Under the pieces are notes generated by a model, which was not told the origin of the DNA, did no database searches, and saw only the letters and a list, made by a program, of their open reading frames with translations. Source: Limnomonas spitsbergensis (taxonomy: Eukaryota > Chlorophyta > Chlorophyceae > Chlamydomonadales). From it: DNA of 64,000 bases. Position 1 is the first letter of the stretch, and each line of letters opens with the position of its first letter. Position numbers and translations under genes: made by a program. Positions 1 to 64,000 of this stretch are shown in pieces. The stretch is from assembly GCA_037349105.1 (NCBI GenBank), contig JAYJMM010000119.1:5715001-5779000 (forward strand), in the 5' to 3' direction.

Positions 1-560
1 TAGCAGGAGGGGCTGACCCAAAGGGGCTCATCCAAAGGGGCTGAGGCTACATGACTGTCTGCCCCTCTGGCCTGACCAACTGAACGGTGTGTTAAAGGAG
101 TGCCATATGATCCGGGGAACTGCTGATCCCCTGCGGGCGAGGAGCATGAGATGGCCATTTCTTTATAGAGATGAGGGACACGTAGGCGGGTCGCATGGCT
201 GACTAGTATGATAATGCATGATGAAAGGAGGGCCAGCGCAGTGCTGCATCAAGTAAGGGGTGCCGGGTAAGCAGTCCATGAATCATGGGAACAGCAGGTG
301 GGGAAGAAGCACGCAAGAGTGTTGGGCTGGCTCCGGACCCGCTAGAGTGGTCTCTATCAAAGGGTGACGGGCAAGCTGCCTATCAATCGTGTCAACAGCA
401 GGTGGGAGGGCAGGAGAGCAGCAAGCCACCTGAGGCTGAGGGGCCGCACAACCCTTGGTCTACCGCTGGTAGGAACCACAACCAAGGTCGGGCTGGCTCC
501 AGACTCGCCAGAGCGGTCTCTATTATTTGTGAGATGTCGCTTTAGCCAATTTGAAAGAAT
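1..560. other. Unassigned sequence, left edge
   Basis: No exon with family similarity was found on either strand. It holds a degenerate direct duplication: a stretch around 293-355 (AACAGCAGGTGGG followed by GGGCTGGCTCCGGACCCGC and GTGGTCTCTAT) recurs at about 393-523 with substitutions. It could be intron or 3' flank of the minus-strand sorting nexin gene, whose C-terminal exons must lie further left, or an old transposon relic. Confidence 0.4.
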
Positions 561-846
561 GCGGCATGCAGCATCCTAGAGCGGCGTGCAACATCCGAAA
601 GCGGCGTGCAACATTTGAAAGCGGCGTGCAACATCCGAAAGCGGCGTGCAACATTTGAAAGCGGCGTGCAACATCCGAAAGCGGCATGCAACATTTGAAA
701 GCGGCGTGCAACATCCGAAAGCGGCATGCAACATTTGAAAGCGGCGTGCAACATCCGAAAGCGGCATGCAACATTTGAAAGCGGCGTGCAACATCCGAAA
801 GCGGCATGCAACATTTGAAAGCGGCATGCAATACCGAAAGCGGCGG
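561..846. repeat. 20-bp tandem array (40-bp alternating dimer)
   Basis: About 14 units of GCGGCGTGCAACATYYGAAA. Two variants, CATCCGAAA and CATTTGAAA, alternate, so the higher-order period is 40 bp. The minus strand is open in all frames only because the repeat lacks stops there; no protein is proposed. Confidence 0.9.
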
Positions 847-879
847 TTCTGAATCCATTGTCCCGCTGCCCCCATGAGT

Positions 880-1047
880 GCCTGGCTCCATAGTCACCAC
901 CTGCATGCTCTGCGCCGTCTCCTTCATGGGTGCATGGTTCCTTAGTCACCACCCACCCACCTGCATGCTCTGTGCCGTCTCCTTCATGGGTGCATGGTTC
1001 CTTAGTCACCACCCACCTACCTGCATGCTCTGTGCCGTCTCCTTCAT
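880..1047. repeat. 60-bp tandem repeat, about three copies
   Basis: CTGCATGCTCTG starts at 901, 961 and 1021, exactly 60 bp apart. Each is followed by a shared GCCGTCTCCTTCATGG core. The last copy runs directly into the next, 81-bp duplication. Confidence 0.9.
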
Positions 1048-1207
1048 GGCGCGCAAGGGGTCTGACGACTTACGAGTAGCCTGGGCGGCCTTAGGGGGGG
1101 GGAATGGGGTTCAGGGTTTAGGGTTCATGGCGCGCAAGGGGTCTGACGATTTACGAGTAGCCTGGGCGGCCTTATGGGGGGGGAATGGGGTTCAGGGTTC
1201 AGGGTTT
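1046..1207. repeat. 81-bp tandem duplication
   Basis: Two nearly identical copies start with ATGGCGCGCAAGGGGTCTGA at 1046 and 1127. Each ends in a G-run followed by GGTTCAGGGTT, a telomere-like sequence. Confidence 0.85.
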
Positions 1208-1910
1208 AGGGTTAATGACTTGAGGGTCCAGAGGTAGGGCTGAGTGGACGTTGATTTAGTGAAGGGTTTGGGGTTCAGAACTCAGTAGCCTCAAGGGGAA
1301 AAAGAAATAAAGTTTTGAGTTTCCCTCGGGGAGGGAGAGGATCTGGCGGGCACTCCAGGCACGCACGAGCATGTTTGCTGCATTGACGCCCCTGTATTTT
1401 CGAGGGTGCCTCAGCTACAATTTAGCTGCACTAAAGCCCACATGGCCTTGGGGGGGGGAGGCTTGCAAAAGCAAGCGCTGCTTTTCATGCCACCAGCCGC
1501 ACCCTGGTTAGGTTTGGTCCGCATCATCCCAACACACACCTTGGCAGGCCCTTCGGCTGCCAAGACGCGCAAAAACACAAGCGGTAAGCAAAAAAAGGGA
1601 AACAAGCGGTATACAAACACACACACAGCTAAACACACCGCTCGTCATCTGCTGAATGTTTGCTAAATGCGGGTCCAAATCGCGCGCTCCCCACTCCCCA
1701 GGCATCACCTTGTCACTCCCCCAACACATTTTCACATAAAACTGCCCGCCCAAACTGGTGCAGTAGCCTGAATGAAACGGCTGGGGTTTAGGGTTTGGGA
1801 TTCAGGGTTCGAACCGAAAATCCCACTCCCCAGACAACACCTATCAGAGCTCACTTTCCAAATCTGATGACCCTGTATTATGCTCAACCCAACCCGACCC
1901 CGGCAGTATC
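1208..1910. other. Non-repetitive stretch without recognised gene
   Basis: I see no exon here on either strand. Short TTTAGGG/GGGTTCAGGG motifs occur near 1198-1215, 1262-1280 and 1785-1810. It lies on the downstream side of the minus-strand sorting nexin gene and may be intron of that gene. Confidence 0.4.
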
Positions 1911-4900
1911 CATGCGCCCAAGGCCCATCCTGCACATCAGGCCCATCCTGCGCAAAAGGCCCATCCTGTGCATCAGGCCAAGCCTGTGCCCAAGTACCAT
2001 CCTGTGCATCAGGCCCAGCCTGCGCCCAAGGCCCAACCTGAATGCAGCCCTTCACCTTGAATGCAGCCCTTCACCCTGAATGCATCCCTTCACCCTGAAT
2101 GCATCCCTTCACCCTGAATGCGGCCCTTCACCCTGGATGCAGCCCTTCACCCTGAATGCAGCCCTCCACCCTGAATGCAGCCCTTCACCCTGAATGCATC
2201 CCTTCACCCTGAATGCATCCCTTTACCCTGAATGCATCCCTTCACCCTGAATGCATCCCTTCACCCTGAATGCATCCCTTCACCCTGAATGCATCCCTTC
2301 ACCCTGAATGCATCCCTTCACCCTGAATGCATCCCTTCACCCTGAATGCATCCCTTCACCCTGAATGCATCCCTTCACCCTGAATGCATCCCTTCATCCT
2401 GAATGCATCCCTTCACCCTGAATGCATCCCTTCACCCTGAATGCATCCCTTCACCCTGAATGCATCCCTTCACCCTGAATGCATCCCTTCACCCTGAATG
2501 CATCCCTTCACCCTGAATGCATCCCTTCACCCTGAATGCATCCCTTCACCCTGAATGCATCCCTTCACCCTGAATGCATCCCTTCACCCTGAATGCATCC
2601 CTTCACCCTGAATGCATCCCTTCACCCTGAATGCAGCTCTTAACCCTGAATGCAGCCCTTCACCCTGAATGCAGCCCTTCACCCTGAATGCATCTTTTCA
2701 CCCTGAATGCAGCCCTTAACCCCGAATGCATCCCTTCACCCTGAATGCATCCCTTCACCCTGGATGCATCCCTTCACCCTGAATGCATCCCTTCACCCTG
2801 AATGCATCAATTCACCCTGAATGCATCCCTTCACCCTGAATGCAGCCCTTCACCCTGAATGTGGCCCTTCACCCTGAATGCATCCCTTCACCCTGAATGC
2901 ATCCCTTCACCCTGAATGCATCCCTCCACCCTGAATGCATCCCTTCACCTTGAATGCATCCCTTCACCCTGAATGCAGCCCTTCAACCTGAATGCAGCCC
3001 TTCACCCTGAATGCAGCCCATCACCCTGAATGCAGCCCTTCACCCTGAATGCATCCCTTCACCCTGAATGCATCCCTTCACCCTGAATGCATCCCTTCAC
3101 CCTGAATGCGGCCCTTCACCCTGGATGCAGCCCTTCACCCTGAATGCAGCCCTTCACCCTGAATGCAGCCCTTCACAATGAATGCATCCCTTCACCCTGA
3201 ATGCATCCCTTTACCCTGAATGCATCCCTTCACCCTGAATGCATCCCTTCACCCTGAATGCATCCCTTCACCCTGAATGCATCCCTTCACCCTGAATGCA
3301 TCCCTTCACCCTGAATGCAGCCCTTCACCCTGAATGCATCCCTTCACCCTGAATGCATCCCTTCACCCTGAATGCATCCCTTCACCCTGAATGCATCCCT
3401 TCACCCTGAATGCATCCCTTCACCCTGAATGCATCCCTTCACCCTGAATGCATCCCTTCACCCTGAATGCATCCCTTCACCCTGAATGCATCCCTTCACC
3501 CTGAATGCATCCCTTCACCCTGAATGCATCCCTTCACCCTGAATGCATCCCTTCACCCTGAATGCATCCCTTCACCCTGAATGCATCCCTTCACCCTGAA
3601 TGCATCCCTTCACCCTGAATGCATCCCTTCACCCTGAATGCAGCTCTTAACCCTGAATGCAGCCCTTCACCCTGAATGCAGCCCTTCACCCTGAATGCAT
3701 CTTTTCACCCTGAATGCAGCCCTTAACCCCGAATGCATCCCTTCACCCTGAATGCATCCCTTCACCCTGGATGCATCCCTTCACCCTGAATGCATCCCTT
3801 CACCCTGAATGCATCAATTCACCCTGAATGCATCCCTTCACCCTGAATGCAGCCCTTCACCCTGAATGTGGCCCTTCACCCTGAATGCATCCCTTCACCC
3901 TGAATGCATCCCTTCACCCTGAATGCATCCCTCCACCCTGAATGCATCCCTTCACCTTGAATGCATCCCTTCACCCTGAATGCAGCCCTTCAACCTGAAT
4001 GCAGCCCTTCACCCTGAATGCAGCCCATCACCCTGAATGCAGCCCTTCACCCTGAATGCATCCCTTCACCCTGAATGCAGCCCTTCACCCTGAATGCATC
4101 CCTTCACCCTGAATGCAGCCCTTCACCCTGAATGCATCCCTTCACCCTGAATGCAGCCCTTCACCCTGAATGCATCCCTTCACCCTGAATGCATCCCTTC
4201 ACCCTGAATGCATCCCTTCACCCTGAATGCAACCCTTCACCCTGAATGCATCCCTTCACCCTGAATGCAGCCCTTCACCCTGAATGCAGCCCTTCACCCT
4301 GAATGCATCCCTTCACCCTGAATGCAGCCCTTCACCCTGAATGCAGCCCTTCACCCTGAATGCATCCCTTCACCCTGAATGCATCCCTTCACCCTGAATG
4401 CATCCCTTCACCCTGAATGCATCCCTTCACCCTGAATGCATCCCTTCACCCTGAATGCAGCCCTTCACCCTGAATGCATCCCTTCACCCTGAATGCATCC
4501 CTTCACCCTGAATGCAGCCCTTAACCCTGAATGCACCCCTTCACCCTGAATGCATCCCTTCACCCTGAATGCATCCCTTCACCCTGAATGCATCCCTTCA
4601 CCCTGAATGCAGCCCTTCACCCTGAATGCATCCCTTCACCCTGAATGCAGCCCTTCACCCTGAATGCAGCCCTTCACCCTGAATGCATCCCTTCACCCTG
4701 AATGCAGCCCTTCACCCTGAATGCATCCCTTCACCCTGAATGCATCCCTTCACCCTGAATGCATCCCTTCACCCTGAATGCAGCCCTTCACCCTGAATGC
4801 AGCCCTTAACCCTGAATGCATCCCTTCACCCTGAATGCAGCCCTTCACCCTGAATGCATCCCTTCACCCTGAATGCATCCCTTCACCCTCAATGCATCCC

Positions 4901-5437
4901 TTCACCCTGAATGCAGCCCTTCACCCTGAATGCAGCCCTTCACCCTGAATGCATCCCTTCACCCTGAATGCATCCCTTCACCCTGAATGCAGCCCTTCAC
5001 CCTGAATGCAGCCCTTCACCCTGAATGCAGCCCTTCACCCTGAATGCAGCCCTTCACCCTGAATGCATCCCTTCACCCTGGATGTAGCCCTTCACCCTGG
5101 ATGCAGCCCTTCACCCTGAATGCAGCCCTTAACCCTGAATGCATCCCTTCACCCTGAATGCAGCCCATCGCCCTGAATGCATCCCTTCACCCTGAATGCA
5201 TCCCTTCACCCTGAATGCAGCCCATCACCCTGAATGCATCCCTTCGCCCTGAATGCATCCCTTCACCCTGAATGCAGCTCTTCACCCTGAATGCATCCCT
5301 TCACCCTGGATGCATCCCTTCACCCTGAATGCATCCCTTCACCCTGAATGCAGCCCTTCACCCTGAATGCAGCCCATCACCCTGAATGCAGCCCATCGCC
5401 CTGAATGCAGCCCTTAACCATGAATGCACCGTGCCTG
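1911..5437. repeat. 19-bp minisatellite, about 3.4 kb
   Basis: The unit is CCCTGAATGCATCCCTTCA, with a common variant carrying GCAGCCC in place of GCATCCC. It begins as a diverged AGGCCCATCCTGYRCATC repeat (1911-2030) and becomes regular from about 2030. There is higher-order structure: a variant-rich block (CATCTTTTCA, CATCAATTCA, GAATGTGGCCC) occurs twice, 1007 bp apart (53 units). Its right end abuts exon 4 of the sorting nexin gene at 5451, so it probably fills the next intron of that minus-strand gene. Confidence 0.95.
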
Positions 5438-5450
5438 TATGCCCACCCAC

Positions 5451-8400
5451 CTGTACTGGATCCAGCACCTTCTTCTCCAGACCCAGGATCTGCTTGCCGA
5501 GCTTGGCAGTGCCCTCAACCAGGCTGCCGCCCTGTTCACATGAGGGATCCAGGTTTTATGATATAGAGTTAGGTTTGTAACGTGGGGTTTGGTCTCAAGC
5601 CCAAGCCTTTAGCAAGTGCCCTCCAACAGGCTGTCATCAGATTCAGGGTTCAGGATTTAGGCTTTTAGTTATGACGCATGGTTCAAGGTGGAGCACACAC
5701 CCTGAACAAGTGCCATTAACATCTCCTGCCCTGTGACCCTGTGAGCAATTGTTCAAGGTAATATCGTTGTACAAGGTAATATCGTTGTACAAGGTAATAT
5801 CGTTGAGCATTGTACAAGGTGAAATCGTTGTCGGCCAAACAGGACTGCGTTCTACTGGCGGGAAGGTAGTCCAAAAGGCCTGATATATTATATGGTGGGT
5901 GTGCCAGCCAGCTGGGCCAGCGCAGGGGGGAGGGAGCGGCACGCACGCACCCAGGCCGATACCAGGGCCGGGCATGGGGGATGGGGGGAGGCGAGGTTCA
6001 CACACATTCAAACTCTCCACATGACATCAACACCGGCAGCGGCGCACTGACAGATCACCTTGGAGGCTTCGGCATTATAACTCAGGGCGTCAAGGCGACG
6101 AGGTAGCTCTATGTCCCACAGTCTGGCCAAGAGAAGATGAGGAGGGTGACTGGGGAGGTCCGAGAATCATCGAGAGCAGTGTTAACACCAGCAAAGTGTG
6201 CACACAGCCCGGACCTGCGACATGTGAAGTGTGAACACAGCCCATACCTGCAACGGCGCCAGCGAGCGCCAGGCGGGGTTCTCGGCCAGCTCGCCCTCAC
6301 CCTGGAGGAAAAGCAGCAGCTCCTGGGGAGCGGGGGGGCAGCGGGAGATAAGCCGGGTGTGCATGAGTGGAGGTGGGGGTGAGGCAGCCTACGTTCAACA
6401 GCCGATTGGTCAGGTAGCGCTCTTAGCAACAGCAGCAGGAGGAGATCTACCGGTATTTAAATATCGAACAGTTCAATATCTAAACAATGCATCGTGGCCC
6501 CGCGCACTTTAGACGGGTGACCGGCCAGTGTGCTAGGGTAGCGCTCCTCTTATCCTTTCCCCCATCCGTCCTATGCTCCTCCCTTGCTTCGTGGTATTGC
6601 CCAGTGTGCTGCCAGTGTGGCCAGGTACAAATCCCCCCCTCCCCTCATCCGCCCCGCCCACCCCCTCCCTTATCTGTTGCCTGCCCACCTTGCTACACTT
6701 CTGCCGGGTGTGCTGCCAGTGTGGTCAGGTGGCAGTCCCCCCCCCCCCACTCATCTGCCGCATAGCCATTTTATTACATGATTTTTCTGACTGTGCTGCC
6801 AGTGTGGTCAGGTAGAAGTTCCCCCCCCTCATCTGCCACATGCCCACCACACTACGTGATGTTGCCGATGTCAGTGAGGCCACGCCCTCCCCCCCGCCAC
6901 CTCCTCCTCATTCCTCTCCCCCATCCAACGTTACCAGCTCCCATCTCGCTACGTGATATTGCCGGGTGAGCTGTCAGTGAGGCCACGCCCCCCTCTCCCC
7001 TGACCCCTCCTCCATCCCATGTTACCAGCTCCCATCTCGCTACGTGATATTGCCGGGTGAGCTGTCAGTGAGGCCACGCCCCCCTCTCCCCTGACCCCTC
7101 CCCCATCCAACGTTACCAGCTCCCATCTCGCTACGTGATATTGCCGGGTGAGCTGTCAGTGAGGCCACGCCCCCCTCTCCCCTGACCCCTCCCCCATCCA
7201 ACGTTACCAGCTCCCATCTCGCTACGTGATATTGCCGGGTGAGCTGTCAGTGAGGCCACGCCCCCCTCTCCCCTGACCCCTCCTGCATCCCATGTTACCA
7301 GCTCCCATCTCGCTACGTGATATTGCCGGGTGAGCTGTCAGTGAGGCCACGCCCCCCTCTCCCCTGACCCCTCCTCCATCCCATGTTACCAGCTCCCATC
7401 TCGCTACGTGATATTGCCGGGTGAGCTGTCAGTGAGGCCACGCCCCCCTCTCCCCTGACCCCTCCTCCATCCCATGTTACCAGCTCCCACCTCGCTACGT
7501 GATATTGCCGGGTGAGCTGTCAGTGAGGCCACGCCCCCCTCTCCCCTGACCCCTCCTCCATCCCATGTTACCAGCTCCCATCTCGCTACGTGATATTGCC
7601 GGGTGAGCTGTCAGTGAGGCCACGCCCCCCTCTCCCCTGACCCCTCCTCCATCCCATGTTACCAGCTCCCACCTCGCTACGTGATATTGCCGGGTGAGCT
7701 GTCAGTGAGGCTAGGTAGCGTTCTAGGGATATCCGTCGGTCCTCCACAAACGTGTCGGCCATGCGCTGACCCTCCACAGCATTTTTCTCCGGCCGCGGGG
7801 GGATGAAGTAGCCACGATATCTGTTGGTGGGGGGGGGGTATACGGTAATGATGCAGTCACAAAGACCGAGGTGGAGTCGGGATAAGGGGGGGTGAGCAGG
7901 ATTAGGGGAGTAAGGGATGAAGTAGCCACGATATATGTTGGTGGGGGGGGGGGTATACGGTAATGATGCAGTCACAAAGACCGAGGTGGAGTCGGGATAA
8001 GGGGGGGTGAGCAGGATCAGGGGAGTAAGGGATGAAGTAGCCACGATATATGTTGGTGGGGGGGGGGGGTATACGGTAATCACGCAGTCACAATGACCGA
8101 GGTGGAGACAGGATGAAGGGGGGGTGAGCAAGATCAGGGGAGTAAGGGATGAAGTAGCCACGATATCTGTTGGGGGGGGGGTATACGGTAATAACACAGT
8201 AACAATGACCGAGACTATCAAAAAAGGCTTTTTCCTGTTATAAGATTGACATAATATTTAGAGAAAGTTGAAATTGACATTTTAAACTAATATTTTTAAA
8301 CAGATTAATGTTTTTGCAATTGTATATTTTAATAATTTACCTTTTTTATTTAATCGTTTTGTTAAGTGGTCCTCTGCCCCCTGACCTGCTTTGCTCTGCT

Positions 8401-10571
8401 CTGCTAAGGGAAAGACTTCCCCTAGCAGAGCAGGGCAAAGCATGTAGAGGCTTTTTTTTTACTTGTATGCCTGAGGTCAAAAAGCGAATAGAGAGGTGGA
8501 GACATGATGAGGGGGGGTGAGCAGGATCAGGGGAGTAAGGGGTGAAGTAGCCACGATATCTGTTGGTGGTGGTGGGGGTATACGGTAATGACGCAGTCAC
8601 AATGACCGAGGTGGAGACAGGATGAAGGGGGGGTGAGCAGGATCAGGGGAGTAAGGGATGAAGTAGCCACGATATCTTCTGGTGGTGGGGGGGGTATACG
8701 GTAATGACGCAGTCACAATGACCGAGGGGGAGACAGGATGAGGGGGGTGAGCAGGATCAGGGGAGTAAGGGATGAAGTAGCCTGTCGACTGTCGTGTCAA
8801 TGCAACTGGTTGGAGTTCGACTCCCAGTGATACCGGTTGCTGAGATCCCATGAGGGATGAAAAGGGTGGCTCTGGACCTACGAGATGTCTCCGTCTCAGT
8901 AAATAAAGGATGGGGGATGGCAAACCTCGGGTATTTCCGGGTGCCGGCAAGCCGCACACGTGTTAGATGGTAGGTTACCCAGTGCTACGGCCGAACGGGT
9001 GCCTTCCTTCATCCACGCCTTAGGGTGTATATCTTTCTTTCTTTTTTAGCCACAATACTCGGGGGTGGGGGAAGGGATGAGGGGGGGAGGAGAAGGACTG
9101 AGGAGTAGGGGGAAGAAAGTATCCACAACAACTGAGGGGGGGGGGGAGATGGGTGTGTGGGAGGGGGGGGGGGGGGGAGAGCAGGACTGTGAAGTAAGGG
9201 ATGCAGTAGACGCAATACCTGCATGGCCAAAAAGCGAATGCCAGCTATTAATAGGCTAGGGTTCAGTAACCGGACTTCAAAAGTGCTGAGTGGCATATGG
9301 GGCGAGTATTGCTTCACACACCACCTGACTTTCAACGCATCCGCCAGGGCCACGAAGTCACGGAAGCGGCGGCGGACGTGCGCTACTGGCTTCGACAGCA
9401 GCGCCCCAGGTGTCTGGCTGGACGACGACGACCCCGCTCCCTCGCTGCTGCTGCGCCCGGCAGCGCCTGCGGTGCCGCCTGCACCCCTGCCAGCCTCCGT
9501 GCTCGTCACGAGGTACGCGACGTAACTGGCCTTGATGCCGAACAGGCCCGCCAGCTCCTTCTTAACGGGGTCTGTGACCGTCACGCGCAGCGGAGCCTCA
9601 CGCTGGCTCTTGCGGGGCAGGAAAGCTGCGGATCCGGCGGCAGAGCCGGCAGAGGGGGATGTCGGCAGCCCACCCTGCTGCTGCTGTTGCAGTGGCGGCG
9701 GCGACGACGGCGGGGCGTTGGAATAATGCAGTTTGGTCCCGGAGCCTCCGTCTGCCCGGAGCTTCACCTCCGTACTGGGGTCGTTTTCTCCGGAGTAGCC
9801 CTCGGAGCGCCTCGCATACCTGTTCATCGTCCCATCGTGGCCGCTGCCGCTCCCGTCGGCGGCGTAGTAATTGTTGTGGCCGCTGGAGGAGGGCAGGTTG
9901 CTGGGCCCTGCCGCCGCCGCTGCTGTCGCTTTCGTCGCATAGCTAATGTCGGACAAGGGATCCGAGGAGGTTCCGGAGCCCAAGGCAAGCGCCTTGAAGG
10001 CGGACGGAGGCGAGGAGCGGGCCAGCGGGTCAGCTTCACTGAGCCCTGAGTCCGGGTATGGCGGCGGTGGCGGCATGAGCTGCCCGTAGGTGACGCCGGG
10101 GTGGTGGCTGTGGTCTTCCCGGCTGTAGTCGTCCTCGTGAGCGCTGGCGCTGAGGGGGTCGTGGACGTCGCCAGCAGGGCTATCAGCAGGGCCAAGTACA
10201 AGGCTGGCAGCATTGGCGTCCTTAGGCCCGGCGGAGGGGCAGGGCGTAGGGCTGGGCACAGGTGCATCAGCAACATTTCCAGGTGGGCTTTCAGATGTCT
10301 CAGCGCTGCCTCCTCCTGGCGCGAGCAGGACAGCAGCACCCGACGAGGACCGAGGTATCGCGCCTGGCTGGCCGGTTGACGCGGAGGTTGAGGGCAGCGG
10401 CGCCTTGTCCGCTGCAATGACCCGCCCTCCTGCGTTCGCCGACGAACTGAACTCGGAAGTGTCGCCTAGACCTATTTCGTCCTCATCGCCCTCCCAGCCA
10501 GGTGCATGGGCGTTCAGGGCGCTGTCCAGCTGGGCCGTGAGATCCTCCATGCCCTGTGTCGCATGCCACAT
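5451..10571 (-). CDS. SNX2: SNX1/SNX2-type sorting nexin with PX domain (3' end beyond left edge)
   Basis: Endosomal sorting protein that would bind PI3P on endosomes through its PX domain. The minus-strand exons join in phase: 10571-9325, 7820-7673, 6322-6248, 5531-5451 (517 codons in view). Residues 1-327 are Ser/Pro/Ala-rich and disordered. The PX domain spans about 328-478, starting LRVTVTDP. It has the basic RRRFRDF motif, then across the exon 1/2 junction YRGYFIPPRPEK, then VEDRRISLERYLASLTAHP, then ELLLFLQ. An insert of about 40 residues rich in Gly and Ser sits before RRRFRDF. Exon 4 (SLVEGTAKLGKQILGLEKK) matches the linker after PX in plant SNX2 proteins. The BAR coiled coil is missing from the window and presumably lies left of the 19-bp array. 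A second Met at 10550 (MEDLTAQ) could be the real start. Splice edges of exons 2, 3 and 4 are tandemly duplicated. Confidence 0.85.
5608..5640 (-). repeat. Copy of SNX exon 4 acceptor edge
   Basis: AAGTGCCCTCCAACAGGCTG at 5610 mirrors GCAGTGCCCTCAACCAGGCTG at the acceptor side of exon 4 (5507-5531), about 100 bp away on the intron side. A more degenerate trace follows near 5706. Confidence 0.6.
6200..6226 (-). repeat. Copy of SNX exon 3 donor edge
   Basis: ACAGCCCGGACCTGCGAC at 6203 copies ACAGCCCATACCTGCAAC, the junction of exon 3 at 6248, about 36 bp away. On the minus strand both read GCAG followed by GT, so the copy keeps a potential donor. Confidence 0.55.
6490..7672 (-). repeat. 91-bp array copying the SNX exon 2 donor edge
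   Basis: GCCGGGTGAGCTGTCAGTGAG occurs at 6961, 7052, 7143, 7234, 7325, 7416, 7507, 7598 and, inside the real exon, 7689. The period is exactly 91 bp. Each unit carries the last ~35 bp of exon 2 plus the donor and ~55 bp of intron. Older copies continue left: near 6862, 6790, 6695 and 6600 the same core survives with more substitutions (for example TGCCGGGTGTGCTGCCAGTG). Seven of the eight regular copies have AT in place of the donor GT; the copy at about 7480-7495 keeps GT like the true site (7672-7671). Confidence 0.92.
7806..8786 (-). repeat. ~115-bp array copying the SNX exon 2 acceptor edge
   Basis: AAGTAGCCACGATAT begins at 7806 (real exon), 7920, 8035, 8152, about 8546 and 8663, with a truncated copy at about 8773. 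Each unit has the first ~20 bp of exon 2 (encoding YRGYFIP), the acceptor and ~90 bp of upstream intron, including GTATACGGTAAT and CAATGACCGAGG. The array is interrupted by an AT-rich insert (8212-8495). Confidence 0.9.
8212..8495. mobile_element. AT-rich insert with a GC-rich hairpin
   Basis: It splits the 115-bp array between ATGACCGAG and AGGTGGAGAC. The first ~155 bp are strongly AT-rich, unlike the surroundings. They are followed by a large imperfect inverted repeat: TGCTTTGCTCTGCTCTGCTA (8387) against TAGCAGAGCAGGGCAAAGCA (8423-8442), with outer CCTCT/AGAGG pairing. No clear target-site duplication was found. It could be a MITE or a piece of organelle DNA; organelle genomes of several volvocalean algae carry such palindromes in AT-rich sequence. 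Confidence 0.5.
8966..9030. repeat. Dispersed 65-bp repeat, copy 1
   Basis: ATGGTAGGTTACCCAGTGCT and the following CGGCCGAACGGGTG and ATCCACGCC blocks recur at 61668-61732 with few substitutions, 52 kb away. Probably a fragment of a dispersed transposable element. A Pol III B-box-like GGAGTTCGACTCC lies upstream at 8810. Confidence 0.65.
9031..9324. other. SNX intron 1, G-rich low-complexity part
   Basis: Intron sequence between SNX exons 1 and 2 with long G-runs (9062-9180) and no coding signal. Confidence 0.5.
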
Positions 10572-11437
10572 TCATTTCAGCACTGGAGCTTGCCTTAGCT
10601 TCATCAAAGCCTACGGTAAGGGGTCTGCTTGGGTCACCGGCCGTAGGTCTGTTACAGTTCAGTGCCCATCGATCACCCCGCTACGCAGTCTGGTGCATGC
10701 TCATCATCGATGCCCTGTGCGGCATGCGACTTGTAGGGGTTAAAACAGAAGTGTCTATTTACTGCCTCCCAACTGCCCTAAGTTGTGTCATTGTCGCGTA
10801 CCAGTGACCACAGTGCATGGGATCATAGATCAGGCATGCAAGGCACAGAGGCAACGGTCGTGTCAGTTGGCAGTCAGTTCGTAGGGTTATCCGACGGGGC
10901 CCGGGGGTCGCAAAACAAAGAGATATTTGCTCACGTCTGCATCGTTTGAAAATTGGCTGAGAGGCTCTCCGCTCATGATACCCGTGTCAAAGATCTCCCC
11001 AGCAACTACGTCCAGGTCCGAGAGAGGAGAAGTTTCTCAGACGCTTTCCGATATTGTTTCTGACAGGCAGTGAGTACCCTTTGCTTAGCACCAACGAAAC
11101 AGAATGGTAGCTGCAGACCCTGTTCAATTAGATGTGTAGAGGCTTCGTTAAAGCTCGTATGCGGATATTGTGATCCAATTTGAACGTGATCGTTCATTCA
11201 TCCCTGTCATAAAGACAAACTTTCTAATTAACGTCTTCAGCTATTCACACTTATGTTAAACTTCAACTTTGTGTCGTCTGCTACGATCGCTGTTGCTTGT
11301 CTTCCATAATTGTGCATCCATCTCACTGTGCCCAGTAAATAATTTGACCCACTATCCGAACTACACATTCAAGACATATTACACTGGGTCATCAGCTTGA
11401 AACGCTCTTACCTTGACTGATCTCGTCTTTCGGAAAC
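10572..11437. promoter_or_regulatory. Divergent intergenic region between SNX and ALY
   Basis: 866 bp separate the start of the minus-strand SNX gene from the first ALY codon. It must hold 5' UTRs and promoters for both. I see no convincing TATA box, and no coding exon or tandem repeat. Confidence 0.45.
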
Positions 11438-14400
11438 ATGGCTGATGCTCATCTGGTGGGCGAACATCTTCTATCTCCTCTTGCTTTCCCTGTGATTGCC
11501 CATTTGTTGACATTACGTCGTTGAACAGGATAAAAGCTTGGATGCTTTGATTGAAGAGAACAGAAACAAGGTTGGGAAGAAGGGAAGATCTGGTATCAAG
11601 GTTGGCACCTCTGCCGCAGCAGCGAACAGGCGTAGCGGAAAGCCTAAAGGTCAGAGAGGCCAGGGGAAGCCTCCGGGTGGAAATCAAAAGCAGCAGCCGC
11701 AGCAGCAACACCCTACGAAGCAGGAGCGCGCACCTCTTGCGCTAGGCGTTCGGGGAAGGAAGATCGGCAAGGGTTCCGAGGGGCGACGGGCAGGACGACA
11801 GGCCGCTGCTTTCCCACCGGTTTGTACCCCGACCAATACTAGCCTGCATGGCATCCAGCCTTGCAAGCCTCATGGGATGGACACCCCCCATGACATGGGC
11901 CCTTTTTCACTGAAATTACGTGCCATTCCAAGTATCAGGTTAACAGAACCATGTCCTCTCTAGACGAGACTACGAGTGTTACGTGTCAGGCGTTGCTGAG
12001 CCATGTTGAATGATTTCATGAGTGCTGTCTAGGGCCCTCAATGTCTGCACCTACATGCGGCTGAGGTATTGCCCGCTCCCATGCCTGCCTTGCAGGGCCC
12101 TTGGGGTCCGCCCCCCTTCATGGGACACATGCCTCCGTTTGGAATGCCACCGTTCATGCATCCAGGCATGATGCCTCCCGGCTACCCCGCTGGGATGCAT
12201 CCTTCGGAGGCAGGCGGCGGCAGGCTCGCCCGGCAGGCCAGGGCTTCTGGTGCTGCAGGGCCCGGACCCCGCATGGAGCACCGGGATGCTGACAGGGATG
12301 TCAAGTGGGTGAACGACAGGTTTGACGCTTCAGAGGGCGCCCCCCCTCGGAGGAGGCTGGCCCTGCCAGGCGCGTCGTCAGCGGAGCCCGGGAGCCAGCT
12401 GTAAGTTGGAGGGATGTGCTGACTGCCATGTACCATGCACCATGCCCCACCATGCTCCATGCTCCATGTCCATTGCCCCCAGGCCCCAGCTCCAAATCCC
12501 ATGCGCAGACGAGATGTCATAGATTGTGTGGAAATGGATCGTTGGCGGTTTGTTTGGTGGCTAGCAGCGCATTGTTTGGGGGGGGGGGGATTCGAATGGA
12601 CATCGGCCACAACGGGCGGTCCCGTGCTTTTTGGCCTGATGGCATGCTCCCTTAATGCAAGCCCTACTTCTGCCCATGCCTGTCTGTTTGTCTGCGTTCA
12701 TCTATTGGACTTCTTGAACAGCCACTACATATGATCTCTGGTCCCCTGCTCTGTGACCTTATGGAAGGCTCCCTTTATGAACGCCCCACCTGAAGCGTTC
12801 TTACCATTGCTGTGCCTATCACGGTTCTTACGGTGGCTGAATTACGTAGCTGAGTTTCAGTCACCATAATTTCAAGGCAATTTTAGTTACTGTTACCAGG
12901 AAGGGAGCATAGGTACTCCTACGATGTATGAATCACTGCGCAATTGCACTGCACTGGTTCTTACTCATGAGACCATAGGATCCAGATGGAGTCAACGTCT
13001 TCTAGGTATCGTCTTATAGGTTATTGGGATTGTTACACCACCAGTCACCAGTGTTCATTATATTGCGCACGCTATGTCACCTTCAGCTGGCCGTGGTGGG
13101 CAGCTACTCCTGGGACAATGGAGACAGAAGCATAGGACGCATCCTAAAGTCGATGGCCCAAGCAGCAGATATTCATGAACGCACTTTTCCATGTCTCCTT
13201 TCGCGGGCGGTGATGTAGCTGAGTCGTAGCTGAAACATCGAAAACAAACAGCCCCCACTCCCCTGCTAGCCTATGTATCTGGCCTGCAGTTTAGGGTTAT
13301 GGTTTAACTCCTAACCCTACCCCCCTCCCCTTGCTTGCCTGTGCATCCACCCTGCGGTTGAGGGTTATGGCTTAACCCTGAACCCTACCCCCCCTCCCCT
13401 TGCTTGTCTGTGCATCCACCCCGTGGTTCCTGTTGTGTCCGCCTTGCCGTATCTTGCTCCCGCAGTGTTGAGAGGACCACTGATCCTGTGAACCTGCTTT
13501 CGCCACGCAGGCTGATTAGCAACCTCCACTATAATGTCACGGACTCGGACATCAGGGTGAGGGATCAGGACAGGGAGGAGGGGGAAGGGATGTCTGGGTG
13601 AGGGATCAGGACAGGGGGGGAGGGACGTCTGGGTGAGGGACCTGAAGGCTGGGCTTGATGCTGTGGCTGTGAGCCCTCTGACTGAAATCCTGTTCACTAT
13701 CTGGTCCCAGTGATGTTATCTAGCCTCTATATCTAGTTATAAGTGTATAAGTGTCAGTGTATTGGTACCTTCTTGCCTCTGAAAGTGTGAATATAAGTGT
13801 GAAGTGTGAAAGCTAGGCACAGCCGCGGTGGGTCGAATGTGGGGGGAGAGTGTACCCCCCTCTTCTTTGTCTTTTCACGCCATGATGTCCCCTGCCCTGT
13901 CATCTCATCCCATGTCGACATGCATGGTCTCCCTGCAGGAGCTCTTCTCAACAGTGGGGGACCTCGTCAAGTCACAAATCGATTTTGACGACGGGTGAGA
14001 GGCCTTGAGATGCTCTTGAGATGAGAGGGTGACATGTTTTGTTTGATAAGCAGCAGCGGGAATCTAGCTAGGTCCAGGCCTGCGGCTGAGGGATCCTTCT
14101 GCTGGGGGGGCCACCGGCCGAAGATAGGGCCTGGTGGGTTCCCAATTGGCCCAGTAGTGGCAGAGCCCCGCAAAGCCCCAAATTTGTATTGTGTCAAAAA
14201 AACAAAAAAAATCAATGAATGCTTGGTCACAAAAAGCCACCCTCTGTGGTCTCAAAAGTCCATGTCTGTTTGCTCGCAATCCTTGATCCCAGCCGCACGT
14301 TACAAAAAACTACAATTTCACCGATCCACACCCTCATCCAATGCAAACCTGTACCTCTGTCAGCTTGCTTGTTTGATTTTGTGCCACAGTGGCGGCTGGT

Positions 14401-16673
14401 CCGTGGGCATGTCCGCTGTTGTCTCGGAGGTTCAGCTCTGAACTTGTGTTTGTTATTGCGCAGCGACGGCCGGTCCATGGGCACGGCCACTGTCATCTTC
14501 AAGCGCAGCGCTGACGCCAAGAAGGCGATCGAGCAGTACAATGGCATCGCGCTGGACGGCAAGAAGCTGGACATCTCTCTGGTGGACTCGCAGCCACAGG
14601 GGATGCGGCTGTCATCCGGTGTCAGGTGAGGCTGTGAGGATGAAGGTGGGGTATGCAGCCACCGGGGATGCGGCTGTCATCCGGTGTCAGGTGGGGCTGT
14701 GAGGATGAAGGGGAGGTGTGCAGCCACAGTGGATGCGGCTGTCATCCGGTGTCAGGTGAGGCTGTGAGGATGAAGGTTGGGTATGCAGCCACAGTGGATG
14801 CGGCTGTCATCCGGTGTCAGGTGGGGCTGTGAGGATGAAAGGGGGGTATGCCGCCACAGGGGATGCGGCTGTCATCCGGTGTCAGGTGGGGCTGCGAGGA
14901 TGACGGGGGGGCGAGGGGAAGGATGGCTAAATGTTGGTCATCAGTCTGGTGGACTCGCAGTCACAGGGGATGCGGCTGTCATCCAGTGTCAGGTGAGGCT
15001 GTGAGGATGACGGGGGGGCGAGGGGAAGGATGGCTAAAACTTGGTCATCTCACGGGTGGACTCGCAGCCACAGAGTATGCGGCTGTCATCCCGTGTCAGT
15101 TGGGGCTGTGAGGATGACGGGGGGGGTGGGGGGGTATGCAGCCACAGGGGATGCGGCTGTCATCCGGTGTCAGGTGGGGCTGTGTGGATGACAGGGGGGG
15201 CGAGGGGAAGGATGGCTAAGAGTGACAGCTATATACATTGTGGCTGCATTTCCACCAGATTGATATCCAATTATCTACCAGATATCAATCTGCTAGATAT
15301 GCTGCCACAATTAATATGGCTGTCACCGGGCGTTAGGTGGCGCCTGAATGTGAAAAAGGGAAGTGGCAGAGGTGTGACTGGTGTGAATGATAATAGTGGC
15401 AGGGTAGGCGCTTGTCACCAGGAGTCTGGTGGGGTTGAGGGGCCGAATGGGGGGAGTGGCAGGGATGTGTTTGATTTGACGCTGAATCACCCTAAACAAG
15501 AGTGATCTGCTCCTCGTGGATGCACCCCACTCACAAGAAAGGTTACCGCTCTTCTGTCCCGCACCTTGCCACTTTCCCTGACCCGTCTTGACCCCTTGAC
15601 GCCTTCCACGCTCCATGTCCCATGCCCCCAGCTCCAAACCCTTAACCCTTAACCCTGCCTCTGATACCTGTCCTTTGATTTGCGAAGGGTGACCATGGAG
15701 GGAGGTGCCAAGCGCGCGCCAGCGGCCCAGGGCAGTCGGGCTGCAGCTCCCGCTGCTGCCAGCGGTAGCGAGCGGATGTTCAGGAGCGCGCTTCCCAGGT
15801 GGGGTCGATGGCACGGGCTCTGTTTCTTTTAGTGTGCTTCTGCTACAATTCAGCTGACACTGGCCAGTGTTTCTTTTTCGTGACTCAGCTACATGTCAGC
15901 TACACTGCGGCCTCCGGCCGGAGTCCCCATTTGTGATCAGCCCTACTGCTTGGGCTGCCAGCCGTAGGCCTGTCCAGGTTCGGTCCCAATCGGGCCTTTG
16001 GCGGCTGCGGGGCTGCCTGCCAACGGTACATTTTTAGCCGGAAAAGAAACAAAACACTGGCTATGATGCATTTGTAGCTGGTGTCGCCCAATCACGATAT
16101 CCCCGACCCAGATGGAACCAAACCCTAAACCCCAAGCCCGAATCCTTAAACCCAAACCCCATTTTGCCTGCGTAGGGGTATGGGCGGCGATGGTGGCGGC
16201 CACCCGGCCAGTGGGGTGAGGAGGCCGGCGGGCGGGGCGAGGATCCGGAGCAGTGTGGTGAGTGTGACTGTACCGCCATGGTAGCACAAATCGGCCGAAC
16301 CTGTGCCGTATCCGGCGTATTGTGCTGTACTGTGGCACTATGGTAGTACAATCCGGCCGAACCTGTGCCGTATTGCGCCGTATCATGCTACCATTTGTAC
16401 CGCGGGGCACCTGTATTGAGCACCCTGCACAGGACTATTGGAGGTCCTATGTGCCTATGTCTGTACTGCACGACATAGACATTTGACTCAATGGCTTTTG
16501 CTACCTTGAGACTCATCATGCCGCGTTATTGCAATGCACTGGACACGCTGGCTCTGTCCGTGCGCCCTAGATATCTGTATGTGAGAAGGGAATCTGGGGC
16601 AATGTGTATCTCGTCACCCCCTCACCTGATGTGGTTCCGCATGCAGGTTGTCCACGACGAGATGCAGGAGTGA
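11438..16673 (+). CDS. ALY: ALY/ALYREF mRNA-export adaptor
   Basis: Nuclear RRM protein that links spliced, capped mRNA to the export machinery through UAP56 and NXF1-type partners. Exons: 11438-11455, 11529-11819, 12096-12400, 13466-13556, 13939-13994, 14464-14625, 15688-15798, 16176-16257, 16647-16673; all phases agree, giving 380 aa. The N-terminus has the UAP56-binding motif ([12 protein letters not shown]), then a basic region. Exon 3 encodes an unusual Met/Pro/Gly-rich segment ([20 protein letters not shown]). The RRM starts [15 protein letters not shown] (RNP2) and has [18 protein letters not shown] and [10 protein letters not shown] (RNP1), ending [12 protein letters not shown]. The tail is Gly/Arg-rich and ends VVHDEMQE; the usual C-terminal UAP56 motif is not evident. 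The exon 2 donor (CCG|GTTTGT) is the least certain junction. It converges with SERRATE. Confidence 0.88.
13556..13645 (+). repeat. Short repeat after ALY exon 4 donor
   Basis: GGGTGAGGGATCAGGACAGG, the donor side of exon 4, recurs at about 13596 and partly at 13630. This is a minor example of junction-spanning duplication. Confidence 0.6.
14082..14165 (+). repeat. Dispersed CAGCTAC-family element, partial copy
   Basis: CTGCTGGGGGGGCCACCGGC, then CGAAG and GGTTCCCAATTGGCCC, match the central part of the element seen at 15893-16031 and (inverted) 54871-55000. It lies in ALY intron 5. Confidence 0.5.
14626..15345 (+). repeat. Array copying the ALY exon 6 donor edge
   Basis: GGATGCGGCTGTCATCCGGTGTCAG followed by GTGAGG or GTGGGG ends exon 6 at 14625. 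It recurs with starts near 14654, 14719, 14784, 14849, 14957, 15066 and 15138. Period is about 65 bp, then about 108 bp. The 14957 and 15066 copies contain more exon, including GTGGACTCGCAG. A degraded copy is visible at 15300-15340. Every clear copy keeps the donor GT. Confidence 0.9.
15893..16031 (+). mobile_element. Dispersed CAGCTAC-family element, near-complete copy
   Basis: It starts with two CAGCTACA motifs, has CGGCCTCCGGCCGGAG, then GCTTGGGC, and ends in CAATCGGGCCTTTGGCGGCTGC. The same order in reverse complement occurs at 54871-55000. No protein is encoded, so this is probably a non-autonomous element. It sits in ALY intron 7. Confidence 0.6.
16265..16405 (+). repeat. Dispersed GGCCGAACCTGTGCCGTAT repeat, tandem pair
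   Basis: CATGGTAGCACAAATCGGCC and GAACCTGTGCCGTATCCGGC are followed by a second copy about 60 bp later. Related tandem copies occur at 21655-21775. It sits in the last ALY intron. Confidence 0.6.
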
Positions 16674-18067
16674 GGTGCATGCAACACAGCAGTTGGGGCG
16701 CACACAGCAGGAGGCATGCATGCAGTGACTAAGGAGGGGGATGTGGCGCTCAGCTGCTTGCGTACCGTGTGCCTGATGAAGGGGATGAAGCTTGTTTGAA
16801 TTTTTCTCTGACTTGTCCTCGATGAGTTTTGTTGTCAGAGACTGAAGGATTTGTATGTGGACCGGAGTACCAATTTGTAGCAGTGTATGACCGATGTATG
16901 GGCTAGTGGGTATTTTGAAAACAAAGTTACCGAAACCCTCAGGGGCTGTCAGGACTAGATCGAGGGTTCGAATCTCATCGCCGGCCAAACGAAGGTAGCG
17001 TGGAATCCACGAGGCGTCCACACAGTAGCCATGGCGGTCAGGGAGCGCATCGCCGTATCAAACGCCCAACAATCTTAAATCACGGCGCTGTGGCACAGTA
17101 GTGTGACGTTTTGTGCAAGCCTCTCCACCAGAAGTTAGGGCATCGACCTACCCTCCCGTAAGGCCATAGCAAAGGCTGGCTGAACGGGAGTGCTCGAGGC
17201 GCGCGGCGCATGCCACGGTTTTTTTAGGTGAGAGTAACGGTATGCCGAAAAGTGTATGCAATCTCGCTCAACGTTGGATTTATAAGTTTACTTCGGTTTA
17301 AGCAGAGGGTCCTCTGGTCAAGGGAGCATCGCAATTCACAAGTGGTGTAAGGGGCATGTGCCCGTAGACCGCCTTAGGCCTACGACAAAGTAGGGTAGCG
17401 AGTAACCCCCCCCCCTTGGGCTACACATTTTCACGGCGTAGAAGTGGGCATCATGACGTCCTTACTGTAGATTTGCTTTGCCTGCCCTCATCATTCCTTT
17501 CTTTGGGGTTGGGGTATCGACACAATTACTAATTGTCGTTTGTCAACGCCAGATTTCAGTCAGAAAATAAGAGTTTTGCTCGGAAGTTTGCCTTGAGGTC
17601 GGCATTGATAGAAAACATTTTTTCATATCCATTGAAAGGCAAATCAAATGTACGGTGTTAATTGCCAAGGACGATATCTTTACCTATTGGGGCCCTGCTT
17701 TGGGTCATGGATGGAATTATTCTGATTTCTTACACAGCTCTTCTTACACATGCGCACAGCTCTCCATGCAAATGAGGTGCCCTGGTCTGTGCTTCAAATG
17801 GGCCTGCTTAGCACCCAAGCAACATTCCCGAGTGACCGCATCACATGATCGCACCATTCCCATTTCTTTCCGTCCATGCGCACAGCCAGATATTCTAGAG
17901 AAATTCCACGGGCGGTGCACTACATGGGCCTGCCTGCCTTGTAACCACCAACACTCCCCGAGGCGGGTCCGCCTGCCCAAGTCATAAAAGTCCGATCTTT
18001 TAGTCCATGCACACAAACTGTAATGTAGTCTTCACCAACTTCATTCCTGAGTGACTGTATCACACCC
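16674..18067. other. Convergent intergenic region between ALY and SERRATE
   Basis: It holds both 3' ends. A TGTAA motif, the usual green-algal polyadenylation signal, lies at about 17343 for ALY. On the minus strand TGTAA occurs near 17733 and 17745 for SERRATE. No protein-coding exon is apparent. Confidence 0.45.
16889..17225 (+). other. Candidate tRNA-derived / Pol III element
   Basis: An A-box-like TGGGCTAGTGGGT (16899) and a B-box-like GGGTTCGAATC (16964) are about 65 bp apart, flanked by CCGATG and CATCGCCGG. A second A-box-like TGGCACAGTAGTG lies at 17091, and a T7 run ends the region at about 17224. T-arm pairing is poor, so a functional tRNA is unlikely; a tRNA-derived SINE or relic is more plausible. 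Confidence 0.3.
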
Positions 18068-21000
18068 TCACAGGTCGCCGTAGTCCAGCACCATCCGGTT
18101 GTGTTGCGGGTCGTCTAGGTCGTAATAGCGAGGCCCGCCGCCCCGGCCGCCCCCACCGCCGCCGCCACCCCCGCGTCCCATGCCCCGGCCGCCCATCATG
18201 CCGCGTCCTCCCATCATGCCGCCACCGCGCATCACGCCCATGCGACCCCCCCCCATGGCCATCATGGGCATGCCCCCCATGCCGCCCATCATACCCCCCA
18301 TGCCCATCTGCGGGATGATCATCATAGGCATGCCTCCCATGCCGCCCATCATGGGCATGCCGCCCATGCCCCCCATGCCCCCCATGCCGCCCATCATCGG
18401 CATGCCCCCCATCGGGGCCTCCATCATCATGCCCCCCCGGCCGCCGCCCCTCCCGCCGGCCATCATCATCCCGCGGCCGCCACCTGCCATCATGGGGAAG
18501 CCTCGGCCGCCTGGCACCATGCCGCGGCCACCACCTGCCATGCCCATGCCGCCACGCATGCCTCGGCCACGGAAGGGCCCGCCTGAAGGGGAGATCATAC
18601 CACCTCCACCCTCTTCACCCTGTTTACACACACGGGGCAAGGGGCCACGCCATATCATATGAGACATAATCTTCAGAAAGTCACAAGATAGTCACAAGTC
18701 ATCACAGAAGTCACAATACAGAACCCTATTGCAACCCAAGCGAAGGCAATCCTTTTTTAACTGACCGACCCATTTGTCTTGCCCCATTGATGTTTCCTCT
18801 CCGCCACATTGGAGCCTCCACCCCCCATAGATCTCGTCCCTGCCCCATCGACTACCATCGCCCACGGTCGCCTAGTAACCCCATCGCTCAGCCCCCCTCT
18901 ACACCATTTCTCCCAGCTCCCGGGTCAATCATCCCCGACAAATGCTCCTTCCGGGCCACCCACATGCAACTCTGCCTCCTTAGCCCTGGCTTCCTCCTCG
19001 CGCGCAGCCTTGAAGTGTTCAAAGAAGATCTCATCGCAGGCCTGGGGCGCAGGGGAGGCAGGAGGCATGTCAGTGGAAGGGCCACATGCCATGCAAGAGA
19101 GGTACGACGGCATAATGAGAGGCGTGCATGGCAGACTGGCAGCATGACACAAATGCAAGGCAACAAGCGAGGCATGTCGGCATAATGGGAGGTGTGCATG
19201 GCAGATTGGCAGCATGACACAAATGCAAGGCAACAGGAGGGGCGTGCATCAATTGAGTACCGGTAACTTTTTGGATACACATTTTTGGGCCAAGAGGGAG
19301 AAGTCAATCCAGGCTGGAGCCAGGCATACAACCGCTCATCAGTGCTGAAAGTGTGGGAAGTGCCCCCAAACACCACGCAATCCTTGAAGTGTGGGATGTG
19401 TTCTTTCCCAATTCCACACCCTGCTCAAGGATACAGGACTGAACCATGCATAAACACAGGTCCAGCGCGGGCGAGGCCCACGCCCATGCACACTTAAGCA
19501 TATATATGGATAAACAAGCCAACACATGCATGGGGCGGGCAAGGACCAAAGCCCTACAATGCAGTCTAGGATCTGACTGGTTTCGCCTGACTCTCATGTT
19601 TTCCTCTCCGTTTCCCCCCCCAAGCCAGGGCCGTCTTTTTTTGTTGTGTCCAGTCATTCGAAAAGTGTGAAAAGTGTTTGCCGAGCTCCCACCTTCTCCT
19701 TCTCCGCCTGGATCTTGTCGTCAAACTTCGCCTTCAAGTGCTTGACCACGAACTTCTTGCCCATGAACATCTTGGAGCTTAACTTGTTGCCCCACCTGCA
19801 CAGAGACGGCGATAGGGTTAGGGGGGGAGGGTGATCAGGCCCAAGCACCAAACCGCTGGCTAGTACCTTCTAAAAGAGGAGGTTATCCATCAGGTGAACG
19901 ATGCCAGGCCAGGGCAAGTAAGGCTGCCAGGCCAGGCCAGGCCAGGCCAGGCCAGGGCAAGTACGGCTGCCAGGCCCTGGTCTACAATCACCTCCTTGAT
20001 GAGGTTCATCTTATTCAAGTCATTCATGTCATTCCTGCATACCATGGATTTTGCACTGGCCGCCCCACCGATGCCGGCCAGGCGTGCCGCGGAGCGCCCC
20101 TGGCCACTAGGACTGTGCTAACATCTGGAACCCCTTTTCATGCAGCTTTCAAGAGGAGTGACAGGACCAGCGAGAGAGAGAGAGAGAGAGAGGAGAAGCG
20201 CTAGGGCATGAAACCAAAGTAACGAAGTAACGATAGACAGAGCGAATGTATGTAGGCGCTGGAAGTGAGACTGGAAGGAGGCTGGCGGTGGTATAGAAGG
20301 AAGAGGCTGCTGGCATTGTATGAGGAGCGTAAAGAGTCTTGATAAATGAATACAGAGTCTTGATGAATGGAAGAATCAACTGGCTGGAATACGAAAAAGG
20401 AAGGGGCTGGAATTGTATAAGGAAAGGAACATTGAATGTATGGCTGTGAGCTGAGAGACTGCTGACGTGTGCTCGAAGTGCTGACGAGCCAGGGAGGCTG
20501 CCCTAGGTCCCCGCAGGCCACACGCCACTCCCAGCTGGTAGGCGCCATCGCCGCCTAAAGAGCTCATTCCCGGCAACGCCCCCGGAGGGCAGAGAGACCG
20601 GCCGCCGAGTCCGGCTCACAGACGCCACGACGTCCATGAACCAGCATCTCGGCCGACAGCGCGGGCGAGGGGGGCCAGCAAACCAAAGCACATCCGTACG
20701 TCTCCTTCTGTGGAGGCACTCGGCAGGAACCCTCCCCCTCTGGACCGTCAGGGAATCTGAGGTACAATCGGCACTCAACCTCTCAGGCACCTCACCTGCC
20801 GCAATCCTTTGCCTCACGTTCAGGCGCGTGCGTGTGTACGGCGCATGGCTGCCACCACTGCATGGTGCATGGCTGCATGGCTGCCACCGCTGCATGGCGC
20901 ATGCCATCTCTCCATATGACACGCAACCAGGAGTGCGAGCTGGGCTACGATCCAGCTGTGTGAGACAGCTGGCTGGTGGCCGGTAACCCTGATACGGTTT

Positions 21001-24000
21001 AAACTCCTAGTACAGTAGATTATGAGGTGTGAGCGAGTGGCCGTGTAGGCCTGCCTCTGAAGATATGTAAATTAAGTTTGCTGTGGCCGCGTGGGCCTGT
21101 GTTTGAATATGTCGGTTTAAATGTAGGGTGGCCGTGTAGGCCTGCCCTTTCAGATGTGTCGGCAGGAGGACAAAGTGGCCCTCAGCGATATGGGAGACTG
21201 ATCCAAAGGACTTCAAAAACATTGACAAAGGGATAATTGATGAGGTTTGCCACTTGGTTTGCCTTAAAGACGAGGATTTCACCAGCAAGTAGAGAGAGGA
21301 GAGCAGACGACAGAGATAGAGAAGGGGAGAAGAAAGAGGGGACCAAACAGGACAACCTGTTTTTTCGCTTGCATCTGCTGCTGATGCCCCCCCAGGAGAG
21401 GCTTGTTGATGCCTACCTGCGCTGGAGCCACCCCTTCCTGCCTTCCATTCAAAAAGCACTCACTGAGAGGAACAAGCCGCACACATACATATCCCTCACA
21501 GGTCCCCATACCCCTCAATTAAACTGAACAGACACACTCTCTGCTACCAGCATTCAGTCAAACATCTATTTACAAGCCAAACGCATGAAGACTCTTAACA
21601 GGCATCCCCCCCGCACGCAATACAGATTCCCCAAACCCACCCCGTCACCGTAAACCATGGTAATCGGGCTAAACCTGTGCCGTATCGAGGCATATCGTGC
21701 TACCTTGGTAGTAAAATCTGGCTAATCGGTGTCGTTTCAAGCCGTATCACGCTGTACCGTGCTACCATGCCCATACAGATGCCCCAACCCAACCCCACCC
21801 TATCACCTTCTACAGATGCCCAGCCCTCCAAATCTGGGAAGATTCCTCACAGGAATCCTCCCAGATTCGGAGCGCCTCCTGGCCCAATAGCCCTCCCCTC
21901 CCCTCTCCCTACCCTCCATCCACTCACTTGTTCTCGGCGTGCATCACCACCTGGTCCTCCACCCACTTCTCCATGGCATCCTCAACCTGCCAAACAGCAT
22001 GGGAGAGAGAGGTGATAAGGTGTGTGTGCGTGTGTGTGTAGGGTGGGAGGTGTGGCCGGAGGGTGCGTGTGGGGGGTCAAACCCTCAGCATGCGCACTGC
22101 TCTGTTCCTCTTATGCTGCAGTCAAGTGGGTCCCCGAAATTCCTTTGACGCTCCCTAACAAGCAAGCCTCACCCTCTTACGCTGGCACTTGGCCTCCAGA
22201 GGATCCCCGGCACTGGCGTTGCGCTCCTAAACCATTGAACCCCAACCCTACTGGAGCTGCCCTGATTATCCCTCCTTTCACCCTCTTGCGCTGGCACTTG
22301 GCCTCCAGAGGATCCCCGGCGCTGATGTAGCGCTCCCTAAACCCTGAACCCCAACCCCTACTGGATCTGCCCTGTTAACCCTCCCTCTCACCCTCTTGCG
22401 CTGGCACTTGGCCTCCAGAGGATCCCCGGCGCTGATGCGGCGCTCCAGGCTGACACTGACCGTCTGCTCCACCAGCTCGGCACAGCGCCTGTCTTCTGCC
22501 TCGCTGCCCTCCTCACCTTCCTCGGGCCGCAGCCCACGCAAGATCCTGATGGGGGCGGGAGGGATGTGGGGAAGGAGTGGGAAGCAGGAAGTGGGGGGAG
22601 AGAGCAACACGCGGAGAGGCAGGGTAAGGGAGGGCGGGAGGGGGGTTGTGCAGTGGGGAGATGGCGAGGGAAGTGGGTCAGGGGTGGGATCCTGACCAGT
22701 AAGGGAGAGGGGAGGCAGGGAAGAGGCAGAATGCAACAGGGGTGAAGAAATATGAAGTGAAAACAAGTGAAAAAGTGAAAAAATAGATGCAAACGGGGGA
22801 AGGAAGTCATTGATCAAGTGGTATGATGCTTTCCCTGCAAAACAATCAAATTTTGTATGAGGTTTATTGGTCAATGATGAGCTTGGCAGAGGCGCATGGC
22901 AGAGGCTCTCTTTTGTGGCAAGAATTGCGCAACCCTGCACGAACACCTCCTCCTCCTTGTCCACTACCCAAGCGCATATCCACCCGAGCGAATATCCCTC
23001 GACCTCCATCCCTACCTAAGACAAGCCCATCCTCCGTCTCCCCTTGTCCTCGTCCTCCTCCCACATCCCTCCTCCCACACACCCAATAAACCCGTTCTCC
23101 TCCTCCTCCTCCTCCTCTTCCCGCACCCATCCACCTCTTACACATCCCACACTCACCTCCCCCTCCTCGTGCCAAACCTGTTTCTAGTCAGCCTGTCCAT
23201 ACTCAGCAGCCGTCAGCTCATAGCCGGCATAATAATCCATCCCACCCCCTTCACACCTTGTTCCACACCCTTTCACACCTGGTTCCTGTCAGCCTCTGCC
23301 CGTACTCTGCAGCCGTCAGCTCATAGCCGGCATAGTAATCAATGCCGTGCACGCGCCAAAGGTAGGTCAGCAGCAGGTCCAGTCTGGAGAGGCAGGCCGA
23401 CAAGTTGCTCTCGTCCACCACCGCCACCTCAGCAGCAGCAGCAGCAGCAGCAGCAGGGGCGGCGGTGGGCGCAGCAGCGGGGGCCTCTGCCATGTTGACA
23501 TCGCCTACGGTCGCGGCAGCGAGCGACTCTGTCATAGCCACATCGACGCTAGTGGGGATGGCGGCTGCTGCTGCAGCAGTGCAGGCGCCGCCCTGCTCAT
23601 CCTCCTTCTTCTCCTCCTTCTTGGCGTTGTCTCCGTTGGCTGGCTCGGCTCCGCCTTCAGCCGTCGGAGGGGTCGGCTCGGAGGATGCGGGCGCACCCTC
23701 CGCAGCCGCAGCGGGCGGCTGGTCGTCCCCGGTCGTAGCAGGGTCTGCTGTCACGAGGGTTGGAGGGAAGGTAGCAGGGTTTATTGTTAAGGGTTAAGAG
23801 GAACCTTCATCTACCATGACTCAAAGTTTGGGGACTTTCTTAAAGCTCAGATTTACCAGGAAGCCGAGGCAAAGCCTTGGTGGGAGGGATGCGGGGTGTG
23901 TAGCTCCCCCATATCTGGGATGGGCATCGCCGCATCCACTCAGCGACGTCCAGGACATGTGGGGGATGTGCTGAGCCGATCCTCGTTCGCATGCGTGATG

Positions 24001-26914
24001 CGTGATGAGGGGATACGGGGGGGGCGCCCAAGGTAGATAGCGTCAACATCTTGCGTGCAAGGTAGCAAATGATCCACCAAGCAAAATATCAGGTTCGTAA
24101 ATAAATAAAACATCAAGGAAACGCTACCGGTAGTTGTCCAGTAGTTGAACACCATGATCCAATTATTACTTCCAGGCAGAGAACCAGCCAAGAGGCTTTT
24201 TTAAACTCGGGGGAGCGGGGGGGGGGGGGCGAGGACGGGAATGTAACTGCTGCTGTCACTGGGCCTTGTCCCCTCCACCTTACCCCCTTACCCCAGCAAA
24301 CCTCTCCAATCTTCCCTGAAAGTGTGAGCAAGAAAAAGACCAGCATTGCTGAAAGCGTGAGCAGGAGTATCACCTCAGATCACTCACCCTTGGCATCAGG
24401 CTTGGCCTCAACCGCCCGGGCCGCAGCGGCCTTGGTAGCGGCAGCGGGTGTGGTCTCCGTCTTTGCCAACGCATCCTCCTTAGGCAGCAGCGGGCATGCC
24501 GGCAGGCCCTTCTCCAAGTCAAGCCTGACCAGGTGCACCCGATACAGCAGCAGGCACACAGGTTGGAAGTTGGCAATTGGAAGGCATGGGAGTTGGGAGT
24601 TGGAAGCTGGAAGTGTTGAGTTCAAGGGACATAAAGGGGATCGAGTATCAGGGAGGTGGCGTTTGGTTTTATTTTCAAGGCAAAAAATGGCCTCAGGCGA
24701 CAAACACTTGAAACACGTGCTAAAGCATACCGTATATCTAACTCAAATTTGTCGCCGATTAAGCTGTCACAGTGACGGCAAGCCTTACGTGCGGATGAGA
24801 CGCGTCGCTAGCTGCTAGTCAACGCCCACCCGCTTGGCATGTAGGTGACTGTCATCAAGAAAAGGGAGCTACATCACTCTTACCTGCCGATCAGCCGCGT
24901 CCCTAGCTGCTACTCAACGACCGGTCTCAAGGTCAACGCCCCCCCCTTAGCATGGTGGGATAGTTGACTGTCATAAAGAGGGCAAGCCCCACGAGGCCAA
25001 GACACTCACTTGCGGATGAGCCGCGTCGAGAGCTGCAGATCCACCGCCACACGCTTGGGACGCCAGCAGATGGCCGGCGCAAACACGGGCTTTTCGGCGG
25101 GCTCCTCAGTAATCGTGACCGCCGGGGCGGCAGTGCGTGGAGCAGCCAGCTGCTTCCCAGCAGAGGCGGTTGCCCCTGCTGCCACTGCGTCGTCTCCGCC
25201 GGAGACCGCCTGCTTGGCAGCACCCTCGCTGGCTGCAGGCTCCGGCTCGCCTGGGTTGAAGGGAATCGGGTGGGAGCCCAAATGAGAAAATGCCAAGGGA
25301 AAACAATATTCAGATGGCATGCACCAGCAGGACTCTTTGTCTGTTACCAGGAAAGCTATTATATACTCCGACTAGAGCCCATGTCCCGCGATTGCCTAGC
25401 CAGACCGGCCCAGGCTCACCTGCGTCCTTGTCACCCTCGGCAGCGCCGGAGGACGGCGGCGGCTCCGACTTCTGCGGCTGCTCGGGAGTGGGTGCGATCG
25501 CGTACAGGCCCTGGTTGAATCCAGCTGCTTCGGGGTCCAGCCGCCCAGCCTCAAAGTCCGCGGCAAACTGCGCAGCCGACTCGCGCGCCTCCTCGTTCCT
25601 CTTGGCTAGTGCCTTCTCAAGCATCCGAGGATCGAACAGCTTGCGGATACTGCGGTGAGGGGTTCAGGGTATACAGGGTTAAATAAAGTTCAGTTTTTCC
25701 AGCAGGCAGGCCTGCTCGCAGCGCTTGGCTAGTGCCTTATCCAGCATCCTAGGATTAAACAGCGTGCGGATCCTGCGAGAAGTAGTTTATTAATTTTACC
25801 CTTGAGCAAAGAGCGAGTGAAACAGAAGCAGGCGTAGGGATCACCCCCCTGCTCCACTGGTGGCTGCTTACCCTCTCTACCATCCTCTTCCCAGCCCACT
25901 CCCACTCACGTCTCATCGCCCTTCTTCTCCTCGAACTCCGCCTTAATCTCGCTGCCATGGAACTCGATGATGTACTGCTTGTAGCGTGCCTGAGCCTCCT
26001 CTGGGGAGGGGTCGTCCGGAATCTTCTGGATCAGGTACTCCTTGAAGCTCAGCATTTTGGGGGGCTTGTCATCCCTGCGCATTATGGCAGGGGGGGGGGG
26101 GGACCTGTCATGTGCCATGGCTGATCTATGGGTGCATGCACGCCTGCGTGAACGGTTGCTACAAAACGTCTTGTGGGGCTTGTGATACCTGGATAGTATG
26201 GCCGAGTCGTGGAACAGGTGTTTTTGCATGGCGTATGTAGGGGTGCATGCATGCTTGCATGAACAAAAACTACAACCCTCATGTGGGGTTTGTCATCCTT
26301 AGATATCATGGCGGCGGCGTGGCGTATGTCATGACATTCGGCATGTTTGAATGCACCTTGCCTGCGCATGCATGCATGCATGCATGAATGGCAGGATGCT
26401 CTGTAGGCATCAACAGGACCAGCAAAGGGCGTGTCCAGGGGTGACCATGCGCTTCGAGCTGCCATGCGATTGTGGCCATGCGGGACCATTACGCACCTGC
26501 GCCGGCCCTCGTCTCGGTGGTCAGGTGCCTGACCACCCCTGTAGCCTCCTCCTCCACGATAGTCAGGGCTCGCATCTCGACCGCTGAGGAGATTGAGAGG
26601 AGCAACCCAGTTAAAATACGGCAGCATGATCCCATGTGGTGATCAAGAGGCGTCATCTTCAACACTTACTGGCGCTGGTAGTGCGATTCGTCCCCTCTAA
26701 AGCGTTTTGGAGGAGGTGGTGGCGACTCACGGCCACCACGCCTGTAACGATCGTACACAGGAGAGGGAGACCGTCCCCTCCTTCTTGTATCGTATCCACC
26801 TCCGCCTCCGCCTTCACGGTCACGAAAAGGGTCCCCTCCGCGGGGGTCACGAAATCCTCCGGGCGCAGGCCCCTGTCGTCTAGGCGGGGGTGGAGGACTA
26901 CGCCTCCTGTCCAT
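18068..26914 (-). CDS. SE: SERRATE/ARS2 homologue
   Basis: Nuclear RNA-processing factor that bridges the cap-binding complex to miRNA processing, 3'-end formation, RNA decay and export. Minus-strand exons: 26914-26670, 26583-26497, 26074-25910, 25649-25420, 25250-25010, 24524-24388, 23747-23279, 22545-22392, 21986-21928, 19795-19693, 19041-18964, 18619-18068; phases agree, 839 aa. Residues 1-110 are Arg/Pro/Gly-rich. About 112-170 is the SERRATE N-terminal domain (KMLSFKEYLIQKI). The 5/6 junction gives LIRKLDLEKGLP, as in plant SERRATE. Exon 7 has an acidic/Ala-rich stretch and LLLTYLWRVHGIDYYAGYE. Exons 9-11 give the C-terminal ARS2 zinc-finger region (ENKWGNKLSSKMF, FVVKHLKAKF, DEIFFEHF), but the expected Cys residues are absent. 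Exon 12 is a Met/Gly-rich tail (about 656-820) ending YYDLDDPQHNRMVLDYGDL. Edges of exons 3, 4, 5, 7 and 8 are duplicated into the introns. Confidence 0.88.
19105..19245. repeat. ~70-bp tandem duplication in SERRATE intron 10
   Basis: GGCATAATGRGAGGYGTGCATGGCAG and GGCAGCATGACACAAATGCAAGGCAACA occur twice. A partial third trace is present at 19075-19110. Confidence 0.8.
19796..21927 (-). other. SERRATE intron 9 (2.1 kb)
   Basis: It holds a CCAGG-rich short repeat (19905-19975), a (GA)n run (20172-20194) and a GC-rich, coding-like but unrecognised stretch (20560-20830). GGCCGTGTAGGCCTGCC-type repeats lie at 21040-21150. Splice phase across it is intact, so no exon is missing. Confidence 0.55.
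21655..21775 (+). repeat. Dispersed CCTGTGCCGTAT repeat, second locus
   Basis: TCGGGCTAAACCTGTGCCGTAT and TACCTTGGTAG, followed by a diverged second copy, match the family at 16265-16405. Confidence 0.55.
22170..22340 (-). repeat. Two copies of SERRATE exon 8 donor edge
   Basis: CCCTCTTRCGCTGGCACTTG followed by GCCTCCAGAGGATCCCCGGC begins at 22172, 22281 and, in the real exon, 22391. Period is 109-110 bp. Each copy carries about 55 bp of exon plus the donor and ~55 bp of intron, and all keep GT. Both copies end in CTAAACC(CTGAACC)-type sequence. Confidence 0.92.
23165..23235 (-). repeat. Copy of SERRATE exon 7 donor edge
   Basis: CAGCCGTCAGCTCATAGCCG at 23207 repeats the exon segment at 23310 (encoding DYYAGYELTA), about 103 bp away on the intron side. 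The copy extends into intron-type sequence on both sides. Confidence 0.9.
24780..24960 (-). repeat. Two copies of SERRATE exon 5 donor edge
   Basis: ACGTGCGGATGAGACGCGTC (24786) and ACCTGCCGATCAGCCGCGTC (24892) copy the exon edge at 25010 that encodes LQLSTRLIRK. The following GTTGACTGTCAT-type intron sequence is repeated too. Period is about 106-116 bp. Confidence 0.85.
25715..25780 (-). repeat. Copy of SERRATE exon 4 acceptor edge
   Basis: TTGGCTAGTGCCTTATCCAG at 25725 copies TTGGCTAGTGCCTTCTCAAG at 25603. The copy still reads IRTLFNPRMLDKALAKR on the minus strand after an intact AG, in the same phase as the real IRKLFDPRMLEKALAKR. It has no obvious donor and would run into a stop. Confidence 0.9.
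26165..26320 (-). repeat. Two copies of SERRATE exon 3 acceptor edge
   Basis: GGGGCTTGTCATCCCTGCGC at 26061 marks the real junction. GGGGCTTGTGATACCTGGAT (26175) and GGGGTTTGTCATCCTTAGAT (26284) are copies with about 110-bp period. Both keep the AG on the minus strand. Flanking TGCATGCATGCATGAA-type sequence is shared. Confidence 0.8.
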
Positions 26915-27205
26915 ATCTAATTTAAAAAGGTGAGATAGATAGGGATCTCCTAATGCCCACCTTCATGACTTGGGAAGTAAATGGGCTTGTCATGTGCCGT
27001 ACATTTTCGTTAGAATTCATTTCGTTTGGCTGCACCCGCTGGGCGGGAATTTTGTCTCCATTGGCCTCGGCGCACTTCACTATTTACCACAACTTGGATC
27101 AACTGTTTTGAATTACACAACCTGAGATCAAACCCCCATCTAAACCTACCTGATATTCGCGGAGTCTGGCTTGAATCTTGAAAGTAAATCAGTGACAAGC
27201 TCATC
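26915..27205. promoter_or_regulatory. Short bidirectional promoter region, SERRATE/HIRA
   Basis: Only 291 bp separate the start codons of two divergent genes. A pyrimidine-rich run followed by AAATTAG just before the SERRATE ATG could be a 5'-UTR intron acceptor. No clear TATA box is assigned. Confidence 0.5.
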
Positions 27206-30200
27206 ATGATCGTGGATAAAGTGCCGTGGATAACCCATAATCGTGAGTGTTCAAAACTTTGCAAAGGGAATTAGCTTCTAAAAAATTTATACCAGTCCTG
27301 GTCCACCCATGAATTTACCCTCCCTGCGCTAGATGATACCTTGACGATACATGTCATGCTGATGAAGTATTTATGCTATTGCTCGTTCCCCCGCGACCTA
27401 CACATGCTGCCCATCCATATCCCCATGCTTACCGCGCCACCTCATGCGCATGGCAGGAAAGGAGTCAGGTCAAGCGGCCACTCCCATATTTTCCATCGAC
27501 GTTGATGCATCTGGCGAACGAGTCGTGACCTGCGGCGGTGACGGTAAGATCCGTATCTGGAGCACCAAGCCAGCCTTACATGAGGACTCCGAGCTGGACA
27601 TCGCTTCGCCACGCTTGCTGGCAACCCTCTCAGACCACTACGGATCAGTGAACGTTGCCCGGTTCTCACCCCAGCCTGCCACCGGATCCACCAAGAAGTC
27701 TATGCTGGCCTCCGGATCCGATGACAAGTTGATCTGCGTCTACGAGATGCAGAGCGGGCCAGGCCGCTCCGCGTTCGGAAGCAATGAGGAACCCAATGTT
27801 GAGAACTGGAAGCAGACGCAAGTGATGCGTGGCCACACAAATAACGTGGTGGACCTGTCCTGGTCGCCTGATGGAAGCCGCTTCGCCTCTGCCAGGTAAA
27901 ACTGCTGACACAAGGAAAACAAGCACCTTGCATGGGCAAACTAGTGATATCTGCATGGGGCTGGTGCTCGCGAGCGCATGGCATGGAGAAACTCTGCGCT
28001 TATTGCAGCGGAAAATTCATCTCTCACCACATGGTACTGGTGGCCCCCCACTCTCTGTCTGGAGCCCATTTGAATTTTGATTTCCTGAAAAGTAAACTTA
28101 CCATTATCTTATTTTTCAAACATGCATGGCCAAGCACCATGCTGGCACGCCAAGGCTCGCGTTCCCACTGCCCTTGCCCCCTTCGGGTCACCACCAAATC
28201 GCTCGAGCCGCCGTAGTCTGTACACTGGACACCCTGGTCACTGTGTGGGACATGGCCACCAGTGCCCGACTGGACACTGCCTAGCACCATACTTGCATGC
28301 CAAGATTCCCATTTCCACCGCCCCTCTCCCCCTCCACTGCAGCCTGGACAACCTGGTCATCGTGTGGGACGCACTGACCAATGCCCAGCTGGCGACCCTC
28401 AAGGCGCATCAGGGCTACGTACAGGGCGTCGCCTGGGACCCGTTCAACAAGTACCTGGCCACTCAGGTGTGAGAGGCACTGCTTATCGCACTTAAGCTAC
28501 AATTCAGCTACAATCCAGCTATATATAAGCTACAATTCAGCTTCAGTCCAGCTACAATTCAGCTACGTCACGGCCGACAGTGGGGGGCTGGGGTGTGGCT
28601 GTTATCAAAGGCCCTGCTGCTCGGGCCAGTGGCCATATGCCAGTCTGGGTTTGGTCTCCATCGGCACAGGGGTGGCCGCTTTGAGGCATCCTTGGGATGG
28701 TCTGGCTCGCACTTTAATGAACCCTGGTAAGCGGGGTCATGGCTAGGGAATTGGGACTTGTTGAACAAGTGCCTGGCCAGCGGCCGCGGAGGTAGGCCAT
28801 CGGCGGGGTTTGTGGTGGAGGTGAGCTATCGGCAAGGGGCCTGTCACCGGGGGTTCGGATGTATCCCCCAGCTTATAACACAGGATAAGTTTCCAAATAG
28901 TGTTATTCAGAGATTTCAGAAGCCTGGGTCTCTTGCATGGCTGTCTGGTAGACCTATGATATGAAACATGCCCCCAATCAGGCTTCTCGGGACCGCACAG
29001 GCCAGAATGTCCACGACAGAGTTCAACACTAAGATTGACAGTTAATCCTAACCCCTTACCCCTAAACCCAGATCCCCTATCTTGACGGCCCTGCTTAACC
29101 CTAAACCCTTACCCCTTCACCCAGATCCTCATTCTTGACGGCCCTGCTCAAGCCTCAACCCGAACGGCCGAACCCCTTAACCCAGATCCCCTATCTTGAC
29201 GGCCCTGCTTAACTTTAAACCCTTACCCCTTCACCTAGATCCTCTACCTTGACGGTCCTGCTCAAGCCTCAACCCGAACGGCCGAACCCCTTAACCCAGA
29301 TCCCCTATCTTGACGGCCCTGCTTAACCCTAAACCCTTACCCCTCCACCCAGATTCTCATTCTTGACGGCCCTGTTTGAGCCTCAACCCGAACGGCCGAA
29401 CCCCTGAAACCAGATCCCCTATCTTGATGGCCCTGCTCAAGCCTCAACCCTAACCCCCAACCTAGATCCTCATTCTAGACCATAAACCCTAAACCCTGAG
29501 CCCCGTCCCCACGCTGCTGCCCAGGGGGAGAATGATGGCGTTTTCATCTGGAACGTGGGTGAGTGGGAAAAGCCGGCGAACCAGGTCAACATTGGGAGGA
29601 ACCCTGTGCCCAGCTGCCACACCAGGCTGGGATGGAGCCCGGATGGACAGGTGGGTCGGTGTGTGTACAGCCTCTCGATTTGGGGTGCATCTGGTGCTGT
29701 CAGCTTGTATGATGATTAGCTCTTTACCCTTCAGCCACCAATTTGCACGTGATTGCCAACTCCCTGCCAACATTGTATGTATTTTCTCCCCCCTTCACCC
29801 TTATTTTTCTCCATCCAGAGCCACCTGCCGTATTTTGGACTCCCTATGTCTCTTGCCCGTGCCCCGACCTGTACCTCTGGGATGTGTAATGACGAAGACA
29901 GCTTCGCATTGGTTTCCATCAAATGTCACATAATGTCTTGCCCCTGAATGCCTTGGTAGAATGCAGAACGTGCTGAAACCTTACATTGTGTACTACCTGC
30001 TAATCATGCCCGTATCGCCCCGCATGCAGACGCTGGCTACAGCAAATGGATATGATAAGAAGTGGAACTATGGTGCCCAGGTGAGGTGCGGCGGAAAACC
30101 TGCTGCCGTTGCTGCCCGGCCGGGGCCTGATCCGCAGCCGCCGCCGCCTGGCCGGGGCCTGACCCGCCCGGTGGGCTGGAGAGGGGCTGCGCCACCTGGC

Positions 30201-33200
30201 AGGGTGTTGCAGTTACTTCGTAGCGTCCTAAACACCCGGCCACAGCCTTTTAGAAAGGGGCCCATGTCGTGCAAACTGGGAGAGCTGCGCAAGATGACCG
30301 GGAGAAGCCTACCGTCTAGGCAAGACAAGAGGAGCATGCGGGAACTGCAGGGCTTGTGGCTCCCTTCATGCACCGCCAATATGCAGGTGGCGCGCAGCAG
30401 CAGCCTGACCCCTTCAAATTCAGCTCCAAAAAAACCCAAAATAACCGAGGACTTCATTCGCGGCTAATATCGTACTGACTCGATGAATTGGTGATACCCT
30501 GGTGATACCCTGGTGATACCCTGGTGATACCCTGGTGATACCCTGGTGATACCCTGGTGATACCCTGGTGATACCCTGGTGATACCCTGGTGATACCCCT
30601 GGTGATACCCTGGTGATACCCCTGGTGATACCCTGGTGATACCCTGGTGATACCCTGGTGATACCCTGGTGATACCCTGGTGATACCCTGGTGATACCCT
30701 GGTGATACCCTGGTGATACCCTGGTGATACCCTGGTGATACCCTGGTGATACCCTGGTGATACCCTGGTGATACCCTGGTGATACCCTGGTGATACCCTG
30801 GTGATACCCTGGTGATACCCTGGTGATACCCCTGGTGATACCCTGGTGATACCCTGGTATTACCCTGGTGATACCCTGGTGATACCCTGGTGATACCCTG
30901 GTGATACCCTGGTGATACCCTGGTGATACCCTGGTGATACCCTGGTGATACCCCTGGTGATACCCTGGTGATACCCTGGTGATACCCTGGTGATACCCTG
31001 GTGATACCCTGGTGATACCCTGGTGATACCCTGGTGATACCCTGGTGATACCCTGGTGATACCCCTGGTGATACCCTGGTGATACCCTGGTGATACCCTG
31101 GTGATACCCTGGTGATACCCTGGTGATACCCCTGGTGATACCCTGGTGATACCCTGGTGATACCCTGGTGATACCCTGGTGATACCCTGGTGATACCCCT
31201 GGTGATACCCTGGTGATACCCTGGTGATACCCTGGTGATACCCCTGGTGATACCCTGGTGATACCCTGGTGATACCCTGGTGATACCCTGGTGATACCCT
31301 GGTGATACCCTGGTGATACCCTGGTGATACCCTGGTGATACCCCTGGTGATACCCCTGGTGATACCCTGGTGATACCCCTGGTGATACCCTGGTGATACC
31401 CTGGTGATACCCCTGGTGATACCCCTGGTGATACCCCTGGTGATACCCTGGTGATACCCTGGTGATACCCTGGTGATACCCTGGTGATACCCCTGGTGAT
31501 ACCCTGGTGATACCCTGGTGATACCCTGGTGATACCCTGGTGATACCCTGGTGATACCCTGGTGATACCCTGGTGATACCCCTGGTGATACCCTGGTGAT
31601 ACCCTGGTGATACCCTGGTGATACCCCTGGTGATACCCTGGTGATACCCCTGGTGATACCCTGGTGATACCCTGGTGATACCCTGGTGATACCCTGGTGA
31701 TACCCTGGTGATACCCTGGTGATACCCTGGTGATACCCTGGTGATACCCTGGTGATACCCTGGTGATACCCTGGTGATACCCCTGGTGATACCCTGGTGA
31801 TACCCTGGTGATACCCTGGTGATACCCTGGTGATACCCTGGTGATACCCTGGTGATACCCTGGTGATACCCTGGTGATACCCCTGGTGATACCCTGGTGA
31901 TACCCTGGTGATACCCTGGTGATACCCCTGGTGATACCCTGGTGATACCCTGGTGATACCCTGGTGATACCCCTGGTGATACCCTGGTGATACCCTGGTG
32001 ATACCCTGGTGATACCCTGGTGATACCCTGGTGATACCCTGGTGATACCCTGGTGATACCCTGGTGATACCCTGGTGATACCCTGGTGATACCCTGGTGA
32101 TACCCTGGTGATACCCTGGTGATACCCTGGTGATACCCTGGTGATACCCTGGTGATACCCTGGTGATACCCTGGTGATACCCTGGTGATACCCTGGTGAT
32201 ACCCTGGTGATACCCTGGTGATACCCTGGTGATACCCTGGTGATACCCTGGTGATACCCCTGGTGATACCCTGGTGATACCCTGGTATTACCCTGGTGAT
32301 ACCCTGGTGATACCCTGGTGATACCCTGGTGATACCCTGGTGATACCCTGGTGATACCCTGGTGATACCCTGGTGATACCCCTGGTGATACCCTGGTGAT
32401 ACCCTGGTGATACCCTGGTGATACCCTGGTGATACCCTGGTGATACCCTGGTGATACCCTGGTGATACCCTGGTGATACCCTGGTGATACCCCTGGTGAT
32501 ACCCTGGTGATACCCTGGTGATACCCTGGTGATACCCTGGTGATACCCTGGTGATACCCCTGGTGATACCCTGGTGATACCCTGGTGATACCCTGGTGAT
32601 ACCCTGGTGATACCCTGGTGATACCCCTGGTGATACCCTGGTGATACCCTGGTGATACCCTGGTGATACCCCTGGTGATACCCTGGTGATACCCTGGTGA
32701 TACCCTGGTGATACCCTGGTGATACCCTGGTGATACCCTGGTGATACCCTGGTGATACCCTGGTGATACCCCTGGTGATACCCCTGGTGATACCCTGGTG
32801 ATACCCCTGGTGATACCCTGGTGATACCCTGGTGATACCCCTGGTGATACCCCTGGTGATACCCCTGGTGATACCCTGGTGATACCCTGGTGATACCCTG
32901 GTGATACCCTGGTGATACCCCTGGTGATACCCTGGTGATACCCTGGTGATACCCTGGTGATACCCTGGTGATACCCTGGTGATACCCTGGTGATACCCCT
33001 GGTGATACCCTGGTGATACCCTGGTGATACCCTGGTGATACCCCTGGTGATACCCTGGTGATACCCCTGGTGATACCCTGGTGATACCCTGGTGATACCC
33101 TGGTGATACCCTGGTGATACCCTGGTGATACCCTGGTGATACCCTGGTGATACCCTGGTGATACCCTGGTGATACCCTGGTGATACCCTGGTGATACCCC

Positions 33201-36200
33201 TGGTGATACCCTGGTGATACCCTGGTGATACCCTGGTGATACCCTGGTGATACCCTGGTGATACCCTGGTGATACCCTGGTGATACCCTGGTGATACCCC
33301 TGGTGATACCCTGGTGATACCCTGGTGATACCCTGGTGATACCCCTGGTGATACCCTGGTGATACCCTGGTGATACCCTGGTGATACCCCTGGTGATACC
33401 CTGGTGATACCCTGGTGATACCCTGGTGATACCCTGGTGATACCCTGGTGATACCCTGGTGATACCCTGGTGATACCCTGGTGATACCCTGGTGATACCC
33501 CTGGTGATACCCCTGGTGATACCCTGGTGATACCCTGGTGATACCCTGGTGATACCCTGGTGATACCCCTGGTGATACCCCTGGTGATACCCCTGGTGAT
33601 ACCCCTGGTGATACCCCTGGTGATACCCCTGGTGATACCCTGGTGATACCCTGGTGATACCCTGGTGATACCCTGGTGATACCCTGGTGATACCCCTGGT
33701 GATACCCTGGTGATACCCCTGGTGATACCCTTGGTGATACCCCTGGTGATACCCTGGTGATACCCTGGTGATACCCTGGTGATACCCCTGGTGATACCCT
33801 GGTGATACCCCTGGTGATACCCCTGGTGATACCCCTGGTGATACCCTGGTGATACCCTGGTGATACCCTGGTGATACCCCTGGTGATACCCCTGGTGATA
33901 CCCCTGGTGATACCCTGATGATACCCTGGTGATACCCTGGTGATACCCTGGTGATACCCCTGGTGATACCCTGGTGATACCCCTGGTGATACCCCTGGTG
34001 ATACCCCTGGTGATACCCTGGTGATACCCCTGGTGATACCCTGGTGATACCCTGGTGATACCCCTGGTGATACCCTGGTGATACCCCTGGTGATACCCTG
34101 GTGATACCCTGGTGATACCCTGGTGATACCCTGGTGATACCCTGGTGATACCCCTGGTGATACCCCTGGTGATACCCTGGTGATACCCAGGTGATACCCT
34201 GGTGATACCCCTGGTGATACCCTGGTGATACCCTGGTGATACCCTGGTGATAACCTGGTGATACCCTGGTGATACCCCTGGTGATACCCTGGTGATACCC
34301 CTGGTGATACCCTGGTGATACCCTGGTGATACCCCTGGTGATACCCCTGGTGATACCCTGGTGATACCCTGGTGATACCCTGGTGATACCCTGGTGATAC
34401 CCCTGGTGATACCCCTGGTGATACCCTGGTGATACCCTGGTGATACCCTGGTGATACCCTGGTGATACCCTGGTGATACCCCTGGTGATACCCCTGGTGA
34501 TACCCTGGTGATACCCTGGTGATACCCTGGTGATACCCCTGGTGATACCCCTGGTGATACCCTGGTGATACCCTGGTGATACCCCTGGTGATACCCCTGG
34601 TGATACCCCTGGTGATACCCTGGTGATACCCTGGTGATACCCCTGGTGATACCCTGGTGATACCCTGGTGATACCCTGGTGATACCCTGGAGATACCCCT
34701 GGTGATACCCCTGGTGATACCCTGGTGATACCCTGGTGATACCCTGGTGATACCCCTGGTGATACCCTGGTGATACCCCTGGTGATACCCCTGGTGATAC
34801 CCTGGTGATACCCTGGTGATACCCCTGGTGATACCCTGGTGATACCCTGGTGATACCCTGGTGATACCCCTGGTGATACCCTGGTGATACCCTGGTGAGT
34901 GGTGATACCCTGGTGATACCCCTGGTGATACCCTGGTGATACCCTGGTGATACCCTGGTGATACCCCTGGTGATACCCTGGTGATACCCTGGTGATACCC
35001 TGGTGATACCCTGGTGATACCCTGGTGATACCCTGGTGATACCCTGGTGATACCCTGGTGATACCCTGGTGATACCCTGGTGATACCCTGGTGATACCCT
35101 GGTGATACCCTGGTGATACCCTGGTGATACCCTGGTGATACCCTGGTGATACCCTGGTGATACCCTGGTGATACCCTGGTGATACCCTGGTGATACCCTG
35201 GTGATACCCTGGTGATACCCTGGTGATACCCTGGTGATACCCCTGGTGATACCCTGGTGATACCCTGGTGATACCCTGGTGATACCCTGGTGATACCCTG
35301 GTGATACCCTGGTGATACCCTGGTGATACCCTGGTGATACCCTGGTGATACCCCTGGTGATACCCTGGTGATACCCTGGTGATACCCTGGTGATACCCTG
35401 GTGATACCCTGGTGATACCCTGGTGATACCCCTGGTGATACCCTGGTGATACCCTGGTGATACCCTGGTGATACCCTGGTGATACCCTGGTGATACCCTG
35501 GTGATACCCTGGTGATACCCTGGTGATACCCTGGTGATACCCCTGGTGATACCCTGGTGATACCCTGGTGATACCCTGGTGATACCCCTGGTGATACCCT
35601 GGTGATACCCTGGTGATACCCTGGTGATACCCTGGTGATACCCTGGTGATACCCTGGTGATACCCTGGTGATACCCTGGTGATACCCTGGTGATACCCTG
35701 GTGATACCCCTGGTGATACCCTGGTGATACCCTGGTGATACCCCTGGTGATACCCTGGTGATACCCTGGTGATACCCCTGGTGATACCCCTGGTGATACC
35801 CTGGTGATACCCTGGTGATACCCTGGTGATACCCTGGTGATACCCCTGGTGATACCCTGGTGATACCCTGGTGATACCCTGGTGATACCCTGGTGATACC
35901 CTGGTGATACCCTGGTGATACCCCTGGTGATACCCTGGTGATACCCTGGTGATACCCTGGTGATACCCTGGTGATACCCCTGGTGATACCCTGGTGACAC
36001 CCCTGGTGATACCCTGGTGATACCCTGGTGATACCCTGGTGATACCCTGGTGATACCCTGGTGATACCCTGGTGATACCCTGGTGATACCCTGGTGGTAC
36101 CCTGGTGATACCCTGGTGATACCCTGGTGATACCCCTGGTGATACCCTGGTGATACCCTGGTGATACCCTGGTGATACCCTGGTGATACCCTGGTGATAC

Positions 36201-39200
36201 CCTGGTGATACCCTGGTGATACCCTGGTGATACCCCTGGTGATACCCTGGTGATACCCTGGTGATACCCTGGTGATACCCCTGGTGATACCCTGGTGATA
36301 CCCTGGTGATACCCTGGTGATACCCCTGGTGATACCCTGGTGATACCCTGGTGATACCCTGGTGATACCCTGGTGATACCCTGGTGATACCCTGGTGATA
36401 CCCTGGTGATACCCTGGTGATACCCCTGGTGATACCCCTGGTGATACCCTGGTGATACCCTGGTGATACCCTGGTGATACCCTGGTGATACCCCTGGTGA
36501 TACCCCTGGTGATACCCTGGTGATACCCTGGTGATACCCCTGGTGATACCCCTGGTGATACCCCTGGTGATACCCTGGTGATACCCTGGTGATACCCCTG
36601 GTGATACCCTGGTGATACCCTGGTGATACCCTGGTGATACCCTGGTGATACCCTTGGTGATACCCCTGGTGATACCCTGGTGATACCCTGGTGATACCCT
36701 GGTGATACCCCTGGTGATACCCTGGTGATACCCCTGGTGATACCCCTGGTGATACCCCTGGTGATACCCTGGTGATACCCTGGTGATACCCTGGTGATAC
36801 CCCTGGTGATACCCCTGGTGATACCCCTGGTGATACCCTGGTGATACCCTGGTGATACCCCTGGTGATACCCTGGTGATACCCCTGGTGATACCCCTGGT
36901 GATACCCCTGGTGATACCCTGGTGATACCCCTGGTGATACCCTGGTGATACCCTGGTGATACCCCTGGTGATACCCTGGTGATACCCCTGGTGATACCCT
37001 GGTGATACCCTGGTGATACCCTGGTGATACCCTGGTGATACCCTGGTGATACCCTGGTGATACCCCTGGTGATACCCCTGGTGATACCCTGGTGATACCC
37101 TGGTGATACCCTGGTGATACCCCTGGTGATACCCTGGTGATACCCTGGTGATACCCTGGTGATACCCTGGTGATACCCTGGTGATACCCCTGGTGATACC
37201 CTGGTGATACCCTGGTGATACCCTGGTGATACCCCTGGTGATACCCCTGGTGATACCCTGGTGATACCCCTGGTGATACCCTGGTGATACCCTGGTGATA
37301 CCCTGGTGATACCCTGGTGATACCCTGGTGATACCCCTGGTGATACCCTGGTGATACCCTGGTGATACCCTGGTGATACCCTGGTGATACCCTGGTGATA
37401 CCCCTGGTGATACCCTGGTGATACCCTGGTGATACCCTGGTGATACCCTGGTGATACCCTGGTGATACCCTGGTGATACCCTGGTGATACCCTGGTGATA
37501 CCCTGGTGATACCCTGGTGATACCCTGGTGATACCCTGGTGATACCCCTGGTGATACCCTGGTGATACCCTGGTGATACCCTGGTGATACCCCTGGTGAT
37601 ACCCTGGTGATACCCTGGTGATACCCTGGTGATACCCTGGTGATACCCTGGTGATACCCTGGTGATACCCTGGTGATACCCTGGTGATACCCTGGTGATA
37701 CCCTGGTGATACCCCTGGTGATACCCTGGTGATACCCTGGTGATACCCCTGGTGATACCCTGGTGATACCCTGGTGATACCCCTGGTGATACCCCTGGTG
37801 ATACCCTGGTGATACCCTGGTGATACCCTGGTGATACCCTGGTGATACCCCTGGTGATACCCTGGTGATACCCTGGTGATACCCTGGTGATACCCTGGTG
37901 ATACCCTGGTGATACCCTGGTGATACCCCTGGTGATACCCTGGTGATACCCTGGTGATACCCTGGTGATACCCTGGTGATACCCCTGGTGATACCCTGGT
38001 GACACCCCTGGTGATACCCTGGTGATACCCTGGTGATACCCTGGTGATACCCTGGTGATACCCTGGTGATACCCTGGTGATACCCTGGTGATACCCTGGT
38101 GGTACCCTGGTGATACCCTGGTGATACCCTGGTGATACCCCTGGTGATACCCTGGTGATACCCTGGTGATACCCTGGTGATACCCTGGTGATACCCTGGT
38201 GATACCCTGGTGATACCCTGGTGATACCCTGGTGATACCCCTGGTGATACCCTGGTGATACCCTGGTGATACCCTGGTGATACCCCTGGTGATACCCTGG
38301 TGATACCCTGGTGATACCCTGGTGATACCCTGGTGATACCCTGGTGATACCCTGGTGATACCCTGGTGATACCCTGGTGATACCCTGGTGATACCCTGGT
38401 GATACCCTGGTGATACCCTGGTGATACCCCTGGTGATACCCCTGGTGATACCCTGGTGATACCCTGGTGATACCCTGGTGATACCCTGGTGATACCCCTG
38501 GTGATACCCCTGGTGATACCCTGGTGATACCCTGGTGATACCCCTGGTGATACCCCTGGTGATACCCCTGGTGATACCCTGGTGATACCCTGGTGATACC
38601 CCTGGTGATACCCTGGTGATACCCTGGTGATACCCTGGTGATACCCTGGTGATACCCTTGGTGATACCCCTGGTGATACCCTGGTGATACCCTGGTGATA
38701 CCCTGGTGATACCCCTGGTGATACCCTGGTGATACCCCTGGTGATACCCCTGGTGATACCCCTGGTGATACCCTGGTGATACCCTGGTGATACCCTGGTG
38801 ATACCCCTGGTGATACCCCTGGTGATACCCCTGGTGATACCCTGGTGATACCCTGGTGATACCCCTGGTGATACCCTGGTGATACCCCTGGTGATACCCC
38901 TGGTGATACCCCTGGTGATACCCTGGTGATACCCCTGGTGATACCCTGGTGATACCCTGGTGATACCCCTGGTGATACCCTGGTGATACCCCTGGTGATA
39001 CCCTGGTGATACCCTGGTGATACCCTGGTGATACCCTGGTGATACCCTGGTGATACCCTGGTGATACCCCTGGTGATACCCCTGGTGATACCCTGGTGAT
39101 ACCCTGGTGATACCCTGGTGATACCCCTGGTGATACCCTGGTGATACCCTGGTGATACCCTGGTGATACCCTGGTGATACCCTGGTGATACCCCTGGTGA

Positions 39201-42200
39201 TACCCTGGTGATACCCTGGTGATACCCTGGTGATACCCCTGGTGATACCCCTGGTGATACCCTGGTGATACCCTGGTGATACCCTGGTGATACCCCTGGT
39301 GATACCCTGGTGATACCCTGGTGATACCCTGGTGATACCCTGGTGATACCCTGGTGATACCCCTGGTGATACCCCTGGTGATACCCCTGGTGATACCCTG
39401 GTGATACCCTGGTGATACCCTGGTGATACCCCTGGTGATACCCCTGGTGATACCCTGGTGATACCCTGGTGATACCCCTGGTGATACCCTGGTGATACCC
39501 TGGTGATACCCTGGTGATACCCTGGTGATACCCTGGTGATACCCTGGTGAGTGGTGATACCCTGGTGATACCCCTGGTGATACCCTGGTGATACCCTGGT
39601 GATACCCTGGTGATACCCCTGGTGATACCCTGGTGATACCCTGGTGATACCCCTGGTGATACCCTGGTGATACCCCTGGTGATACCCTGGTGATACCCTG
39701 GTGATACCCTGGTGATACCCTGGTGATACCCTGGTGATACCCTGGTGATACCCCTGGTGATACCCCTGGTGATACCCTGGTGATACCCTGGTGATACCCT
39801 GGTGATACCCCTGGTGATACCCTGGTGATACCCTGGTGATACCCTGGTGATACCCTGGTGATACCCTGGTGATACCCCTGGTGATACCCTGGTGATACCC
39901 TGGTGATACCCTGGTGATACCCCTGGTGATACCCCTGGTGATACCCTGGTGATACCCCTGGTGATACCCTGGTGATACCCTGGTGATACCCTGGTGATAC
40001 CCCTGGTGATACCCTGGTGATACCCTGGTGATACCCTGGTGATACCCTGGTGATACCCTGGTGATACCCCTGGTGATACCCTGGTGATACCCTGGTGATA
40101 CCCTGGTGATACCCTGGTGATACCCTGGTGATACCCCTGGTGATACCCTGGTGATACCCTGGTGATACCCTGGTGATACCCCTGGTGATACCCTGGTGAT
40201 ACCCTGGTGATACCCTGGTGATACCCTGGTGATACCCTGGTGATACCCTGGTGATACCCTGGTGATACCCTGGTGATACCCCTGGTGATACCCCTGGTGA
40301 TACCCTGGTGATACCCCTGGTGATACCCTGGTGATACCCTGGTGATACCCCTGGTGATACCCCTGGTGATACCCCTGGTGATACCCTGGTGATACCCTGG
40401 TGATACCCTGGTGATACCCTGGTGATACCCCTGGTGATACCCTGGTGATACCCTGGTGATACCCTGGTGATACCCTGGTGATACCCTGGTGATACCCTGG
40501 TGATACCCCTGGTGATACCCTGGTGATACCCTGGTGATACCCTGGTGATACCCCTGGTGATACCCTGGTGATACCCCTGGTGATACCCTGGTGATACCCT
40601 GGTGATACCCTGGTGATACCCTGGTGATACCCTGGTGATACCCTGGTGATACCCTGGTGATACCCTGGTGATACCCTGGTGATACCCTGGTGATACCCTG
40701 GTGATACCCCTGGTGATACCCTGGTGATACCCTGGTGATACCCTGGTGATACCCTGGTGATACCCTGGTGATACCCTGGTGATACCCTGGTGATACCCTG
40801 GTGATACCCCTGGTGATACCCTGGTGATACCCTGGTGATACCCTGGTGATACCCCTGGTGATACCCTGGTGATACCCTGGTGATACCCTGGTGATACCCC
40901 TGGTGATACCCTGGTGATACCCTGGTGATACCCTGGTGATACCCTGGTGATACCCTGGTGATACCCTGGTGATACCCTGGTGATACCCTGGTGATACCCT
41001 GGTGATACCCCTGGTGATACCCCTGGTGATACCCTGGTGATACCCTGGTGATACCCTGGTGATACCCTGGTGATACCCCTGGTGATACCCCTGGTGATAC
41101 CCCTGGTGATACCCCTGGTGATACCCCTGGTGATACCCCTGGTGATACCCTGGTGATACCCTGGTGATACCCTGGTGATACCCTGGTGATACCCTGGTGA
41201 TACCCCTGGTGATACCCTGGTGATACCCCTGGTGATACCCTTGGTGATACCCCTGGTGATACCCTGGTGATACCCTGGTGATACCCTGGTGATACCCCTG
41301 GTGATACCCTGGTGATACCCCTGGTGATACCCCTGGTGATACCCCTGGTGATACCCTGGTGATACCCTGGTGATACCCTGGTGATACCCCTGGTGATACC
41401 CCTGGTGATACCCCTGGTGATACCCTGATGATACCCTGGTGATACCCTGGTGATACCCTGGTGATACCCCTGGTGATACCCTGGTGATACCCCTGGTGAT
41501 ACCCCTGGTGATACCCCTGGTGATACCCTGGTGATACCCCTGGTGATACCCTGGTGATACCCTGGTGATACCCCTGGTGATACCCTGGTGATACCCCTGG
41601 TGATACCCTGGTGATACCCTGGTGATACCCTGGTGATACCCTGGTGATACCCTGGTGATACCCCTGGTGATACCCCTGGTGATACCCTGGTGATACCCTG
41701 GTGATACCCTGGTGATACCCCTGGTGATACCCTGGTGATACCCTGGTGATACCCTGGTGATAACCTGGTGATACCCTGGTGATACCCCTGGTGATACCCT
41801 GGTGATACCCCTGGTGATACCCTGGTGATACCCTGGTGATACCCCTGGTGATACCCCTGGTGATACCCTGGTGATACCCTGGTGATACCCTGGTGATACC
41901 CTGGTGATACCCCTGGTGATACCCCTGGTGATACCCTGGTGATACCCTGGTGATACCCTGGTGATACCCTGGTGATACCCTGGTGATACCCCTGGTGATA
42001 CCCCTGGTGATACCCTGGTGATACCCTGGTGATACCCTGGTGATACCCCTGGTGATACCCCTGGTGATACCCTGGTGATACCCTGGTGATACCCCTGGTG
42101 ATACCCCTGGTGATACCCCTGGTGATACCCTGGTGATACCCTGGTGATACCCCTGGTGATACCCTGGTGATACCCTGGTGATACCCTGGTGATACCCTGG

Positions 42201-45200
42201 AGATACCCCTGGTGATACCCCTGGTGATACCCTGGTGATACCCTGGTGATACCCTGGTGATACCCCTGGTGATACCCTGGTGATACCCCTGGTGATACCC
42301 CTGGTGATACCCTGGTGATACCCTGGTGATACCCCTGGTGATACCCTGGTGATACCCTGGTGATACCCTGGTGATACCCCTGGTGATACCCTGGTGATAC
42401 CCTGGTGAGTGGTGATACCCTGGTGATACCCCTGGTGATACCCTGGTGATACCCTGGTGATACCCTGGTGATACCCCTGGTGATACCCTGGTGATACCCT
42501 GGTGATACCCTGGTGATACCCTGGTGATACCCTGGTGATACCCTGGTGATACCCTGGTGATACCCTGGTGATACCCTGGTGATACCCTGGTGATACCCTG
42601 GTGATACCCTGGTGATACCCTGGTGATACCCTGGTGATACCCTGGTGATACCCTGGTGATACCCTGGTGATACCCTGGTGATACCCTGGTGATACCCTGG
42701 TGATACCCTGGTGATACCCCTGGTAATACCCTGGTGATACCCTGGTGATACCCTGGTGATACCCTGGTGATACCCTGGTGATACCCTGGTGATACCCTGG
42801 TGATACCCTGGTGATACCCTGGTGATACCCCTGGTGATACCCTGGTGATACCCTGGTGATACCCTGGTGATACCCTGGTGATACCCTGGTGATACCCTGG
42901 TGATACCCCTGGTGATACCCTGGTGATACCCTGGTGATACCCTGGTGATACCCTGGTGATACCCTGGTGATACCCTGGTGATACCCTGGTGATACCCTGG
43001 TGATACCCTGGTGATACCCCTGGTGATACCCTGGTGATACCCTGGTGATACCCTGGTGATACCCCTGGTGATACCCTGGTGATACCCTGGTGATACCCTG
43101 GTGATACCCTGGTGATACCCTGGTGATACCCTGGTGATACCCTGGTGATACCCTGGTGATACCCTGGTGATACCCTGGTGATACCCCTGGTGATACCCTG
43201 GTGATACCCTGGTGATACCCCTGGTGATACCCTGGTGATACCCTGGTGATACCCCTGGTGATACCCCTGGTGATACCCTGGTGATACCCTGGTGATACCC
43301 TGGTGATACCCTGGTGATACCCCTGGTGATACCCTGGTGATACCCTGGTGATACCCTGGTGATACCCTGGTGATACCCTGGTGATACCCTGGTGATACCC
43401 CTGGTGATACCCTGGTGATACCCTGGTGATACCCTGGTGATACCCTGGTGATACCCCTGGTGATACCCTGGTGACACCCCTGGTGATACCCTGGTGATAC
43501 CCTGGTGATACCCTGGTGATACCCTGGTGATACCCTGGTGATACCCTGGTGATACCCTGGTGATACCCTGGTGGTACCCTGGTGATACCCTGGTGATACC
43601 CTGGTGATACCCCTGGTGATACCCTGGTGATACCCTGGTGATACCCTGGTGATACCCTGGTGATACCCTGGTGATACCCTGGTGATACCCTGGTGATACC
43701 CTGGTGATACCCCTGGTGATACCCTGGTGATACCCTGGTGATACCCTGGTGATACCCCTGGTGATACCCTGGTGATACCCTGGTGATACCCTGGTGATAC
43801 CCTGGTGATACCCTGGTGATACCCTGGTGATACCCTGGTGATACCCTGGTGATACCCTGGTGATACCCTGGTGATACCCTGGTGATACCCTGGTGATACC
43901 CCTGGTGATACCCCTGGTGATACCCTGGTGATACCCTGGTGATACCCTGGTGATACCCTGGTGATACCCCTGGTGATACCCCTGGTGATACCCTGGTGAT
44001 ACCCTGGTGATACCCCTGGTGATACCCCTGGTGATACCCCTGGTGATACCCTGGTGATACCCTGGTGATACCCCTGGTGATACCCTGGTGATACCCTGGT
44101 GATACCCTGGTGATACCCTGGTGATACCCTTGGTGATACCCCTGGTGATACCCTGGTGATACCCTGGTGATACCCTGGTGATACCCCTGGTGATACCCTG
44201 GTGATACCCCTGGTGATACCCCTGGTGATACCCCTGGTGATACCCTGGTGATACCCTGGTGATACCCTGGTGATACCCCTGGTGATACCCCTGGTGATAC
44301 CCCTGGTGATACCCTGGTGATACCCTGGTGATACCCCTGGTGATACCCTGGTGATACCCCTGGTGATACCCCTGGTGATACCCCTGGTGATACCCTGGTG
44401 ATACCCCTGGTGATACCCTGGTGATACCCTGGTGATACCCCTGGTGATACCCTGGTGATACCCCTGGTGATACCCTGGTGATACCCTGGTGATACCCTGG
44501 TGATACCCTGGTGATACCCTGGTGATACCCTGGTGATACCCCTGGTGATACCCCTGGTGATACCCTGGTGATACCCTGGTGATACCCTGGTGATACCCCT
44601 GGTGATACCCTGGTGATACCCTGGTGATACCCTGGTGATACCCTGGTGATACCCTGGTGATACCCCTGGTGATACCCTGGTGATACCCTGGTGATACCCT
44701 GGTGATACCCCTGGTGATACCCCTGGTGATACCCTGGTGATACCCTGGTGATACCCTGGTGATACCCCTGGTGATACCCTGGTGATACCCTGGTGATACC
44801 CTGGTGATACCCTGGTGATACCCTGGTGATACCCCTGGTGATACCCCTGGTGATACCCCTGGTGATACCCTGGTGATACCCTGGTGATACCCTGGTGATA
44901 CCCCTGGTGATACCCCTGGTGATACCCTGGTGATACCCTGGTGATACCCCTGGTGATACCCTGGTGATACCCTGGTGATACCCTGGTGATACCCTGGTGA
45001 TACCCTGGTGATACCCTGGTGAGTGGTGATACCCTGGTGATACCCCTGGTGATACCCTGGTGATACCCTGGTGATACCCTGGTGATACCCCTGGTGATAC
45101 CCTGGTGATACCCTGGTGATACCCTGGTGATACCCTGGTGATACCCTGGTGATACCCTGGTGATACCCTGGTGATACCCTGGTGATACCCTGGTGATACC

Positions 45201-48200
45201 CTGGTGATACCCTGGTGATACCCTGGTGATACCATGGTGATACCCTGGTGATACCCTGGTGATACCCTGGTGATACCCCTGGTGATACCCTGGTGATACC
45301 CTGGTGATACCCCTGGTGATACCCTGGTGATACCCCTGGTGATACCCTGGTGATACCCTGGTATTACCCTGGTGATACCCTGGTGATACCCTGGTGATAC
45401 CCTGGTGATACCCTGGTGATACCCTGGTGATACCCCTGGTGATACCCTGGTGATACCCTGGTGATACCCTGGTGATACCCTGGTGATACCCTGGTGATAC
45501 CCTGGTGTTACCCTGGTGATACCCCTGGTGATACCCTGGTGATACCCTGGTGATACCCTGGTGATACCCTGGTGATACCCTGGTGATACCCTGGTGATAC
45601 CCTGGTGATACCCTGGTGATACCCTGGTGATACCCTGGTGATACCCCTGGTGATACCCTGGTGATACCCTGGTGATACCCTGGTGATACCCCTGGTGATA
45701 CCCTGGTGATACCCTGGTGATACCCTGGTGATACCCTGGTGATACCCTGGTGATACCCTGGTGATACCCTGGTGATACCCTGGTGATACCCTGGTGATAC
45801 CCTGGTGATACCCCTGGTGATACCCTGGTGATACCCTGGTGATACCCCTGGTGATACCCTGGTGATACCCTGGTGATACCCCTGGTGATACCCCTGGTGA
45901 TACCCTGGTGATACCCTGGTGATACCCTGGTGATACCCTGGTGATACCCCTGGTGATACCCTGGTGATACCCTGGTGATACCCTGGTGATACCCTGGTGA
46001 TACCCTGGTGATACCCTGGTGATACCCCTGGTGATACCCTGGTGATACCCTGGTGATACCCTGGTGATACCCCTGGTGATACCCTGGTGATACCCCTGGT
46101 GATACCCTGGTGATACCCTGGTGATACCCTGGTGATACCCTGGTGATACCCTGGTGATACCCTGGTGATACCCTGGTGATACCCTGGTGATACCCTGGTG
46201 ATACCCTGGTGATACCCCTGGTGATACCCTGGTGATACCCTGGTGATACCCTGGTGATACCCTGGTGATACCCTGGTGATACCCTGGTGATACCCTGGTG
46301 ATACCCTGGTGATACCCCTGGTGATACCCTGGTGATACCCTGGTGATACCCTGGTGATACCCCTGGTGATACCCTGGTGATACCCTGGTGATACCCTGGT
46401 GATACCCCTGGTGATACCCTGGTGATACCCTGGTGATACCCTGGTGATACCCTGGTGATACCCTGGTGATACCCTGGTGATACCCTGGTGATACCCTGGT
46501 GATACCCCTGGTGATACCCCTGGTGATACCCTGGTGATACCCTGGTGATACCCTGGTGATACCCTGGTGATACCCCTGGTGATACCCCTGGTGATACCCT
46601 GGTGATACCCTGGTGATACCCCTGGTGATACCCCTGGTGATACCCCTGGTGATACCCTGGTGATACCCTGGTGATACCCCTGGTGATACCCTGGTGATAC
46701 CCTGGTGATACCCTGGTGATACCCCTGGTGATACCCTTGGTGATACCCCTGGTGATACCCTGGTGATACCCTGGTGATACCCTGGTGATACCCTGGTGAT
46801 ACCCCTGGTGATACCCTGGTGATACCCCTGGTGATACCCCTGGTGATACCCCTGGTGATACCCTGGTGATACCCTGGTGATACCCTGGTGATACCCCTGG
46901 TGATACCCCTGGTGATACCCCTGGTGATACCCTGGTGATACCCTGGTGATACCCCTGGTGATACCCTGGTGATACCCCTGGTGATACCCCTGGTGATACC
47001 CCTGGTGATACCCTGGTGATACCCCTGGTGATACCCTGGTGATACCCTGGTGATACCCCTGGTGATACCCTGGTGATACCCCTGGTGATACCCTGGTGAT
47101 ACCCTGGTGATACCCTGGTGATACCCTGGTGATACCCTGGTGATACCCCTGGTGATACCCCTGGTGATACCCTGGTGATACCCTGGTGATACCCTGGTGA
47201 TACCCTGGTGATACCCCTGGTGATACCCTGGTGATACCCTGGTGATACCCTGGTGATACCCTGGTGATACCCCTGGTGATACCCTGGTGATACCCTGGTG
47301 ATACCCTGGTGATACCCCTGGTGATACCCCTGGTGATACCCTGGTGATACCCTGGTGATACCCTGGTGATACCCCTGGTGATACCCCTGGTGATACCCTG
47401 GTGATACCCTGGTGATACCCTGGTGATACCCTGGTGATACCCCTGGTGATACCCCTGGTGATACCCTGGTGATACCCTGGTGATACCCTGGTGATACCCT
47501 GGTGATACCCTTGGTGATACCCCTGGTGATACCCTGGTGATACCCTGGTGATACCCCTGGTGATACCCCTGGTGATACCCCTGGTGATACCCTGGTGATA
47601 CCCTGGTGATACCCCTGGTGATACCCTGGTGATACCCTGGTGATACCCTGGTGATACCCTGGAGATACCCCTGGTGATACCCCTGGTGATACCCTGGTGA
47701 TACCCTGGTGATACCCTGGTGATACCCCTGGTGATACCCTGGTGATACCCCTGGTGATACCCCTGGTGATACCCTGGTGATACCCTGGTGATACCCATGG
47801 TGATACCCTGGTGATACCCTGGTGATACCCTGGTGATACCCTGGTGATACCCTGGTGATACCCTGGTGATACCCTGGTGATACCCTGGTGATACCCCTGG
47901 TGATACCCTGGTGATACCCTGGTGATACCCTGGTGATACCCTGGTGATACCCTGGTGATACCCTGGTGATACCCTGGTGATACCCTGGTGATACCCCTGG
48001 TGATACCCCTGGTGATACCCTGGTGATACCCTGGTGATACCCCTGGTGATACCCTGGTGATACCCTGGTGATACCCTGGTGATACCCTGGTGATACCCTG
48101 GTGATACCCTGGTGATACCCTGGTGATACCCTGGTGATACCCCTGGTGATACCCTGGTGATACCCTGGTGATACCCTGGTGATACCCTGGTGATACCCTG

Positions 48201-51200
48201 GTGATACCCTGGTGATACCCTGGTGATACCCTGGTGATACCCCTGGTGATACCCCTGGTGATACCCTGGTGATACCCTGGTGATACCCCTGGTGATACCC
48301 TGGTGATACCCTGGTGATACCCTGGTGATACCCTGGTGATACCCCTGGTGATACCCTGGTGATACCCTGGTGATACCCCTGGTGATACCCTGGTGATACC
48401 CTGGTGATACCCCTGGTGATACCCCTGGTGATACCCCTGGTGATACCCTGGTGATACCCCTGGTGATACCCTGGTGATACCCCTGGTGATACCCTGGTGA
48501 TACCCTGGTGATACCCTGGTGATACCCCTGGTGATACCCTGGTGATACCCTGGTGATACCCTGGTGATACCCTGGTGATACCCTTGGTGATACCCCTGGT
48601 GATACCCTGGTGATACCCTGGTGATACCCTGGTGATACCCCTGGTGATACCCTGGTGATACCCCTGGTGATACCCCTGGTGATACCCCTGGTGATACCCT
48701 GGTGATACCCTGGTGATACCCTGGTGATACCCCTGGTGATACCCCTGGTGATACCCCTGGTGATACCCTGGTGATACCCTGGTGATACCCCTGGTGATAC
48801 CCTGGTGATACCCCTGGTGATACCCCTGGTGATACCCCTGGTGATACCCTGGTGATACCCCTGGTGATACCCTGGTGATACCCTGGTGATACCCCTGGTG
48901 ATACCCTGGTGATACCCCTGGTGATACCCTGGTGATACCCTGGTGATACCCTGGTGATACCCTGGTGATACCCCTGGTGATACCCTGGTGATACCCCTGG
49001 TGATACCCCTGGTGATACCCTGGTGATACCCTGGTGATACCCTGGTGATACCCCTGGTGATACCCTGGTGATACCCTGGTGATACCCTGGTGATACCCTG
49101 GTGATACCCCTGGTGATACCCTGGTGATACCCTGGTGATACCCTGGTGATACCCCTGGTGATACCCCTGGTGATACCCTGGTGATACCCTGGTGATACCC
49201 TGGTGATACCCCTGGTGATACCCTGGTGATACCCTGGTGATACCCTGGTGATACCCTGGTGATACCCTGGTGATACCCCTGGTGATACCCCTGGTGATAC
49301 CCTGGTGATACCCTGGTGATACCCTGGTGATACCCCTGGTGATACCCCTGGTGATACCCTGGTGATACCCTGGTGATACCCCTGGTGATACCCTGGTGAT
49401 ACCCTGGTGATACCCTGGTGATACCCTGGTGATACCCTGGTGATACCCTGGTGAGTGGTGATACCCTGGTGATACCCCTGGTGATACCCTGGTGATACCC
49501 TGGTGATACCCTGGTGATACCCCTGGTGATACCCTGGTGATACCCTGGTGATACCCTGGTGATACCCTGGTGATACCCTGGTGATACCCTGGTGATACCC
49601 TGGTGATACCCTGGTGATACCCTGGTGATACCCTGGTGATACCCTGGTGATACCATGGTGATACCCTGGTGATACCCTGGTGATACCCTGGTGATACCCC
49701 TGGTGATACCCTGGTGATACCCTGGTGATACCCCTGGTGATACCCTGGTGATACCCCTGGTGATACCCTGGTGATACCCTGGTATTACCCTGGTGATACC
49801 CTGGTGATACCCTGGTGATACCCTGGTGATACCCTGGTGATACCCTGGTGATACCCCTGGTGATACCCTGGTGATACCCTGGTGATACCCTGGTGATACC
49901 CTGGTGATACCCTGGTGATACCCTGGTGTTACCCTGGTGATACCCCTGGTGATACCCTGGTGATACCCTGGTGATACCCTGGTGATACCCTGGTGATACC
50001 CTGGTGATACCCTGGTGATACCCTGGTGATACCCCTGGTGATACCCTGGTGATACCCTGGTGATACCCTGGTGATACCCCTGGTGATACCCTGGTGATAC
50101 CCTGGTGATACCCTGGTGATACCCTGGTGATACCCTGGTGATACCCTGGTGATACCCTGGTGATACCCTGGTGATACCCTGGTGATACCCCTGGTGATAC
50201 CCTGGTGATACCCTGGTGATACCCCTGGTGATACCCTGGTGATACCCTGGTGATACCCCTGGTGATACCCCTGGTGATACCCTGGTGATACCCTGGTGAT
50301 ACCCTGGTGATACCCTGGTGATACCCCTGGTGATACCCTGGTGATACCCTGGTGATACCCTGGTGATACCCTGGTGATACCCTGGTGATACCCTGGTGAT
50401 ACCCCTGGTGATACCCTGGTGATACCCTGGTGATACCCTGGTGATACCCCTGGTGATACCCTGGTGATACCCCTGGTGATACCCTGGTGATACCCTGGTG
50501 ATACCCTGGTGATACCCTGGTGATACCCTGGTGATACCCTGGTGATACCCTGGTGATACCCTGGTGATACCCTGGTGATACCCTGGTGATACCCCTGGTG
50601 ATACCCTGGTGATACCCTGGTGATACCCTGGTGATACCCTGGTGATACCCTGGTGATACCCTGGTGATACCCTGGTGATACCCTGGTGATACCCCTGGTG
50701 ATACCCTGGTGATACCCTGGTGATACCCTGGTGATACCCCTGGTGATACCCTGGTGATACCCTGGTGATACCCTGGTGATACCCCTGGTGATACCCTGGT
50801 GATACCCTGGTGATACCCTGGTGATACCCTGGTGATACCCTGGTGATACCCTGGTGATACCCTGGTGATACCCTGGTGATACCCCTGGTGATACCCCTGG
50901 TGATACCCTGGTGATACCCTGGTGATACCCTGGTGATACCCTGGTGATACCCCTGGTGATACCCCTGGTGATACCCTGGTCATACCCTGGTGATACCCCT
51001 GGTGATACCCTGGTGATACCCCTGGTGATACCCTGGTGATACCCTGGTGATACCCCTGGTGATACCCTGGTGATACCCTGGTGATACCCTGGTGATACCC
51101 CTGGTGATACCCTTGGTGATACCCCTGGTGATACCCTGGTGATACCCTGGTGATACCCTGGTGATACCCTGGTGATACCCCTGGTGATACCCTGGTGATA

Positions 51201-54200
51201 CCCCTGGTGATACCCCTGGTGATACCCCTGGTGATACCCTGGTGATACCCTGGTGATACCCTGGTGATACCCCTGGTGATACCCCTGGTGATACCCCTGG
51301 TGATACCCTGGTGATACCCTGGTGATACCCCTGGTGATACCCTGGTGATACCCCTGGTGATACCCCTGGTGATACCCCTGGTGATACCCTGGTGATACCC
51401 CTGGTGATACCCTGGTGATACCCTGGTGATACCCCTGGTGATACCCTGGTGATACCCCTGGTGATACCCTGGTGATACCCTGGTGATACCCTGGTGATAC
51501 CCTGGTGATACCCTGGTGATACCCCTGGTGATACCCCTGGTGATACCCTGGTGATACCCTGGTGATACCCTGGTGATACCCTGGTGATACCCCTGGTGAT
51601 ACCCTGGTGATACCCTGGTGATACCCTGGTGATACCCTGGTGATACCCCTGGTGATACCCTGGTGATACCCTGGTGATACCCTGGTGATACCCCTGGTGA
51701 TACCCCTGGTGATACCCTGGTGATACCCTGGTGATACCCTGGTGATACCCCTGGTGATACCCCTGGTGATACCCTGGTGATACCCTGGTGATACCCTGGT
51801 GATACCCTGGTGATACCCCTGGTGATACCCCTGGTGATACCCTGGTGATACCCTGGTGATACCCTGGTGATACCCTGGTGATACCCCTGGTGATACCCCT
51901 GGTGATACCCTGGTGATACCCTGGTGATACCCCTGGTGATACCCCTGGTGATACCCCTGGTGATACCCTGGTGATACCCTGGTGATACCCCTGGTGATAC
52001 CCTGGTGATACCCTGGTGATACCCTGGTGATACCCTGGAGATACCCCTGGTGATACCCCTGGTGATACCCTGGTGATACCCTGGTGATACCCTGGTGATA
52101 CCCTGGTGATACCCTGGTGATACCCTGGTGATACCCTGGTGATACCCTGGTGATACCCTGGTGATACCCTGGTGATACCCTGGTGATACCCCTGGTGATA
52201 CCCTGGTGATACCCTGGTGATACCCTGGTGATACCCTGGTGATACCCTGGTGATACCCTGGTGATACCCTGGTGATACCCTGGTGATACCCTGGTGATAC
52301 CCCTGGTGATACCCCTGGTGATACCCTGGTGATACCCTGGTGATACCCCTGGTGATACCCTGGTGATACCCTGGTGATACCCTGGTGATACCCTGGTGAT
52401 ACCCTGGTGATACCCTGGTGATACCCTGGTGATACCCCTGGTGATACCCTGGTGATACCCTGGTGATACCCTGGTGATACCCTGGTGATACCCTGGTGAT
52501 ACCCTGGTGATACCCTGGTGATACCCCTGGTGATACCCCTGGTGATACCCTGGTGATACCCTGGTGATACCCCTGGTGATACCCTGGTGATACCCTGGTG
52601 ATACCCTGGTGATACCCTGGTGATACCCCTGGTGATACCCTGGTGATACCCTGGTGATACCCCTGGTGATACCCTGGTGATACCCTGGTGATACCCCTGG
52701 TGATACCCCTGGTGATACCCCTGGTGATACCCCTGGTGATACCCTGGTGATACCCCTGGTGATACCCTGGTGATACCCCTGGTGATACCCTGGTGATACC
52801 CTGGTGATACCCTGGTGATACCCTGGTGATACCCTGGTGATACCCTGGTGATACCCTGGTGATACCCTGGTGATACCCTGGTGATACCCTGGTGATACCC
52901 TGGTGATACCTCTGGTGATACCCTGGTGATACCCTGGTGATACCCTGGTGATACCCTGGTGATACCCTGGTGATACCCTGGTGACACCCTGGTGATACCC
53001 TGGTGATACCCTGGTACTACCCTGGTGATACAATCACTTTGGTTGAAGAAAATTGAAGAAAACGCAGAACATGGTGATTTAACTTTGGTTGAAGGATTTG
53101 GCCTCTTTTTACGGGTGATTAAGCTTTGGTTTCATTTTTTTCACATCATGGTTCTCACTAAATTTACTTGAGGCAGCGCCTCAGGGGGTCAAGAATACTG
53201 TGCAGTTGTTCTCCGCTCATCTTTCTGACGTTGCTGCAGCGTTGATGCAAGTATGCAACCACCCTAGAGCCTTTCTAGAAAGCACCAGGCAAGGCCAACC
53301 TTTGGGAAAGCTAGAAAGAGAAGCTGAACATAACATCCTAAAACAGTTTATGGCGGGTTCAGGGTTTTGAGGTCAAAAATCGCGGTGATTCGCTTTGTTT
53401 AAAGGTTTTCGCTGCATTTTCCTTTGTCCTACATTTGGTTATTCGTATAACCTAAGTGTATTACCAATTCATTGTGTCACTACGGTACGCAGGTGGTGCG
53501 CGGCAGCTGGACCGGCGATTATCAACTGGCAGGCCACCAGAAGCCTGTGGTTGCGGCCCGCTTCAGCCCAAAGCTGATGCACAAGCGGGGGGACCCGAAA
53601 GGCGAGGAGGCAAGTGTAGGCTTCTCAGCGCGCCCTTTGCCCTAAAACCTGCACCCTGAATTCCAGTAGATGCACAGGTTGAGGGCGGGCGTAGAGGGGA
53701 TACGGGTGGAGGGGGGTGAACTGCATGTTCCGCGTGTTTACTGGTCTTGGGGTGCCTAAAAGTAAAATGAAGGTGAAACTGTCCAGGTATTCCAACTACA
53801 CCTCAGCTATTTCACAGTTTACAGCCGGGGCCCCGGTGCTGCAAGCCGTTGGCCCCCGACACAAACACGCCTTGATCACTGGCAAGGAGTGGTCCTGCTG
53901 CCCTGACGGTGGTCTCACTGCACATGTCAACGGTGGTCCTGCCGCCCTGACCGTGTCCTGCTCCTTACGCTCCTCTGTGATTTCGCTGCCTTGACTGTGT
54001 CCTGACCGCAGTTGACAACAGTGGTCGCCCTGGCCAGCACTGACCGGACCTTCAGCATCTGGGTGCGAGGCGAGCCCAAACCTATCGTCTACATAGACAC
54101 CAAGGACAGGTGCGTTCGCACATGTTTGGCTATCCACACTTATGAGTGTGTCCACTCTTGAAAAGCGCCCATCGCATTTGCAGACAGCGGGATAGATGAG

Positions 54201-57200
54201 CCTGCTCACACTTGTGCGAACGACACAGTTGTGCATGCACAGCATGTGCTCGCTGCGTGTGTGTCCCAGTCGTTTGGGGGTGGGCAGGGAAGGATCTGCA
54301 TCACACGCCTACTTGTGAATATGGTTTGGTCCCGTGCTTGCATGCTTGTATGCTCGATCCCATGCTTGCATGCCCGGTCCCATGCTTGCATGCTTGGTCC
54401 CATGCTTGCATGCTTGGTCCCATGCTTGCCTGCTCGGTCCCATGCTTGCCTGCTCGTCCCATGCTTGCCTGCTTGGTCCCATGCTTGCATGCTTGGTCCC
54501 ATGCTTGCATGCTTGCATGCTTGGTCCCATGCTTGCATGCTCGGTCCCATGCTTGCATGCTCGGTCCCATGCTTGCATGCTTGGTCCCATGCTTGCATGC
54601 TCGGTCCCATGCTTGCATGCTTGTTCCCATGCCTGCAACTCACATGCTTTCATGGGCCGATTCGTGCTATGGTCCCTGTCAGTGCGTAGCCCGTCATGCT
54701 TGTCGCCCATTTGCCTTATCCAGGCTTCGGCTCCCGTCTGTGCACTGCTCCCACACGCTCTGCACTGCCCACTTGCCTTTCTTAGGCTTGACCCCCAGCC
54801 TGCGCCCTCTCCTTACCCTGCTCTGCTCTGCCTTTTTTGTTTGGTGGGTACTGGGTACCGAAAACCCACCTGTGGCATGCCGCTCTGCAGCCGCCAAAGG
54901 CCCGATTGGCCCCAAACCTTAACCGGCCTTCGGCCGGTGGCCCAAGCAGCACGCCTGGCAACACCTGGGGCCCCCGGTCAGAGGCCGGAGTGTAGCTGGA
55001 ATGTAGCTGAAGGTCACTAACAAAAACGCTGGCTCTGCCCAGGTCTTTCGACCAAGGTGTGACTGACTTGGCGTGGATGCCGGACGGTCTCGCCCTGTTT
55101 GTCTGCTCCAAGGATGGAACGGTCATGACGGTTAGGTTCAGCGAGGAGGAGCTAGGTGAGCCGAGGATGGGGAGAAAGACATGCCTGCCTTTCTTCAAAC
55201 GACGGGTGCGTGTGTTTCAAACTACAGGTACAGGTGTTTCAAAAAGAGGTACAGGTGTTTCAAAATACAGGTACAGGTGTTTCAAAATACAGGTACAGGT
55301 GTTTCAAAATACAGGTGTTTCAAAATACAGGTACAGGTGTTTCAAAATACAGGTACAGGTGTTTCAAAGTACAGGTGTTTCAAAATACAGGTACAGGTGT
55401 TTCAAAGTACAGGTGTTTCAAAATACAGGTACAGGTGTTTCAAAGTACAGGTGTTTCAAAATACAGGTGTTTCAAAATACAGGTGTTTCAAAATACAGGT
55501 GTTTCAAAATACAGGTGTTTCAAAATACAGGTGTTTCAAAATACAGGTACAGGTGTTTCAAAATACAGGTACAGGTGTTTCAAAATACAGGTACAGGTGT
55601 TTCAAAATACAGGTACAGGTGTTTCAAAATACAGGTGTTTCAAAGTACAGGTGTTTCAAAATACAGGTACAGGTGTTTCAAAATACAGGTACAGGTGTTT
55701 CAAAATACAGGTACAGGTGTTTCAAAATACAGGTGTTTCAAAGTACAGGTGTTTCAAAATACAGGTGTTTCAAAATACAGGTACAGGTGTTTCAAAATAC
55801 AGGTGTTTCAAAATACAGGTACAGGTGTTTCAAAATACAGGTGTTTCAAAATACAGGTGTTTCAAAGTACAGGTGTTTCAAAATACAGGTACAGGTGTTT
55901 CAAAATACAGGTACAGGTGTTTCAAAATACAGGTACAGGTGTTTCAAAATACAGGTACAGGTGTTTCAAAGTACAGGTGTTTCAAAATACAGGTGTTTCA
56001 AAATACAGGTGTTTCAAAATACAGGTACAGGTGTTTCAAAATACAGGTACAGGTGTTTCAAAATACAGGTGTTTCAAAATACAGGTACAGGTGTTTCAAA
56101 ATACAGGTACAGGTGTTTCAAAATACAGGTACAGGTGTTTCAAAATACAGGTACAGGTGTTTCAAAGTACAGGTGTTTCAAAATACAGGTGTTTCAAAAT
56201 ACAGGTGTTTCAAAATACAGGTACAGGTGTTTCAAAATACAGGTGTTTCAAAATACAGGTGTTTCAAAATACAGGTGTTTCAAAATACAGGTACAGGTGT
56301 TTCAAAATACAGGTACAGGTGTTTCAAAATACAGGTACAGGTGTTTCAAAATACAGGTGTTTCAAAATACAGGTACAGGTGTTTCAAAATACAGGTACAG
56401 GTGTTTCAAAATACAGGTACAGGTGTTTCAAAATACAGGTACAGGTGTTTCAAAATACAGGTACAGGTGTTTCAAAATACAGGTACAGGTGTTTCAAAGT
56501 ACAGGTGTTTCAAAATACAGGTGTTTCAAAGTACAGGTGTTTCAAAATACAGGTACAGGTGTTTCAAAATACAGGTGTTTCAAAATACAGGTGTTTCAAA
56601 ATACAGGTGTTTCAAAATACAGGTACAGGTGTTTCAAAATACAGGTACAGGTGTTTCAAAATACAGGTACAGGTGTTTCAAAATACAGGTACAGGTGTTT
56701 CAAAGTACAGGTGTTTCAAAATACAGGTGTTTCAAAATACAGGTACAGGTGTTTCAAAATACAGGTGTTTCAAAATACAGGTGTTTCAAAATACAGGTGT
56801 TTCAAAATACAGGTACAGGTGTTTCAAAATACAGGTGTTTCAAAATACAGGTGTTTCAAAATACAGGTGTTTCAAAATACAGGTGTTTCAAAATACAGGT
56901 ACAGGTGTTTCAAAGTACAGGTGTTTCAAAATACAGGTGTTTCAAAATACAGGTATTTCAAAATACAGGTGTTTCAAAATACAGGTGTTTCAAAATACAG
57001 GTGTTTCAAAATACAGGTACAGGTGTTTCAAAATACAGGTACAGGTGTTTCAAAATGCAGGTGTTTCAAAATACAGGTGTTTCAACATACAGGTGTTTCA
57101 AAATACAGGTACAGGTGTTTCAAAATACAGGTACAGGTGTTTCAAAATACAGGTACAGGTGTTTCAAAATACAGGTGTTTCAAAATACAGGTGTTTCAAA

Positions 57201-60200
57201 ATACAGGTGTTTCAAAATACAGGTGTTTCAAAATACAGGTACAGGTGTTTCAAAATACAGGTGTTTCAAAATACAGGTACAGGTGTTTCAAAATACAGGT
57301 GTTTCAAAATACAGGTGTTTCAAAATACAGGTGTTTCAAAATACAGGTGTTTCAAAATACAGGTACAGGTGTTTCAAAATACAGGTACAGGTGTTTCAAA
57401 ATACAGGTACAGGTGTTTCAAAATACAGGTACAGGTGTTTCAAAATACAGGTGTTTCAAAATACAGGTACAGGTGTTTCAAAATACAGGTACAGGTGTTT
57501 CAAAGTACAGGTGTTTCAAAAAGATGCACCCATGTAAGAGTAAAGAGTCATGCTCCCTCTGGCAATTTGGCATTCTCAAGTCCTGCTATGGTACCTAGTA
57601 TTTGAATTGTATGCTCTCACGTGTGAATGAACTGCTCATTCTCATGCTGCCTTCGGGATACAAAACGACCAAAAATCTCCATTTCTGATTGAAAGTTTGT
57701 GTTGAAGATCGACATTGTACCGGTTTGTCGTATTCCACCCCACATATTATGAATTTATGTGGGAAAGCGAAGATCACCCACACTTAGTGCTTCGGATGTT
57801 GCAGTTAGTGTGTTTCATGAGTCTTAACTGTCAGGTTCAGAGCAGTGGTATCCTGGCACACTTCAGCTACACTTCAGCTACAGCCGAAGCCCAGCCTGCA
57901 GCCAGGGGCTCTTGTGCAGCGTGCTTAGGGCCACCGTCCATATGCCTGTTAAGGGTTTGTCCCTGTAGGCCCAGCAGAGGCTGCCAAAGGGTCACAGCAG
58001 TGGCTGCCCAGTGGTCCCCGAAGGTGGTACGGTTTGCATTTTTGAAATATCGCTTGCTCAGAGATGAGCTCAGTGATTGGATGTGTGTGTTTTGTTTCTA
58101 TTTTTTGGGAGATCTTGTATTGTCCCTCCAGATTTCGTGTTTGTATGTGACAGTCTGCACGTCCATCAAACACAACAAGGCCAGCTGTGTAAAGCGGGTT
58201 TAGGGTTTAGGAAGCTCAATCGTTTTGTAGGTTTCAGGGTTTTTGGAGCCCTACCCTTGACCAGCTGTGTAAAGCAGGTGCGGATGGCTGCAACTGTGTC
58301 CGTGTGTGTATGAACGCGCAGGCCGCACTGCGTCAGACAGCGAGACCCGTGACCTCATCAGCATGCTGTTCCGAGGCAACACCGTCGGGGCCGTGAGCTG
58401 CAGCCTGACGCCCAGCATAGAGGCCGCCACGCTGCACAGGCAGGCTCATCAGGATGCAGTGCCACCCAGTGCAGCCACTACCCAGCCAGCAGGAGCTGCT
58501 GCAGCCACAGGTGCGCCACCCCGGGCCGCGGCGGCGCCCAGCAGCGCCCCTAGGCGAGTGCAGCCCATCCCCGTCGATCGCCCAGGCGCACCTGCGGTAG
58601 CTGCTGCTGCGGGGGCGGCGGCCACCGCGCCAGCTGCAGCGGCCCCGGCAGGAGCTGCGAGGCGCGTGACGCCGATTCCAGTTGGGAGCACACCTGGCGC
58701 TGATGCAGGCCCTTCGGCCGCCTCGCTGGCCACGGCGGCAGCTGACCGGCCATTGATGAACGGGAGCCCGGCCAAAAGGGCCGCAGCAGGCAGCGGCAGC
58801 CTGGTCAATCCGCCCCCTGCCAAGCGCATGGCCCTCGCGCCGATACAGCAGCAGCAGGCTGCACCACAAGCGCAAGTGAGAGCGACTGCGGGGGCTGTAC
58901 CGGCGACAGCGGGGCAGGCCCCGCGGCAGCAGCAGCAGCAGCAGCCCCTGCTGCCTGCGCCGCCACTGCTCACGCATTCGCAGCACACCGTGGCTCTGCC
59001 GACAGTTGCGGCGGCGGCGAGGGGCGTTACCGGGAACATGACGCTGTCTGCAGAGTGTGTGAGGCGAGGCGCGCCGGGGGGGGGCCCGTTCGTTGCTGTG
59101 GTGCGGTGCAGCCAGGGTGGGGAGCTTCTGTGGGCGGATGAGCTGCCAGGTCGAGTGTCCCTCATGCGCGGGACCTCGCGGTTCCTGGCGGTGGCAATGA
59201 GCTCGGGAGACGTGCAGGTGGGTGGGTGGGAGGCTGGTGGCATACTGGCATGGAAGGGGTGCGTATTCTATCTCCTGAGGGATGCTTGCCAGACAGGCTC
59301 AGGGGGGGGGATGTGCAGGTAGGTGAATGGGGGCTCGGATGGGTATTAATGCTCCAATAGTGCAGGTGCTTGATGGGTGGCGAGGATGGGTATCGGTGAT
59401 TTTGCAGGATTCAACAATTTCTGGATCAGGGTCCTTAAGTGCCACCCCATATTGTTTCCTTGGGAGACGTGTGTGTTGGTGGATGGATGGATGGGTGGGA
59501 CGTTGTCCTTAAATCCGGCCAGGTTGTACGCGGCACAGACTGTGCTGTGGTGAGGTTGAGCTGTGTGTGCAGAGCCAACCGGCCAGGTGCAGACCAGGTG
59601 TACATCAGGCGACATCTGGATCCGATCAGGCAGGATTGGGCGAATCAGGTCATGCAGTATCAGGCATCAAGGATCTGATAGCATGGCGGAACAGGCTGCA
59701 TCTGTTTGTGAGTAGCTGGTGATCGCATGGTGCCTCCAGCCCAGATCCATGCTTGGAGTTTCCTTTAACCTTAAACCCAGATTTCTCCTTAACCCGAAAC
59801 CCAGAAGCCCAGATCCATGGTTTACTTGTTGGTTGAGGTAAAATTGAGGTAAGGGTACCGAGTTTGGGGCTGTGGTCACGTTTAATCTTCAATCTGGTGG
59901 TTTAATCATGAACTCTGTAGCAAGGGTTATAAGGTTCAGGTATGAAGTCCTCTGTCCCCCGACCCGCTGCCTCCACCACCTGCAGATCTACAGCCATGCT
60001 GCATCATTTAATCATTAGCCTGGTGGTAAATATAGTTATGTCGTGAGGGTTTTGGTTCAGGTCTGAAGTCCTCTGTGACTCTGTCCCTCGACCCCGCTGC
60101 CTCCACCTCCTGCAGATCTACAGCCACGCCGGCCGACGGCTCATGCCCACCATTCCCCTGGGATGTGCCGTCTCCCACATGGAAGTTGAAAACAGGAGCG

Positions 60201-63200
60201 CGGGCAGCGTCTCTGCAGAAGCTGGTTGGAAGCTGCTGATCGTGACCGTGGATGGGCGGCTGTGTCTTTGGGACCTGCGGCTGCGGAGCTGCTTGGCGGA
60301 GGGGAGCCTTTCGCCGCTGCTGGCTTTGTTACAGCCTGCCATGAGGGGTGAGGGTTATGCAGGGCTGACAATGGAACTATAAACAACATGGAACCGGGAA
60401 CCCTGCACCCCAAACCCGTGCCGCAGCCCACCGTAAGAGGCGAGGGCGCTCCATACCCCTTAAACTCCTGCAGCCGTAAACCCTACTCCACGGCCTTCTA
60501 TGACCTGAAGCCCTGCACTTTGAACCCCATGTGGGAGCCCACTGGGTCGGGGTCACTACGTAAGATGGGCAGACCTTTTTCTTTCGTCACTCACCGTGCT
60601 CTGGGGGCAGGTATCTTAATACGAATTTTGAAAAATACGAATTTGAAATTTTTGAATAAACAATTAAAGACCATGATTTGAAATCAAGTCAGTTGCAGTG
60701 TCTAGCCAATAACGCACTTTTGGAAAGACAGGTGCGTTCCGTATGTGGTGTATGGAAGTGGCGCTTGACAGCAAGTATCCGACGGTAGGGTGGCAACGGA
60801 CGAATACAAAACACGTGGGAGTGTTATCTCACAGGCACTGTACTGCCAGAACTTACATAAGAGTGTTATCTCACAGGCACTGTACTGCCAGAACTTACAT
60901 AAGAGTGTTATCTCACAGGCACTGTACTGCCAGAACTTACATAAGAGTGTTATCTCACAGGCACTGTACTGCCAGAACTTACATAAGAGTGTTATCTCAC
61001 AGGCACTGTACTGCCAGAACTTACATAAGAGTGTTATCTCACAGGCACTGTACTGCCAGAACTTACATAAGAGTGTTATCTCACAGGCACTGTACTGCCA
61101 GAACTTACATAAGAGTGTTATCTCACAGGCACTGTACTGCCAGAACTTACATAAGAGTGTTATCTCACAGGCACTGTACTGCCAGAACTTACATAAGAGT
61201 GTTATCTCACAGGCACTGTACTGCCAGAACTTACATAAGAGTGTTATCTCACAGGCACTGTACTGCCAGAACTTACATAAGAGTGTTATCTCACAGGCAC
61301 TGTACTGCCAGAACTTACATAAGAGTGTTATCTCACAGGCACTGTACTGCCAGAACTTACATAAGAGTGTTATCTCACAGGCACTGTACTGCCAGAACTT
61401 ACATAAGAGTGTTATCTCACAGGCACTGTACTGCCAGAACTTACATAAGAGTGTTATCTCACAGGCACTGTACTGCCAGAACTTACATAAGAGTGTTATC
61501 TCACAGGCACTGTACTGCCAGAACTTACATAAGAGTGTTATCTCACAGGCACTGTACTGCCAGAACTTACAAGAGAGTTTTACTCACAGGCACTGTACTG
61601 CCATAACTTACGTAAGAGTGTTATCTCACAGGCACTGTACTGCCAGAACTTCCTTACAGATCCCGTGTATGGTAGCTCACCTAGTGCTACGGCCGAACGG
61701 GTGGCTTCCTTAATCCACGCCTCAGGGCGTATCGTTTGCGGAGGCACCAGTATCCGAAGCCATGCCTGTCTCGTGTGCTGTACTGTTCTTTAAAGAAAGG
61801 AGGCTGAGCCTCCCACGGGGAGTCCAGGGACCAGCATGCACACGGTGGTGCAAGTGAAGGCAGATCACCCAAGCCCAAATCCTCCCCAAGCCCACAACGC
61901 TGCACAGCCGGCCCATCCGTGCAGCTTAACAACTGTCCACAAAACCTCATTTCACGGTGCTTCAGCTACACTTTAGCTACTTATAGATCCCGTGTACAAT
62001 TGGCGCATGTGAACATGCATCACAGCGTGGATTTTGAGTACAGGATCAGAGCGTCTTGGATGGGGATCAGGAAGGGCAGGGAGGGGTACCGACGACGGAG
62101 ACCAGCGACTGACACACACTACTCTTTTCTTTTGGCGCGGCTGCTGATTTAGCTGTGTCCTGGCCTCTGGCCGGAGACCCATGCGCGGTCGGCCGTGATG
62201 TCTGAAGTGTCTGAAGTCTTTGTGGCTTCGGCCCAGGCTGCGCTGTTTCCTGAACTCCCAAGCCCCACGCAGAGCGTAGCTTTCTTTCTTTTTGTGTCTG
62301 AAGGCCGGTCTGTTTGAACTCCCAAGCAGAGGCCCTTGGTGGATACTGGGGGGCCTGCCGAAGGTGGTCTGGTAGTTGGACAAATGACCATGTTCTGGAC
62401 ACTGCCGCCTCCCGGACATGGTCATTGGGGTTTAGGGTACACCCTAAACTATGACAAGGTCCTCGGGGGTGGCCTTTCAAAAAAGGCTATTGGTTGGTCC
62501 TATCAAAATGACTTTTGGGTGGGTCTTAAAAAAAGGCCGTTGTGCGGTCCTTTCAAAATGGCTATTGGGTGGTCCTTTCGAAAAAGGCCAACGTGCGGCC
62601 CTTTCGAGTAGGCCATTGGGTGCTCCTGTCTAAAATGGCCTCCGCCCATGTCTCACACTTTTTCCTTAATCCTGACGTCCATTGGGGCAGAGGTTTGCTT
62701 GCCTCTGACTTTTTCCTCCACATGCGCTGCCCAATGACGCCAGGTGGGACAATCGCTGATGCAGCGCGCGACATCATTTTCTGGTTTTCTCTCCCATTGT
62801 TCTTTGCCCAATCTCAGGGGTGCTATAGGGTTTGGGGTTTAGGGTTTAGGGTTTGGGGGCACACGCACATCCCTGAGCGTGATTCTGTTATGTTTACAAA
62901 TGCCAGGGAGCATCACATGAATTGCAGGGAGCAGGGGCCCACTACATGGTTGGGCCACACAAGTACATATTCATATCTGGTTCATTAGTCTGTTAGTCCA
63001 GGCCCCCACCCAATCGTTGCGATGCGCCTGAGCTCTACGGGCGTCCTTCTTCTCCCTCCACGATTTAATTGGGAACAAACCATACCCAGTTTCGCCCCCT
63101 TGGATTGCCCCCTAGGCCCCCACCCGATCGTTGCGGTGCGCCTGAGCTCTACGGGTGTCCCCCTGGTAGTTTTTGACGACCGGCGTGCTTTCCTGTACGA

Positions 63201-64000
63201 GGCCTCCATGCGTTGCTGGATGAAGGTGGCTGATGATGAGCTGCGGACATCTGTCCACTTCAGCACGGCGCCACCTCTAGCGCAGGGTGGGTGTGCAAAT
63301 GAAGGTTGGGAGGGTGTTATACCCTGCTGCAGGTATTATAACCTGAGGGCTGCAGGCTAGGCATCGGTGGCTGATCATAAGCTGGGAGGGTGTTATGCCC
63401 TGCCCTGCGAGGGTTGCAGGCTAAGGGCATTGGTGGTTGATGCGAAGCTGTGGGTTTGTGCCCTTTTCAGCACAGCACAATTTCTGGCGCAGGGTGCGTG
63501 CGAGGGGTTCAAGGTAGGGGTTGGTGGCTGACACCGTGTGATCGCCCAGTTCAGCGCATCTCCCCCTGTGGTGTAGGTACGAGGGGTGCAAGGTAGGGGT
63601 AAGTGGCAGACAATGCTCTGCGGGCCGATGCCTACTTCAGCACATCTCCACCTCTGGCTCTGCGTGAGTCAAGGGGGGGCAGGGCAGGGGTTTATGCCCT
63701 GACTCGCTGATTTAGGGTTGTTGTATTTTTATTTACATGGCTTGAGTTTCGAATGCAGGGGACCTGGACATGATCACACTTTTTAAAGCTCGGCAGGCGA
63801 CCTGGCCGTGGTTCTTGATTTAAAAAACTCTGCCAATGTTTCAAACGCAAGCAACCTTGTTGTCCTCGCTTTTTTGTTAAAACGTACCTTAGCTAGCGCT
63901 TCAAGCACTGGCAAGCTAAGTGTGCTTGTTTATTAAAGACGTAACTCAGCCTTTTGTTTTGCTTGCAGGCGACTTGGCTGTGTTGCAGCATGAGGCGTCC
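27206..64000 (+). CDS. HIRA: HIRA histone H3.3 chaperone (3' end beyond right edge)
   Basis: Subunit of the HIRA complex, which deposits histone H3.3 on chromatin independently of replication. Exons: 27206-27242, 27457-27895, 28343-28466, 29525-29650, 30030-30080, 53493-53615, 54012-54109, 55043-55155, 58322-59217, 60116-60347, 63116-63286, 63969 onward; all phases agree (814 codons). It opens MIVDKVPWITHN, like the plant and animal N-terminus, then WD repeats (IFSIDVDASGERVV, ASGSDDKLICVYE, SLDNLVIVWDAL, LGWSPDGQ, GHQKPVVAARFSPK, LAWMPDGLALFVCSKDGTV). The repeats run to about residue 370. Exon 9 encodes an Ala/Pro/Gln-rich linker with two RRVxPIPV motifs (about residues 448 and 484), where human HIRA has its ASF1-binding B domain. 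The C-terminal HIRA domain follows (GELLWADELPGRV, IYSHAGRRLMP, VDGRLCLWDLR, GVPLVVFDDRRAFLY, GDLAVLQHEAS). Intron 5 is 23.4 kb. Confidence 0.92.
28128..28283 (+). repeat. Copy of HIRA exon 3 acceptor edge
   Basis: CACTGGACACCCTGGTCACT and GTGTGGGACATGGCCACCAG (28223 on) copy the exon 3 start CCTGGACAACCTGGTCATCG (28343 on). Upstream intron sequence (AGCACCATGCTGGCACGCCAAG at 28133 against 28283) is duplicated as well. The copy lacks a clean AG. Confidence 0.88.
28555..28690 (+). repeat. Dispersed CAGCTAC-family element, diverged copy
   Basis: Repeated CAGCTACAATTCAGCTAC (28494-28567) precedes CTGCTGCTCGGGCCAGTGGC and GGGTTTGGTCTCCATCGG, in the same order as the element at 15893-16031. Located in HIRA intron 3. 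Confidence 0.5.
28745..28790 (+). repeat. Copy of HIRA exon 3 donor edge
   Basis: TGAACAAGTGCCTGGCCAGC at 28762 mirrors TTCAACAAGTACCTGGCCAC at the end of exon 3 (28443-28462). It lies about 320 bp downstream, with the 28555-28690 element in between. Confidence 0.6.
29044..29500. repeat. 57/114-bp telomere-like array in HIRA intron 3
   Basis: GATCCCCTATCTTGACGG or its near match starts at 29071, 29185, 29299 and 29413, exactly 114 bp apart. Half-units (AGATCCTCATTCTTGACGG) give an inner period of about 57 bp. Units contain AACCCTAAACCC, like the complement of TTTAGGG telomere repeats. Confidence 0.9.
30081..30488 (+). other. 5' unique part of HIRA intron 5
   Basis: It starts with GTGAGG after exon 5. 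It has a GC-rich CGGCCGGGGCCTGAYCCG direct repeat (30117-30170) and otherwise unique sequence up to the array. Confidence 0.7.
30489..53031. repeat. 22.5-kb minisatellite of 11/12-bp units inside HIRA intron 5
   Basis: About 2,000 units of CCCTGGTGATA (11 bp) or CCCCTGGTGATA (12 bp). Rare variants act as landmarks: TATTACC, GATGATA, GATAACC, GGAGATA, GTGAGTGG, GACACCC, GGTGGTACC, CCTTGG, ACCATGG. These show nested segmental duplications (offsets of about 7,510, 5,470, 4,420 and 2,005 bp). On the plus strand the unit contains TGA and GT but no AG. On the minus strand no frame of the unit has a stop, which alone explains reading frames of up to about 6,900 codons. Confidence 0.97.
53032..53492 (+). 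other. 3' unique part of HIRA intron 5
   Basis: Relatively AT-rich sequence between the minisatellite and the acceptor TACGGTACGCAG (AG at 53491-53492). It includes two TTTGGTTGAAG repeats near 53037 and 53081. It supplies the branch point and polypyrimidine region for the 23.4-kb intron. Confidence 0.7.
54335..54640. repeat. 19-20-bp array in HIRA intron 7
   Basis: About 15 units of GGTCCCATGCTTGCATGCTT or the CTCGG variant. Each unit contains GCATGC and the quasi-palindrome CATGCTTGCATG. Both strands are open by composition only. Confidence 0.92.
54871..55000 (-). mobile_element. Dispersed CAGCTAC-family element, inverted copy
   Basis: In reverse complement it reads TTCAGCTACATTCCAGCTACA, CGGCCTCTGACCGGG, CTGCTTGGGCCACCGGCCGA and CCAATCGGGCCTTTGGCGGC. 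It is colinear with 15893-16031. It lies just before HIRA exon 8. Confidence 0.6.
55205..57520. repeat. 16/22-bp minisatellite in HIRA intron 8
   Basis: The unit is CAGGTGTTTCAAAATA (16 bp), optionally extended by a 6-bp ACAGGT to 22 bp. The two lengths are interspersed over 2.3 kb. Rare variants are AAAGTA, AACATA and AAATGC. All three plus frames stay open, giving apparent proteins of about 800 residues (VSKYRCFKIQVFQNTG), which are artefacts. Each unit contains CAG|GT. Confidence 0.96.
57521..58321 (+). other. 3' part of HIRA intron 8
   Basis: Mostly unique. A partial CAGCTAC-family element (CTTCAGCTACACTTCAGCTA, then GCTTAGGGCCACC and AGGCTGCCAAAGG) spans about 57860-57995. CCAGCTGTGTAAAGCRGGT occurs at 58181 and 58261, near the exon 9 acceptor. 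Confidence 0.6.
59925..60000 (+). repeat. Copy of HIRA exon 10 acceptor edge
   Basis: CTGCCTCCACCACCTGCAGATCTACAGCCATG (59968-59999) copies the junction at 60098-60129. Period is 130 bp. The AG, pyrimidine tract and first exon codons (IYSH) are all retained, together with upstream GAAGTCCTCTGT. Confidence 0.92.
60820..61660. repeat. 42-bp array in HIRA intron 10
   Basis: About 18 virtually identical units of GAGTGTTATCTCACAGGCAC followed by TGTACTGCCAGAACTTACATAA, then two diverged ones (61570-61650). The period is a multiple of 3, so two forward frames remain open (VISQALYCQNLHK); these are not genes. The near-perfect identity indicates recent expansion or homogenisation. Confidence 0.96.
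61668..61732. repeat. Dispersed 65-bp repeat, copy 2
   Basis: ATGGTAGCTCACCTAGTGCT, CGGCCGAACGGGTG and ATCCACGCC match 8966-9030. It directly follows the 42-bp array. Confidence 0.65.
62383..62426. other. Perfect 11-bp inverted repeat
   Basis: AATGACCATGT (62383-62393) and ACATGGTCATT (62416-62426) flank a 22-base GC-rich loop in HIRA intron 10. Confidence 0.7.
62466..62640. repeat. Degenerate ~38-bp tandem repeat
   Basis: About five units of the form GGYCNTTTCAAAANGGCYATTGGGTGGTCC in HIRA intron 10. Copies differ at many positions. Confidence 0.75.
62998..63046 (+). repeat. Copy of HIRA exon 11 acceptor edge
   Basis: CAGGCCCCCACCCAATCGTT (62999) and GCGCCTGAGCTCTACGGGCG copy the exon 11 start at 63116. 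Period is 114 bp. The AG and reading phase are kept for 15 codons (MRLSSTGV against VRLSSTGV), then the copy diverges. Confidence 0.92.
63287..63968 (+). other. HIRA intron 11 with degenerate repeats
   Basis: It begins with GTGGGT. Loosely repeated blocks (GGGTGTTATRCCCTGC at 63312 and 63388; CAGCRCATCTCC at 63554 and 63640) resemble the donor-side sequence TTCAGCACGGCG of exon 11. It ends at the acceptor GCTTGCAG. Confidence 0.6.
63750..63815 (+). repeat. Two copies of HIRA exon 12 acceptor edge
   Basis: GCAGGCGACCTGGCCGTGG (63793) and ATGCAGGGGACCTGGACATG (63754) resemble the true junction TTGCAGGCGACTTGGCTGTG (63964 on). Both keep AG. Confidence 0.7.

Follow-up and report, generated by a model that had tools for sequence, protein, structure and literature searches.

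Splice junctions copied into adjoining introns of Limnomonas spitsbergensis, seen against a high background of local direct copies

Tandem repeats near splice junctions in green algae and at exon-intron boundaries in human paralogs are already known, the former from passages of Zhao et al. (PMC3887541) and the latter from passages of PMC2812944. The first of these sources states that the density of tandem repeats in Chlamydomonas reinhardtii and Volvox carteri is higher close to intron-exon junctions, and that in C. reinhardtii such repeats make up 4.2% of the genome with microsatellites counted; the second describes internal tandem repeats at the boundaries of human paralogs. The algae of the core-Reinhardtinia have long introns (median 198-343 bp), and the passages of PMC8226300 that give these values leave the driver open. 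In a literature search that took in few subscription journals, none of the titles listed concerned junction duplication at the density described here, and passages of PMC6330051 do not bear on the matter.

We analyzed one stretch of 64,000 nucleotides (the 64-kb window, C119:5715001-5779000) together with a sample of 260 kb from outside it, drawn from 3 of the 124 contigs of this one 260-Mb genome. The gene identities given to the window by an initial annotation hold: searches of PDB sequences identify an SNX1-like gene (E 5.5e-18) and SERRATE (E 5e-24), both on the minus strand, and HIR1/HIRA (E 4.7e-41) on the plus strand, and the plus-strand RRM protein fits ALY (Pfam RRM_1, E 3.5e-17). The 55 exon edges of these four genes were set by GT/AG dinucleotides and open reading frame, and the single GC donor among them is apparently that of HIRA exon 6 (GAG/GCAAGT, 53605-53615). 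The donors of HIRA exons 10 and 11 were moved by one base, which keeps the frame; the unshifted donors were used in the first edge scores, in the shuffle calibration and in the comparison of 15 of 50 edges with intron interiors (below). HIRA spliced with the corrected donors aligns end to end with the HIRA of Chlamydomonas eustigma, the nearest HIRA protein found (51% across the whole query), with 432 of 863 positions identical and with gaps near three of 11 junctions (e1/e2, e7/e8 and e10/e11), the other eight being gap-free. The translated SERRATE, SNX and ALY RRM show no stops across their junctions. Rfam (gathering scores) and tRNA scans of the 64-kb window gave no matches.

Junction duplication at the exon edges of the window is real. 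Edges were scored with a match anchored on a 10-bp core at the junction, simple runs were down-weighted, and the cut-off was the 99th percentile of shuffled sequence (14.0-14.8 by search range). Copies all lie on the intron side because solely that side, close to each junction, was searched. Excluded from the count is the SNX exon 4 donor, whose match of 37.0 is a self-overlap at lag 16, which leaves 54 edges. A junction-spanning direct copy is present in the adjoining intron at 16 of these 54, where shuffles predict about 0.5; all 16 score above 14.8 and 14 of them above 20, with 42 copies altogether. The copies are head to tail, with TRF units of at least 10 bp at exon-intron boundaries that span the splice junction.

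The strongest edges are the SNX exon 2 donor, the ALY exon 6 donor, the SERRATE exon 8 donor and the SNX exon 2 acceptor. SNX1-like exon 2 (7673..7820, minus strand, assigned to the PX domain by reading frame and PDB homology) has both edges copied into the flanking introns. Its donor array (6916..7711, minus; TRF) has a 91-bp unit in 8.7 copies that includes the last 39 bp of the exon and the donor, and the edge search anchors 12 copies at +91 to +1179, the decayed ones deeper in the intron included. Its acceptor array (7800..8213, minus; TRF) has a unit of ~115 bp that holds the acceptor and the first 21 exonic bp, with copies at -114, -229 and -346, and the same unit recurs in a second cluster deeper in the intron (8493..8782, minus; TRF; copies at -739 and -855). 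The SNX exon 3 donor has a single copy at +33 (6194..6254, minus; score 16). On the plus strand, the ALY exon 4 donor lies in a ~41 bp unit with 2.5 copies (13547..13640; TRF; score 27), the ALY exon 6 acceptor is copied at -74 (14362..14514; score 24), and the ALY exon 6 donor is carried by arrays with 65-, 107- and 74-bp units (14590..15207; TRF), its eight copies running from +65 to +711, the last of them outside the array coordinates. In SERRATE, on the minus strand, the exon 8 donor has a 110-bp unit in 2.5 copies (22168..22446; TRF; scores 84 and 45), the exon 7 donor a copy at +101 (23173..23343; score 46), the exon 5 donor copies at +126 and +221 (24772..25058; scores 19 and 33) and the exon 4 acceptor a copy at -123 (25587..25777; score 42). 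In HIRA, on the plus strand, acceptor copies lie at -119 of exon 3 (28218..28392; score 22; AG lost in the copy), -88 of exon 7 (53897..54051; score 26; AG lost), -130 of exon 10 (59949..60129; score 36) and -114 of exon 11 (62997..63160; score 34); the exon 11 donor has decayed copies at +80, +207 and +377 (63227..63670; scores 21-25), and the exon 9 donor a marginal one at +257 (59202..59497; score 15.0). TRF also reports tandem arrays with 19-bp, 16/22-bp and 42-bp units at 2037-5428, 55212-57521 and 60819-61651, respectively, the latter two in HIRA introns.

About 15 duplicated exon edges had been claimed for these genes from inspection, and 11 of the 15 pass the cut-off: the SNX exon 2 donor and acceptor and exon 3 donor, the ALY exon 6 donor, the SERRATE exon 5, 7 and 8 donors and exon 4 acceptor, and the HIRA exon 3, 10 and 11 acceptors. 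The remaining four score below it (SERRATE exon 3 acceptor, 12.8; HIRA exon 12 acceptor, 13.0; SNX exon 4 acceptor, 11.0-13.0; HIRA exon 3 donor, 7.0-8.0) and have the appearance, by eye and unscored, of decayed or indel-bearing copies. Five edges that were not on that list pass too, namely the ALY exon 4 donor, the ALY exon 6 acceptor, the HIRA exon 7 acceptor and the HIRA exon 9 and 11 donors.

Are exon edges copied more often than the interiors of the same introns? In the window at a range of 1500 bp, 15 of 50 edges have copies and 17.5 are expected from the interiors, where 46% of positions are flagged when pooled and 35% when averaged by intron; at lags of 40-600 the values are 14 of 50 and 16.7 (P of at least 14 = 0.87). 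Edges at other loci are predicted ones, obtained with a simple gene finder, a hidden Markov model for which the four window genes served as training set, and wrongly predicted edges shift the edge rate toward background. Twenty other regions gave 13 of 42 predicted edges vs 13.1 expected (stricter set, 6 of 30 vs 8.4). A self-trained version of the finder, applied to 25 ten-kb stretches (22 blocks that overlap the twenty regions, one satellite stretch excluded), gave 13 of 62 vs 20.2 (P of at most 13 = 0.007), and its stricter sets gave 4 of 28 vs 6.6 and 12 of 48 vs 15.3. The window and other loci pooled have 27 of 112 edges with copies vs 36.9 expected, a comparison in which edge and interior positions are not independent because an array that starts at an edge flags interior positions close by as well. 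An edge excess over intron interiors was thus not found in the window and the 260-kb sample, and preferential duplication of exon edges is not supported. The initial annotation had reasoned that random minisatellites would not keep including exon ends, which the counts of 14 and 13 edges above do not support, and had named as its refutation a genome-wide scan in which edges are duplicated no more often than intron positions; the same comparison, run on the window and the 260-kb sample, finds edges duplicated no more often than interiors and perhaps less often.

The finder's performance can be judged as follows. With training on three genes and prediction around the fourth (1.5-kb flanks), 47 of the 55 known edges were recovered in a total of 75 predictions; at a stricter setting with tight spans and one gene left out, 36 of 55 were recovered among 41 predicted. 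The self-trained finder recovered 53 of 55 in the window among 124 predicted before filtering, the leave-one-out values covering the four-gene version only. Low-penalty settings were dropped for over-prediction. Eight hand-picked proteins (six predicted genes elsewhere, the HIRA C-terminus adjoining the window and the ALY RRM) each exceed the curated cut-off of a Pfam family, in the case of Hira barely, and one predicted kinase has an apparent splicing error.

Copies are common throughout the sampled DNA. In twenty regions on three contigs (19 spaced and one adjoining the window), a copy lies within 1.5 kb of 41% of positions on average, and TRF arrays with units of at least 15 bp cover 26% on average; the regional spread of local copies is 3% to 100%, with one region entirely satellite and two satellite-dominated. 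Direct copies outnumber inverted ones about sixfold (35% vs 6% at 3522 positions in 21 blocks), and a position picked arbitrarily has a direct copy nearby in about 35-41% of cases. The highest flagging rates (62-72%) are those of noncoding positions where GC exceeds 60%, and positions near a G/C run of at least six are flagged at 54% vs 35%, values from which no conclusion on G/C runs or GC-rich DNA is drawn because the cut-off is not GC-matched. Lags are flat from 20 to 140 bp in the 21 other blocks, so that a clustering of periods at 90-130 bp, as suggested for the window, is not a general property. The other suggestions about the process fare better: that it is recurrent agrees with the differing unit lengths at ALY exon 6 and the mixture of near-identical and decayed copies at SNX exon 2; that it lengthens introns and creates additional candidate splice sites agrees with the TRF arrays, the direct-copy background and the 42 edge copies; and the proposal that it is possibly genome-wide stands to the extent that it is observed across the sampled genome (the window, 20 regions and 21 blocks, on 3 of 124 contigs). 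The telomere-like word CCCTAAACC, considered like the G/C runs as a possible clue to mechanism, occurs 48 times vs 4.8 expected (about ten times over-represented, in 8 of 20 sequences). The word TGTAGCTGA, perhaps a dispersed element, is about 17 times over-represented and in 14 of 20 sequences. Both counts cover the window apart from its satellite, together with 18 stretches from the set L009-L028.

Because edges show no excess over interiors and the background is high, we favor, as very probably correct, a passive explanation in which genome-wide local tandem duplication simply overlaps splice junctions. Noncoding DNA would undergo frequent local tandem duplication of pieces of ~20 to 600 bp (the tested range), with breakpoints placed regardless of gene structure. 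A duplication wholly within an exon would usually damage the protein; one that straddles a junction would leave the exon and its adjoining splice site intact while the intron absorbs the extra copy, so that junction-straddling events would have almost the same chance of survival as those confined to introns. Successive rounds would build arrays, lengthen introns and leave donor and acceptor copies to decay as neutral sequence. At the DNA level the putative mechanism is replication slippage or template switching. Exon interiors also carry copies (16-21%), above the expectation if exon duplications were purged. In-frame tandem duplication within exons may occur too, since a predicted protein of stretch L018 contains a long coding repeat (GLAERGLAEKGQ...).

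A process targeted at exon edges, coupled for example to transcription, R-loops or splicing, might instead copy junctions into introns, and it would accommodate the 16 edges with copies (both edges of SNX exon 2, ALY exon 6 and HIRA exon 11 included), the three unit lengths at the ALY exon 6 donor, and the denser repeats near junctions that passages of PMC3887541 report for two green algae. We consider such targeting very unlikely, since neither the window nor the other blocks show an edge excess and there is no peak at distance zero. Among 104 predicted edges of the twenty regions the rate of copies climbs from exon into intron, being 14% at -60, 27% at 0, 33% at +100, 39% at +300, 48% at +600, 37% at +800 and 46% at +1000. 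TRF coverage of 55 introns points the same way, units of at least 10 bp covering 17% of the first and 11% of the last intron decile vs 18-24% of the middle six; units of 1-9 bp (~2% of sequence) increase toward the acceptor. At the present sample size, edge targeting is rejected on the window and other-region tests.

Selection could instead have retained the copied sites because they serve regulation, either as decoys or as alternative splice sites. In favor of this, GT is retained in seven of the eight ALY exon 6 copies and in both copies each at SERRATE exons 8 and 5, and the nearest donor copies are intact in eight of nine cases. Against it, GT/AG is intact in 28 of the 42 copies, as predicted from flank identity (0.67 expected; one array supplies 12 of the 31 donor copies, so that independence of the copies does not hold), GT is gone from nine of the 12 SNX exon 2 donor copies, and the nearest acceptors are intact in just four of seven cases. 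This pattern fits neutral decay and gives no sign of selection on decoys, which we judge a highly improbable cause. Under the passive explanation the spliced copy would be the exon-adjacent one, and that site appears to be chosen despite intact rivals 65-130 bp away, for example at ALY exon 6 and SERRATE exon 8.

A third possibility, the intron-gain model, is that introns were born by tandem duplication of an exon segment containing AG/GT and that the copies are relics of these births. Two introns resemble its prediction. HIRA intron 5 (30081..53492, plus strand; 23,412 bp) has donor and acceptor junctions that are alike, with a score of 15.0 that exceeds all 3660 mismatched donor-acceptor pairs, and SERRATE intron 4 scores 11, which 0.2% of mismatched pairs reach; a third, predicted, intron stands at 0.7%. 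The HIRA intron 5 resemblance is as expected if that intron was born by tandem duplication, and it is suggestive that one or two of the introns may have arisen so, with 61 introns tested. As a source of the edge copies, however, intron birth is most unlikely: just two of the 61 introns stand out, and the edge search found copies in neither. HIRA intron 5 is 23.4 kb because it contains a 22.5-kb satellite with an 11-bp unit (TGGTGATACCC, 30489-53031; TRF), for which the matches of a genome search, mostly at C124:826-827 kb, are diverged (82-84%, some lower). Finally, chance similarity of splice consensus sequences or low-complexity runs can be dismissed, for although short GT/AG matches and G or C runs are common in this DNA, such runs were given less weight, 99% of shuffled scores lie below the cut-off, many of the matches are 40-100 bp long, and chance is refuted for the 14 edges that score above 20.

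Passive local duplication bears also on intron length, the median of which is 645 bp in 26 window introns. The duplicated fraction increases with length (rho 0.39, P 0.003, 55 introns; 0.52 in 24 window introns and 0.35, P 0.054, in 31 predicted ones), a correlation that is partly mechanical because longer introns present more targets. Duplication would then be a main cause of long introns. We put forward only tentatively, as a possibility less likely than its negation, the broader picture in which ongoing local tandem duplication supplies most of the intron sequence, junctions are copied near the neutral rate, the exon-adjacent copy is chosen by position or exon definition and not by motif, and new introns such as HIRA intron 5 and SERRATE intron 4 occasionally arise. 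If duplicated donors and acceptors decay neutrally, the spliceosome would have to choose by position or exon definition in this way.

What appeared to be a mechanism acting on exon edges becomes a measurable neutral baseline: about one quarter of the sampled splice junctions are duplicated because the genome duplicates locally everywhere. The alga also offers a natural experiment on splice-site choice, as a single intron can contain as many as 12 copies of its donor. The tolerance of copied sites, the share of intron sequence built in this way and the possible intron births are of interest.

How do these observations compare with the systems described above? Like C. reinhardtii and V. carteri in the passages of PMC3887541, this is a green alga, probably of the same order, with repeats that are concentrated in introns and occur near junctions. 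Unlike the values in those passages, units of at least 10 bp cover a median of 28% here (23 blocks, other parameters), and such units are not denser at intron ends, the rise toward the acceptor being confined to units of 1-9 bp. As in the human paralogs of PMC2812944, going by the passages cited, the units reach across exon-intron boundaries and are a potential source of new splice sites; the paralogs stem from recent gene duplications and their new introns are documented by RNA, whereas the algal cases are four unrelated genes and predicted genes known from DNA alone. Splice sites are involved here as in intron gain by tandem genomic duplication (PMC4974935 and PMC2891723), but most of the algal copies lie inside an existing intron and resemble one end only. 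The core-Reinhardtinia medians of 198-343 bp in the cited part of PMC8226300 compare with 645 bp here, and for the long introns of those related algae local duplication is a candidate cause that is concrete and testable.
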